A stretch of 64,000 nt of DNA from Amanita rubescens (taxonomy: Eukaryota; Basidiomycota; Agaricomycetes; Agaricales; Amanitaceae), in contig WION01000232.1 in NCBI GenBank assembly GCA_015039365.1, forward strand, positions 20,677 through 84,676, given 5' to 3'. Under the pieces are notes generated by a model, which saw only the letters and a program-made list of their open reading frames with translations, was not told where the DNA came from and did no database searches. Shown in pieces: positions 1 to 64,000 of the stretch. The position numbers and the translations under genes were made by a program. How positions within the stretch are numbered: the stretch's first letter is position 1; every line of letters begins with the position of its first letter.

Positions 1-1290
1 GAAGGAGATAAAGATCAAGAACCCGATCTATCCCTTGATTTTCTCAGTGACCTTTCAGTTGGAACGACACCAACACCTGCCCAACAACCGACCAATCCCG
101 AACCAGGTCCTTCGAACCCTAAAGAAGAAAAGGACAAAGAAGACCCGTTTGACCCTGACAGAATCGAAGTAGACGAACCTAAACCCGACCCAACTCCACC
201 ACGCAGAGATCCATCACCCCCACCATCACCAAGAATGTCTGGAGGAAGTACAGACCCTATACCCAACCCACGAACCCCTAGTCTCATCGGAGATCTTCCT
301 GAATTCAAAGGGAAGCGAAAGGATGCCAATACATTCATAGAAGACATTGAAATTTTCTTTGACATGAATCCTGAGCGGATGAATACCGACCGCTTAAAAA
401 TCCTTGCCGCCCTGAATAAGATCTCGGATGGAGCTAGACAGTGGAAAAAGAATAAATTAGCAGAACTACGAAAATCTCGCGCCACCACCGAAGAAGGCAT
501 CACGAGACCTGCTTTATTTGATGATTGGGAAGCATTTAAACTGTCATTCTTGACAGATTGGGGAGAAGTCGATCCAAGTGGAAACGCATACACGAAAATT
601 CTCAATCTACAGAACAGATCGTCTATGAAAGGAAAGAAACAGATGACCTTACCTAATTATGTAAATCAGTTCAAGGAACAAATTACGAAAGCCGGAATCG
701 AAGGAGAAGCAGCATTCCATATGTTCGGAAAAGGACTGACAGCACCAGAGTTCGAAAAAGCAATGCTCATGAACCCAAAAATGTTACAAGACTGGTACGA
801 CATTGCTATCAAGCTCGACAACATCCGAACCCATTCATATGCCTATTCACCTTGATCTGGAAATGGTCATTCATCATCCTCTCACAACGACGAATCTTGG
901 GCGATGCAGATTGATCACAAATATCTAGAAAAGGATGAAGATCCAGAATTAGAGCTTATGATCAGATCTATGTCCAAAGAAGAAAGAGAACGCTATATTA
1001 AAGAAGGTTTATGTTTCATCTGCGGAACCAAAGGACACATGTCAGGGCAATGCCCAAAGAAGAAAAGAAACAAAGGGAAAGGCTGATTTAAAGGAGGACA
1101 GAAAAGAGGATTCACGCCCAGACGTCACATTCGAGCCACATCAGATGGTGACGGAAATTGGGAAGAAGAAGAAGTCCGAGAGTCTAAACCAAATTACACC
1201 AAGAACATCCGAGTGCTGATGAAAGGGATGTCAATCGACGAAAAGAATGATCTATTACTATCTCTTGCCGACGATAACGAGGATTTTTAA
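1..1290 (+). pseudogene. gag: Gypsy gag with zinc knuckle, open at left edge
   Basis: One reading frame runs from base 1 to the TAA at 1288-1290, interrupted by TGA at 853-855 and 1084-1086. The N-terminal part seen is Pro/Asp/Glu-rich. The middle (from about 235) is the retrotransposon capsid region, with a PEFKGKRKDANTFIEDIEIF-type start. A CCHC zinc knuckle (C-x2-C-x4-H-x4-C) lies at about 1015-1060. Gag packages element RNA. Both stops fit CGA to TGA changes (arginine expected). The frame ends in a run of T before TAA, where pol overlaps in the -1 frame. Confidence 0.85.
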
Positions 1291-4200
1291 CAGTGGGACT
1301 CATGACAGTGGATGAAATCCCAGAAATATCAGATCCAACTCTCGATATATCTTATGTAACAGTACAATCTATTTCAAAACGAAGATTATCTGTCCCTATC
1401 AAAGTTGAAACTGAAAACGATACTGAAAACCTCATTGCCCTTATCGACTGCGGAGCCGAAGGGATATTTATCGACAAAAGGATAGCACACAAATGGAGAA
1501 AACGAAAAACTCCACGACCAATCAGAGTTTATAACGTCGATGGCACCATAAACAAAGAAGGAGAAATTGATGAACAATGTCTAATCACCTTCGAAATGAA
1601 CGGAAAACGCATGACCGAATGGTTTTACGTATCAGCAATAGGAAAACAAACGATTATACTGGGGCTTCCTTGGCTAGAGAAGCATAACCCTGACGTAAAT
1701 TGGAGAGAAAAGACTCTAGAGTTCCGAGACTCTGAACAGGACAAGATCAAGGCATCACTTCGGAGCATCTGTCAACAGATTGACAGAATAGCTATGCCTG
1801 AATGGGAAGAAGATCTCGTCATCGGATATTTGATGTCACACAAAGGATCACAGACGACAGATCACGGATGGAACACGCGTACATTTGAGGATATAGGAAG
1901 CTGGTCAGAAGACGAATACGACCAAGTAACTATCGCACGATATACACCAGCTCAACAAATGGAACACAAATACCATCAAACAGAGGAGGTTTACACGCTC
2001 CCTCCTGAATACTCGGCATGGAAAGATGTATTTGAGAAAAAAGCAAGTGAACGATTCCCAGAAAGCCAATCTTGGGATCACCAGATAGAACTTCGCGATG
2101 ATTTCATACCAAAAAGAGGAAAAATCTATCCCTTATCTCCAAAACAGCAGAACACACTGGATGAATGGATTAAAGAACACGTCGAAAAAGGCTACATCAG
2201 ACCATCGAAATCACCGCAGGCATCACCTTTCTTCTTTGTAGAAAAGAAAGAAGCACAAAAATTACGACCCTGCCAAGATTATCGATATTTGAACGAATAT
2301 ACTAAACCAAACGCATATCCACTACCTCTTATCTCCGATCTTATGATCAAACTCAAAGATTCGGAATACTTTACGAAACTGGACATCCGATGGGGATATA
2401 ATAACGTTCAAATCAAGGAATCTGACAGATGGAAAGCCGCCTTTATCACCAATCGAGGTTTATTTGAACCTAATGTCATGTTCTTTGGATTACGAAATTC
2501 ACCAGCAACGTTTCAAGCTATGATGGACGATTATTTCAGGGATTTTACAGAAAAAGGATGGCTCGTCATCTACATGGATGACATGCTAATACACGCACGC
2601 ACTAAAGAAGAACTCGAGATTCAAACAAAACAAGTACTTGAACGATTACAGAAACACGATCTTTACCTCAAGCTTGAAAAGTGTAAATTCGCTGCCAAAG
2701 AAGTTGATTTTCTAGGCACCGTCATATCCAAAAACACAATAAAAATGGACCCGATCAAACTTGCCGGAATCAGGGACTGGCCAACCCCTTCTACCGTTAA
2801 ACAAGTTAGATCCTTTTTAGGATTCGGAAATTACTATTGAAGGTTTATTTTCGGATTCGCCCACCTTGCACGACCCCTGCATGACCTAACAAAGAAAAAC
2901 AAACTATGGACATGGACCGCAGAATGCCAAGTCGCATTTGATCTATTAAAAGAATGCTTCACATCCGCACCTGTCTTAATGATGCCCAATGTTAACAAAC
3001 CCTTTATTCTACAAATGGATGCATCAGACCGCGCTATCGGAGCAGTTCTCATGCAGAAAGATGACAATGGCGACTTACACCCATGCGGATATCTATCCCA
3101 TGCTTTAACACCGACTGAAACACGATGGCAAATCTACGACCGAGAGTTATTCGCCATTTACTACGCTCTTTACAACGAATGGAGATACCTACTTGAAGGA
3201 GCAGAACACCCTGTCATTATTCACTGCGACCACAAGAATCTACTCTACTATCGAGAACCACAACGTCTTACGAACCGCCAAGCACGATGGTGGAACGACT
3301 TGTCTCGATTTAATATTAAATTAACCCACGTCCCTGGAGCAAAACTAATAATAGCGGATACTCTATCCCGCCGACCCGATCATATGACAAAAGACGAACC
3401 AGAAGAGTTAATAACGATGCTCCCAAAAGAACTCTTTGTTCGCACAATCGCCGAAGATCTCCGTGACAGAGCAATAGAAATAACTGTCAAAGACGAATTT
3501 GCTCAATCAATCAAGAAATGTCTAAAAGAAAAAGGAACACCACCTTTACGCACTGCCCTTTCTGACTGGACCCTTGACGATGAATTAATCCTGTACAAAG
3601 GGAAATCTTTCATTCCCCCTGATGCCGATCTTTGCTGAGATATTATTAGAGATTTTCATGAATCACCAACAAGCGGACACCCCGGTTTCTTCAAAACACT
3701 CGCCTTATTAAAGGAATATTACTGCATGTCAACAAATGAAATCAAATACACACCCTACTGCCGCACCTCTGATGCCAATCAAGTCTCACGCACACCGACC
3801 CTTTCAACAAATAACTATGGATTTCATAACCGATTTACCCACAAGTAACGGTTTTGATTCTATCTTTATCGTGGTCGATCAAGGACTTACAAAGGGAGTA
3901 ATTCTCATGCCTTGTAATAAAACTATCACTGCCGACGAAACCGCCGACCTCTACATTCGGAATGTATTCAAAAACTTCGGTTTACCCGACATCATGATCT
4001 CTGATCGAGGACCACAGTTCGCATCACATGTCTTTAACGGCATAATGGACTCATTAAAGATCAAACACAAAATGAGTACCGCCTTCCATCCACAGACTGA
4101 TGGACAAACGGAGCGATATAACGCCGAATTAGAAGCTTATCTCTGAATATTCTGTGCCTATGAACCAGATACTTGGAACAAGATGATACCAATAGCACAA

Positions 4201-4848
4201 TTCGCGCATAATTCACGCACTCATGAAGCATTGAAACAATCGCCCTTTCAATTGATGTATGGAACATCCCTGGTTGCACTTCCCCTTGTCTCAAATAAGA
4301 CAAATACACCAACCGCCGATAACCGCATCAACTCCTTGTTCCGCGCACGAGAAGAAGCACTCGCCGCACATGATCTAGCACGAGCTAAGATGATGGAGAG
4401 AACAACGAGAAAGACTAAACCGTTCAAAGTCAATGACAAAGTATGGTTAGAGTCTAGGAACCTGAAGATTCCTTATCAGAGCAGAAAGCTCGCACCTAAA
4501 CGAGAAGGTCCCTTTTCCATTAAAGAAGTCTTAGGACCAGTAACATATCGTCTCACACTACCAAGACAATGGAAAATTCATAACGTATTCCACGCCGCCT
4601 TACTAACGCCGTTCAAAGAAACTTCCTTTCATGGAACAATGGAAACGAGGCCCCCTCCCGATCTAATCGAAGGAGAACAAGAATACGAAGTAGAAGCACT
4701 GCTTGCACATCGCAAGTTTAGAGGGAAATTACAATTCCTTGTAAAGTGGAAAGGCTATGACACCAGCGAAAACACATGGGAACCAGAAAATAACTTGACG
4801 CATATGGAAGACCTCCTTCTAGAATATAAAAGACGAAGGAAACTCTGA
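1278..4848 (+). pseudogene. pol: Gypsy pol: protease, RT, RNase H, integrase, chromodomain
   Basis: The frame is open from 1278 and overlaps gag by 13 nt. Protease has LIDCGAEG, with Cys where Ser is usual after the catalytic Asp. RT carries YMDD at about 2570. RNase H starts at about 3000 with the first Asp in QMDASD. The integrase core shows [15 protein letters not shown] and the Glu in [10 protein letters not shown]. The chromodomain (KWKGY, ENTWEP) is at about 4680-4810 and would steer insertion to marked chromatin. TGA codons at 2838, 3636 and 4144 fall where Arg is expected. A frameshift with a deletion near 3725-3745 removes the Cys pair of the integrase zinc-binding region. Confidence 0.9.
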
Positions 4849-4880
4849 GATGTCATCCACATACCAAGTTACTATGCAGA

Positions 4881-5273
4881 ATGGAAACGACACCACCGAC
4901 GCCGTTCAGCACTTCCCTTGGTCCGAATTTTATGCTGGGGAGACCACCGACACCCGAGTCACCACTTCCGCTGGGCCCCACCGACCTCGACTCGTTCTTC
5001 ATACCACCGACACCGACGAAGAAGACGCTGACCCGAACGACTTCATTGATGTTTCCCACAGATCTCCCGATCAAACCTCGTCTCAGACGATCCCGGTCAC
5101 TCCCACCAAAACCCAGGAAACCCACCACGGAACATCAGAAACTCTGGCTGTACCTGGACGAATTACGGAAGATCGCAATAGCCGACCGATCCCACCTAGA
5201 AACGCTGAAGACATTAGCATTACCTTACATAGAGAGACGGTACTTGCCGGTGAAACAACGCAAGAGAGGCTGA
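4881..5273 (+). CDS. Small Pro/Thr-rich ORF after the Gypsy chromodomain
   Basis: 130-residue ORF starting 33 nt after the pol stop, with ATG at 4881. It begins METTPPTPFS, is rich in PPTP motifs and ends in a basic helix-like segment (LPYIERRYLPVKQRKRG). I do not recognise a domain. An overlapping frame (4850-5374) is also open. I prefer this one because its composition and C-terminus look protein-like while the other is an irregular Thr/Asp mix. It is on the sense strand inside the element, so it is probably an element ORF or the C-terminal remains of one. Expression is unknown. Confidence 0.45.
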   Translation: METTPPTPFSTSLGPNFMLGRPPTPESPLPLGPTDLDSFFIPPTPTKKTLTRTTSLMFPTDLPIKPRLRRSRSLPPKPRKPTTEHQKLWLYLDELRKIAIADRSHLETLKTLALPYIERRYLPVKQRKRG

Positions 5274-5671
5274 CTTGGGGTGCAGCCTCCGAGATGCGAT
5301 GCGGCCGGCGAGTTCGGCAGCACCGAAAGGTGCTCGTCCGAGCTCGGTCGCACTTGTTGAGCTCGGAAAGTTGATGCGCAGTGCGGGGGAGAAGAAGATC
5401 TATAAAACTAACTACGACAGGGTATATAAACTACATGCCTCGTGTGCTACGTGTGTAATACGGTCCGAAACGTATCCGATACCGAGTCTCGGAGCTCCGA
5501 TCCGAGGTTCCGAGTCTCGGAAGCTTGAGCGAGGGTTTCGGCAAGGTTTGAGTATCGATTCCAGCATAGCCGGAATCGATACGTTACACCGGTCACGCTT
5601 CGACTCAATCTCATAACGAACCTATTCGAGGCAACAACCAGAGTCACGGTACAGATGGGACTAACCGCGAT
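5274..5671 (+). other. Spacer between two 3' ORFs of the Gypsy element
   Basis: No convincing ORF. The stretch holds short self-similar runs built on 'gagttcggcagc/gagctcggtc' and 'ccgagtctcggag' and looks like untranslated element sequence. Confidence 0.4.
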
Positions 5672-6949
5672 ATGGCTGGCTCCATCATACAAACCACCCC
5701 CGATCTCTATTTCAGTTATCACGGAATTACTACTTACACCAAGGTTAGAGACCGCGTCACTCTGATCTGTAACGCCGCTAGATTACAAGTCGACATCTTT
5801 GACCAAGAAAGGATAGCTCGAGTCTGGCGACTCCTCATGGATTTCCGAACCGCCACTACCCTTGCCGGTCAAGCCCGAGATCAGTACAACTATCACTGTG
5901 CCGACTTAATCGAAACGTTTGTGAACGTTACGTCACTATACTGGGAAGACGTTCATCCGAAAGGAGGAAATCTAGATCAACTGGCGATAGATCTATTACG
6001 ACGACTTCTCACAGCTGACGTCGAGCGCTATATCATCCTTGCTATAGAAAGCATCGACGATCAAAGGTTTGGACTAAAAATACAACCTCACGATCAGAAT
6101 AACCGCATCGCTGTCAACCATTGGTTTCGCGCTACCGAAGCTACACCCGACCGACACCGAGCAACTAGATGCATTATGGAGACAGATCGTAAATCGAGAG
6201 AAATCTGGTGCCTCACCGGAAAGATCCGAGATCTCTTGTCCAGTATCCAAGGAGACACAGAATGGACCACAGCCGAATTCGCAGATGGAGTTCCCTTGCA
6301 TCAACTCACTAGCGACCACATTGCGCAGATCAATAATGCGATCAGCGATCTCGATCTTCATCGCCGAATCCGTACAACAGGCGATCTCATTGAGGAAGAA
6401 CCGAAACGAGATAAGAAGGCTCCTCCTCCTCCTCAATCCACATCACCCCCAACCACCACCGTTATTCGCCACGGAGTCTGGAATATTCCTGTCCCCACTA
6501 CTCGACGAAACGACTCTCCGCCTTCTCGACGACCTACGACCCGCAGTATGACTAATGCCGCCAACCAATGCCCCCACCACTACAACCGCTGCATTCACTG
6601 CCGAGGTAAACATGCCTCTGAGGATCACCATCTCGCTACTACAATTCCTCCTGTGTCTACTCTATCTACACGCGCTCCCACGCGCCGACACGATCCGACA
6701 CCCGGTCCTTCCACTAAGAAGAAAGGACGTTCTCGAGCTACCACAGATACCGCCAATACCCCCGCTTCCACTAGCCGCTGCCCTCATCAGCCGAAGAAGA
6801 AGGGAAAGAAGAAGGCACACCACGCGTCACAGTGTCAGGCATGTGTCAATGGACGACAGTGCGACGGAGCCGACGACGACGCCTGCGACCTTTATGGTGA
6901 CTACGGCTATCAGCACGACGACGTCGCCATGCACAACATGAACACTTGA
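5672..6949 (+). CDS. Third ORF of the Gypsy element in the env position, Cys/His and Pro/basic-rich
   Basis: 425-residue intact ORF on the sense strand between the chromodomain and the 3' LTR. Residues 1-230 look globular and helical. Residues 245-300 are Pro/Ser/Arg-rich. At about residues 300-325 there is a Cys/His cluster (CPHHYNRCIHCRGKHASEDHH), then basic KKKGK tracts and a second Cys cluster with an Asp-rich tail. No signal peptide or membrane segment is visible, so it is not an envelope protein. Unlike gag-pol it has no internal stop, which suggests selection or chance. The function is unknown; Cys/His plus basic tracts suggest nucleic-acid binding (inference). Confidence 0.6.
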   Translation: MAGSIIQTTPDLYFSYHGITTYTKVRDRVTLICNAARLQVDIFDQERIARVWRLLMDFRTATTLAGQARDQYNYHCADLIETFVNVTSLYWEDVHPKGGNLDQLAIDLLRRLLTADVERYIILAIESIDDQRFGLKIQPHDQNNRIAVNHWFRATEATPDRHRATRCIMETDRKSREIWCLTGKIRDLLSSIQGDTEWTTAEFADGVPLHQLTSDHIAQINNAISDLDLHRRIRTTGDLIEEEPKRDKKAPPPPQSTSPPTTTVIRHGVWNIPVPTTRRNDSPPSRRPTTRSMTNAANQCPHHYNRCIHCRGKHASEDHHLATTIPPVSTLSTRAPTRRHDPTPGPSTKKKGRSRATTDTANTPASTSRCPHQPKKKGKKKAHHASQCQACVNGRQCDGADDDACDLYGDYGYQHDDVAMHNMNT

Positions 6950-6976
6950 ATGTTTTGTTGTTGCGGTCAACAACGT

Positions 6977-6985
6977 AGGGGAGAG
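6977..6985 (+). promoter_or_regulatory. Polypurine tract of the Gypsy element
   Basis: Purine run aggggagag four bases upstream of the 3' LTR start, the expected site for plus-strand priming. Confidence 0.7.
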
Positions 6986-6989
6986 CTAG

Positions 6990-7440
6990 TGTTACAACAC
7001 GGTACGGACTCCCATATTATGCTTACATGACACGTCGGACATGTTTATTTTCTTATGCATACCTTATTCGTCGTCCCCCTTATGCTTGATTCATACGGAC
7101 TAACTCGTTCCCTTTCTTATACCATCCCTTGTTCCACATATGACGCCGTCCTTGTACTTACTTTCGTACTTACCATTATTCATTAATTAGTACGTCTCAT
7201 TGTACTTGCTAGTATAAATACCGCATGTATTCTAGAGTCGAACCCTAAGTTCGACTTAGCTGTTTATTGTCATCTGGCAATATAACCTTACTCTTAACTC
7301 ATCTACCACAATCGTCCTCAGATCCTAAGTCAACGTCTTGACTTAGTATTGAACTTATAATCTTAACGTTTGACTTAAGACTTGTAATCGTGACTAGAGT
7401 TGCCGCTGCAACTTAGGTTGAGATTAACGAGTTCGTAACA
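6990..7440 (+). repeat. 3' LTR of the Gypsy element, 451 bp
   Basis: Bounded by the inverted termini TGTTAC and GTAACA, directly after the polypurine tract. It contains a TATA-like box (tagtataaatacc, about 7210) in the right place for an LTR promoter. Right of base 7440 the sequence is homologous to other zinc-finger gene copies, which fixes the border. Confidence 0.85.
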
Positions 7441-8053
7441 ACTATGACCCAGATGAATCGCCAACAAACATACAATCTAGTGCACCACCGGCTGCAGGCG
7501 GAGGGCCTGCATATTTACTTGGTCTTTGCGGAGAATCCGTCGTGCCTCGCAGTAGAAATATCCATGGGGAGCTTGACAATGTCTTTTCCTCAAATTCGGA
7601 CAATGTGGGGCCAGCTCAGCCGCATAACCTGTTCATCGACAACATGACCAACAACCTGGGAAATGCCGCGAGCGTGGGGCCGCTTACTACCCCCCACGAT
7701 CTGCCACTTGGTGGGGAATCCACCTTCAACGTGCATGGTAATGAGGGTTCCCTGAGACATTTCATGTCAGTGACCTTTACCTTAGTAGCACAAGCGCAGC
7801 TGCAGGACTTGTTAAGCTTGGTCATTGACAACATGGTCGACGACCCAGGAAATGCTACGAGCGAGGGGCATCAGTATGTACTTAACCCTCATAGCCTGCC
7901 GCTTGGTGGGGAAGCTGTGTTTGGTAGTGGGTCCCTTCGTGATACGTTTTATGCCAGTGACTTTTACTTTAATCCAGACAATGTGGCGCCAGCCCAGCCC
8001 AGCCACTCAATCATTGACATCAACGTCAACAGAAGCCCTTTTCCATTCCCATA
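7441..8053 (+). pseudogene. zf1, 5' segment of two-finger zinc-finger gene, cut by two retrotransposons
   Basis: An open frame from 7443 to 8053 (no ATG; the start exon would be left of the Gypsy element) matches exon 2 of zf2 and zf3. It encodes repeats of about 60 residues with the theme HxLPLGGE...NPDNVAPAQP...IDxN, also found in zf3. It continues in frame at 16220 across the Ty1/Copia insertion. The start of the matching region abuts the Gypsy LTR. No stop or frameshift is present, so the gene was probably functional until the insertions. Confidence 0.75.
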
Positions 8054-8460
8054 TGACGAAGAAGACAGGTCTACGCGAGAGCGTGTCCACAGCATGAGCA
8101 GGTGCAATAGCTTACCTATTGCGATATGATCTTAGCACTACCCTTCGGCGTAGTAGTGATAGTAAGAGGAAGAGAATGGATTGTCCTATTCTACGATACA
8201 GGACAGGTTTATATACTAAGAGAGAACAAATATGTGTCTACATATGTGTAAGCGTATAGTATAGATGAGAAAGTATGGCGTGCTAAGCACACCATAAGAT
8301 GTGACCATGAGTCTATCATGATGTCACCATGATATCATAATGAAGTCATTATGATGTCATCTCTATGTCATACATAAAGGATGACGCGAGCGATATGAGT
8401 AACATTGATTGTAGTCAATCAGTAGTTAATCATTCTATAAATATAATTCTATATTTAACA
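8054..8460 (-). repeat. 3' LTR of Ty1/Copia element 1
   Basis: Plus-strand ends TGACGAAG and TTAACA. Nearly identical to 15808-16214. Contains hairpin-forming stretches such as tatggcgtgc/gcacaccata (about 8276-8298) and cactac/gtagtg (about 8137-8158). Confidence 0.95.
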
Positions 8461-8472
8461 CACCCCTTCGCT
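8461..8472 (-). promoter_or_regulatory. Polypurine tract of Copia element 1
   Basis: On the minus strand the sequence just before the 3' LTR reads gcgaaggggtg. The equivalent site in Copia element 2 reads cgaaggggag. Confidence 0.6.
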
Positions 8473-8482
8473 TAGATATCCT

Positions 8483-10500
8483 TTATTTAAAGTCTATAAT
8501 GTTCTCATCATAGAAAGGATCTATAGCAGATTCAAAATCGTCAATGAGATTTTCTAGAAGTTCCATCAACTTCTCATGTGATAGACGGTCTATTCCATCT
8601 AATTCAAGATCTTGCCAATCAAGAATTAATTTCGTCAAATCACGAATTTCATCAGAATCCATCCTATCTGGTTTTCTGATTAAGGAATTTGTTGAAGTTG
8701 GATATTCTTCTAAAGAAAGTCCCAATCGTTCTCTAAAGAATTTGACGTTTTCAAAGGATAAATTCTTAGTCATGAGATCCGCATTTTGTTCATTTGTTGG
8801 TATATATTTGAGGACTACCTTTTTAGTCTCGATCAACTCGCGAACGAAATGATAGCGAATATCAATGTGTTTGGAACGATGTTCTTGTGCAGGATTTTGT
8901 GCCCAAAATATAGCGCCTTGGTTATCTACGCTAAGTAAGATGCTTTTAATGGGTGCACCTATTTCGTAAAATAGATTTTCAACCCATGCAATTTGTCTTG
9001 CAGCATCTGATAAAGATATGTATTCTGCTTCAGTCGAAGACAGAGCTACAGTCTTTTGTTTTCTACTCGTCCAAGCTACCGCACCACCAGCTAACATTAA
9101 GACATAACCGTTTATAGATCGTCGTGTATTACGATCAGCGGCCCAGTCAGCGTCAGCGTAGGCTCTAAATTTATTATTGCCTTTGGCACTATAAACGATT
9201 TTGACGTTTAAGGTATGAGCAATGTATTTGACTATATACAAGGCCTTTTGAATGTGTTCTTGGGACGGGTTTGATGAAAATTGGGACATCAAAATTACTG
9301 CATAGATTATATCAGGCCTAGTTCCTAAGGTGAGATATAGAAGGGATCCTATTATCTGTTGATAATAAGAACGTTCCTGTGGTGTGCATTCTCCTTCATT
9401 TTTTATAGGAGCATACCCAGCAGGTAACGGTGTGCGTACAGACTTGCAATCTTCAAGTCCAAATCGCTTAACAACCTTCAAGGCATAAGGACCTTGATCT
9501 ATGACTAAGAATCCTAAATCACGGTTGTAATTGACTTGGATTCGTAAATACTCTTTGATCTTTCCAAGATCACGACATTCCCACATCTCCATAAATTTCT
9601 TTTTAATGGATGCGATGGTGGAATCATCATTTCCCATAAAGAGTATATTGTCGACATACAATATGCATATCGTGATAGTATTCTTGCCTTTACGAACGTA
9701 AACGCCAGAATCAGACAAGCATCATTCAAAATGTAATGATTTCAACGATTTATCAGCTTGTTTATTCCAGGCATATGATGCCTGTTTCAATCCATATATG
9801 GCTTTCCTCAGCCTATATACTTTAGATTCTTGTCCTTTTACAACGAAACCTTCTGGCTGGGCCATGTAAATATCTTCATCAAGATCGCCATATAAGAAGG
9901 CAGTTTTTACATCTAGGGCTTGTATATCCCAGTTTTCAAGCACTGATGTGGCCAGAAGTATTTGGATTGTTTCATATCTCGCTACAGGCGAGAATGTTTC
10001 GTCGTAATCTAATCCGGGACGTTGACTAAAACCTTTAGCTACGACGCGAGCTTTTTTGCAGTCCATCGGTTTTTAAGTCGAAAACCCAACGACATCTGAT
10101 TAGGTTTCGTCCTTTTGGAAGATCAACTAACTCCCAAATATCTCTAGATTGAAGAGATTTAAATTCGTCATCCATTGCAATCTTCCATTGTTTATACAAT
10201 TGAGGATTACTGGAGCGCATTTTAGATATATCTCTATAGTCATATGGAATGTTATCAACAAGGGGAACAGCCGCTTTTAGAAGGAAATGAAGGAATTCAT
10301 TCCCAGATTCATTAATCATTCGAGTTAAATGATCATGTTCCGCAGATTTTAATTCAGACTTTAAAGCGAAGATTTCTTTGAGTAGAGAAGCAGATTCATT
10401 CATTCTATCAGGGTTCCTGTCTGCTGACGGTGGATCCTGAGTCGAAGAACTCGGAGTTTTATCTTTTAACTGCTCTCGTAAAGCTATCTCGCTTTTGCTG
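8483..10500 (-). pseudogene. pol: Copia element 1 reverse transcriptase and RNase H
   Basis: Three consecutive pieces. 10500-10035 carries the start of RT (WVFDLKTDG). 10066-9722 has ARVVAKGFSQR, the Asp of VKTAFLYGDL and LKQASYAW. 9718-8483 has the active-site YVDNILF (Asp-Asn where Asp-Asp is usual), ADADWAADR, SSTEAEY and the RNase H end KHIDIRYHFVRE. 9718 continues the previous frame after an in-frame TGA (9722-9724) where Arg is expected. The other breaks are one- or few-base shifts. RNase H is followed by a charged tail of about 60 residues not needed for catalysis. Confidence 0.85.
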
Positions 10501-10528
10501 AATTTCTGCTTCTATTTGTGCAGGAGTT

Positions 10529-12464
10529 TTATCTCCATACGCGTTGTCTCTTTGTATCCCTTGGAATTGGAAAACGACCAGAACGGCGAGGACCTATTTG
10601 TACAGAGGGTGGACCAGGATCAGATACGATCGGTGGAGGAGGTCTAGGTCTCTGAGCAAATTCTCTAAAACGATCTCTTTGACGTTGTTCAAATTGATCA
10701 AATTCTCGATCCGTCATAAATGGGTTTTCTATTTCATCACGATCTCTTTGATTCAAAGAGAAGGGATTATCTTCATCCATAGGACTACGAGGCGAAGGTG
10801 ACCTAGATACATATGGTATCGGAGTTATAGGCCTAGAAGGAACAGGAGTCTCCTCTTTTATTTGTGGAGAGGGAGTACGTCTAAAGGGTTCAGGAGTTTT
10901 ACGTTTCTTAAACATATCACTCATTTGACGTTTGAATTGATCTCGTAAACGAGACTGTTTATCAATTCCTTGACCCTTTTTCCAATCATCGCGTTGTCTA
11001 CGATAATTGTCACGTCTTTCTTGTTCTCTTTCTTCCCTTTGCCTTCGGATATTATCATCCAAAAAATCTCTTCGACGATCGGCAAATTCATCACCGTCAT
11101 CATCATCGTTTGAATCATCAGAAGGGTCTGACTGCTGTCGATCAGGAGATGCACCCCTTCGATCCAAACTTGGTGAGCGTCTACGGCTTCGGAGAACGTC
11201 TACGGTTCTCTGGGAGTAAGTCATCTAAATCCAAATTTTGTGGAGGGCGGTTAGGTTCCTCTTGAGGAATCGCCTCCCAGATCGGACCAAGATCTTCAGT
11301 AATTATATCTGCAGTCTTTCCTTTGCGCGGAAACCTGTTTTCAAAGAATGTAGCCTGGGAGGATATGACCAGTGTGTTTGTCGACGTCATGAACCTATAG
11401 CCTTTGGTTCCTGATTCATATCCTACAAAAGTGCATAAAACGGATTTCTCGGACAGCTTATCCGGTCTCCGTTGATCAGGGATAAATACCCAGGCTTCAC
11501 ATCCAAATACTCGAAAGTATGATACGTCTGGTTTTTTATTAAGAAGATTTTCCAGAGGGGTCTTCCATTTAGTCCGTTTTAGGGGAGTGCGGTTGTACAC
11601 ATGCACAGCCGTTCTGAATGAGAACTCCCACCAAGATTTCGGACATCCTGCGTCTAATCGCATAGCCTCAGCTTTGTCTGACAAAGTCTGATTCATGCGT
11701 TCAACGCGACCATTTTGTTGTGGGGTGTAAGGAGCTGTCTGTTGATGTTTAATTCCTTTGGATTTAAGGAATTCTTCAAAGGCTTTATTTACAAATTCCC
11801 CCCCTCGATCAGAACGGAGGTGAGAAATAGGTTGTTTAGAATCTACAAACTCATTATACCAACCGGTAAAATATTCTAGAGTTTGATCTTTGGTTTTTAA
11901 TAAACCAATCCACGTATACGAGGTGAAATCGTCAACGATAACACCAATATATTTGTATTTGTGGTAAGATATGGCCGGTACGGTCATAAGATCCATATGG
12001 AGTAACTCAAAAGGACGAGTAGCTCTCTTTGAAGACAGTTTATAAGGTTTTGCCTTCATTTTGCCTTTTAGACAACCTTCACAACGTAGTTTTCCTTCTG
12101 GAAGTGTAACTTCTTTCCATCCATTGACATTTAACGGTATCTTCGAAAAGACTTCATTAGATGGATGACCAAAACGTTTATGCCAGGTTTCGTAGTCTAA
12201 TAATTTTTCTATAGACTCTGCGTTTGGTTTCTTTGTCGGTCTTCCAAGAATTAATTTTGAATTCCTGTTGGCTAAGCCAGGACCGGAAACCAGTGTAGGA
12301 TTCATTATAATAATCCTACCTCGAGCGTAAACTAATGTATCATCGGGCATAAGATAATGTCCTTCGATACACGTTCTACCCGAGTCTGTAAAGGAAAAGA
12401 CTACCATCTTTTCATCTTGTTTACAAGTTAATCCTTGTCGGATCAATCTACCGTTTGAAATCAA
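10529..12464 (-). pseudogene. pol: Copia element 1 integrase and Arg/Asp-rich linker
   Basis: 12464-11181 encodes the integrase: zinc-binding H-x4-H (HKRFGHP) and C-x2-C (CEGC), then the catalytic triad Asp (HMDLM), Asp (RSDRGGEF) and Glu (QQNGRVERMNQ). 11224-10529 in the next frame is a linker rich in Arg/Asp/Glu and Pro leading to RT. Single-base frame changes separate integrase from the protease ORF (about 12456) and from the linker (about 11200). Integrase inserts the cDNA into the genome; the 5-bp duplication seen matches this enzyme class. Confidence 0.87.
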
Positions 12465-13606
12465 GCAGTGCAGTTGCTCGTGGCATATAAAGGACAGGGA
12501 AGAGCTTTACGAGTGTTGTTTCCCCTGTGGATAACTTGTGTTCAAGAATAACTGTGCCAAGTCCCTCAAGATGATCTAAACCATTAGCAGTTTTAACACT
12601 GTGGTTTTCATTTGCAGGAAATTCTCTGTATTCAGAGAAGTCTTTCCTACTAAAGGTAAAGTGATCAGATGCACCGGAGTCACACATCCATAGTGTATCT
12701 CCAGTACGTTTCTCAACACATTCCGGACAGGGACATGTCGGATGTACTTTATCCTTAAATTTTCTTTTATTGACCGCTAAACATGTAAAAGGTTTCTTAA
12801 ACATGTTACCAATATTATATGATCGTTCGATCATATTTGCATTATAAATGGCAGTATCACACGACTTATCTCTTATGAGGCAGTTTTCGTCTAAATTTTC
12901 TTTATAATTTATACTATCATATAGTACAGATTGTTCAAAGAAGGAATTTATAGTACGACGATGATGTCCCAATTTAGGGAACACCATTTTCATCGCTGCC
13001 TCTATAAAGAGAAAGTTAGCCATTTCCAGCTTCTTAATGGTTTCATACCATTGTTCGCCGTTATCTTCATAGTAATAATCGTCATAATATAGTTCAGCTT
13101 CCTGATCTATATCCATATTTTTATAATCGATATCGTCTGACGATATCCCCATTCCTCGGTTCGATTTATAGGACTCAAAGTCCTGTTCGTCCTTTTCTCT
13201 TTGTTTGCCTTTGCTAGAGCCGGCAACTGGCTCAGTGATGTCATAAGGCCCAATACGGGTGACGGTATGTGCAGAACTCATAGTATGTTCTGCGGCTTTG
13301 GCAGCCTTTTTCTCGGCTGCATCTGCCTTTCGGCGTTCTCAGGTTCCTCTCCCAGTTAGGACCACGTGTTTGGCCCTCAACTTTACCCGGCCAATTTTGA
13401 TTTGCCGGAGGAGCAGTAGGAGCCGGTGTCTGAGTGCCTTGTGGAGGCCTAGAATAAGGCCTCCCCCCACGTCCACGACCTGCTCCGCGGCCACGTCCGC
13501 GAGCACGTCCTCGTCCTCGACCACGTACTTGTTGCCATGGTTGCTGCTGTTGTTGCGATGTATTAGCCAGTCGCGGCAGATTCAGGGTGCCTTCGGCGCC
13601 ACTCAT
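12448..13606 (-). pseudogene. pol: Copia element 1 RGG region and protease
   Basis: 13606-13241 carries an Arg-Gly repeat (RGRGRGRARGRG) after a Gln run, a nucleocapsid-like RNA-binding segment in place of a zinc knuckle. The frame then shifts to 13281-12448, which contains a region rich in Asp and Tyr (about 13140-13040) and the aspartic protease motif CDSGASDHF (about 12690). A CPCPEC pair precedes the protease. The shifts at about 13590 and 13320 look like single-base indels because both frames continue sensible sequence. Confidence 0.8.
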
Positions 13607-14337
13607 TCTGTATTAAGGGAAGTATCCCTTGGATCGTAAGATCCGATGGTTCTGTTGTGGCTAGAACCACAGCGGCAAAATTGTCCCAATGACGGGGGAC
13701 AGCTGAAAGTACAATCATTGCCTGTACATTTGCAGGCAATGTAATTCCGCTTGATGCTAAGCGGTTAATGATGGCGAGGAGGTCGTTTAAGGATTGTGTG
13801 GGATCCTTTTTATCTTGGAATTTCCAATTTATTGCTAATTGGAAATCATTGTAAATACCGGCAGATGTTGTCACACCGTATTGTTCTGCTAAGTTCTGCC
13901 ATAGAACTCGGGCAGAAACTACATGTTCATTAATCTGCTGTATAGTAGCAGTACATTTCATGTTTATGGATCCGAGGATGCGATCATCCTCGACGACCCA
14001 ATCATCAAAGGCCTTTTTGATAGCCTCTGCATCATCAATCATTTGTTGAGTGATGGCGGGTTGTGCCGGTTGTGCCGGCATTGCGGGTATCGCATGTTCA
14101 GTTTCCGTTTCTGGAACTGCTGCTGTTGCTGGAACAGCTGGAACAAAGGCTTGAACCCCTGTGTCCAGGATAAAATTGTTCCAACGGCGTTATCCGTCTT
14201 GGACGAACATAATCGGTTTTTAGGTACCGATATAGACCTTTGGTTTGTAATAGGAAACGCATCATGCGTTCCCATTCTTTATAGTTAGTTCCATTCAAAA
14301 CGGGAATGGAACTAGGAATCGTCAAGTCGTTAGACAT
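13563..14337 (-). pseudogene. gag: Copia element 1 gag
   Basis: Start ATG at 14337 (MSNDLTIPSSIPVLNGTNYKEW), the usual Copia gag opening in which the Tyr-Trp pair of the N-terminal domain is present. A one-base shift near 14165 moves into the frame 14100-13563, which holds the conserved helical capsid part ending NEWRRRHPE. The start codon follows the stop of the upstream ORF by one base (TAA C ATG on the minus strand). Confidence 0.8.
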
Positions 14338-14338
14338 G

Positions 14339-14890
14339 TTAGACGAGGAAGGCGGAGGTGATGATTATGATATAGGCGGTTAAAAGACGCCAAAAGAAAC
14401 GGAAGTTTCTTTGATTTTCGAGGTTTTCAACCTCTTGGTTATCTCTTTCGAGATTATGGCGTGTACGCCTATTTGCTATGTGTTGGGCTACTGAAGTGCC
14501 CCTGGGTGGAATCCAAAGATCTAAGGTGGGTGAAACACCTTCTTCGATAGCTGCTTGTCTACGACGATGTATTATTTCGTCTTGCAAGGTACGACCGTTT
14601 CTAAGTCGCGCGGCTAGGAAGTGATCTCTTCGATCGTGAACTGTGACAGGTCCACGAGTTGTGACACCAAATCTGGTATCAGAGTTGACAACACGAACTA
14701 TCGTCCTAGAATAGGACGAAGATGGAATTGGTGCCGGTGTATCAATAAAAGTCCGGTCCCCTAAGATTAAGGGAAACGGTGGGATTGGAGCGTCGTAAGA
14801 AGGAGGTAATCTCCGGGCAGGAGGAAATGATTCTCCTTCGGCTTCGTAAACTGGTAGCGGAGTACTAGTTTCGGAATCCAGTTTTCTTTC
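14339..14890 (-). CDS. Extra 5' ORF of Copia element 1 with C-terminal hydrophobic tail
   Basis: Open frame of 183 codons just upstream of gag and in the same orientation. It has no ATG. It opens right after ...ctcttttag on the minus strand, which resembles a 3' splice site, so a start exon may be spliced in from the leader. Residues 1-100 are Pro/Ser/Arg-rich, the middle is charged, and the end is a membrane-like segment (RLLTAYIIIITSAFLV) of the tail-anchor kind. I know no Copia protein like this. It could be captured host sequence or an N-terminal extension of gag. Confidence 0.45.
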   Translation of the reverse strand, partial: ERKLDSETSTPLPVYEAEGESFPPARRLPPSYDAPIPPFPLILGDRTFIDTPAPIPSSSYSRTIVRVVNSDTRFGVTTRGPVTVHDRRDHFLAARLRNGRTLQDEIIHRRRQAAIEEGVSPTLDLWIPPRGTSVAQHIANRRTRHNLERDNQEVENLENQRNFRFFWRLLTAYIIIITSAFLV

Positions 14891-15794
14891 CTAAAAGAGA
14901 ATTTAATGAGCTTAAAGCTTAATTAAAGCTAAAAGTCTAATTCAGTCTTTATTAAGTTATCCAGGGTGCCATAGACTAGAATGTCAGACTATATAGAGTT
15001 CCTCGGTTACGAGTACAGTCCATATTCGGTTAAACCAACCGACCCTGAGTAACTTAGTTACAAGCCAAGCTTAGATAAAGCTCAGGTCCACAGGTCCACA
15101 GGTCCACTCGGTCTTGAAAGCTCGGATTATCCCTGAATGCTGTAAATGACATGCAAAGTCAATCGCATGGCTCAAGCGCTCTTGGGCGAACCACGGTTTT
15201 ACCCGTTGCGATTGTAAATAGAAATAATGTCTGGTCCATAAACCCCCCAGACCATTATATAAGCACGACCAGTAATCAATATGAAACTTCTAAATGGGAT
15301 TATGGGATCACCATAGAGCCCAAACTTAGAATGATCCTAACGATCATTCCGACTAAAGGAGTCCCTAAGGGCGCATCCTTAATAGACTGCGTGTACCACC
15401 CACAATGAGGTGTCAGCACGTCCTTTATACTAGAAGTTTCTATATACGAGCCATATTGTATTATAAAGCCTCTAAGGGGCTTATTATGGTATAGCGTGCA
15501 ATGAATACCCCAGTCATCATCATGAGTGCGCAAGCGCTAAACACTCATGTGGGGGCCGACGTTGCCATGCCAGCGTCGAGAAACATAGGTAGTACCCTTA
15601 TCCCTGGGTGTCTAGGAGATCCCCCTAAAGCCCTAGGGTCCGGGCGCATGTCATTAGCGCATATGCCATATCAAGGATTAGTGATATCAAGATGATAAGA
15701 CCATATCAGGCTCGCTGCGATACTATACCAGTGGGACATCATGTCGGATGACGAGCAAGCGAGCGGCGATGTGGGTCCTGGCAATATCGACGGC
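14891..15794 (-). other. Leader of Copia element 1
   Basis: About 900 nt between primer site and first ORF with no long frame. It contains several short palindromic runs (for example gatcaccatagagcc and ctaacgatcattcc) and a triplicated 'aggtccac' at 15084-15105. Seen as untranslated leader. Confidence 0.4.
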
Positions 15795-15807
15795 GGGGCC
15801 CATAACC
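15795..15807 (-). promoter_or_regulatory. Primer-binding site of Copia element 1
   Basis: Minus strand reads GGTTATGGGCCCC directly after the 5' LTR. This is complementary to the anticodon arm of initiator tRNA-Met (GGGCCCATAACC), the half-tRNA priming known from Drosophila copia, rather than to a tRNA 3' CCA end. Confidence 0.7.
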
Positions 15808-16214
15808 TGACGAAGAAGACAGGTCTACGCGAGAGCGTGTCCACAGCATGAGCAGGTGCAATAGCTTACCTATTGCGATATGATCTTAGCACTACCCTTC
15901 GGCGTAGTAGTGATAGTAAGAGGAAGAGAATGGATTGTCCTATTCTACGATACAGGACAGGTTTATATACTAAGAGAGAACAAATATGTGTCTACATATG
16001 TGTAAGCGTATAGTATAGATGAGAAAGTATGGCGTGCTAAGCACACCATAAGATGTGACCATGAGTCTATCATGATGTCACCATGATATCATAATGAAGT
16101 CATTATGATGTCATCTCTATGTCATACATAAAGGATGACGCGAGCAATATGAGTAACATTGATTGTAGTCAATCAGTAGTTAATCATTCTATAAATATAA
16201 TTCTATATTTAACA
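15808..16214 (-). repeat. 5' LTR of Copia element 1
   Basis: 407 bp, one base different from 8054-8460. Followed by the CCATA target duplication. Confidence 0.95.
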
Positions 16215-16219
16215 CCATA

Positions 16220-16712
16220 TTCAGCTGGCACGGATGTCGCCTCTTCCTTGAGCATTGCTGAGATGCGCGCATCACCACCTGCCCCACAGCAGGCTCCAGA
16301 CGGGAAGCATGTTTCCCCAACGAATCAACCCATTCGCCGGAGGATTTCTCGCCAGGCATCGAATGGGAAGCATGTTTCCCCCACGAATCAGCCCATTCAC
16401 CGGAGGATTTCTCGCCTAGCATCGAACAAGAGGCGAAAGAAACCAGCCAATTACCGCTGTCCCGACAAATCCTGCGATGCGGACTATACACAGAAGCATA
16501 ACCTCAAGTGTTTGTACTTGGTCACCTGATGTATTTCCCGATTAACATTGAAACGTGCAGATCACCTTAATATGCATAATAATCACCGACCTTATAAATG
16601 CAACTACAAGGATCAGGGCTGCGACTTTGATGCAACGGCACCCAGCATCGTGGCGCGCCACAGTATTACTTGCGAACACAGGCTGAAGAATGCAGAAATT
16701 CGTATGGGTTGA
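16220..16712 (+). pseudogene. zf1, 3' segment: C2H2 finger, intron and C2HC finger
   Basis: The exon continues in frame from 8053 and ends at 16509. The intron 16510-16560 has donor GTTTGT and acceptor CAG. The last exon is 16561-16712 (TGA). Splicing makes finger 1 as C-x4-C-x12-H-x3-H and finger 2 as C-x6-C-x12-H-x3-C (CNYKDQGC...RHSITC). Before the fingers there is a duplicated 26-residue block (GKHVSPTNQPI-RRRIS twice). It is the same architecture as zf2-zf4. Confidence 0.75.
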
Positions 16713-16896
16713 GAGAGTGGACTGTATACTATTAATTCCTTTTTGATATGACCAACCTCAATTAGTATGCTTATATGTATATTCCGTAACCCCTCCAAGT
16801 GATTGTTCGGGGGAGCTATGGTTACCATGAATCGAAACTTTGAGGTTCCCTATCTCGGCTCTGCACTGATCAACGAGAAACCTCATCTCTTGGCGG
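16713..16896. other. Downstream flank of zf1
   Basis: No ORF worth calling. Probably the 3' untranslated region and terminator of zf1. Confidence 0.3.
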
Positions 16897-18135
16897 CGGG
16901 GAAGGTGGTGCATGAAAGGGTGTGGTTGGTGAAGTGGCGGCGACGAAGAGAGGGAACACGGTGACTAGCGCGTTCTCGTCGCGCATATAACCCACAGTGT
17001 GCGTTTTAGAGCGCGGAGACATTCTGAGGCATCATTGAGATGCATGATGGTGATAATTTGTATGCATGTGTAGAAGTATCCGGTTGTGACTCAGTGTGAA
17101 TTACGTTACAATGACATGCATGTTACGTTGCATATTCTATGTGGACAGTTGGGAAGGTATCTTGAGGCGCAGAGCTAACTGTCGCTTGTTACGAGGAAAG
17201 GAGCCACGAGAGACAAGGCATCAGCTAGATTGATCCAAGCAGAAATCCAATCCATAGATAGCCAAATCTTGCGCTCCTGTATCATAGATACTATCTGGCG
17301 GAGTATGGCGAGCAGAGGAACGTCCCGATAAATAATAAAATGTTCAGCGTGGCGACTCAATGCGACCAATGTGCGAATGTCCATCTCTGCAACAACCATC
17401 TCTGTCTATTCGATTTCGCGGCTGTTCGCTTTCGAGCCTGGTTTGAGTTTCCAGGTCAATCAGCGATCAAGCATTCATATAGATGGTAATCGAGGGAATG
17501 AGTACATTCTACAATAAGGTTCTTCAAGCTTCGTGGTGTGGGAGGGGAGGCTCCGTCGAATCTGAGTACGCTGAAAGTTGTCGGTAACCGGGAGGTAGTA
17601 CAGACCGCCAGCAGAACGTCAACGGGAGTTTCTTCGAGTCGGTTAATGACAGAATGGACCGGGATGTCAAAGGGGATGAACGATGCGGGGAAACGGTGAG
17701 GCGACCGGAGGTCAACACATGACGTGCTGTGTGAGTGGTCTAAGGTTTCACCGGTGAAACTTTCACCCGGCCCGTGTTGCATGATATTCAGAGGCGCCGT
17801 TAGTGCTTGTTTGGGTCACGCGGCAGGTACCAGGGGCGCTTGGGGGGGCGAAGCCAACACGAGGAGGGAAGGGAATAGCAGCCGGAGGAGAGCAGACAGA
17901 GGAGCAAGTGGCAGAAATGGGAGGAAGAGAGTTAAGCGTCATGAGCGGGGAACAGAACCACAACAGTCGAACAGTGATTCAAGAGTGATTCCACACCACA
18001 AGCGGGAGCGGTCGAAAGGGCAAGGTATACCGCAGAAAGGTAGAGCGCAACTATCGACGGGCGAGGAGCCTGTTAGTGAATCAGGTCTCCAATCTCTTGA
18101 CAAGAATTAAAAAGGTCAAGACTTGACATTGTCTA
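16897..18135. repeat. Module M1, first copy
   Basis: Homologous along its length to 37458-38555, with many substitutions and small indels. The minus strand carries broken frames (17399-17175 and 17782-17456). One piece contains IIYRDVPLLAIL and INLADALS, which resemble the YTDN and ADALSR motifs of retroelement RNase H. The other contains CVDLRSP-HRFPASFIPFD, shared with the M1 copy at 38.2 kb. I read it as a decayed element-derived ORF. Confidence 0.6.
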
Positions 18136-18839
18136 GTTCAACTACGCACGTAGGCAGTCTAAAAGAATGTGAGTCATTGGAAGATAGACACTAGGGCACC
18201 GAGAGGGTCTCAATCTTGAGCGGCTCACGAGTGGTGGAACGTGGTGGAGATGAGGTACAATCGTTCAAAGGTTGCCGTCGTGGACGGAACGTTGCGTTCA
18301 GTTCTCCTCTTCAACTGGCGAGACTGCGCCTGCCACGCTCTACCTTTCGCCTAACGCGTGTTAGGAGATTCGAAAACAGGCCAGAACTTCGGCGAAGTTG
18401 ACGCATGCCCAGCAGTCACATCGTCACAAATATCACTGATGGGATCAATCTTTCTCGTAACCAGTCTCCGATTGTGCCGCACACAATCCAAGCTTCTTCT
18501 TGGAAAGCTCCCTCACTGACAGGCCCGGAACAATCGGGAACGCGTCGGCCTCGCGGGGTGCTCACTTCTCCAACACACGCTAAGCAAATCTCGCCCATTG
18601 AGGCTCAGAACAGAACCCAACCTTTTCCGTTCACGAAGGCGTGGCAGTCCCTCCGGACGATTGTGCCTCTCCACCGCGTCCCGCCACTCGGGAGCCATAG
18701 TGTCTATTCTCCCTGTCCCCGCTGTTTGTATTTTTTTTTTTTGATGACTAACCAGCTTACATTCCGCTTTTGGCTCGGGCGAAACAGGAACAATGACATG
18801 AGGACACACCTGTTTGTATGCATCTCTGTTGATCTAATC
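18136..18839. other. No gene recognised
   Basis: Only short, overlapping frames on both strands. A 13-base T run lies at about 18729-18741. Confidence 0.4.
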
Positions 18840-19480
18840 TAATCTATGCGGGGTGCCAAATCATCTGTGGTTATGCGCGCTGTACCGCTGGCACTTTGAC
18901 TCCCCTCTACATTACGCTCCAGGAAATATCAAGGCTTTGCCCGGTGAAAGATGCGCCTCGTTTTGGACGGCATCTACGTCGAATTCGACCCAGCCGCAAG
19001 GCCGCACTGGCAGTGCGATTTGCGTGCGCTTAGTTCATCTCGTGCCCTTTAAAGCAGATTTCAACTGACCATGCAATTGCCCCCGCCACCGGGGACACCC
19101 AGAATCATACTTTCATCAAGTCAAGTCATCCGCCTTCGGGAAGCATAGTGATATGCAGTGATCGCCCATGTAAGGAAACAGTGACAAGGGCCGTGTGCAT
19201 GCAACGTTGTCAATATAATTATTCGGGGCACCAAGTAATTTAATCGTCCGTGATTATGCGCGCTGTATTCCCATTTTGAACGGCATCTGCTTCGAATTCG
19301 CAATAAGTATTAAGCCAATGATAATGTGATTGGGTGTGCACGTGTCGGATTTCACAGCGAAACTCGTGAAGAAGGGTGAAGATCGCATTAAATAACGTCA
19401 TCACATTCATCTATCATCGTTCTGGACCAACAAACCAGTGTTCTGTCGTGTATCTTTCAGTTTCTAGATTTATTATTTGT
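18840..19480. repeat. Module M2, first copy, itself internally duplicated
   Basis: Elements such as 'gcaccaagt..tttaatcgtccgtgattatgcgcgctgta' and 'ggcatctacgtcgaattcg' occur at 18847-19080, again at 19215-19310, and at 32860-33480. No coding frame is conserved among copies. Confidence 0.6.
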
Positions 19481-20670
19481 CCAGTTGTGCGCAATCATGG
19501 AATGCAAATCAGTCGTTTGTTATTCAACATGAACTGTATCTAGAACAGATTCAAAGCCGCTCATCGTACAAAAAAGGACTCATGGAAAGCATTGTCAGTC
19601 CCAGCTTGAATTTCTCTTTTTGTTGTCATGTGCATGCAGGTTCCGAGGGAGTGATTCTCGCTGATTACTTGGAAGATGGAGACGCCGAGGTAGATGAAAT
19701 GAGGTTGACGGTCGTAAGATCCCAACCATAGTAGTGACTGGGGGGGGCACGGTACAATGTTGCCGCAGAATGCGCTGGGCTATGAAAGGAAAAATGTCCT
19801 GTAATTTTTCATTCCGCTTGATCCAAAGTATAATGTGTGAATGTGATAATTGTGGGGGACTCGCGGTCAAATGCGGTTAAAGTTCGCAAATTGACACAGC
19901 CACTGATCCAGGTCAAATCTAACCTTAAGTTGTTCACGACGCTCGTCACTGTCGGTGATACCATAATTTTAGCAGATGAGCTTGTTTCTTCAGTAGCTCC
20001 GGTTACAAATAAAAAACAATCGTCGACATACAGAAATGATCCAGCAGCCGCGATTCACCTCCGGATGTGGCAGAAAACAACGGTAAGCTACCAAGGGTCG
20101 TAGCGCTAAACTCTTTCCGGGTGGTCACCGACTGCGGCTTAAGGACGCTTGCTCCAGCGCGCGTCTCGCGTGAGAGTGTGGCAAATTGAACCCTAATAAT
20201 GAGCACTCTCGAGCGGCTCGAGCGGACGTGAGAGAACTTAGTTCGGAAAAGAGAAATAGCCGAGAGTCACGCAACGCCAGTTGATGACGTATAGTAATGC
20301 AATTGTTCAATTCGATCAGTCTACTCACACCCATGTTTGCAATCATTCGATCAACTTTTTGGGGTGCGCATGTTTGGAGTACTATCTAGTCAATGTTATC
20401 CCGGCTCGGGCCTTGCGGCAGTAGCCCATGCCCTCAAGTATAGAAATCCAGAATCCCTCATTACGTGGCACCCTTTTTTCTGCCTGTATGGCGTACACTG
20501 GTATGATATCGATCTTCCATGTTAGGAAGTCAGCTGTCTGCAAGTACGTACTACCTGCAAATATAGAACGTCCCAACAAGCTTGCCGTGGAACTCGTGGC
20601 AACCACCATCATAATTTAGCGACTCTTGCGCAAAATATGGATAGTATGGGTTCTTCAAGTTCATTACCGT
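19481..20670. other. No gene recognised between M2 and P modules
   Basis: Short frames on both strands, none with a motif or conserved neighbour copy. Confidence 0.35.
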
Positions 20671-21357
20671 TTATGAGTCCGATACAGTGGCATTAGCATT
20701 AAAGGTATGTTTCAATGTCATGTTCTGCTCACTTGATCGAATTGTCAGGGAAAGCATACGCTTCCTTCTCTCTTTGCCAAACTCGAACAATTTGCCTTGT
20801 CGTCCGATGTGCGATCCAGCTAGGAACAAGAGTAGTCGCACATACAAGATCATATGTCCTGTTGTTCAACGCCACGATCAATGCGGTCGATCAACGATCA
20901 CAGTCAAAGTTAGGCTTAATTTTGTTTATTTATTCATGATTTACAGTTTCTGTGACGACCAGGTGGCTCCGTTTCTCAATCGTGCTTTAAGAATGTTGTC
21001 TTGCACATTCTCTCTTGTTATCTATGATCAAATGCCTTGGTCTCCGCATCCCACTACTTCCAGGCGCGTGCAAGGCTGCATTGCTAGGCGCCGACCCTGG
21101 TGGCAGCTGCCTGCCGATCTAGCTCCAGGTTTCATCACCTTGTAGGTCCACGATTTTGGGCTATTCAATTGATGGATGTGCTGTGGTTAAGTTCTACAGC
21201 TATAGTGGAATGCATTCACATTCCTTCACACGTTAACTCGATACAAAAGCCTGTATTCGCCCGATGTGAACACTCTGCCTTCTCTGCTCTGGTATGGATC
21301 ACTCATACTATTCCTGTAACATTTCGCGTTGCATACCCGCAAATAATCACCCTGACC
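20671..21357 (+). repeat. Module P upstream of zf2
   Basis: Diverged homology to 33890-34060 and 39340-39520 (shared strings: tgttctgctcacttgatcgaa, gcgatccagctaggaaca). It precedes a zf gene each time, so it may hold promoter or 5' exon sequence. Confidence 0.5.
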
Positions 21358-22198
21358 ATGTTTTTTCCAGATTTTCTTCAAACAGGGTGCCAAGATATCC
21401 CGGATGAGGGAACGTCATTTATTGGTTCGGGATCCAACGACTTCTTTGGTGAGTCCCCCCTCTTTATTTATTTATTTCACGTCCCTACTGATTAGAGCTT
21501 CCGCTAATAGGCTTCAACTCATCCTTGACGACCCTCAACCCGGGTGAATCGTCAACAAAGTCACAACTTGGTACTACGATGTCGGCTGCAAGCGAGCGGC
21601 CTCCGTATGTGCTCAATTCACTTGGCAAAGAATCTGCCTTTTCTATACCCGGTGGAAATCTTGGGTGCAAGGTGTCTTACGATCATGGCTCTTGCTCCAG
21701 ATATCCAGACAATGTAGCACCAACCTCCCTACCACCGCATCCGATCACTGACAACGACAACCCCGGAAATCCCTCGCCATCCCTGCATACAGCTAGCATG
21801 GATGTCGCCTTTTTCAAAAGCTCTGCCGAGCTGTATAGATCGTCACCAGTCCCGCAGCCACCTCTGGACAGGATGTGTATTTCTCCGATGAGTCAGCACA
21901 TTCCGAGAAATGCTGTTCGCCGGGCATCAAACATGAGGCGGACAAGACCAGCTAGTTATCGCTGTTTCCTCTGCGGTGCAGATTACACGAAAGCACACAA
22001 CCTTGATTGTTTGTCGTTATTCACTGATGTATTTCCCGACTGATATTGACACATGTAGATCACCTCAACGTGCACTTCGATCGCCGACCATATGATTGCG
22101 AGCACAAGCATGAGGGCTGCAATTTTAGTGCGGCGGCGCCCAGCACGGCGAGGCGTCACAGTAAAAGTTGTAAATATAATCCCAAGTTGAATACGTAG
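21358..22198 (+). CDS. zf2, two-finger (C2H2 + C2HC) zinc-finger protein
   Basis: Three exons: 21358-21448, 21511-22008 and 22059-22198, giving 242 residues. Introns are 62 and 50 nt with donors GTGAGT and GTTTGT. Start ATG at 21358 gives MFFPDFLQTGCQD; zf4 opens similarly with MSQDAV. Exon 2 is Ser/Pro/Asn-rich with one NVAPTSLPPHPITDND repeat and ends in basic RRASNMRRTRPASYRC. Finger 1 is C-x2-C-x12-H-x3-H and is split by intron 2 between Asp and Tyr. Finger 2 is C-x6-C-x12-H-x3-C (CEHKHEGC...RHSKSC). Probably a nuclear DNA-binding protein. I do not recognise an orthologue. Confidence 0.75.
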
Positions 22199-22930
22199 TA
22201 CTAGCAGATCCATTTTGACTCCTCCGTACGGCTCTACGGTGCGGGGACTTGGGGACCATAAACGTGCGGACAAGCGGTACATAACTAAGTAGCATGATTA
22301 GCAAGTACGTAAATCGAGGAGTCGGTAGAGGGTTCTCGCGAATGGACCGCGTTCCCACCGCGCAAGCACTAGCACTCTTCACCTCGCATGGATCGATGAC
22401 ATTCTTTTCATTTGCATGCTTTTCATGAGCATTCAGGTACGAGTCCTAGGACAATTTACAGTCCCTTACACTGACCTCGCTGCCATATTTGATCATGCCG
22501 CGCCCCTCACGTTGATATCCTTTTGTCACGATACGGATGGTTTTTCGAGGGGAACAAAATTCTTCCCTGCGAGTCATGCTACATTCACAGTCTGGCGGAC
22601 TATATACTTCTTACTGCCACTCGCGTTGCTCGTGCTTCACGATCATGCAAGGATGGTTTAGTCATCGTGGTTCATTCAATCGAATGTCAGGGCGCCCTCG
22701 CAGCTATTCTTCTGGAGTGTAGGCAAAGGTGGAACTCCCTACTAGTCACGTACGGTCGAGTCGGCTCATCGGACCTGCAGACGCATGTACATTCAATGTC
22801 TTCACCTCTTCACACCCTAGCGCGTAGGTACATGTGCGTTCCGCGTTTTTGTTCTATTATTAGCATCCCCTGCCAGGTATACGTGCACATGTCTAAGATT
22901 CTCTTATCCAAATGGTACCGGTAAACGTGC
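22199..22930. other. Downstream region of zf2, no gene recognised
   Basis: No motif-bearing frame. Position matches the E module after zf3 and zf4, but I cannot see clear homology here. Confidence 0.3.
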
Positions 22931-23890
22931 ATGATGGGCATGATTTTTATTAAGACGAACAGTGGATAAGGTTACAAGAATAACGTACTAAGATCATAAA
23001 ACTAATATGCAAGCGAAATGGAGATTGAGAAAAGGACATTCCAAACAATCAACCGCCGCCGTAGATAGCACATTTGCTCATGCATCCCCCTGGCGCCATA
23101 AGAAACTTAAGCGTGAGGCGATAGATGGCAGAGCAGGAGAATTACATACCCCAACTTGAACCGGCAGGCAATCCACGTCACAGGCGTTATGAATCCGACG
23201 CACAACCCATGGTTCCCAAACACTGTTGCAAAGATCAACATGTCTTCGACCTTTGATTGTCACGATCTGCTTTTTAGCCTCATCAGTCGCAGAAGCACGG
23301 AAGGACGACTGTACGTAGAGGAAATGTCAAACTTGAAAAGCACGAGTTTTATAGATGAACCAGATCGGTACCTGCAACGGCCTCGAGGGGGATCATAGAA
23401 TTGGGTGAGTATTCGGATGCGCTATGGTTACCCACGAGCCGATACTCGGAGGTCCCCTAAGTTGGGCCGCACATCCCAGAAGCTATGATTTCTTGGCGCG
23501 CGTCAAGGGCTAATAGGTAAGATCCCGTCTCTCAGGGTTCGTATTGGCCAAGGGAAGCCGAAACCCTTGCCGCAAGGCGATCAGGACAACTGAACGAACA
23601 GTTTGTCTGGATGTTCCCTTTCGAAGACACTTTGATAGGCGCCACGATCCGGCGATGGCGGTTGACTGTGTCATCGGTTTCTGGCCTGAATTTCTGGGGG
23701 CCCAGAGAGAGGAACGCCTCAGCCCAACTGTAGAATGGACTTGCAGCGGGTTGAAGTATCCCTGTTCGAAAACGAGAGCCTTATTGACTGTGCCGCAGGT
23801 CAACGAACCACATCGAATGATAGGGCATTCCGGACGGCGGACGCGTGTATGCCGTATTGTTTGCCATATATACGGTGGGTTCCACAAACC
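22931..23890 (-). pseudogene. DIRS-like RT fragment with M3 tail (copy 1), decayed
   Basis: 22931-23050 resembles the M3 module that lies at the 3' end of the other RT copies. 23160-23400 matches the antisense of the RT core at 44200-44400 (shared gatcaacatgtctt and ggttcccaaa). 23887-23510 gives the frame with IALRQGFRLPLANTNPE, matching GLREGFWPFANTNPE of the intact copy at 43.2-45.2 kb. The middle is shortened and frames are broken. Confidence 0.65.
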
Positions 23891-24105
23891 CGTGCAAAAC
23901 TGGGCAGCTGGGCAACAGCGTGCGACATCGGGCGGAGGGACCCAAGGGGGCGGTAGAAAGACGGGGGAGCAAGAGAGGTAGTAGCAGAAGCTGTCGCAAC
24001 ACGTGGCAGAAAATTATAAATAGTCTGAAAACAGTCATCTCTAGGATTATCTTCTACTTAAGGATAAGTTTCGAGGCGCTGATCGATCTCGGCAACTCGC
24101 CGATC

Positions 24106-24373
24106 TGTTGGCAGGGAAAATTTACCGGGGCGAGATTCTAAGGAACGAGCCTCAGTTATGATATAAAGAACTTGTATTAAAGAGTGAACTACCTAAGGAA
24201 CGACTGCGGTAAGATTAGTATGAGTGTAAACGAATGAATAGGTAGCAACTCACGCCTCAGTTATGATATAAAGAACTGAGGCGTGCAGGCGAACATTCGA
24301 CGTATCAAATATCAATCAAATAAACATGCACAAATATTGGACTTAGCCGTAGCGCAACGCTCGTACTCCAACA
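24106..24373 (-). repeat. 3' LTR of Copia element 2
   Basis: Ends TGTTGG and CCAACA. Contains a 23-nt direct repeat (cctcagttatgatataaaga...); the second copy forms a perfect hairpin with stem CGCCTCAGTT/AACTGAGGCG. Confidence 0.95.
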
Positions 24374-24395
24374 CTCCCCTTCGAGCTGAGCAATA

Positions 24396-27350
24396 TTAGA
24401 GAATATTGAGTAACGTACGAAATTTTTCAAACTTGAAACGAGACAGAGCTTTTGTAAAGATATCTGCAATCATATCATCAGTAGGACAATAGGAAATAGA
24501 AAGAATGTTGTTGTAGACAATTTCTCGAACGAAATGGAAACGGGTATCAATATGCTTGGTACGCATATGGAAAGTAGCGTCCTTCGATAACACGATAGCG
24601 CCTTGATTGTCGCAGTAGAGCGGAATTGGTGCCTTGATCTCGTCAAAGAAGGGCGAGAGTTCCAAGTGGAGTTTCTGATGCCAGAGTAGATCCTTCACGA
24701 CGTGTGAGAGAGCAACGTATTCCGACTCAGTGCTTGAAAGAGTAACGATTGGTTGTTTCTTCGAACTCCATGAAACGGCTCCTTGACCGTGGAAGATGGC
24801 GAAGCCGGAGATTGAGTGGCGATGAGCTTGAGAAGCCCAGTCGGCATCCGAGTAGGCACGTAGTTGAGGGTCCTTTCCTCCAAGGATCAGACACTTATCA
24901 CGGGTCTGTTTTAGGTTTCGGATCGCTCGTTGAGCGGCGGCGAGATGTGTCTTTGATGGATCTTCAAGATAACGAGATAAGGTGGAGATGCAATAGGCGA
25001 CGTCGGCTCGAGTCACGGTGGAGAGATAGAGCAGAGCGCCGATCATTTCCCGGTAGAAGGAGCGTTCTCGGGCAGTCAGTTTGACTGGTGAGATGTGTGG
25101 AGTTCCGGGGGTGAAGTCAGATCCAGGTTCCATCGGAGTTGAGATGGGGCGTGCGTCTTCAAGTCCGAATCGCTTGACGATCTCGTCGATGTAAGACTGT
25201 TGTCCGAGTGATATCGTTCGCTTTTCAAGGTCGCGGGTGATGTGAACACCTAAGAGCCATTTGATCTCCCCGAGATCGACTAGTTCAAAGTGTTTGTTCA
25301 ACTGATCCTTGATCAGCTGAGCGGATTCGACCGATTCGGCAATGATAGTCAGATCATCAGTCGCAACAGCGACGATGGTGTATTTCCCAGTCGAGAATCT
25401 GTAGAAGACGCCGAGATCAGCGTTAGATACTTTGTATCCGAAGCTGATAAAAGTGTCACGGAGTTTCATGTACCAGCCTCGACCGGCTTGTTTGGTTCCA
25501 TATAAACCCTTCTTGAGCTTGCAGACGGCTCGTTTCTGGGCTAGATGGCTTGGTAGGGATCGAAATTGTTCGTAGGAAGGTGGGAGCTCTACGTAGATAT
25601 CTTCTTTTATTTCAGCGTTGAGATATGCATTCTTGACATCAGCTTGATGTATGACTGATCCTCGTGCGGCGGCCTGGGCGAGAAGGTTCCGAATGGTTTC
25701 CCATCGGACTATCCAAACGCGGGTGTCGAAGTAGTCGATGCCGAATTTCTGCGTGAAACCGCGGGCGACCAGTCGAGCTTTGTATTTGACGATGTTACCG
25801 CGTTCGTCACGCTTAAGCCTGAATACGAACTTGGACGAAACAATGTTGGCGTCCGCAGGAGCTTCCACTATTTCCCAGGTACCCAGTTTTTCGATTTGGT
25901 CCAATTCGGTATGCACAGCCGCACGCCATTTGTCAGCTTCGTCTCCCTTCAACGCTTCGTTCAACGATCTTGGCTCTCCTTCCGTTCCTGATGCTAGAAC
26001 ATACTCCTGCATAGCTGCAGCAATGAGTAGGTCCTCTGTGTCTAAATCAACTGCTGAGAGCTGATATTCAGGTTGGTTTTCAGTGATAGCCACCATTCCT
26101 CCCCCTGGTGTCTTATCTCCTCTCATCAGCGCCTTGTAGTAGCCCTGTGGCGGTCTGGCTCGTTTACCACGTCCTAGGAGTTCCTCTGCGACTTCCTCCT
26201 CGTCATCTGATGGTTGGATAGGTGTGGATTGGGTTGGATCTTGTGTTGGTAGCTTGAATGAGGTTTGGGTGAGAGGTGAGTTTGATTTCGTCGTATCTCC
26301 TCCGTTTTTCGTCGGATTGACGTTGTCTAGGGCTGGATTTTTAGCTTTTTCGACGCTCTTTCCGGTGGCGCTAACCGTTTGACGATTGGCATCTTCGTTC
26401 ACCGGTGGTTCGACGTTTTCTGTGGGTGTGACCGCATTTTGGGTTTGATTGTTATCTCTGTGAGTCTCCCCTTCAATCAAAGTCGTTTCTGGGGCTGAGA
26501 GACCTCTTTTATCGAAGTAGACGTCACGTTCAACAGTTACAGCGCGTCTGTCCTCCCAATATATCCGGCATCCCTTGGATTCCTCGTCAAAACCAATAAA
26601 GCGTCCAGTAGCAACCCTGGACTTTAATTTTGGACTGTGGGTACGTTTCACCCATACTTTACATCCCCATTCGTGCACGTCTGACAGATTTGGACAATCT
26701 CCAGTTGCCATTTCCAACGGAGTTTTCGAATTTGGTAATGCCTTTGTGGGAGCGCGATTACGAAGCCAAACTTGGTGAGCGATGGCTTCGGCCCATAGGT
26801 TATCAGGTAATTTTGATGCTGACAACATTGCTGTAGCTCCCTCGACGATCGTTCGGTTTGCGCGCTCGGCTTTTCCGTTGGATTGCGGGCTATCGTGCAC
26901 AGTAAAGTGGCGGGTGGTCCCAGCTTTCTCCAGGTGTGCCTTAAAGACAGCGCCTGTGAATTCTCCCCCTCGGTCGGTGCCGAATATCTTTATGGGAGCG
27001 TTACGTTGAAGTTTTACCCATGCTTCGTAAACCTTATAGGCCTCAAAAGCTTCCGATTTCTTGGTAAGGAAATATATCCGTTGCTCGTGGGTAAACTGAT
27101 CCTGAAAAAGTATATAGTACTTCTTCCCTTTGAGTGACGGCGAGGGAGCGGGTCCCCATAGGTCGGAGACAACCTTGTCGCCGTACTTCTTTGCACGGTC
27201 GCTTGTGCTCAGTTTTGGAAACGGCTTCCGCACGGCTTTCCCTTCTAGGCAATCAGGGCACTGTTCGGGTTTAGAGTCCATATCGAGGTCTACTCCAGTT
27301 GCTGTCCCGTTTTTGACCATACTGAAGTAAGTCATCATGATTAATATGTC
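24396..27350 (-). CDS. pol: Copia element 2 integrase, RT and RNase H
   Basis: One 980-residue frame. The zinc-binding H-x4-H lies just upstream in another frame (HRKMGHINH), and its C-x2-C (CPDC) is at about residue 28. The catalytic Asp (SDLWGP), Asp (GTDRGGEF) and Glu (SNGKAERANRT) follow. A Pro/Thr/Asn-rich spacer of about 130 residues leads into RT: KFVFRLKRDERG, KARLVARGFTQKFG, the Asp in QADVKNAYLNA and the active site ATDDLTI. RNase H has SDADWASQ, SSTESEY, CDNQGA and TKHIDTRFHFVRE. All expected catalytic residues are present. One base insertion near 27320 disconnects it from the N-terminal zinc region. Confidence 0.9.
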   Translation of the reverse strand, partial: DILIMMTYFSMVKNGTATGVDLDMDSKPEQCPDCLEGKAVRKPFPKLSTSDRAKKYGDKVVSDLWGPAPSPSLKGKKYYILFQDQFTHEQRIYFLTKKSEAFEAYKVYEAWVKLQRNAPIKIFGTDRGGEFTGAVFKAHLEKAGTTRHFTVHDSPQSNGKAERANRTIVEGATAMLSASKLPDNLWAEAIAHQVWLRNRAPTKALPNSKTPLEMATGDCPNLSDVHEWGCKVWVKRTHSPKLKSRVATGRFIGFDEESKGCRIYWEDRRAVTVERDVYFDKRGLSAPETTLIEGETHRDNNQTQNAVTPTENVEPPVNEDANRQTVSATGKSVEKAKNPALDNVNPTKNGGDTTKSNSPLTQTSFKLPTQDPTQSTPIQPSDDEEEVAEELLGRGKRARPPQGYYKALMRGDKTPGGGMVAITENQPEYQLSAVDLDTEDLLIAAAMQEYVLASGTEGEPRSLNEALKGDEADKWRAAVHTELDQIEKLGTWEIVEAPADANIVSSKFVFRLKRDERGNIVKYKARLVARGFTQKFGIDYFDTRVWIVRWETIRNLLAQAAARGSVIHQADVKNAYLNAEIKEDIYVELPPSYEQFRSLPSHLAQKRAVCKLKKGLYGTKQAGRGWYMKLRDTFISFGYKVSNADLGVFYRFSTGKYTIVAVATDDLTIIAESVESAQLIKDQLNKHFELVDLGEIKWLLGVHITRDLEKRTISLGQQSYIDEIVKRFGLEDARPISTPMEPGSDFTPGTPHISPVKLTARERSFYREMIGALLYLSTVTRADVAYCISTLSRYLEDPSKTHLAAAQRAIRNLKQTRDKCLILGGKDPQLRAYSDADWASQAHRHSISGFAIFHGQGAVSWSSKKQPIVTLSSTESEYVALSHVVKDLLWHQKLHLELSPFFDEIKAPIPLYCDNQGAIVLSKDATFHMRTKHIDTRFHFVREIVYNNILSISYCPTDDMIADIFTKALSRFKFEKFRTLLNIL

Positions 27351-27454
27351 CCATTTTACGGTGTAATTCGTTTATTGACACCTTTCCGGATGCAGCTAGA
27401 GCATTATCTACTCCGGAAACACCTTGTGGAGCAATCGACACTCGGTATAATCCG

Positions 27455-28771
27455 TTAACCTTCGGAATGTGAGCAATAACTCGACGTTCGGGTCTGGCAG
27501 GTACTGATGGTACAGATTCCATCTTCAGTGAGGATCTGGAATCCTTTGTCATCCATCGTCCCCACGGATACCATCGTGAATGCGAAATCGGGTGCGTAAT
27601 ACACATTTCGGAGTGTAACTTTAGTTGGCTGACAACCTTTTCCCATAGGGAGCAATAACTTTAGATCGCCGCGGCCCGTAGCTTGTAGCAAGAGACCGTT
27701 GGCAGCTTTAATAGGTCTTGGGGGAATTTCGGTGAAATTTGCAAGATCGGAACGGTTCGGAGTGAAGTGCCGGGTGGCTCCGCTGTCGATGATGACGTGG
27801 CCATCGCTTGGGACGCTGGCTAGGGCTTCTAGAGGTTCGGTGGGGCAGCATTGCACTGCGAGTGATACATCATCCTCGTCGGGCTCGGTAGACTCGGCGG
27901 CATTTGCTTTGGCATTGCCGTCTTTGGTCTTCTTCTCCCATGGTGCCTGGCCTTCTTTTCCACCGCCTTTTCGGTAGCAGTCCTCCTTTTTGTGCCCGGT
28001 ACGTTTGCAATTGACACATTTGATCTTTTTCTTATCATCCCGTCTTTTAGACTGCGCAGCTATCATTGCTGCATTCTCGGCAACCCTATCTGCCTCTTTA
28101 TGGACTTTTTGCTCATCGGCTTCTTCGTGGATAGCTCCAATGATTTCGTCGCTAGTGAGTATCTTCTTATTGACACGGGCAGTGGCGCTGAGCGTTTGTA
28201 ACAGGGAGCGGTAACTCGCTGGGAGTGATTTGCGAATCATGGCAGCGAATGACGGATCGGATATGGGAGCACCCATGCCTTCAAGTTGCTCCTTCAGTTC
28301 CGACATGCTCGCAAGGTGAGCACGTATGTCGTCATCCTCGAGACAGACCATAGTTTGCATCCTCGAGAGAACGCTAACTTGGATTAGGTCGCCTTTGTTC
28401 TCCATGATCGACACCAATTTGTCCCAGACTTTGGCAGCTGTATCCTCGTTTTTGACTTGGAGGAATAAAGACTGGCCTATCGTCTCGTAAATGACTTCAC
28501 GGACTGAGGCCTCTTTTTGCTCGTACTCGTCCTGTTCTTTTTCGAGTGTGGTGAGCATGGTAGGGGTGAGTTCACTTGTTGTACCCTTCTTGTAGGCTTT
28601 GTCATCTTTGAATTCAATCTCGGCAGGCTTCCGCGCGGTTCCAGTAACATGTCGCTTGAGACCCTTATGAGTGAGAGTATTTATAATCCTCTCGCGGTAC
28701 GTTATCCAATTGGTACCGTCGTCCTTGAGCTTCGGGAGCTTCAAGAGCTTGAGGGTGTCTGTTGCTGACAT
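27455..28771 (-). CDS. gag: Copia element 2 gag-protease
   Basis: Start ATG at 28771 (MSATDTLKLLKLPKLKDDGTNW), only 26 nt inside the LTR border. Gag helical domain covers residues 1-230, with LPASYRSLLQTLS typical of Copia gag. A CCHC knuckle (CVNCKRTGHKKEDC) is at about residue 252. Protease has VIIDSGATRHFTPN at about residue 330. The frame ends at 27455 in a wrong reading after a one-base shift near 27510; the other frame carries on with RRVIAHIPKVNGLYRV towards integrase. Confidence 0.87.
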   Translation of the reverse strand: MSATDTLKLLKLPKLKDDGTNWITYRERIINTLTHKGLKRHVTGTARKPAEIEFKDDKAYKKGTTSELTPTMLTTLEKEQDEYEQKEASVREVIYETIGQSLFLQVKNEDTAAKVWDKLVSIMENKGDLIQVSVLSRMQTMVCLEDDDIRAHLASMSELKEQLEGMGAPISDPSFAAMIRKSLPASYRSLLQTLSATARVNKKILTSDEIIGAIHEEADEQKVHKEADRVAENAAMIAAQSKRRDDKKKIKCVNCKRTGHKKEDCYRKGGGKEGQAPWEKKTKDGNAKANAAESTEPDEDDVSLAVQCCPTEPLEALASVPSDGHVIIDSGATRHFTPNRSDLANFTEIPPRPIKAANGLLLQATGRGDLKLLLPMGKGCQPTKVTLRNVYYAPDFAFTMVSVGTMDDKGFQILTEDGICTISTCQTRTSSYCSHSEG

Positions 28772-28783
28772 GATGGATTCTCC

Positions 28784-28796
28784 GGGGCCCATAACC
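28784..28796 (-). promoter_or_regulatory. Primer-binding site of Copia element 2
   Basis: Minus strand GGTTATGGGCCCC next to the LTR, identical to the site of Copia element 1 and complementary to the anticodon arm of initiator tRNA-Met. Confidence 0.7.
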
Positions 28797-29064
28797 TGTT
28801 GGCAGGGAAAATTTACCGGGGCGAGATTCTAAGGAACGAGCCTCAGTTATGATATAAAGAACTTGTATTAAAGAGTGAACTACCTAAGGAACGACTGCGG
28901 TAAGATTAGTATGAATGTAAACGAATGAATAGGTAACAACTCACGCCTCAGTTATGATATAAAGAACTGAGGCGTGCAGGCGAACATTCGACGTATCAAA
29001 TATCAATCAAATAAACATGCACAAATATTGGACTTAGCCGTAGCGCAACGCTCGTACTCCAACA
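28797..29064 (-). repeat. 5' LTR of Copia element 2
   Basis: Same 268-bp sequence as 24106-24373 with two substitutions, followed by CGATC. Confidence 0.95.
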
Positions 29065-29069
29065 CGATC

Positions 29070-29510
29070 GTGAAAAGACGCGCCCCATCCCGACGCGTCT
29101 TCTCATTCTTCTCTTCGCTCCTCCATCTTGTCATCGCTAGCCTCTACGCTTTCTCGTCCTCTTTTTCTCACCCATCCCCCTCTCCCTATAGGTCTGGGCA
29201 GAAAGCCCGTGCCGCTGCGCTTATCCTCCCGTTGGCACGGGTCGTCCAGGTCCGGCCCGACTTCTGAACCGTTTTGGGCCTTTCCGCTTTCGGGCATTTC
29301 CCTCCACCTCGGAGCTTCCCCAAACGGAAATGCCACGTGAACGCGCACGGCCCCGGCTCTTCAAACCAAAGCAAATGAATAAACATTGAACTTTGGAAAA
29401 GGAAAAACACACAACTCAAATAGCGAGAGATTTACCTATATAATATCAAGCTTCTTTCACTGTCAATCGAGAAAACCTACAAAGAACTTATCTTGGGTGG
29501 AAAATTGGGA
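29070..29510. other. No gene recognised right of Copia element 2
   Basis: Short GC-rich frames on both strands, none supported by a motif. Before the insertion this stretch was continuous with 23890-24105. Confidence 0.35.
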
Positions 29511-29720
29511 TGGTTCTCATTATGACGCGCGGCAGATAAGGTTATATGACGGGATCACGTAAGAACCAGAAGAACGGAAAACAACCTGTGTAAGCGAAAT
29601 GACTGTAAGTCAAGGAAGTCCAAATAGTACAACGTAGAAGTAATGAACGAATCGGATGCGCGTGTATACGGATGCGGTATCTTGCCCGGGATCATGAGCA
29701 CGAGGTGGTTCAGGTAGGGT
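29511..29720. repeat. Module M3 at the 3' end of RT copy 2
   Basis: Shares aaggttat..cgtaagaaccagaagaac..gaaaac and atgaacgaatcgg..gtgtatacggatgcggtat with 36665-36852 and 41985-42171. It lies immediately downstream of the RT stop, as at 42-43 kb. Confidence 0.7.
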
Positions 29721-30990
29721 CACAGAAGAGCACCTCCAGTGTATTTCGTTTGTACGACGGTAACACGGGCAGAGTCTCGGTATCGACAATCGAGATGTCT
29801 GGCAGTCTCCTCCTCAAGCTATCGATTTGCCCGCGAGACAACTCGTTGGCGACTTCATTCTCTCTTTGCCTCGAATCAACCACAACTTGAATCGCAAATA
29901 AATCATTGATAAGGATATCAACGGCCGAGAGGAGGACCGGATTGCGATCAGGAACGGACGTCTCTACCGTTTTCAAATTGTCGGTGTAGATCAGGATACG
30001 ATCTTTGAGATTACGCCTGTGAGAAATGTGGATAGCCCAGCACACGGATAGTGCTTTGAGGAAGGGGCTGTCCCCATTGGTTGGTGAGGCCGCTCGGAAG
30101 CCAGTAGAAGCCTCTTTGTAGTAGCAACCCAGGCCTCTCCGCGATGCGTCACAGAAGAAATGGTGGTTCGCCTGGGTCGGCGTCCACGCAATGGACTTGA
30201 TGATGTGAACGCCTTTCAGCTTCGCTGCGTGGGCAGCGAACCAAGAAATCTCGAATTTGATGGCGGCGTCCACATCCACCTCTTCGTCCAGTTTCTTTTG
30301 GGAATTGGAACCGATTGCCGCGTGGAGCGTCCGCAACCCTGGCTTAAGCATAGGAAATGTTAAACGGTAACACGCTAATAGTAAAGATGTACTCAGTTAC
30401 GAGTGTTCGTACTTATATTAGTTGCATACCTAATAGTAAAGATGTACTGTACGACATAGATTAGAAAGGTATGCGTGGAAATTGTTAGAATTATCTCACC
30501 TCAGTTACGAGTGTTCGTACTGAGGTGAGAGAGAGGAATGGGGGTCTATATATATGTTTACGAATGTATCCGTGAAGCGTATAATGCGGCATGTAACAAT
30601 GGGAATGAGCGGGTGAGTAGAATGAGGCAAATGATGCGCTTTATACCTGTAAAGCGCATCTTATGACGTACTAAGCGTTGCAATGTTCAACAGGAAAGGC
30701 AGATAATGACCTTGCAGCGTCTGGCGACGGAGCAAAAGTGTCGAATCATTGAAAGCAGTTTATCGAGCCTTTCCTTGGGTAGGGTGATTGTCATGGTATT
30801 GGGATCCACCAGAAAACCGGGAATTTCGAGGGTTTCGCCGGAGACCCGCTTCCTCTCATCGTGGGGGATTCCTAATTCTTTCCATAGTTTGAGCAATCGA
30901 GCCTGCTTCGTCGGTAACCTTTTCTTATAAGGCACATAGTACTCCTCTGACGAGGCTAGTTCAAAAGAAAAGCAGTTGTCGGTGTACAGC
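29715..30990 (-). pseudogene. DIRS-like RT/RNase H fragment (copy 2), split by a solo LTR
   Basis: 29710-30351 encodes the RNase H part (FFCDASRRGLGCYY, IYTDN, ANELSRGQ), closely matching residues of the full copy at 43.2-45.2 kb. A solo LTR at 30358-30692 interrupts it. 30693-30990 continues the RT C-terminal part (KKRLPTKQARLLKLW, FLVDPN) with two small deletions. At about 30990, inside the RT active-site region, the sequence jumps to an unrelated sphingomyelinase-like gene. Confidence 0.85.
30358..30692. repeat. Solo LTR, 335 bp
   Basis: Begins TGTTAAAC and ends GTTCAACA, flanked by GGAAA at 30353-30357 and 30693-30697, exactly where the intact RT copy has a single uninterrupted GGAAA. 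It holds a direct repeat (ctcagttacgagtgttcgtac twice), the second inside a perfect hairpin CTCACCTCAGT/ACTGAGGTGAG, echoing the layout of the Copia 2 LTR. Confidence 0.85.
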
Positions 30991-31900
30991 TGGATCTAGA
31001 AGCAAATCTGACAGATGCAAGATCTTGACTCGCTTTCCGCTGGCTCTGGGAATGTGACGTTCTCCGGCTTTGGCTTCGGGAAGAGGTTGCTGGTGTCGCG
31101 TGGGGCTCGTGACTGGCTCCGGGCAGAAGCTGCCGAAGGCATGACAGATATATTGATCCAAGCCTTGCACATCAGCAAAATAGAGTACGGTCGTCAAAAT
31201 AGCTCCAAAGTTGGTAGCGTTGAAGCTCTCTTCGCAAGACGTATTGGAAGCGAACTGGGCGGATTTGCATAGGGAAATCATGGTCTCCGGAACCAACGAC
31301 GGCGTCAACTGAGCTGCAACCAAGGCATTTTGACACCGGGTGCAGGTGCTAGAACCATCATTTGCCTCAAGCACCTTGGTCCTTCTTGAATCACGGCTTG
31401 GGCCTGCTGTTGAGTCAAATGCTCCTTGGGTTCGGGGTAGTAAACCGGATCGTGGTTCTCAGTCGGAATCGTGTTGGGATCCGTCAGGTCGGCTGGGAAT
31501 GTCGATTTCAGAACAGGATCGTAGATCGCGGGCTGGGGTTCTGCCGTTGGCGTCGCAGGCGAGAAATAGTAGGACCTGTATCCAATCGTTATTAAATATC
31601 GTATACCATGGGTTGAAGGAGCATGTATCGGCGACAATACTTACGTGAAAGCGCTAGTAGGGAAGCCAGCTGGAGCCACAGCCCATTTCCAACTGTAGTG
31701 TTGAAATTAACAATGTTCCTATCAGGGGAGTCAAAATTGAGAGGATGAAAGTGTAAGGGTACACACCGCCTGCCCCTCCGAATGTTTGATAAATAGTCAT
31801 CCTGCCTTTGTTGGGTATTGAGTTAGCAACGCGCTGCTGATAAATAGCACTTGGTCTCCAAAGCTCGGACAGCGGTGCCAAGGTCGGCTCCAGCTTCCTC
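30990..31900 (-). pseudogene. 5' fragment of an acid sphingomyelinase-like phosphodiesterase gene
   Basis: Minus-strand pieces read SYYFSPATPTAEPQPAIYDP, then a saposin-like Cys pattern (CTRCQNALVAAQ, SLCKSAQF, CEESF, CHAFGSFCPEP), then KRVKILHLSDLLLDP, the first motif of the metallophosphatase domain. That order matches secreted acid sphingomyelinase-like enzymes, which cleave sphingomyelin-type lipids. An intron fits between about 31646 and 31577. A one-base loss near 31376 shifts the frame, the metal-binding His of the SDxH motif is Leu, and the gene stops at the junction with RT at 30990. Non-functional. Confidence 0.7.
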
Positions 31901-32022
31901 GCCTTGAGGCTAAGCTTATCAATCGTTGCACAAGCAAGATCGGATAGATCAGTAGCAAGGCTCGGACAGCGGCGCCAGAGTCAGCTCCAGCTTACTTGCC
32001 TTGGGGCTAAGTTTATCTGATC
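31863..32022. repeat. Two-copy direct repeat of about 62 bp
   Basis: ctcggacagcggtgccaagg.. at 31863 and ctcggacagcggcgccagag.. at 31962, each ending in ggctaag.ttatc. Confidence 0.7.
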
Positions 32023-32855
32023 ATCGCGTTAGATAGGTGGCAAAGAAAGGGAGAAAAATGACAACATACTCATAGCGCGTGGTACAGGTGTCGAGGTGAC
32101 GTGACCGTGACTCGGACGGCGCGCCAGCCGTTCGGGCCTCCCTTGACGTGGCTGGAAGATTGAGGGACTCGATTCTGAGTCCTGATAGTCGTTGTGTCTG
32201 GCTGCGGTACGTGTTGAACTCGTTACTAAGGGGGGGAGAGAGAGTAAGGGGAGAACTTACCCGTTGCCCCGGTATATCTCGTACCGTCGTGCTACCCACT
32301 GCAACCATCCGTCGCCCACACGTTCGCAGGCGCCCGTGAGCCCACGTACAGTTGTTGATTAAGACGAGGGCTGCTTCGTCTTTGGCCAGAAAGCGCGTAA
32401 CACAGTGGATACTTGGTCAGTGCTTCAGCTTTCGATGAGAGAAACATTACATACCCGGTACTGTCATCTATAAATGGCTATATTCTCTTGACGATGGTCC
32501 AAGTGTGAGAGCTTCGCAGGCTCGAGTTGAGAAACCACCCGCGCACGTGAAACTTCCTTTTTCAGGCGGTTGCTCGGTTGCTACGGGCGTTTGCCTTGAA
32601 ACCGGCGATTTGTGGACCGTACATAGATTGTAAATCGAGTCTGGTAGCCTAGCCTCGATTAGCCCCGGGCCACGCAGCGAAAGATGAAAAGGGAGACTCA
32701 CCTGTAACCTACTAGGCTGCCCTCACACGGCCGCGTTGCCCTTCTCTTGTTTCTCCCGGATTATTGCTGTGGAAGAAGGCGGTCACGTCCTTGATATCAA
32801 GGGCGATAGCCTTGCCATGGAATTCCTGAAAATTCGAGAAACCGGAGTAGACTGT
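32023..32855. other. No gene recognised
   Basis: Short frames only, none with a motif. Confidence 0.35.
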
Positions 32856-33480
32856 GAAAGATGCGCCCCGTTTTGGATAGCCGCAAGTGCACTGGTTTGC
32901 GTGTCCTTGTTCATCTCGTGCCCTTTAAAGCAGATTTCAACTGACCATGCAGTTGTCAAAACCACTTCCGACCCCACAGGGAACACCGACGCAATAGCTT
33001 ACACTCCACCTCAGGCCCATGTAAGAGAAACGGCGACAACAACCATGAGAGCCGTTTTATGCAAGCAACTTTGCCAATACTATTATTCGGGGCACCAAGT
33101 CATTTAATCGTCCGTGATTATGCGCGCTGTATCGCCGGCACGCTCCCCGCTACTCATTCAATCTGGTCACAATCCATTACTGCCGGAAATATTAAGGCTT
33201 TGCGTGGTGAAACTAGTCTTCTTTCTCAGATGCATCCCACTTTGAATGGCATCTACCTCGAATTCGTCAAAGCCATAAGGCCCTACAATGATAGTGTGAT
33301 TGCGTACGAAGTCACAGCAAAACTTGAGTTGCTATATGGGTCAAACAGAGTCGGATGAGGCGAAGAAGGGTGAAGATCAGATATTTCCCGAGTACGGACC
33401 GACAAACCAGTGGTGCCAGTGTTCTGTCGTTGTGTACATTTCAGTTTCTAGATGTATTACTTATCCAGCGAGCGACGATT
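32856..33480. repeat. Module M2, second copy
   Basis: Matches 18940-19480 (for example ctcgtgccctttaaagcagatttcaactgaccatgca, read in shorter pieces). No conserved frame. Confidence 0.65.
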
Positions 33481-34873
33481 CGTTGAAACGCAATTCGGAC
33501 AAAAGGGAGAGAGGGACATCCACTGTTGCATACGGGACCATATTAGGGACCACCTAGATCACTCACTATGAGCTTAGTATCCTCCATTGAGAGCGACGGG
33601 AGTAAGGCGGGGCACAAAGGGGCAACAGAGACACGGGACAAGGTTATACAGCCGAGGAGCGAATAAGCCAGTAGCGGCAGGTGGAGCACAACAGGGGCAG
33701 CGGAGCCGATGTCGGATTATTTGGGTTTATTTTGACATGAATAAACCTTAACGGTTTAACGTTTAACCAGATAGTAAAGCTTGGTTGAGCGGCATCAAGC
33801 GCGCACAAGGATCCGTCCCGTATGTGGTATTGGTGTCATCTCGGTGACGAAATGCCGCGGGAAGATAGTAGTGTTGATCTGGACGTGGTGATCTTTATGA
33901 GAAGAAATGACGCAGTGCTAGAATCTGCGTTCTGTTCACTTGACCGAAAAATATGTCAGGAATGTTTTGATATGCGACCCAGCTAGGCACAGGCAGTTGC
34001 AGCTACAAGATATACCAACACGTCTCATTTCAGAGGTAAAACGTCCCTACGTCACTCTACTGTCGACCACTCCACCGCTATCACAATTCTGATACGAGAT
34101 TGGTTTCTAGTTAGGGTCAATCGTTAGCTTCTATCACTCAAGAGATAATACTCAAGGCTTAGAAAAATTGAAGAGGGACCGGCGGCGTTAAGTATAACCG
34201 AGCAAAGGTGTGGGATGTCTATCATGTAGTCAGCGAAAACTGTTAAACCAATACGCTCAGCCGCCGTCCAATGGGTCACCTGCTGCAACTTCTCCGGAAA
34301 AAATCCGCTGACGGTGCCAGATTGAGTTGTGGGGTCACATTACAGAATTATCCCGCTGTTAATGTTTGGTGATGTCATTGTTCCTTTCTAGGCTGACCAG
34401 CTTGGTGGCGTAATAACTGAGTTCCCATTTGGGGACATGGTCGTTGCTCGATTGTCCGAGTCCTATTCTAGGTGTTGTGGAAGGCACAACTCATGCTACT
34501 GCTTCTTCGCATTTTTTCTGTTATCTAGTACCGAACGTTCTTTTCCAGGCTCACCAAACCGTTTCTGGTGGAGTAATAACTGAGTTCCCATTTGGGGATA
34601 TGGTCGTTGCTCGAGTCCCCAATCTCACTGCTGTATTCTAGGTGTTGTGGAAGACACAACTCATGCTGCTGCCTCTTCGCACGCCTGCCAAAGCACTTGT
34701 ACAAAAGCCTGGCCGTTCTACGCTTATCCGTCCATAATACACGTACGAGACGTGACATGGACCACCCATGTGGGTTTTGTATTGCAGGAATTTGCACCGT
34801 GGATATTCGAATAAGGCTTGCTGTTGAAGATATTCTTCTACCTTTTCTTACGGGGCCACTGGCAGATCTGTCA
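33481..34873 (+). repeat. Module P and upstream region of zf3
   Basis: 33890-34060 matches P copies upstream of zf2 and zf4. 34389-34530 and 34546-34690 are two local copies of about 140 bp (aataactgagttcccatttgg..gttgctcga..attctaggtgttgtggaag); zf4 has one copy at 39820-39930. Then gcacgcctgccaaagcacttgtacaaaagcctg is shared with 39945-39975. Probably promoter or untranslated exons of zf3. Confidence 0.55.
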
Positions 34874-35955
34874 ATGATTCAAAATGCGGCCGACGGAATG
34901 TCGTATCCCGAGGGACTCTTTGGTGATTGTTTCCTCGTTATTTTCTGCGTTTCTGCTCAGTTGACTTACCACTATCAACCCAGGCGAATCACCAGCAGAT
35001 ATGCAATCTAGTACCACGTCGGCCGCAAACGAGAGGTTTGCACACTATCCAGTTCATCTACCGCTTCGCGGAGAATCTGCCGTGGGTGCGCTTTGCAACA
35101 TTCCCGGGATTGTTTGGAATCCGGACAATGTTGCGCCAACCCAGCCATGGGACAACAACCCGGGAAATCATGATGCTGCGAGGGATTGGTCTCAATATAT
35201 GGTTAACTCGCACAATCTACGAGCAAGCGTGGAATCCACGTTCGGCGTGCCTGAGAATGGAAATCTCGAGAAGCTTTACACCGGTGACTTTTCCAATGTG
35301 GCGCGAGCGCGGGCGCACGACCCAATCATTGACGAGAACCCCGACCCCAGAAACCCTTTGCCACCCTCGATTTTGGCCAACCCGGGAAACGCGAGCAAGG
35401 GGCCTCAGTATGCGGCTAACCCGCACAATCTACCACCTGGCGGGGAACCTAATGGAAGTCCTGACAGTGACTTTCTCCTGAACCAAGACAATGTAGCGCT
35501 AGCGCAGCCATGCGACCCGATCATTGACGAGAACTCCGACCCCACTGGAAACCATTTTCCATCCCCGGTTTTTGCCAACGTCGATGGCATTTTCTTCCAG
35601 AGCACTGCTGACCTGCGTTCATCGCCACCCGAAGTCCCGCCGTCATCTCCGGACACGATGTATGTTTCTCTGGCGAATCGGCGCCGAACGAAGCAAGCGA
35701 AGTACCATTGTCCTGTCATAGGCTGCGATCATAAAGGCTTCACAGCGATGCATAACCTCCGCTGTTTGTACTCCTCCACCTGATGGTAATTTTTCCCGAC
35801 TGACATTGAAACACGTAGATCACCTCAATACACATAATCATCGTCGACCGTATAAGTGTAAGCACAAGGATTGGGGCTGCGATTTTAGTGCAGTGACGCC
35901 CGGCACGGCGACACGTCACAGTAGGACTTGTAAACATAAACCAAGGGATACGTAA
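34874..35955 (+). CDS. zf3, two-finger zinc-finger protein with three N-terminal repeats
   Basis: Exons 34874-34922, 34984-35763 and 35819-35955; 321 residues. Introns 61 and 55 nt. Start ATG gives MIQNAADGMSYPEGLFG, like zf4. Residues 30-225 hold about three degenerate repeats of about 60 residues (HNLPPGGE, QDNVALAQPCDPIIDEN), which explains the greater length than zf2 (242) and zf4 (166). Finger 1 is C-x4-C-x13-H-x3-H, one residue longer than in the sisters. Finger 2 is C-x6-C-x12-H-x3-C (CKHKDWGC...RHSRTC). The intron splits finger 1 at the same place as the others. Presumed DNA-binding. Confidence 0.75.
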
Positions 35956-36664
35956 ATTCATTTTCGAATCGCTTACCATAAAGTATATCTATGATACATC
36001 CACAAAGTTTGAGCATGGTGCTGTGTTTTTCTGTCCGTAGAACACGCATGTTCCCCAATGAGATCATGATCCGTATCGTCTGAGAGCTGCTCCGTCTATT
36101 GACGACATTCTTTTCATTTGTCTGCTTTTCGCGGCGTTCGCAGCCTCCTGCTCACAGCCCTAACTCGACCACGGTCGCAATCTCCGTCCTCCCAAAACTG
36201 GTTGCACCTCCTTAAACCACTCTTACCTCAGCGCGGCCCGGGGGCGCGACTCTCGCTCGCCTTTTCATCCCCAGCGCTGCAGCCGTGGCTATAACGGTCA
36301 TCTGCTGACTCGGTTTTTGTCCTTGCATCATCTTGTCTCCTCATCAATCACCGCACGCTGGCCGACAGTTCTATCGGCTTGCCCTACGCGGTGCTGCAAT
36401 GCATATCGGGTGATGGTCAGTGACCGGCCCACCTCTTATTGTCTTTTTTATATTTAACACCGCTTGCCTTATTCAATCTTACGAAATCAGAATGGTTTAG
36501 CCGCCATGGTCCGTGTAATTAATTGGCGAAGTTACCCAGTGTCGACAGCATACTGGAACCCAAATTACCAGATCCAGATCCTTGAGGAGAGCGAGCTCGG
36601 GGGCATATGCTGTGACAGATCATATCACAGGTTTGGCATTTGATCAGGATTAGAATCTATTTTC
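35956..36664. repeat. Downstream of zf3, including module E (36121-36480)
   Basis: 36121-36480 matches 41490-41900 (cttttcatc.ccagcgctg, cggtttttgtccttg, tcttgt.tcctcatcaatca, cttg.cctacgcggt). No ORF conserved. Confidence 0.6.
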
Positions 36665-36852
36665 CAGAGGATTGGGATGGTTCATATTATGTTATATCGT
36701 AAGGACCAGAAGAACAGAAAACGACGTTTGTAAGGGAAATGACTGAGAACAACGTAAAGGTAATGAACGAGTCGGCTACGCGTGTATACGGATGCAGTAT
36801 CTTGCCCGGGACCATGGAAATTGAACACGAGGCGGTTCAGGTAGTAGGACTT
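36665..36852. repeat. Module M3 without an adjacent RT
   Basis: Same module as 29511-29720 and 41985-42171. The RT expected to its right is missing. Confidence 0.65.
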
Positions 36853-37457
36853 TCCTAACCCTTGACTACGCCCATCCCTCGTGTGATCTCAATCTCCCTC
36901 AGGAATCCTCCGTTGGAGACATTACTTTTCGTGCTTACAGCTTCGATAGTCTAAGTCTTCACAATTTTTTGCGTAAAAGCTACTCTTAGAATCGGCCTGA
37001 TCACCCCCCCGACGTAGCCTCAAAACAAACCAAAACAACATCAAAAAAAAATTTCTCTGCGTTCACCAACAATGACAACGAGAAGAACTATACAAAACCA
37101 GTCGACAACGACCTTCGCGCCATGCCCGGGAACCTGGCCAAGGAACTAGAGACAGCAACCAATTGCCGCAAGTCGCGCTACCAGACACACAACGTCGTGG
37201 CCCAATCCGACGTAGGTTCTTCCACTAACGGCCTAGGCAATAAATGGGGCCACGACGGCGACGATCCTAAAAATCCGAGACGGGCGCCCAGTGGAGGGAG
37301 CCGGTACATAACGCCGGCCCGTTGAATCGACACATCGCCGACTTTTACTGCCACAGGGACCTAGGCGAGGAAGGAGAGAATCGTAGAATGATGCGTTTCT
37401 CGTGGCGTCGTTGAGTGGCCGGACCCCAGGTGTTCTTGAGCACGGTTGTAACGCAGA
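36853..37457 (+). other. No supported gene; short ORF at 37122-37325
   Basis: An A-rich stretch (about 37020-37060) precedes ATG at 37072 (MTTRRTIQNQSTTTFAPCPG), a short Thr-rich frame that shifts into 37122-37325. It could be the start of a lost element ORF. Low confidence. Confidence 0.25.
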
Positions 37458-38555
37458 TGGTACGGGGAAAGTGATGCATAAGGAAATGTGGTTGGTGAAG
37501 TGGCGGCGACGAAGAGACGGGACACGGTGATTAGCGCGTTCTCGTCGCACACATAACCCGCGCTGCGCGTTTTAGGTCATCTAGCAGCACGGAGAGGCAT
37601 AGTTGAGATGCGCGATGGTGATAATTCGTGTGCCGGCCGGTGTAGAAGTATCTGGTTGTAACTCGGTGTAACGTTACAATGGCATGCATGTTATTCTATG
37701 GGACAGTTGGGAAGGTATCTTGAGACGCAGAGCTAGCTGTTGCTTGTCACGAGGAAAGGAGCCACGAGAGACAAGGCACCAGCAAGGTTGATCCAAGCAG
37801 AAATCCAGTCCATAGATAGCCAAATCTCGCGCTCCTGTATCATAGGTACTATCCGGCGGAGTACGGCGATTGGAGGAGCGTCGCGGCTGTTCGCTTTTTG
37901 AGTTTCCAGGTAAATCAGCGATCAAGCATTCACGTAGATGGTAACCGGGGGAGACGTCCATTCTACAATGAGGTTCTTCAAGCTTCGTGGTGTGGGAGGG
38001 AATAGGCTGCGTCGAACCTGAGTGCGCTCTCAGAGAGTCGTCGATATCCAGGATGTAGTACAGACACTGGGAGAACGTCAACGGGAGTTTCTTGGAGTCG
38101 GTTAGTGTGTTAACAGAATGGGCCGGGAGGTCAAAGGGGATGAACGATGCGGGGAAAGGGTAAGGCGACCGCAAGTCAACGCATGGCGTGGAGCGTGGGT
38201 AGGAGTGGTCTAAGGTAACGCGTAGTTTCACCGGTGAAACATTCACGTGTTGGATGATATCCAGAGGCGCGGTTAGTGCTTGTTTGGGTCAAGTGGCAGG
38301 TACCAGGGGCGTTTGAGGGCGGGGCGGGATGCCAACACGAGGAGGGAGGGAGCAAAGGTCAGCCGGAGGATGTAGGCAGAGGGCTGCATCAGCAAGGACC
38401 ACAAGAAGTAGTAGAAAAGCGTCTTGGGCAGGGGACAGTCGAAGGGTGATTCCAGGAGCAGTCAGAAGGGCGGTGCATACCGTAGAAGCCTGTCCCCTGA
38501 GCCTGTCACAGGATCATCTTTGATAGGAAAAGTCAAGGCTTGACATTGCCCGGTT
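37458..38555. repeat. Module M1, second copy
   Basis: Homologous to 16897-18135. On the minus strand a 190-codon frame (38246-37674) is open, containing CVDLRSP-YPFPASFIPFD as in the first copy. The RNase H-like end lies in another frame here. Decayed. Confidence 0.6.
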
Positions 38556-40146
38556 GTCCCAGGCCTGTCAGCGAGGGACCTAGTTCCAAGAGGATGGAAA
38601 GCCGGTCTGCCTCCGGAAGTCCTTCTGTTGGGGCAAGTATGTCAACGCAGGTCACAAGTGGTCTCGAAGCGCCACCACTGGCAGTTGAGTTCCGTTACAT
38701 ATTCAACTTGACGTTCACGTCTGGTCACATATGTCACACCCTCCTTATGTCCGACTCCACTCACGACTTCTAGCACCCAATCTGGAAAAGCCATCGGGCC
38801 TCAGATCGGAGGGAAGTGTCTCGCGACGAAGAAGCACCCTCAAATGACATCCAGGTCCGAGATCTGTACCTTGAATCCACCCCCTGTGCAACTGGGATAC
38901 TAATAGTGACATGCCGTGGGTATCCTTGTCAAAACAAATGCTGTTTTGTCGTTGATCAGGTTCCGCTCAAGTGCCTGGGCTTGCTGCAGCTATGTTCGCC
39001 ACCGACGTACATGGAGCAGAAACCCTCGAACTGTTCGTATGTGCGTTGCAACACGCCGCCCGGGTTGCACTGTTTGTGTACTCCAGTTTCTGAAATATGA
39101 GGCTCAGCGAATCGTTCCAGACGATGGAGCCACGGGCAAGGTAGGGAGCGGTACTTACTACTTAATGACTAAGACAAAAGACACAGTAGTGTAACGTGGG
39201 ACGAACTTGCATTCTTGTTCCAAACTCAAAAAGGATTAAGCTCGGCGACCGTGTCTAATTTTTGGATCCATCCCGTATGCAGCAATACTTTTTTATATCA
39301 AACTCGCATCATCTAAATGACAAGTTACAGCCGTCTGGACATGGTGATCTTTATGAAACTTGACGTAGTGTTGTGAGGTTTTCTAGAATCTGTCATACAA
39401 GCTTTCTGCGCACCTCCAAAAAATGTCAGAAATAGCCTTTTGATGCACAACGCAGTACTTTGAAGCATATGCCAATATCGCGACTCGTTTCAGGTTAGCC
39501 GAAACATCCCAAAGCCACTCTACCGTCGATCTTGGCATTTTCTCCGGACAAAGTTTGTTGACGGACCCAGAGTGAGTTGCGTATGTTATGGAGTCGCGTT
39601 ACAGAATAAACCAGGTTGGTGAGACGTTGTGAGTCGAGATTGAAATTCGGCATCGCTATTCTGTGGTTTAGTACCGCGCCGCCAATGTGCAGCGTCGGCG
39701 GAACGGATAATTTTGGCCTCGCGGTAATGTCGCCACTCATGATCACGAACAACGTCGGCAGTTTACGGAAGATTCTATTCCCCGACTAGAGTGCCCTGTG
39801 CGTGCTCCATTCTTTTCCAGGCTCGCCAACCGTCTCTGGTGGTGGCAGTTCCCATTCGGGGATATGCGTTGGTAATGTCATTCATCAGGATTTCCGAAAT
39901 TCACTGTATTCTGTGTTATGGGACTTATGCTACTGCCCCTTCGCACGCCTACCACAGTACTTGTACAAAAGCCTGCCTTGCGGCAAATATCCTATCCTAT
40001 CTGCTCTACGCTTATCCGTCCATAATAATTGTATGGGACGCGATATGGGTGACCCATGTGAATTCTGTATTGCAGGATTTTGCATCGTGCATCTTCGAAT
40101 AAGCCCTGCCGCCGAAGCTATTTTTTCATCTTTTCCTACTCTGTCT
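38556..40146 (+). repeat. Upstream region of zf4 with module P
   Basis: 39340-39520 matches the P modules of zf2 and zf3 (ggacatggtgatctttatgaaa; caggttagccgaaacatccc). 39820-39980 matches the block before zf3. 38556-39250 has no supported gene. Confidence 0.5.
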
Positions 40147-40727
40147 ATGAGCCAAGATGCGGTCAATGGAACGTCCTATTCCGAGGGATACAATAACTTC
40201 TTTGGTGAGTGTTACCCCCTTATTTTCTGCAGTTGACTCACCACTGAATCCATACAATGTAGTGCGAGCGCAGCCTCGCGATCCGATCATCGACAAGAAC
40301 TTCAACTCCAGAAACCCTTTGCCATCCTCGTTTTTGGCCAACGTGGATGTCACTTTTTTTCAGAGCGAGCTGCGTCCATCGCCGCCCGGAGTCCCGCCGC
40401 CGTCTCCGGACATGTATGTTCCTCTGACGAACCGGCGCATTCCCCGGGCATCAAACATGAGGCGAACGAGACCAGCGAAGTACCGCTGTCCTGTCGTAGG
40501 CTGTGATAAAGACTTCACAATGAAGCATAATCTTCACTGTTTGTGCTTATCCACCGGATTGTATTTCACGACTGACATCGAAACATGTAGACCATCTCAA
40601 TGCGCATAATAATCATCGACCGTATGGTTGTAAACACAAGGATCGGGGCTGCGATTTTAGTGCAGCGGCGCCCAGCACGGCGACGCGTCACAGTAGGACC
40701 TGTAAACATAAACTAAAGGGTGCCTAA
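40147..40727 (+). CDS. zf4, shortest two-finger zinc-finger protein
   Basis: Exons 40147-40204, 40233-40538 and 40591-40727; 166 residues. Introns are 28 nt (40205-40232, unusually short) and 52 nt. Start ATG gives MSQDAVNGTSYSEGYNNFFG. Only part of one N-terminal repeat remains (NPYNVVRAQPRDPIIDKN), followed by PLPSSFLANVD and the basic RRIPRASNMRRTRPAKYRC shared with zf2. Finger 1 is C-x4-C-x12-H-x3-H, finger 2 C-x6-C-x12-H-x3-C (CKHKDRGC...RHSRTC). The acceptor of intron 2 and the phase agree with zf1-zf3. Confidence 0.72.
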
Positions 40728-40880
40728 ATTCATTTTTGAATCGTTCTAATACGGTCGATTTCAACCCATCCATGTGAGAATCAAAAGTATGCATCAATTG
40801 CCCTTCACATGAATCTATGAGTCGGAAAAGCAACACAGCACAGGTCTATGACATCATTTTCCGTATCTTAGGGTTTACTC

Positions 40881-41223
40881 ATGGCTTGCGACCCTGTTCA
40901 AGCTTCAGGTCTGGTTAAAGAGCGACGTGAGAAAATAACTTGGCAAGGGACCATCACGATATCTGAAATTATTCCGAGGCTGAATGAAGGTGAGGCCAAC
41001 GCCAACGGCGATTACCGAGCCGCGAGTTGGCAAGCTCGAACAAATAAACTCGCTACTCCTTTCACTTGGCGGCCCATCCCTGCAAAGTTTACTCAGAGGA
41101 AAGAGAGAGCTGAGAGTTAATCCCGAGGCTCAAAATCAATTTCTAGTAGTTCTACGGGCTGTATACGACGTAATTGTAGGTAAATTGCTCGAATACGGGC
41201 CTCAAGGCCTCAAGTACCCTTGA
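40881..41223 (+). CDS. Small hypothetical ORF pair downstream of zf4
   Basis: ATG at 40881 gives MACDPVQASGLVKERREKITWQ.. ISEIIPRLNE. A second frame to 41223 gives VGKLEQINSLLLSLGGPSLQ.. VYDVIVGKLLEYG. They could be joined by a short intron from the GTGAGG at about 40989. I recognise no domain. Confidence 0.3.
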
Positions 41224-41984
41224 CCTTGATGACTAGTATCCCAGCTGCATTACGGTCCAAACCTTGTGTGTAATCATCTTTAGCCAAAGTGGCGTTGCGC
41301 ATCCGCTTTGGTCCCTAGAACTGTCGCACGGTTCTGCTTTTCCAAACTACCTCGCCTTAACTTTCCCCCGGGATACCTGGTTTCCGAAAAACCTACCTCC
41401 CTGATTATCCCTGATTATCCCCGGTATAAGTATTGGCAGCAGTCCCGTTTTGTATGCTTCTGTGACGTTTTCGGCCTCGTGCGCGAGAGCTGAGTCACAG
41501 CCCTGACTTGATCCGAAATTCTCCCCGGGTATGTAGCCGAAAAACAGTTGCAATTCTAGTAGTAGTATCTCCCCAGCTCAGGGTTGCATTTGCTCACCCC
41601 GCGTGAAACGCATCTCTCGCTCCCCTTTTCATCTCCAGCGCTGACTGTCGTTATGCGAGAGCGGTTCACCGTCCACCGCAATCAATCGCCGACCTTCGCC
41701 GACCCGGTTTTTGTCCTTGAATTATCTTGTATCCTCATCAATCAATTATCACCGCTCCCGAACAGGAGGCGCCCCGCTGACCGATAGTGCTATCAGCTTG
41801 TCCTACGCGGTATCTCAATGCAGACGATCTAGGCCACATCATGCGGTGCTCACTGTCAGACCACCTCTTAACAGCTCTTAACGCCACTCGCAGCGTTTGA
41901 GAATTGTAAAGCCATCATGACCCGTGTATAATGTTATGTGGCAGATCGCATCAGAAGTTTAGCATTTGATCAGAATTAATTTTC
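41224..41984. repeat. Module E downstream of zf4
   Basis: 41490-41900 matches 36121-36480 after zf3. No conserved frame. Confidence 0.6.
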
Positions 41985-42171
41985 CAGAAGGTTGAGATGG
42001 TTACGATGGGCGGCGGATAAGGTTACATCGTAAGAACCAGAAGAACAGAAAACGATGTTTGTAAGCGGAATGATTTAAAGTCCAAATAGTACAACGTAGG
42101 AGTAATGAACGAATCGTGTATACGGATGCGGTATTGCCCGGGATCACGGAAATTGAGCACGAGGCTGTCCA
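41985..42171. repeat. Module M3 before RT copy 3
   Basis: Matches 29511-29720; the hAT remnant separates it from the RT stop at 43188. Confidence 0.7.
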
Positions 42172-42179
42172 AGGCTCAC

Positions 42180-43183
42180 TAGTGATGGGCACGGCCCGGC
42201 TTGGCCCGAAAGCCGGGGCTTAGGCTTGGCCAAGGGCGGCTCTGGCCTGGGAGAAATACAGGCCAGGCCCTGGGCCCTAACTTTGGCCGGCTCAAAGCCT
42301 GGCCCGGCTCAGGCCAGGGCCTGTAGTGATATTTGTAGGCCAAAGAAATATACCCAAAGAGAGTATAAATAATTGTAAAGAGAGTGTAAAGAGATTGTAA
42401 AGAGAGCGTGCCAAACAGAGGTCACGGTCATAACACATTCAGTTGCCAGTTGTTTTACGGTTACCTCAGACCTCTAGTACACGGTTACATATCATCTAAT
42501 GAAAGTAATTCTACTTCTTCATCAACATGGCCCTCGTCATCCTCCAGATCATCAACCAGAGCATCCCATGATATGTCTGAGTCCTGCACAGTCTCGCCCA
42601 CCTCTGTCGCAACTGATGGATCATCATTGTCTCGGAATAGTAGATTACGTTTGATAAGACATTTGAGACATTGTAGAGCTTCTACAATGTCAGCTTTCAG
42701 TCGATTACGGCGCTTACTGATTGTAATTCCAGCCGATGAGAAGGCTCGCTCGCTTGAAACAGAAGATGCCATGACCGAGAGGAAGTCATGGGCAAGTGAA
42801 GCCCAGACTGGATAGCGAGGGCCATTCAATCCCCACCACTGGACCACCGTCTGGTCTTCCATCAAGTAATCCCGGGAGTTTAGATAGGCGTTGAAGTCGT
42901 CAAGCCATGGCTTAGCAGCCTGTGTGAAATTTGAAGCTGAGGTTGTCGGTGTTGCACCACCAGTCAAGCCATCAACACCACTGCCACTATCATCATCAGA
43001 CGACAGTTCTCGCATCAATCTCTGCACCTTTTTGGATCTCGTATGTGGCATGATCCTTCCTTTCGCTAACCTCGGGGCAGGAGAATTTCTGTAAAGCAAG
43101 AGATATCGCTGCTTATACTATAAATTCATCAGACATGGATAAAACGATTGAAAATTCAAACCGTACCATTTCTTCTGTGAGCC
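42180..43183 (-). mobile_element. hAT DNA transposon remnant
   Basis: Left end tagtgatgggcacggcccgg resembles hAT terminal repeats (TAGTGATGGGC). It is flanked by aggctcac (42172-42179) and tggctcac (43184-43191), an 8-bp duplication with one mismatch. It interrupts what is continuous sequence between M3 and RT at 29.7 kb. No matching inverted end is seen on the right, so that end is probably lost or decayed. Short repeats of gtaaagaga lie at about 42370-42410. Confidence 0.65.
42485..43051 (-). pseudogene. hAT transposase C-terminal fragment
   Basis: The frame contains the hAT dimerisation domain: WWGLNGPRYPVWASLAHDFL, SSVSSERAFSSAGITISKRR, RNRLKADIVEALQCLK. It ends in an acidic tail. The start at 43051 (MPHTRSKKVQRLMREL) is arbitrary. 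The RNase H-like catalytic core upstream is absent, so it cannot transpose by itself. Confidence 0.85.
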
Positions 43184-43187
43184 TGGC

Positions 43188-45221
43188 TCACAGAAGAGCT
43201 ACCTCCAGCCTATTTCGTTTGTACGACGGTAACACAGGCAAAGTCTCGCTATCAACAATCGAGATGTCTGGCAGTCTCCTCCTCAAGCTATCGATTTGCC
43301 CACGGGACAGCTCGTTGGCGACTTCATTCCCTCTCTGACTCGAGTCAACCACAACTTGAATGGCAAATGGATCATTGATAAGGATATCAACAGCCGAGAG
43401 GAGAATCGGATTGCGATCTGGAACGGAAGTGTGTAGGCGATCAAACGTCTCTACCGTTTTCAAATTGTCGGTGTAGATCAGGATACGACCTTTGAGATTA
43501 CGCCTGTGAGAAATGTGGATAGCCCAGCACACGGATAGTGCTTTGAGGAAGGGGCTGTCCCCATTGGGTGGTGAGGCCGCTCGGAAGCCGGTAGAAGCCT
43601 CTTTGTAGTAGCAACCCAGGCCTCTCCGCGATGCGTCACAAAAGAAATGGTGGTTCGCCTGGGTCGGCGTCCACGCGATGGACTTGATTATGTGAACGCC
43701 TTTCAGCTTCGCTGCGTGGGCAGCGAACCAAGAAAGCTCGAATTTGATGGCGGCGTCCACATCCACCTCTTCGTCCAGTTTCTTTTGTGAATTGGAACCG
43801 ATTGCCGCGTGGAGCGCCCGCAACCCTGGCTTAAGCATAGGAAAGGCAGATAATGACCAAGCCATAAAGCCAGCGAGCTGCATGAGACCTTGCAGCGTCT
43901 GGCGACCTGATCCCGAGGAGCAAAAGTGCCGAATTATTGAAAGCAGTTTATCGAGCTTTTCCTGGGGTAAAGTGATTGTCATGGCATTGGGATCCACTAG
44001 AAAACCGAGAATTTCGAGGGTTTCGCCGGAGACCTGCTTCCTTTCATCGTGAGGAATTCCCAATTCGTTCCATAGTTTGAGTAATCGAGCCTGCTTTGTC
44101 GGTAACCTTTTCTTATAAGGCGCATAGTACTCCTCTGACGAGGCTAGTTCAAAAGAAAAGCAGTCGTCGGTGTACAGCTTCAGATGCGGCAAATTCCGGA
44201 CATTTATAGCAATCCACGTCACTAGTCCCATGAACCCGACCCACAACCGTTGCGAGCCCCGGTTCCCAAAACTGTTGCAACGATCAACATGTCTTTGACC
44301 ATCGACGGTCACGATCTGTCTTATCTGCCAAAGGGGGTGCATTGGAAGACGACGGTACGCGGACGAAACATCCGACTTGAAAAGCTTCAGTCTGACTGAT
44401 GGACCGTTTTCACGCCTGAACTGGATCAGGGAATCGATTAGGTCTTTAACGGTGTCCTGTTGGGCACCTGCACTATCTTCCCGCGAAATCATGCTGTTCA
44501 ACGGGTACTTTGACGCGCTATGATCGACTACCAGACGAAACTTGGATGGCCCTTGCTTGGGCACCGCACGTATAGGCATGCTATACATACCCGGGAGGAG
44601 CTTTGTCCCAAACGGCTGGGAAAACCGCCTTTCCTGAATCTCTGTTTTACACTGTTCGCGAAGAAACTCGCGTTTGTTCTTATCCCTTGGCGGCGGGCAC
44701 GAAGCATCGTAGGTCAATGGATATGACCCACCCTCGGGGTTCGTATTCGCAAAGGGCCAAAACCCTTCCCGCAGGCCGATTACGACGGATTTTACAAATG
44801 CCTGATTGGGGTGAGTACGAAGCAGCCGTTCGAATGCGGAAGCTTTGATGGGAGTTACGATCTGGAAGAGGTGGGGATATCGCTTGATCGTGTCCTGGAT
44901 GTCTGCCCGGAATTCATGGGCTCCTGGACGAGGAAGGGGAGTATCGCTATGTGTGGATAGGACTGTTGGGCTCTTGCCAACCTCCTGAAGCGTCCATAGG
45001 AGGCCGCGGCGAAAACTGGGCCAACTAGGTTCATGTCCATCAGATGCAGAGATATCGGGTGGGACATCTCCCCAAAAAGTGGCCATTCCTTCGTCATCTT
45101 GTCCAAGCGTGCTGGTGTTTGCACTTGCAGGGGATTGAGGCGCACCCCCAGACCCACTTTTCGAACTCGTGAGGCCCATTCTCTGGTGACTCGCGGGAGG
45201 AAAAGGGAGTAACTGCGGCAC
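43188..45221 (-). CDS. DIRS-like reverse transcriptase/RNase H, full-length copy
   Basis: 677-residue intact frame. Residues 1-110 are low-complexity. 130-190 holds a conserved basidiomycete RT-element segment (FERLLRTHPNQAFVKSV, GLREGFWPFANTNPE). RT covers about 220-400: FRLVVDHSASKYPLNSMI, the Asp in FKSDVSSAYRRLPMHP and YTDD in place of the more usual YxDD. RNase H is about 500-650 with FFCDASRRGLG and IYTDN, but the expected second Glu is Lys (FLKALSV) and the last Asp is Asn (VANELSR). No tyrosine recombinase or integrase is found nearby. It lies convergent to zf4 with M3 between them. Confidence 0.85.
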   Translation of the reverse strand: MPQLLPFPPASHQRMGLTSSKSGSGGAPQSPASANTSTLGQDDEGMATFWGDVPPDISASDGHEPSWPSFRRGLLWTLQEVGKSPTVLSTHSDTPLPRPGAHEFRADIQDTIKRYPHLFQIVTPIKASAFERLLRTHPNQAFVKSVVIGLREGFWPFANTNPEGGSYPLTYDASCPPPRDKNKREFLREQCKTEIQERRFSQPFGTKLLPGMYSMPIRAVPKQGPSKFRLVVDHSASKYPLNSMISREDSAGAQQDTVKDLIDSLIQFRRENGPSVRLKLFKSDVSSAYRRLPMHPLWQIRQIVTVDGQRHVDRCNSFGNRGSQRLWVGFMGLVTWIAINVRNLPHLKLYTDDCFSFELASSEEYYAPYKKRLPTKQARLLKLWNELGIPHDERKQVSGETLEILGFLVDPNAMTITLPQEKLDKLLSIIRHFCSSGSGRQTLQGLMQLAGFMAWSLSAFPMLKPGLRALHAAIGSNSQKKLDEEVDVDAAIKFELSWFAAHAAKLKGVHIIKSIAWTPTQANHHFFCDASRRGLGCYYKEASTGFRAASPPNGDSPFLKALSVCWAIHISHRRNLKGRILIYTDNLKTVETFDRLHTSVPDRNPILLSAVDILINDPFAIQVVVDSSQRGNEVANELSRGQIDSLRRRLPDISIVDSETLPVLPSYKRNRLEVALL

Positions 45222-45235
45222 AGGTCAACTCACGA

Positions 45236-45645
45236 CATTTTATCTACCCACGTATCTAAAAATAAGTCGCTTCTGGACACGTATTCATGCTGCGTACGTC
45301 AGGGGGGGTGTCTACTATACTCGAGCCGTATAATGATATATATTGGTGGCTGCCGCCTACCGCGAGGATACGCAAACAAATCAAGAGAGATGCACGAAAT
45401 TGAGGAAAATAGAATATGCTCGCAATTCAATTGCACAATGCTGTATAAATTGTTGGATATATATGATGTAAAAAAATGAAAAAAAAGTGAAATATGTGGG
45501 GGGTATATCTATCAGTTATTACCGTAAGTAAATATATAAAGATCATGCGTGTTAGTTTGAGATTAGTAACCACCTTTCAACCGACGAAAGATTAAAACGA
45601 ACGAAAAAAAAAGAGAGAGATAGAAACGTCCGAGGGGGAGCCCGC
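45236..45645. other. AT-rich intergenic region
   Basis: No ORF. A run of A and a tatata-rich stretch; borders repeat-rich DNA on the left and single-copy genes on the right. Confidence 0.4.
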
Positions 45646-45649
45646 GCTC

Positions 45650-48600
45650 TCAGGCTTCCAGCGCCGCCGCCGCGGCAGCTTGTTCTTCAAATTCAAGTTC
45701 ACCCATCACCAAACTAACCGCTGAAGCTCTCGTCGACATCCTGTCCGACAACAAGCCCTCCCCATCCGCATTCAGATGAAGCGTCCCTCCAGCTTTCTCA
45801 CTCCTCATCAGCAAGTCCTTCCACCGTTCTCTTTTCTCTTTCTCCGTCAAGGAGATAGATTTTCTGTGGTGGGCGTAGGGGTGGTCTTCAGTATCACCAT
45901 TACGTACAGCGCCATTAGTTGGCGTTGACCCGTTACTGGTACTCTTCACGCTCGCTGTTCGCTTTAATGAAGATTTTCTAAGAACCTTCGCGCTGCCGGT
46001 GTTGTTTGTCTTGGAGTTCGAATTCTCTTCCTTTTTCACATCTCTTACGACGGTAGAGGCAGAAGGCCGTCTAGGATTCCTCGCAGGCCTCACAGGAGGC
46101 AAAGTAGACGCGCCTGACGAGAAGCTCAACTTTCTTAACAAAGTGCTCAACGTCCCAGCAGGCGTTGAGCTAAAAGTCGAAGTTGACGAAGTCGATGGAG
46201 GGGGAGGTACTACCGGCTGTGATGATGACGAAAGCGGAAGAGATGGTTGCGACTGGGATGACGATGACAGAGGTGCTTCAAAACACGGCGACGGGGATGA
46301 ATACGACCTCCCAACGGCGGAAGACGATTCAGATCTACCAGGCCGGGGCGACGAAGACGATACGGACAAGAAATGGGATATCGACTCGGATATCGACATC
46401 CTCCTGTTCCTCTTCTTCCAACCTATCGACGACGACGACCCCGCCACCGCGGAACCAGAACCAGAACCGAAACTAGAGTTCACACTAGAGGCGGAGCCAG
46501 GAGTTGAAGTCGAAGCAAACGACGGTTCTTCTATTCTCTCCATTCCAAATTGTTTTCCCACGACCCTTCCAAAGGTGGACAAGGCAGGCGTAAAGTACTC
46601 TGCTGATCCTGCGCCGGAACTGGATAACGAACTTGGACTCTCGACCGCCCTAGGAGGAGATGACGTTGAGAAGACGCGTGAAGTGGGAGACGATAAGGGT
46701 GAAATAGCGCTCGTTGTGGATGACCGACCCCTGCCCAACAACAACACATTTTCACTCCCATTGACGTCAACTCCACCACCACCACCACCAACATAACATT
46801 CTCCGGATCCTCTCTCCGCAACACGTTTCCTAGGCGGAACAGGCAACGACGGCAGCTCATTTTCCGGAGACCGAGCCATACTCCATTCAAACCCGCCCAA
46901 ACTCGCACTCCGACCAGGACTAGGCATCGGAACCGGTATCCTGATACTTCCACTCTTGTTATCCGAATCGTTTATGTTTATCCGAGGCAGAGGCGAAGTT
47001 GCGCTTCGACTAGGAAGTTCAAGGTATAAGCCTACTTTCGAAGGCCGACCACGGGAGAAACCGCTTATATGCGGTGGCGGGTACCCTTTATCTACGGTTC
47101 TGCGGGCGTTGTGGTTTCCGCTTCCACTCTGTGTTGGGCCCGTACTAACGCCGGTCAAAGAACCATCTTTGTCATTATTCCGCGTCTCTGGTTCGATGTC
47201 TTTGTTGGCTGACGATGTCGTCGTGAGAGAGGTGGAGCTAACGTGGCCTGGCCCCTTCGAAAGTTCTGCAGGCGGAACAATATGCTTCGCCAGTATATTA
47301 GTGGGCATAGGTGGTACCAGCACCATGCCGTTATTACTATTATGTTTGTTATTAGATTGCTGTTGCTGTTGTGGTGGAGGTGAATGATTAAGTTCATTCT
47401 GTGGTGGAGGTGAGTGACCGTTGACCTCGTCCACAGAAGAAATAGAGGAACGTTTGGAACGCATGCTTCGTGACCTGCCAATGACGCTAGTATTTAAGAA
47501 GCGAGGGTCGGGCGAAGAAGGCGCTGCATTTGCAGTGCTCGGGCGAGAGGGAATTTGAGGCCTTGCTTGACCGGATGGCGTTGATGATCGAATTAAACCT
47601 TGTTCTGACACGCTGGCGGATGCAGAGGCAGAAAAGCCGCTTGATGTTGACGTTCGTCTTCTCAGGGCACCAACTGATGACGTGGCACGTAAGCGGTGTA
47701 ACATTTTCTTCTGGTTGCCGCCGGCGGGTGACGAGGAAGAAGATGGTATTGGTATAGGTGCACGCAACGAAGCTGATCTATGGCTTTCCACAGTTCTCGT
47801 CTGGCTAATGTGGATTTGAACATCGGAACCCGTCTATAGTTGAGATGAGAATAGGAAAACCTCAAAGAGTGGTAGAGAAACTAACATTGGGTATACTGCT
47901 GGGACTGGGACTGTGGCCGCCGTCGCTAGATACGGAAATGGGACTTGTAGGGCTCGAGCCAACCGGAAAGAAGGATCGGAAGCCCTTGGGGAGGGCGGGA
48001 ACAGGGGGAGCAGGTTCATGTGCAAAGGATGATGTATGTGAGAGAGATTCTTCGCTGTAGTTGGGCAAATGCGATTTGGATGAGGAACGAGAGTGATATT
48101 TGTCTCTGAGCCCGCCAGTGCTGATACGTTTCATTAATTTCCATAATTTCGCGCTGCTTGCCTTTTCAGAAATAGGGGTAGATATAGATCTTGAAACGGA
48201 TGAGGGAGTAGACTCGGATGGTGCGCGCGAAGGGGAAGGATCCGCGGACGAATGAGATGGACGGGGTTTGACGAGCCGTCTGGGGACCCGGACGCTATCA
48301 ATGGAAGTTGGAGTGTCTGGAGTAGGCGTAGCAGGTGACGGGGATGCGAGATTCTTCCCATCAGCCGACTTTGGGTCGACAGAAATGCTTATTGAATAGC
48401 GACTGCGCATCTTCCTAATCCGTTCCTTGCCCACTTGGAGAGGAGATTTAGTGGGCTCTTCAGGACCAGCGCTACCTGAGCGTCTTGAAAAACCTTGGGA
48501 ATCCTGTGCTGCGGGAGTTGCAGGTTCCGCGCTTTTAATACCTGAGCTGCCCAAACTGGAAGAATCGTCCTGGCCACGTCCCTCTGTCATAACGACACCT

Positions 48601-48851
48601 CCGGCTTTTCTCCACCGGTTTGAAACTTTCCTCGTCAGGGACTTTCCCAAACCCACCAACCCACCGCCGCTCTTGGGAGTCTTCGGGGCGCTAGTGCTGG
48701 CTGATGCGGTGGCGTAGGACCAATAGTAGGTTCCGGCATAGTTGGTCCAATTGTGGTCTTCTGGACCGTCTGCAGCGACTACTCTGTCCGCCGACGAGCC
48801 CACTACCGTGTAGTAAGGCGTTGGAGTGGTTGGCGAGCTTGGAGGCGACAT
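45650..48851 (-). CDS. Large Ser/Pro-rich hypothetical protein
   Basis: Two exons: 48851-47886 and 47800-45650, with an 85-nt intron (GTTAGT..CCAG) in phase 0, giving 1038 residues. The start MSPPSSPTTPTPYYTVVG is chosen because the upstream codons lie in less protein-like sequence. The protein is dominated by Ser, Pro, Thr and Gly runs, with basic patches (KSLTRKVSNRWRK; SAKLWKLMKRISTGGLRDKY; KRTASVK) and a charged C-terminus (TEKEKRERWKDLL). No known domain recognised. The pattern suggests a largely disordered, phosphorylated regulatory or cortical protein (inference). A plus-strand frame at 45999-46796 is its shadow. Confidence 0.75.
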
Positions 48852-48899
48852 GGCCGTCCAGCGCTTGGAACGAGAGATTAGTAAGCAGATCAAGCGGAC

Positions 48900-49496
48900 A
48901 TTGTCTGATTATACCCGTGATATTTTCGGTTCACATACCAACGAAATCCGACTCGGAACTAGGTCTGAGTCAATTCGACAGCCGAATGGGCCGAAAAACT
49001 TATATTAGAGTCGGTGAATGAATGACCGAATATGAAAGAAGTCACTTTGATCTTCTTGATCGGATCCTATCTTTTCACTTGGAACTGCATTGAATCTGGG
49101 AGATCGATCGAATGCAATAGGAGTGATGATAAAAGGAACACTCGGTGATGATCATGTCAGAGTAGTTCGTTCCTTGATTTTGCGGGTACCTAAATTCAGT
49201 TACGGAAACTACTAACTGGCGCTCGTCCCTAATAGTAGTCGTCCCTGCACCGGCGTTGAAACACCAGCGCGAAACGTGTGCGGGGATGCATCATAGGGCG
49301 TCAAGACTCAGAATGCACACGTCTCCGAACGGGCGTTTTGGAAACGTGGGACAAAGCAATTCCCGTTGCCAATGCCAAATGGAATGGCTCCGATGGCGGG
49401 ATTAGAGGGGAAGCGCTTTATCATTTAATCTATATGAGCGGATGATTTTGTAACTCCTTCAATTACTTATAAACCAGGACTAACTGCGATCCCTGT
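48900..49496. promoter_or_regulatory. Divergent intergenic region with prephenate dehydrogenase promoter
   Basis: About 600 nt between two divergently read genes. 49255-49496 is duplicated at 54435-54690. No ORF of note. Confidence 0.5.
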
Positions 49497-51414
49497 ATGG
49501 CTCTGTCTGTCCCAAACCCTCATGTCTCCCCCGACGCCCACCCCGACAACCAGCCCACAATCGGCCTCATAGGCATGGGCGCTATGGGCCGCATGTACGC
49601 TCACGTTCTGAGCACTGCAGGCTGGAAAAAGTATGCAGATCTTATCGGTCCGCGTGATTGCTGATCGTTCTCAGAATCTGCGTTTGCGATCTTCCATCCA
49701 AATTTGACGACCTCAAGCGTGAATACGCAAGTGCGTTCATCCTACTCTCCTCGTTTCGGTACACTGACCATTCCCAGACAATCCCTCAGTGACAGTCGTC
49801 CGCGACGGCTATGCCGTATCCAGAGCATCCGATTTCATCGTTTATTCCGTCGAAGCTGGAGGCATTGACTCAGTCGTAAAGGAGTACGGTCCCGGTGAGT
49901 CCAACTCTATCCCAAACACCGATCCCGCTCTAGAATCACCTAGCCACCAAACTGAACGCTGTCGTCGCTGGTCAAACTTCTGTAAAGGCACCAGAACAAG
50001 CAGCATTCGAAAAGTACCTCCCTCAAGATGTCCACATCGTATCATGCCACTCTTTGCACGGCCCTACAGTCTCACCTGTTGGCCAGTCTCTCGTATGCCC
50101 CTTTCACCACGTCATTCACCATCATTGCCTTAAACCACCACTTCCTAGGTGCTCATCAAACACCGCGGCCCCCCAGAAGCTCTTACACTCGTCGAAAACA
50201 TCCTCCGCTGTTTCGGATCAAGATACGTCTACCTCTCCTATGCAGAACATGACCTGGTCACCGCCAACACCCAAGCCGTCACACATGCTGCCTTCCTCAG
50301 GTACGTCAATCGCTTCACCACTCGCTTTTCTTTCATACTCAAGATTCGCGTCGTAATAGCATGGGAACTGCATGGTGCTCTGCTGAATCATACCCATGGG
50401 AGCAAGGACTTTACGTAGGTGGGCTGGAAACGGTAAAGGTCAATCTCACCCTTCGCATCTACTCGAACCAATGGCACGTATACGCCGGCTTGGCCATTTT
50501 AAACCCTAGCGCTCGGATTCAGATCAAACAGTGAGCAACGCCATACTCGTACCAGCTCCTCGATCCAACTAACACAAAAAAGATTCGCTAAAAGCGCTAC
50601 CGAACTATTCAAACTCATGCTAGCGGGCGGAAACGGCACCGAAGAAGACCGTCGCGCGTTCAAAGCACGCGTAGAGTGGGGCCGGGAAATCGTCTTTGGC
50701 GATCGTGACGCCTCTCCCGCATCATCACCGACTAGTACCAACGCCAACGGAGACACCCAGAAAAAGAAGAAAAAACGCCGTCCAATCTTACTTTCCGAAA
50801 GCGTCCTAGACAAATTCAGTCTAGGCAAATTGACTTACAACCCCACTTCCATACCCCTATTAAGTCCACCCATAGGCTTCACCAACCCCCCATTCGCCTC
50901 CACCGAATCCTGTGCGTCGGAAGAAACCACACCCTCTACATCTACCGATGAGTCCAAAACGACCCGCCGAGCGTCCACCGGCGTTCCAACCCGCTACAGA
51001 CCCAACTCCCACCTCGCCCTCCTCGCCATGGTCGACTCCTGGGCCCACCTCAAAATCAATCCATACACCCACCTCTCCCTCGCCGCAACCCCCCTCTTCC
51101 GTCTCTTCCTCGGCGTAGCCGAGCACCTCTTCCTCAACCCCTCCCTCCTTCGCGCTTCTCTCCATTCGGCGCTGTACGATACTTGGCATAGGGCGGACGA
51201 CCTCGAGTTCGTTGTTGCTGCCAGGGGGTGGAGTCAGGCTGTCGGTTTTGGTAATTTTGAGGTGTATAAGAGGAGGTTTATGCAGACTAGAGCGTTTTTG
51301 GAGAGTAGGTTTGAGGAGGGGGTGAAGGTTGGGAGTGAGATGATTAAGGCGGTGATGGAGACTGAGGTGCAGAGGGAGAAGGAAGAGGAGGAAGGGGAAG
51401 GTGAGGAGGTTTAG
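49497..51414 (+). CDS. TYR1: Prephenate dehydrogenase (tyrosine biosynthesis)
   Basis: Seven exons: 49497-49630, 49675-49730, 49778-49894, 49944-50092, 50149-50300, 50360-50530 and 50583-51414; all phases join, giving 536 residues. The N-terminal Rossmann motif is IGLIGMGAMGRMYA (G-x-G-x-x-G) for NADP. Then DFIVYSVEAGGID, the HSLHGP segment with catalytic-region His and SYAEHDLVTANTQAVTHAAF match fungal Tyr1 enzymes, which convert prephenate to 4-hydroxyphenylpyruvate. Exon 7 contains a low-complexity insert of about 70 residues, making it longer than the yeast enzyme. Its promoter and first 27 or so codons occur again at 54.4-54.8 kb. Confidence 0.9.
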
Positions 51415-51479
51415 AGTGGGATGAATAGTTATGGTTTTCTTGGGTGTAAAATTGAATTCTTGTTGAATCTCACGGCTTT

Positions 51480-52113
51480 GCATGATATTCGGCCAACGGA
51501 TATCCCGATGAAATACTGGCGGATCAGCGTGGGCTACCTGGCTTGAGCATTAGTTAATAAAGGAGAAATAGATCGAGACTACCTTGAGAACTTGGAGGAT
51601 GCACACTACAGCATTTCGAACATCCAAGGGTGATTTAGGACCTTCGCTAATCCCTACTGGCTCCAGATCGACGTATGTGACACGTAAACGGCGCAGGATT
51701 TCGGCTTTCTTAAGTCGGTCCACGTTAGGAACGCTCTTCGAAACCAATGACGCATAGATCGCCTGTAGATGTTTGACGCGCTCTTCGTCATTGACCACAT
51801 GCTTGAATTCAGGAACCGCTAATCTATACCTCTTGCGCACATGTGATAAAAAATATTCAATAGTCTTGCCACCCTCGCTGAGCTTAGAGTCAACATACCA
51901 GATGGAAACAGAAGAAACATGCTCACACATCAGGTTTTCGGCCGGGTCTACTTTCGGCACAGTGCTGAAAGTGCCTCGGGTCGAGCACTGCTGACTCAGG
52001 GTCCTAGGGTAGGCTGCCCTCACGTGGCCGCATTGACTTCCTCTCATTTCTTGCTGTGCAACGAAGCGGGAATGGCTCTGCAAAAGAGGTCTTGAATGTT
52101 GACGAAAGCTCAT
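51480..52113 (-). pseudogene. Kinase-like gene truncated after the catalytic loop
   Basis: Start ATG 52113 gives MSFRQHSRPLLQSHSRF. The exon runs to about 51584 (CILQVLK), intron with donor GTAGTC and acceptor CAG at about 51538, then VAHADPPVFHRDIRWPNIM, the HRD-type catalytic loop seen in a basidiomycete kinase-like family. The DFG/IDWD part that should follow is absent: 18 residues later the frame runs into the antisense of the last exon of prephenate dehydrogenase. The glycine loop is also not evident. Probably a fragment left by rearrangement. Confidence 0.6.
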
Positions 52114-52178
52114 ATGAATGCTATCAGAAATATTAAGCAAAAAAAAACGAAGAAGGGAATACCATGCCAAGCTGGTCT

Positions 52179-52272
52179 TCAAGCGAACGTCGTTGAGCAT
52201 CGGCTAATCAAATACCGTATGTTTTCTTCAAGCGAACGTCGTTGAGCATCGGCTAATCAAATACCCGTATGT
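52179..52272. repeat. Two-copy tandem repeat, about 46 bp
   Basis: cttcaagcgaacgtcgttga.. occurs at 52179 and 52226, nearly identical, between two divergent genes. Confidence 0.85.
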
Positions 52273-52347
52273 TTGGTTCAGCGTGGTAATCCGCGTCTCG
52301 GGTTCGTTTCGGCCTCGGAAGACAAAACTAACCGTACACAGACAGCA

Positions 52348-54400
52348 ATGGCTTCTCTCGCCGTCGACATCCCGCCTGACCAGGCCACCTCGCCTAACCA
52401 GAGCCATACCATCGCCGCTCGAAAAGCCTACCAGCGTGACGACTGGCGTCTCTTGCACCTCAACGACACCGTCGAAGACGCCCTCTCCAAGATCCTCAGG
52501 TTCGGCTTCGACATTGACCGCGTTGCGGTAAAGCCTGCAACCGCCAAAGCTCTTCGCGACCAGATCCTCACCTGGGCCAAGCATATTGCCGGTGAGATCC
52601 CGGGCTACACCGACTGGCAGCAGATCTACGACTTCACCTTCGACGCGCTCTATGTCCCCGATACCGTCCCTGGTGAGGACGCTACGCCCGTCGGTACCGA
52701 GGCCGATCTCCACGCCATGCTTGAGGACATTGACCTCGAGCGTGACTACGCCTTGCAGACCAGGGACGTCGAGAAGGAGCATCTCGCTGATCATGACCTC
52801 TCTCTCGGCAAGGCACGCATCCGCCAAGACGTCCTCGACAAGATCGCTGCCCGCTACACCGCTGCCAATCCCATGCCTACCCCCCTCGCCCTGCTCTTCC
52901 GCAAGATCCGCTACACGTACAAGCTGCGCGAATGCCTTCTCGGTCAGGTCGGCTACTACAACGGCTCACTCGAGCTCGCCGCAGACATGGCCCACGACTT
53001 CGAGTTCCATATGTACTTGATCCAGATGAAGTTGCGTCGCCCAGATCGTCTCCACAAGTTCAAGGCCCCCAAGGCGATGACCCACTACCTCACCGACGCA
53101 ACCTTCCCGGGCTCCTGGAACAACCAATTCTCCTACTCTTACGGTTATGACGAGTTCGGCCCCCAACAGATGTCGATCTTCGGTATCAACTACATTGAGC
53201 GCAAGCTCGTCGAAGTTCTTCGCCTCGATGTCGCCGGAAAGAAGTGGCATGGTCTTTGCACCTTGTTGGAATGGGATCCAAAGGATGCCGCTCGCGTCGT
53301 TGAGCTCAATCGTATCAAGACCGACTTCGTGTCCGCTGAAATCGCAGGTAAGCTTTCTCTTTTTTGAATCCTATTTGTTTGTAGCTGGTGCAGGTCTTCG
53401 AAGCGCCGCTGGCCACTTCCTTGGCGGCAACCTCACTCTCAGCGACTGCGGCCTCCACATCCTCACCCTTCCCCGCATCATCGCCGTCTTGACCAACGAC
53501 GAGACGAAGCGAAAGGCATTCTACACGCTCTTCCTTGGCCTCACCTGGTCGAACATGCCTCTCAGCAAGGAGGAGAACCCATTCGCCGAAGTCTACGAAG
53601 GACGGGCTAGGAAGCATCGTAACGTTGGCACCCCTATCGATTACGATCTCGCCCACCTCAAGGACAACGACGTCAAAGACCCCAGGATCCCTGCCGACCG
53701 CCCCGCTCTCCTCACTCTCAATCTCGCGCACTATTATCCTCAGGTCGTCGGTCGTAAGGCCAATTTCATCCTTACTCCCGAGACTGCCGGCGCCGATTAT
53801 CGTCGCAAGCTCCAGCGCCTCAGCGAAGGCCAATTGGACGAACTCTTTGCCAACATTGAAGCCTATCCCCGCACTGCCGACCTCGCTGACAAGATCGATG
53901 CCGTCATCAACCAAGCCGTCGAAGCTGCCCGCGACTGGCATGCCTGCGCGATTTCAAACCACCGCCCCATTTACACCGGCACCAGCGGCCACATGCTCAG
54001 CTATTCCCGCATCTTCCTCGACAGCGTCGCTCCGGAGGGCTGTGCCTCTGCCGACCACCCCACGCTCGAGCAGCTTCGCGTTACCTTGCTCGCCGCTTTG
54101 ATCGGGTTCAACCGGCACCATACCTACGACGAGTCCATGGTCGCCTCGCATGGACTGACCCATGACAACGAGACGCTCCAATATCAGGATCGCAGCGGCT
54201 ACCGCGACATCATCGATTCCGCCGATTCGTTCGTCCGCAACAAGGTCGGCAAGCCGTTGCTCCAAGCCATGATCGCAATCGGCAAGCAGTTCATCGCCAA
54301 CTTCGAGGAGCATCAGGCCGCACTCGATCCTCCCCTTCCCCACCCCGGCGTTCTCGTTGCGCAATGGTTCAAAGACACGACCGGTCGTGCCTTCGCTTAA
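52348..54400 (+). CDS. Hypothetical protein, 668 residues, function unknown
   Basis: Two exons, 52348-53347 and 53394-54400, joined in phase 1 across a 46-nt intron (GTAAGC..TGCAG); an alternative upstream acceptor TAG would add three residues (A-G-A). Start ATG 52348 follows an A-rich leader. No domain recognised. The protein is helical and evenly composed, with conserved-looking stretches YKLRECLLGQVGYYNGSLE, GPQQMSIFGINYIERKLVE, AAGHFLGGNLTLSD and GFNRHHTYDESMVASHGL. The His/Asp-rich late motif could bind metal (speculative). Codon use is strongly biased to C-ending codons, typical of a well-expressed gene. Confidence 0.8.
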
Positions 54401-54434
54401 GGAGATTGGAATGGCGGAGAGCCAGCAAGGCTTG

Positions 54435-54765
54435 AATTTGAAACACCAGCGCGAAACGTGTGCGGGGATGCACCATAGGGCGTCAAGACTCAAAATGCAC
54501 ACATCTCCGAACGGGTGTTTTGGAAACGTGGGACAAAGCAATTGCCGTTGCCAATGCCAAATGGAATGGCTCCGATAGCGGGCTTAGAGGGGAAGCGGCT
54601 TGGTCACTTTAATCTATATTTGTGCTCGCGCGGATGATTTTGTAACTCCTTCAATTACTTATAGACCGGGACTAGCTGCGATCCCTGTATGGCTCTGCCC
54701 AAACCCTCATGTCTCCCCCGACGCTCACCCCGACAACCAGCCCACAATCGGCCTCATAGGCACGA
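54435..54765 (+). pseudogene. Duplicate of the prephenate dehydrogenase promoter and first-exon start
   Basis: Matches 49257-49576 with scattered substitutions and small indels, through ATG and MAL..PKPSCLPR-type codons to ..ataggca, where homology stops. A 6-nt loss after the ATG codons (ctctgtctgtccc becomes ctctgccc) breaks the frame. Confidence 0.85.
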
Positions 54766-55540
54766 AGTGCGACAACGGGATCTTCCAATTTGGATCAAGA
54801 GGCTTCTCGAGATATTCTTTTAGGAGCTTGAGATCCTGCTTGACCGGTGTTGTCCATAGATCGAATAATTTTCGCGTTATGTCAACTATAGCGTGATTAG
54901 CACTTAGTTTGGGCCGCATCAGAAGAAGACTAACTCATCACGTTTCCTTTTCACTGCTGTATGAAGCATAACCTGTGGAGAGAAGGTCGGTTCTGATCGT
55001 GTTGAAAATAAAGTAGGGAAAGTGCGCCAGAGGCAAGGGCGGATCGTAGGAGAAGAACTTGTGAGGCACAGTGAATGAGGGTGAGAGCAGCAATGTCTTA
55101 CACATATTGTCACTACTACGCTGCGTACAGCATCCCTCAAGCCAACGATATTGTTAGAGCGGGAGGGAGATTCGCCGGGGCGGCCGGCAAAAGTGGCAAG
55201 CGGCCGGAGCGGAAATGGCTGAATGCTTACTGTAGCCGCATTTGTCACCAGCCAGCGCCATGAATGCTTATAGCTCTGGCGCTGGGGAGGGTGACTGGTG
55301 ATTAATTGGAGTGCAGGCGAGCAAGCGGGGATGGATAGCGTTCAGTGTAGTAAGCCATAGCGACGTACGCGTATTGAAACGGGGGAAGAATGCTACTCAA
55401 AAGTTGAAGTAAAACATTTCAATGTGTTGTGGTGTCGGTTGTAACGAATTGCAATATACAGAGTGCTCTTTTGTGGGTAAGCGTGTTTTCGATAGCAAGA
55501 TCATACAACAGCGCAGTGCAAGTAAGATCTTCGCTGGCGA
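54766..55540. other. No supported gene; short minus ORF at 54725-54919
   Basis: The minus frame carries AIVDITRKLFDLWTTPVKQD and KEYLEKPLDPNWKIPLSHF, which look protein-like but which I cannot place. It runs into the duplicated segment. Confidence 0.3.
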
Positions 55541-55544
55541 AATA

Positions 55545-55812
55545 TCACTCGCTGTCCGCGTACCCACCATCGAAATCACCATCGAAACCATCATCTAAAC
55601 CATCATCTAAACCATCGTCCTCAGCATCCAAGTCTGCTTCCTCGTCTTCGTCATTAATTTCTGAATTACTTTCCTCGTCTGTCTCGTCATCATCAGTTTC
55701 TTCATCCGTGCTTTCAGTAGACCCTAGTCCTTCCGAAAGTCCCCCGACCCCGTCTAAATTTTCGTCATCTTCAACGTTCAAGTCCACATTGTCGCCGGGA
55801 AATCCGCCTTAA
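55545..55812 (-). CDS. Acidic ORF, possible last exon or separate small gene
   Basis: Asp/Glu-rich frame (GGFPGDNVDLNVEDDENLDG..., DEETDDDETDEE) ending in tandem DGLDD repeats from a 15-nt DNA repeat (gatggtttagatgat). A preceding piece (THPHWSGDELSRWWALF) in another frame follows a possible acceptor near 55908. It lies 190 nt downstream of the dual-kinase stop and could be an alternative 3' exon of it. Confidence 0.3.
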
Positions 55813-55996
55813 AGGAAATAATCGGTGACTTTTCGTTCAGATTTGTGAATAACGCCCACCACCTCGAAAGCTCATCACCACTCCAGTGTGGATGGGTCGC
55901 TGGAATATATAAGTGAAACATAATTTTAATGGCATCAGTAAAAAAACGCGCACACTTGATGGAATAAGCTAACAGGCAATGGGAAACATTAGTAAA

Positions 55997-58940
55997 TTAT
56001 TGTTCATAGAAAAACTCGGTGCATCTCACGTTTCGAACTTCCTCGGTGGTTGGACCTTGAGATGAAACTATCATGTTTTTCGTGACATCCTTCATTCTTG
56101 GCCGTCTCAACGCCTCCCTCTCCCAGCAGCGCTGAATCATGCTCCATGCGCTCTCGCTCAAAGGCGGGTCATTGAGTCGAGGCGGATGTTCTCCTCGGAA
56201 GTGGAGGCCTACAATTTGTAAATCCGTTTTACCGGCAAATGGTATACTATCATAATGTATCTACAGAATTCAGATGTGTACCAATGTATCTATTGTGACT
56301 CACTTCGTAAAAAAGACATCCAAACGCATAGACGTCCGACATTTGTGTCCTTGCAGGAGTATCCGAGTCATCGGAATCGACTTCATCAAAGTTTCCGAAT
56401 AACTCGGGGGCTGCGAAGTTGAGGTGTTTTGCTCCTGTTTGCGTGGTCGTAGCGTCCGAGAGCCGCGTCAATCCAAAGTCAGCGATTTGAACACGAATAT
56501 TTGAATCCAAGAGAATATTGTCCTAAAAGATATATTTAGCATTTCTCCAGCGCGCTTCTCAGGCAAAATACCCCGCGAAGGTCACCGTGAATTGCGCCTA
56601 CTGAATGAATATATTCAATGCCCTGGGCCACTTCCAGTATCTTTGAGGAAAGTAAGTGTCAATGAAGAGCCAAAGGTAGAAAGGCCATACACGCTCTTCG
56701 ATCTGGGCAACTGATGGATTTGTTTTCTTCCGCCATTGGGCCAGAGTACCGTTCGTCATGAAAGGTGAGATAAGGAAAAATTGGGTTGTTCTTCCACTGT
56801 CAAATTCATAGATTCCATGAAACGGCAGCACGAACTTGTGCTTGAGAGAGCCCCACATCAACGCCTCACGACAAAAGGCCTGTTATGCGAACATCAAGAA
56901 TGGACTCGTGACAACGGCAACGCGAACGACCTACAACGTCGTTGTCAGACTTGTACAACACTTTCAGCGCTACGGCTGCCCCCTGTAGTTCGCCAACGAA
57001 AACGCGCCCGAATCCCCCACTGCCAATGTATTCGCGCTCGGTCGCCATGCTGACCCCTGTTACAATCAAAGACGGGGGTATAATAGGCATCTTTGAGTTA
57101 AGTTTGAACATCAATCGTCTAGCTCGCTCATTGTTGTCTAGGGTTGGATCCGAATTGGACAAGCGACGGTCGCGAAGCAGGTGAAGCAATAAGTCCAACA
57201 AGTTCTGGACGTCTGGGGCCTGGCTTAGCTGTTCCGCAACACTGAGATAGTCCTCTCTGGATAGGATTCTACACACGAGATCGATGATGGATGCATTGAC
57301 GACGGATGTGATGCAAGAGCCGGGCTAGGAGCTCTTTAGTACTATATGGGTGCACTTTCTGATGTTGCCATACCTTCCAATCCTTAAGAATGAAAAACAG
57401 AGATAGGAGGGGATGGCGGTCTGGATCAGACATCATCCTTTCAGCGATATCTCTTATTGCTGGTCGTTCTGACGGCATCCTCGCCCAGCACAATCCGATC
57501 AACTCCCATGCTTCATCTTTCAAGGGCGGGTCATGCAGGCGAGGCGGACGTATGCCTTGAGAGACAAGGGCCATGACTTTTAAGTCCTGTTTACCGGCAA
57601 AAGGCATGCTGTCATAATGGATCTGCATAATTCAGCAAGAGAATCTACATATTAATCATAACCTACTTCGTAATAGAGACATCCAAACGCATAGATGTCC
57701 GACATTTGGGTCCTGGCTGAATCATCAGCTGCTGAAGGGTCTTCGCCGTCCTCGAGGCGTCCAAACAACTCCGGGGCTGCAAAGCGCGTATGTTTCATTC
57801 CAGACCGCGTATTTGTCGCATCTGAGAGTCTGGTTAACCCAAAATCCGCAATTTGAACATGAAGATTGGCATCAAGGAGGACGTTCTCCTAAAGAAAATG
57901 ATCAGTATCTCAAAATAGCACGTTTCCAGGTGGAGTACCCCACGCAGGTCACCGTGAAATATGCCTTCTGAATGAATATATTCGATGCCCAGAGCCACCT
58001 CTAGTATCTTCCGAAAGGGTGAGATCAACGGTGAGTCAGTTAAAGAAAATACATACGCGTTCTTCTATCTCGGATAGTGATGGATTTGCTTGCTTCCGCC
58101 ACTGAGCTAGCGTGCCCTTCTCCATATAGGGAGAGATGAGAAAGGCAGTTCCGCCTTCGTGTTCACCGATTCCCAGGAATGGCAACACGAATTTGTGCTT
58201 GAGCAATCCCCACATCAACGCCTCTCGACAAATGGCCAGCTGGAACCGAAATAAAAGGTTGCGTTATAAGAACGACACGTTGGACTTACAGCATTATTAT
58301 CAGACTTGTACAATACTTTCAACGCAACGGCTTCTCCCTTTAGTTCGCTCTTGTAAACGCGCCCGAACCCACCACCGCCAATATAATCTTCCTCTGAAGG
58401 CTTGTTGACTCCCGTCACGATTAAGGACAATGGTATGACCGGCGTCTTTGATATGATTTTAAACATGAATCGCCGTCCTCGCCTGTGGAAGTCGACCGAC
58501 TCATCCTGATAATTTGGTAAGAGACGATAGCGAAGCATGTGAAGTATGAAATCGAGCAGAATTTGGGAGTCCGAGATACGATCCAGCTTGCCCGCGCCGC
58601 TGAGGTAGTCTTCCCCAGATAACAGCTTGCACATGAGATCCGTAGTGTTTGCATTTACGACAGACGTGATAGAGGATCCGGGCTACCAGGCCTTGAGCAG
58701 AGTGAACATGCACTTAGAAATGCTAATCACCTTTTTAGCATTGAGTATAGAGAGAAGCGATGGGAGCGGATCGCTCTCGATGTAACTGCCGCTCCAACTT
58801 TCATTTCCGTCAGTCAGTCCTTCCTTTGCTTCTTCCGAGTCCAATGCGCCCTCCTTTAGTTCCATAGATTCTCGTTCTTTTAGCACATCCCTATGCGTCC
58901 CCGTGATTGCCGCAGGAGCGCCGCTGAGGGGATCATTCAT
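55997..58940 (-). CDS. Protein with two tandem TKL-type kinase domains
   Basis: Eleven exons, all junctions phase 0: 58940-58731, 58682-58290, 58239-58057, 58007-57939, 57888-57667, 57622-57374, 57324-56935, 56879-56691, 56640-56572, 56522-56304 and 56260-55997; 818 residues. Each half has a helical N-terminal segment (PGSSITSVVNANTTDL / PGSCITSVVNASIIDL) followed by a kinase. Kinase 1: IGGGGFGRVY, VALK, HGDLRGENVLLD, DFGLTR, APELF. Kinase 2: IGSGGFGRVF, VALK, HGDLRGDNILLD, DFGLTR, APELF. Lys, catalytic Asp and DFG are intact in both. HGD replaces HRD, so the regulatory Arg is missing. No stop separates the halves, though two adjacent genes remain possible. Confidence 0.75.
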
Positions 58941-59390
58941 TGTCGAGCTGACCAGAGTCAAACAGTGCGACTGATGCAAAGGAGAAAGCTCGAGTTATTC
59001 TCGAAGTGCGACGTGCTCAGAGAGGTTCTCAGCCGGATAACCCGTGACCTCCCAGCCGTACAAGCGGTAACGTACTTCACGCCAATTTCTGGAACGCCCG
59101 TCCGTTCCCTCAGGCTCATATTTCCTCTCGATTCCTCACCGATTTATGGTTTTCCCCCACCACGACAAACACACAAATTCTGACACTGTGATACCGTGTT
59201 TTATCGTGGTTCATCAGTACCGTTATCGATGCCATCAGGTACTCATGTAGTCGTCAATTGATCGGTGGGGTTCTGTGGTACATTAAAACCATACTTAGCT
59301 GAGCACACACAGCATTTGGCCGCCATCGTGGTCCATCAGCACTGTCTAGTCACTGTGTCGCTCATCCTCGGCTGAACGCGCCCACGGTTC
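58941..59390. other. Upstream region of the dual-kinase gene
   Basis: No conserved ORF. Contains the likely promoter of the minus-strand kinase gene and grades into degenerate repeat units. Confidence 0.4.
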
Positions 59391-60710
59391 TGTGGCACTA
59401 TTGCTCGCGGTCCCACTGGTAGTTTCCATTACCTTGCACGGTAGGTTCCCCAGCACCATTGCATGGACGCTGATATATCCTCCCCATCGTTCGCTATCTC
59501 GCCCAGGTTCGCATTCCCTAGGGTTCTTTAGAACCGTTCGCCACGCCTCCGCCTGCGGTATTCTTACACCAGCGCCTCCGCGGTTTTTTTAGAATCGTTC
59601 GCCACCCCGTCGCCTGCGGTATTCTTACACTGGTACCTCCATGGTCTTTGAGAACTGTTCCCCACACCCTCGCCATCTTACACCAGCACCCACGCGGTTT
59701 TTGAAAACTATTCCCCAGCCCTTCCCCGCGGTTTTCTTACACCAGCACCATGGTCTTTGACAACCGTTCCTCACGCCATCGCCTGCGGTATTCTTACACC
59801 AGCAGATCGATAGTTTTTTAGAACCGTTCCCCACACCCCCGCCTGCGGTTTTCTTACACCACACTTGTAGTTTTCGAGAACCGTTTTCATGGCCCTGCCC
59901 ACGGTTTTCCTACACCAACACCTACACAGTTCTTGAGGACTGCCCCCCATACTCCCGCCCGCGGTTTCCTTACACCAGCAAACCTGTAGTTTTTTAGGAC
60001 CATTCGCCACTCCTTTTCCCGTGGTTTTGTTACACCAGCAGCTCCATAGTCTTTGAGAACTGTGCCCCACGCACTTTCCCGTGGTTTTCTTACACCAACA
60101 GACATCTAGTTTTTGAGAACTGTTACCCACCCCTTCGCCCGCGGTTTTGTTACACCAGGAAACCAATGGTCTTCGAGAACTGTGCCTCACGCACTTGCCC
60201 GTGGTTTTATTACACCAACGGATTCATAGTCTTTGATAACCGTTACCCACTCCTTTGCGGGCGGTTTTGTTACACCAAGAATCAATGGTCTTTGAGAACT
60301 GTGCCCCACGCACTTGCCCATGGTTTTCTTACACCAACGGATCAATAGTCTTTGAGAACCGTTCCCCACCCCTTTGCCCGTGGTTTTCTCACACCATTAC
60401 ACCAGTACATCGATGCCAGTTCTTGAGAACCGTTCGTCACCCCTCACTCGTGGTTCTCGTACACCAGTACCTCCACAGTCTTTGAGAACTGTTCCCCATT
60501 CCTTCACCTGCGGTGTTCTCATACCAGCCCACCCATAGTTTTCGAGAACCGTTCGCTAGCCCTTTGCCCACGGTTTTCTTACACCAGCACTTGATCCCAG
60601 TTCTTGAGAATTATTCGCCACCCCCTCGGCTGCAGTTTTCTTACACCAGGAACCCAATGGTTACTGAGAACCATCCCTCACACCTGCTCACGGTTTTCTT
60701 ACACTCTACC
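59390..60710. repeat. Minisatellite, about 60-bp units, roughly 20 copies
   Basis: Recurring theme: ggttttcttacaccag, variable bases, tagtctttgagaaccgttc, cccacccc, ttgcccg. Unit length stays near 60 (a multiple of three), so both strands keep long frames; the minus strand gives a 20-residue periodic peptide (WCKKTTGK-V-S-Q-L). Units differ by 10-30%. No spacer/repeat structure of a CRISPR array. Confidence 0.9.
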
Positions 60711-60755
60711 CAACCTCATTTATATTCATCTACGCAACTCGCAGACATAAGATGG

Positions 60756-63101
60756 TTAAAAACTGCTGAATTCATCCGATGGCCCCGGCACCTTCATCTC
60801 CCCATCGTCTACAAGCATCAATTTGGGTCTGTCCAGCCTCGTCGCTACTTCATTGTACTTTTCCATAATGCGTTCCAGCTGTTTATAGAGCATCTTCTCC
60901 TTGTGCTCGTACGGTGAAATGTTTTTATCACCAGTGTAAAGGTCGTCAATAGTTAAGCATGCCATGTCTTCAATGGCCTTTATCATAAAGGCACGTACCC
61001 TCGGCGTCAAGCGTTGGTCTCCCATTGACTCCGTGACCTCTTTACCGTCAACAACACCTGTTATGGTCAACGTCTTCCATAAATACAAGTCCCACAGGCC
61101 AGCATCAAGGCTGCAGCCGCAGTTCAAGTAACCTTTACGGACGCGAGCATTTCTAAACTGCCCATCCGGTCGGAACAACGACTTTTTCTTTTTAAGCTTT
61201 TTGATAGTTTCTGGCGAGACCGTTTTTCGAGGAAGTGGGACCCCGTTCAATACGAACTTTTGTCCTGCCTTGCCATCAACTATTTTTCCGCCTTTATCAA
61301 TTGTGTGGTGGTAGGGACAGAACACATTGAATTGCTGTGTCGTAAGGCACTCCAACGCTAGTTCTCGACTTGTTGCGCCTGCCTCAGGGACCACCGACTG
61401 ATTTTCACGGATCAGGCGGCGAATATGTACATCAATCTGCGTCTCGAGCGGGTCGATCAAGAAGCGACGAACGGCTTTCTTCGCTTCATCTATACTCCAC
61501 TGTGAGAAATAGACTGCGAAAGCCGTATGTCTACTGACCCTCTTTCTTACGTTTCTTCTCCTCATCCAGATCACGGTATTTCACATCCTTAGCTGCAACT
61601 TAAAATCAACGACGACTTGTTTATTTTCGGCAATGATACATACTTTTTTTCGCATTTGTTTTTCCTTCCTTCGATGTATCCGATTCACCACTACTGCCAG
61701 TCTCCAACGATTCTTCGTCGCTACTGTCCTCGTCCTCGTAGTCAGTTTCGCTTTTCTCTGAAATTATAAGTTAGATAGTGGGAAAGACCTGTGATGGGCA
61801 GACACGTACTAGTACGCTTTCTCAATTTCTTTGATTTCCGCACTCGTCGCTTGCGCTTGCGCGATCCTTTCTTTGATGACACAGGCTCCGAGTCCGAGTC
61901 CGAGTCATTTGTGCTTTCATCATCTTCACTATGATCGGAGTCTGATTCACCTGAGGAAATGTCTTTCTTCGATCTGGATGCTTTGCCCTTGGACCGATTT
62001 TGACGTTTTTTCTTGTTGCGATGCACACGCGCCGGGCCGCCTTCATCACTATCAGTATCTGGTGCCTGCTTGCGCTTATTCTTCTTGTCAGAGCCGTCAT
62101 GCCGTTTAGCTGCAGCAAGCGATAACGCTTCTCCAGTCGTAGCAGGAGCAACCAAGTCAACTCGAGGAGTCTCGGCAACTGGTGTAGACGGTTGAGGACC
62201 CGGAGTGATATCGTGCTGTGGCTTTTCTCCAGTCGTAGCAGGAGTAATCGAGTCAACTTGAGGAGTCTCGACAACGGGTGCAGACAGTTGAGGTCCCGGA
62301 GTGGTATCGGGCCGTGGAGCCTGAATGTCCACCGGTGAAACCAAGTCTCTGGTTTCAGACGCAGAAAAACAGCTGGAGGTTTCTGACTAGGAATGGGTTG
62401 CGGGGGATGCAGACCTGGTACATCAGCCCGTCTATGATGTCGGGTGCACAATGCTCAGCCTCGGCACCTGCAAGTGCCTTTCTGGGCTCAGACGGAGCAG
62501 ATTCAACAACGGGAGTTTGAGCAGGGGCGCAAATCAACATCTGAGGTACCACAGGGATGCCAGGTGTCGACATTGATGTCTCAGCAGGGGTATTGGAAGT
62601 ATTCTTGTGAGTGTTCAAGATACCGTTGGCCTCCGTTGAACTAAGAGCTTCAGGCGCAGCATATTGCGTAACGAACAAGTGAGCTGCTTCAGAATCTTGG
62701 CCGAAACATGCAATCAGGTCTGCTTTATTATCTTCGATGAAGTTCCATGCAACTGTCATCACGTCATGTGTCCTGGCTGCCTCACGAAGAGCGGCAATTT
62801 CCCCAAACAAGTTGTTCTTCCAGCGTGCAAAATCGTTCAATTTACGCTTGGGTACATCTGCCACCAATTAAATACTCTCAGTTGAGGTATGCCATCCTTC
62901 ATAAACATCGTACATCATACCTTCAGGACGCTGAAACTCATTGATAGCTTTCGTCGCTTTTTCTACCTTTTTAAGTTCTTTTTGACATGATTTAAGAGCA
63001 CGAGAAACCGCTAAGAAATGGACAATTAGAGGTGAAAATCTTTTGCGACATGATTTACCAGTTGGTAATTTGTTCTCTGTGGTATTCAAGTCCTTTGGCA
63101 T
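60756..63101 (-). CDS. Multi-exon hypothetical protein with charged middle and Cys/His C-terminal domain
   Basis: Exons: 63101-63059, 63010-62921, 62857-62415, 62386-61810, 61757-61644, about 61598-61549, and about 61523-60756. The N-terminus is helical (SCQKELKKVEKATKAINEF). The middle has a duplicated 30-residue block (TPGPQ.S.PV.ETP.VD..PATTGE) and Lys/Arg plus Asp/Ser tracts that look nuclear (KRKRRVRKSKKLRKR). The C-terminal 260 residues look globular, with FCPYHHTIDKGG and YLNCGCSLDAGLWDLYLW. Two of the gaps are only 28 and 25 nt, too short for usual introns, so the gene may be partly decayed. No family recognised. Confidence 0.6.
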
Positions 63102-64000
63102 TGGCACGGTATTGGGGACGTCTAAAGGCTTGTTACTTTTTCACTGCAATCTTATGTTTATCCCCCCATCAACGAAAACCTATGACGTTTTGTCGGCCGA
63201 TGCCAAACCATTACGCGTTTCAAAGCACTGCCAACTAATCCATGTGACGGTCCCATTCCAAATGGAATATCCGAATATGCAACAAGTCATTGGTCAGGAA
63301 TCAGGATAATCTTTTCTTTTGCGATCAGGCGCTCAAACCTGCTCAAACACGGTTTGACATCAGAAGTGGATCCTGACAACTGAAGCGGAATCATTCAAAC
63401 ACGGTTCGACATATAAAGCGGATCCTCAGGCTGTCGGATAAATGTAAAGATTACAGCTTATCAAATTCCTATCAGAACGGTAACCACTGATCCATCAACA
63501 TTAGACATGACACACAACGCACCTGTTGACTCATCATGTTCGCCTGTATATAGCCTTATATAGCCTATCATCTAGCATTATTATTAGAGGGAGCCAGCTA
63601 TTGAATAGTGCCAGAGATATGCTAGCAGAGTGAAATAGATAACCTCGTTGTCGAATTCTCTCTTTGTCCCTCTCTTTATGCTCTCTTTACGTTCTCTTTG
63701 TCCCCAGCCTAAACTAGGAAAGTACACGTGCAGCGCCGACCTTCCCCTTTTGGGCTCTGGAACGCAGGTGGTCTCGATCGCTCCATCGTCAGTGCCACTC
63801 AGGAACCCTTAAACTAAACTAGGAAGGTACACGTGCAGTGCCGACGGGGGCTGGAGGAGGTGATGGTGATGCGGGTCAGCGGGTGCGGGTGCAAGCCGCA
63901 GTTGGTGCTGTCTATGGACTTTGAGAGTTTTCTAGCCGTCCCCCCTCGCCTGCTCCTAGCAGCGTGCCTGATGTGGCAACAGCGTTTGAAGAGGCCCAAG
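63102..64000. other. No gene recognised; short direct repeats
   Basis: Contains 'caaacacggttcgacat' type repeats (63348 and 63397) and a 32-nt direct repeat (cctaaactaggaa.gtacac.. at 63708 and 63811). Tata-like runs occur at about 63545-63565. Possibly element terminal sequence, but no borders are visible. Confidence 0.35.

Follow-up and report, generated by a model that had tools for sequence, protein, structure and literature searches.

C2H2 transcription factors of fungi, such as yeast Fzf1, and GLI/KLF-like tandem-finger proteins share with the gene family analysed here the ligand pattern of the first finger and the linker, as well as the predicted beta-beta-alpha fold, the disordered N-terminal part and the basic patch. 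The Amanita family differs from C2H2 factors in that none of its printed scores reaches the cut-off of the Pfam C2H2 profile, and in having a second finger with C-x6-C and Cys as last ligand, an extra N-terminal Cys/His motif and a conserved intron in finger 1. Fingers of the SIAH/TRAF pattern combine a C-x6-C in which Gly precedes the second Cys with a final H-x3-C and x11 between Cys and His. Finger 2 of the Amanita family has the C-x6-C with Gly and the final H-x3-C in common with them and yields weak profile matches, whereas its spacing of x12, its pairing with a classical C2H2 finger, the lack of a listed RING and scores below the cut-offs set it apart. Mammalian KRAB-type zinc-finger genes lie in clusters among transposable elements and differ in copy number. 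The Amanita family resembles these arrays in all three respects, but has only two fingers, no listed KRAB and mostly conserved, not diversified, base-contact positions. For Agaricomycotina, C2H2 genes are reported to have expanded both in tandem and within particular lineages, in passages of PMC12295980 in which ‘Amanita’ does not occur. A literature search judged by titles and abstract openings yielded no paper concerning the family analysed here.

The window is a stretch of 64,000 nucleotides of contig C149 of Amanita rubescens (WION01000232.1, positions 20,677–84,676). Four linked, related zinc-finger frames, zf1 to zf4, had been predicted from the sequence alone, and all four were found at the predicted places. 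A search of the contigs with exon 3 located 44 family places, two of which were excluded (C143:6-77, at a contig start, and C75:188-316, weak). The 42 analysed places comprise 29 on four haplotype-like contigs, between which copy number varies, and 13 elsewhere; a second cluster holds further family members. Fingers are intact at 41 of the 42 places, a count that favours intact copies, as places were located via the finger-2 exon and copies without it escape counting. The family proteins are small (about 190–360 residues). The family genes are real and zf1–zf4 represent an ordinary kind of family expansion. The family had been regarded as unrecognised, which holds for its function and for Pfam, where no printed score exceeded the cut-off, but not for deposition, as zf3 is already deposited (F5887DRAFT_1164959, a partial model that uses the predicted joint).

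All gene models lie on the forward strand. For zf2, exon 1 (21358–21448) follows the deposited allele model P0004 and the Cys motif upstream of it looks decayed; exon 2 (21511–22008), intron 2 (22009–22058) and exon 3 (22059–22198), which carries finger 2 and the stop codon, follow. Exon 1 of zf3 (34757–34922) starts with MDHPCGFCIAGICTVD, in which the last ligand is changed from His to Asp. It is followed by exon 2 (34984–35763, with the deposited model P0010 aligned from 35001 on), intron 2 (35764–35818, with the same joint in P0010) and exon 3 (35819–35955), again with the second finger and the stop codon. The model of zf4 consists of exon 1 (40045–40204), which starts with MGDPCEFCIAGFCIVH (C-x2-C-x4-C-x2-H), exon 2 (40263–40538, the intron 1 acceptor being chosen manually), intron 2 (40539–40590) and exon 3 (40591–40727), which likewise contains the second finger and the stop codon. 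The first exon had been described as short; in zf3 and zf4 it is longer and opens with the overlooked Cys/His motif. A motif C-x1/2-C-x4-C-x2-H is encoded in exon 1 at 28 of the 42 family places. The exon-1 piece of zf4 gave no Pfam match and that of the JGI protein P0003 a weak C5HCH match under the cut-off; fold prediction for the piece was without confidence, based on an alignment of five rows, two of which include translated intron. Elsewhere in the window, the ORF at 52246–53367 was provisionally labelled a dioxygenase, but the label was dropped as the ORF gave no Pfam match.

Exon 1 of zf1 lies beyond the window (C149:19451-19633). A whole LTR element, presumably gypsy-like judging from its ORFs, resides within intron 1 (C149:19685-28116); its 3′ part occupies 1–7440 on the forward strand, with pol/gag-like ORFs at 1278–6949, and comparison with the allele on contig C143 places its junction and the target duplication ACTAT (7441–7445). 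The first piece of exon 2 (7453–8053), backed by an ORF, stops at a second LTR element on the reverse strand (8054–16214), which we take from its ORFs to be copia-like and which was delimited by self-BLAST and the empty site on C143. Its LTRs (8054–8460 and 15808–16214) show one difference in 408 aligned bases in self-BLAST, and its target duplication is CCATA (8049–8053). The stretch 7480–8054 is a 99.5% match to the uninterrupted allele on C143, and the alleles on C59 and C179 are without the copia-like element. The second piece of exon 2 (16215–16509) encodes the basic patch and the first part of finger 1, intron 2 spans 16510–16560, and exon 3 (16561–16712) contains the end of finger 1, the C2HC finger 2 and the stop codon (16710–16712). 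Across the four haplotype-like contigs, two zf1 alleles are uninterrupted and open and two are disrupted. Since zf1 is split in three by the two LTR insertions, the statement that frames are intact in four of four copies has to be withdrawn.

Intron 2 is 51, 50, 55 and 52 nt long in zf1 to zf4, respectively, reads GTTTGT...AG throughout and is bounded by the joints 16509/16561, 22008/22059, 35763/35819 and 40538/40591. In each gene it cuts the Tyr codon directly 5′ of the first His of finger 1, so that the predicted GTTTGT donor, its phase and its position before this His are confirmed in all four copies. A finger-1 intron with a usable GT-AG pair is present at 37 of the 42 family places (36 found by script, one, L058, set by hand), with the donors GTTTGT (26), GTTCGT (7) and GTTGTA (4). 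Four further places are intronless exactly at the split point and one (C212:43517) has no usable joint and was omitted from the codon alignment. Given the 37 places with an intron there and the four intronless exactly there, the joint is not a product of chance. An intronless paralogue is continuous across the predicted joint, which is also used in two of the three deposited A. rubescens models seen (P0002 and P0010). In P0004, the deposited allele of zf2, the joint is wrong and the second finger is missed; the expectation that gene finders miss this finger thus applies to P0004, but not to the other two. The JGI proteins P0001 and P0003, whose contigs do not exceed 992 and 1258 nt, are without both introns and therefore look transcript-derived. 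The intronless paralogue, the deposited models and the intron-free JGI proteins all back the split site, and the four predicted joints are real. The finger-1 intron behaves as an ordinary spliceosomal intron and nothing points to a regulatory device.

After splicing, finger 1 of zf1, zf2 and zf4 conforms to the classical C2H2 spacing C-x2-4-C-x12-H-x3-5-H, whereas that of zf3 deviates (C-x4-C-x13-H); the perfect spacing expected of every copy is hence restored in three. Finger 2 reads C-x6-C-x12-H-x3-C with Gly preceding the second Cys. Between the fingers lies a short linker, the end of which reads RPY-x-C in the majority of paralogues. All eight metal ligands are invariant across 31 distinct sequences. 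Of the positions through which classical fingers contact bases, 2, 3 and 6 of finger 1 (His, Asn, Tyr) and −1, 3 and 6 of finger 2 (Ala, Thr, Arg) are nearly constant among paralogues; position −1 of finger 1 and position 2 of finger 2 are variable. Pfam scans, one of which printed scores for only the first of its nine members, P0001, gave no printed match over the cut-off. The bit scores for PF00096 (zf-C2H2) are 16.9 for zf1, 14.6 for zf2, 19.1 for zf4 and 17.2 for P0001, compared to a cut-off of 25.2; no PF00096 match was listed for zf3, and neither the scan of zf1–zf4 nor that of the nine members listed a RING or KRAB match. Queries of the scan of zf1–zf4, as of the zf4 search below, were exon-2 open frames including some translated residues of intron 1. 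For P0002, two beta-beta-alpha units are predicted with a pLDDT of 88–95 per ten residues over 191–240, and Foldseek yielded nothing at E ≤0.001 (best 1.7e-03).

With zf4 alone as query, no protein was found at E ≤0.001 (18 candidates). A profile built from nine paralogues did retrieve relatives, and with a second one P0010, P0011 and P0012, the last a generic finger protein of fish, came in; each profile search scored the 7993 candidates with most shared words. Neither the zf4 search nor these candidates included a relative at family level that bears the name of any species but A. rubescens, suggesting that, within the reach of these searches, the family is restricted to its lineage.

In the codon alignment, in which identical DNA rows were merged (41 to 31), omega of the fingers is 0.47 and differs from 1 (2 delta lnL 47.3); it rises to 0.60 once the basic patch is included and to 0.58 without the 11 invariant columns, still differing from 1 (2 delta lnL 20.3). 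The value of dS between zf3 and zf4 is 0.38, with longer distances elsewhere on the tree. The fingers are therefore under moderate (mild) purifying selection, which supports the selection proposed in the sequence-only reading for this part of the genes. Comparisons of exon 2 between close alleles and between close paralogues give dN/dS values from about 0.3 to above 1; values for zf1 (C149) and group B (C179) were not used, as possibly non-homologous stretches are involved.

On this evidence, zf1–zf4 probably belong to a clustered, lineage-restricted family encoding two-finger, nuclear, DNA-binding proteins. In most copies the predicted layout begins with the N-terminal Cys/His motif; in all it comprises a Pro/Asn-rich stretch, long and unstructured, an Arg-rich patch with a possible role in nuclear import, and C-terminal C2H2 and C2HC fingers. 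The two fingers would fold as a tandem pair that recognises a short site in DNA. Because most contact-type positions are near-constant, the copies would recognise identical or similar sites and would diverge mainly in their rapidly evolving N-terminal part, in expression or in dosage. It is possible, if unlikely, that the fingers mainly bind protein or RNA and the proteins are adaptors instead of DNA-binding regulators, with finger 2 being a C2HC finger of the Sina/SIAH or TRAF type. Its ligand pattern with the Gly is in line with this, as are the best printed scores for Sina_ZnF (finger 2 of P0001, E 7.2e-05, 23.5 bits) and zf-TRAF (zf1, E 0.0023, 19.1 bits), but neither score reaches its curated cut-off (32 and 27, respectively), the x12 gap is classical, most paralogues have the short RPY-x-C linker, and the fold matches listed are solved DNA-binding tandem fingers.

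Loss of function was considered as well. LTR elements on all sides, the disruption of zf1 on two of four contigs, the apparent loss of the exon-1 motif in zf2 and its change in zf3, together with omega values of 0.47–0.60 and the wide dN/dS range of exon 2, could indicate that the copies are mostly relics in a decaying tandem array with little or no present function. This is improbable given invariant ligands, an omega that differs from 1 even without invariant columns, the transcript-like P0001 and P0003, and intact fingers at nearly all places despite the dS between zf3 and zf4, even if the finger-2-based search favours intact copies. Location between LTR elements and the existence of a second cluster would also be expected if a mobile element had carried the genes, or given rise to them, and dispersed them. 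However, family order is identical on four syntenic contigs, a flanking ORF is likewise present there in four copies (98–100% identity), the copies contain introns, and the LTR elements interrupt zf1 and do not carry it, which makes such an origin extremely improbable.

Beyond the favoured reading of DNA-binding regulators, a quite improbable extension is that the family combines a new three-part metal-binding layout in Amanita-restricted regulators with a haplotype-variable array, in which dosage is tuned between haplotypes as retrotransposons remove copies and duplications add them; nuclei of one mycelium would then hold different intact copy sets for the same DNA site. Taken together, the locus presents a gene family that scores below threshold in standard domain scans and for which the automatic model was misjoined in one of three cases seen. 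The intronless paralogue provides a natural test for a finger-splitting intron, and zf1 on the four haplotype-like contigs is a usable case of young LTR insertions removing members of a clustered regulator family.

All four exon 2/exon 3 joints proposed by the sequence-only reading are present in the window, at 16509/16561 (zf1), 22008/22059 (zf2), 35763/35819 (zf3) and 40538/40591 (zf4), each with the donor GTTTGT as predicted and an AG acceptor. Intron 2 measures 51, 50, 55 and 52 nt in zf1 to zf4, respectively, and always splits a Tyr codon immediately 5' of the first His of finger 1. After splicing, finger 1 reads C-x4-C-x12-H-x3-H in zf1 and zf4 and C-x2-C-x12-H-x3-H in zf2. In zf3 it is C-x4-C-x13-H-x3-H, and the perfect spacing claimed for every copy therefore does not hold there. 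The pattern C-x6-C-x12-H-x3-C given for finger 2 holds in all four genes.

Amanita rubescens is an ectomycorrhizal agaric. Its assembly comprises 75.7 Mb in 786 contigs, and the window represents bases 20677-84676 of contig C149 (WION01000232.1). With the exon-3 peptide of zf3 as query, a genome-wide search (E ≤ 1) yielded 44 places, 42 of which were analysed; since places are located via the finger-2 exon, copies without it are absent from these counts. At 37 of the 42 places the coding sequence is interrupted at the corresponding position by an intron with usable GT and AG ends (36 found by script, one set by hand), the hand-set copy splitting a Phe codon instead of Tyr. Donors were GTTTGT (26), GTTCGT (7) and GTTGTA (4). 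Of the remainder, one place lacks the joint and four are intronless at it. The latter are alleles of one paralogue (C149:16308, contig position), which reads HNLQY-HLNGH unbroken, exactly the joint predicted for the other copies. Because its intron 1 may be retained as a GC-AG intron, this looks like the loss of a single intron. The finger-splitting intron is now well supported.

Profile searches located deposited A. rubescens proteins on C212, C179 and C149. Among the three deposited proteins examined, P0010 (F5887DRAFT_1164959, a partial protein of 296 aa) represents zf3 and matches 35001-35762 and 35821-35943 at 100%, with the predicted joint; this joint is also present in P0002, a cluster-B copy. 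Finger 2 is missing from P0004, the zf2 allele on C179, whose model is joined differently at the finger. The expectation that gene finders would miss the second finger is thus borne out by one of three models. The same searches yielded eight unnamed relatives. P0001 and P0003, whose JGI source contains no contigs above 992 and 1258 nt, lack both introns present in the matching genome copies; they are probably transcripts. The other six (P0005-P0009, P0011) stop within intron 2 or run through it, as translations of genomic fragments would.

Traced with P0001-P0003 as guides, exon 1 of zf3 and zf4 spans roughly 160 nt, is longer than the short first exon described before, and contains an overlooked N-terminal motif. 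Shortly after a Met it opens with C-x1/2-C-x4-C-x2-H, which is MGDPCEFCIAGFCIVH in zf4 (40045) and MDHPCGFCIAGICTVD in zf3 (34757), where the last ligand is lost. Alleles of zf1 carry MDHQCELCIAGLCLEH; on C149 this exon, 93% alike, lies outside the window at C149:19451. What looks like a decayed version is found upstream of zf2. Of the 42 upstream stretches, 28 contain the pattern, 24 of them with a Met no more than six residues away; none of the 42 antisense stretches does, and 50 shuffles gave 0.2 occurrences per set on average, with a maximum of 2. As the pattern was derived partly from the same sequences, the count describes spread and is no independent test.

A flanking ORF has four copies (98-100%) on C149, C143, C59 and C179, along which the order of family members is conserved; we call these contigs haplotype-like. 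Four near-identical syntenic contigs contrast with the two expected of a dikaryon. They hold 8 (C149), 6 (C143, leaving out a fragment at the contig start), 7 (C59) and 8 (C179) analysed places; C149 and C143 begin within the array and may therefore lack its first members. Another 13 analysed places lie on C212, C472, C726, C598 and C246. The genome search detected zf3 on C149 only, and one paralogue is present twice on C179. Two places, L056 (C246:47610) and L037 (C598:21392), have in common a longer, different tail 3' of finger 2 (FKPHN...), not found in the other family copies compared with them.

The four copies were described as intact, but zf1 is not. On C149 its intron 1 contains an element with the target duplication ACTAT, 12 bases from exon 2, and exon 2 itself contains another at 8054-16214 (target duplication CCATA; LTRs differing at 1 of 408 aligned bases); from their ORFs we take these to be gypsy-like and copia-like, respectively. 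No element lies inside zf1 on C143, C59 or C179. A 17-bp insertion shifts the exon 2 frame on C143, while the C59 and C179 alleles are open; therefore two of four zf1 alleles are disrupted. Between zf2 and zf3, an LTR pair (24105-24374 and 28796-29065, 99.3% identity) bounds another young insertion, presumably copia-like, at 24105-29065.

Selection was assessed on 57 finger columns from 31 distinct sequences, tested against omega (dN/dS) = 1 at the same kappa. Omega was 0.47 for the fingers (2 delta lnL 47.3), 0.58 without 11 invariant columns (20.3) and 0.60 with the Arg-rich basic patch added (32.9). For zf3 against zf4, the fingers gave dN 0.135 and dS 0.376, and exon 2 gave dN 0.325 and dS 0.697. 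Values among close alleles are small and scattered: zf4 alleles differ in their fingers by amino-acid changes only (1, 4 and 5 versus 0), and exon 2 reaches dN/dS at or above 1 in some close pairs. For the fingers, dN/dS among copies is thus not near 1, the value that would have refuted the proposed selection, but the constraint is modest. Comparison of zf2 on C59 (C59:82517) and C149 (C149:42734) revealed identical fingers and intron 2 and a diverged upstream exon 2 (dS 0.155), a pattern that may stem from recombination or gene conversion.

Elsewhere in the window, 29717-30991 and 43185-45224 are about 92.5% alike and share one ORF type, which we assume to be reverse-transcriptase/RNase-H-like; 43188-45224 gave no Pfam match at 0.001. 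The stretch 42485-43117 matches the C-terminal dimerisation region of hAT transposases (PF05699, E 4.9e-19). A tandem array of 60/120-base units at 59700-60586 is open on the minus strand as a Cys-rich, CWCNKTTGKCVGHSSQ-like repeat frame, without a Pfam match at 59771-60223.

Taken together, zf1-zf4 belong to a genuine, mostly unnamed family of a familiar kind, whose function we infer. It is marked by an unusual finger 2, the extra N-terminal Cys/His motif and the intron that splits a finger.
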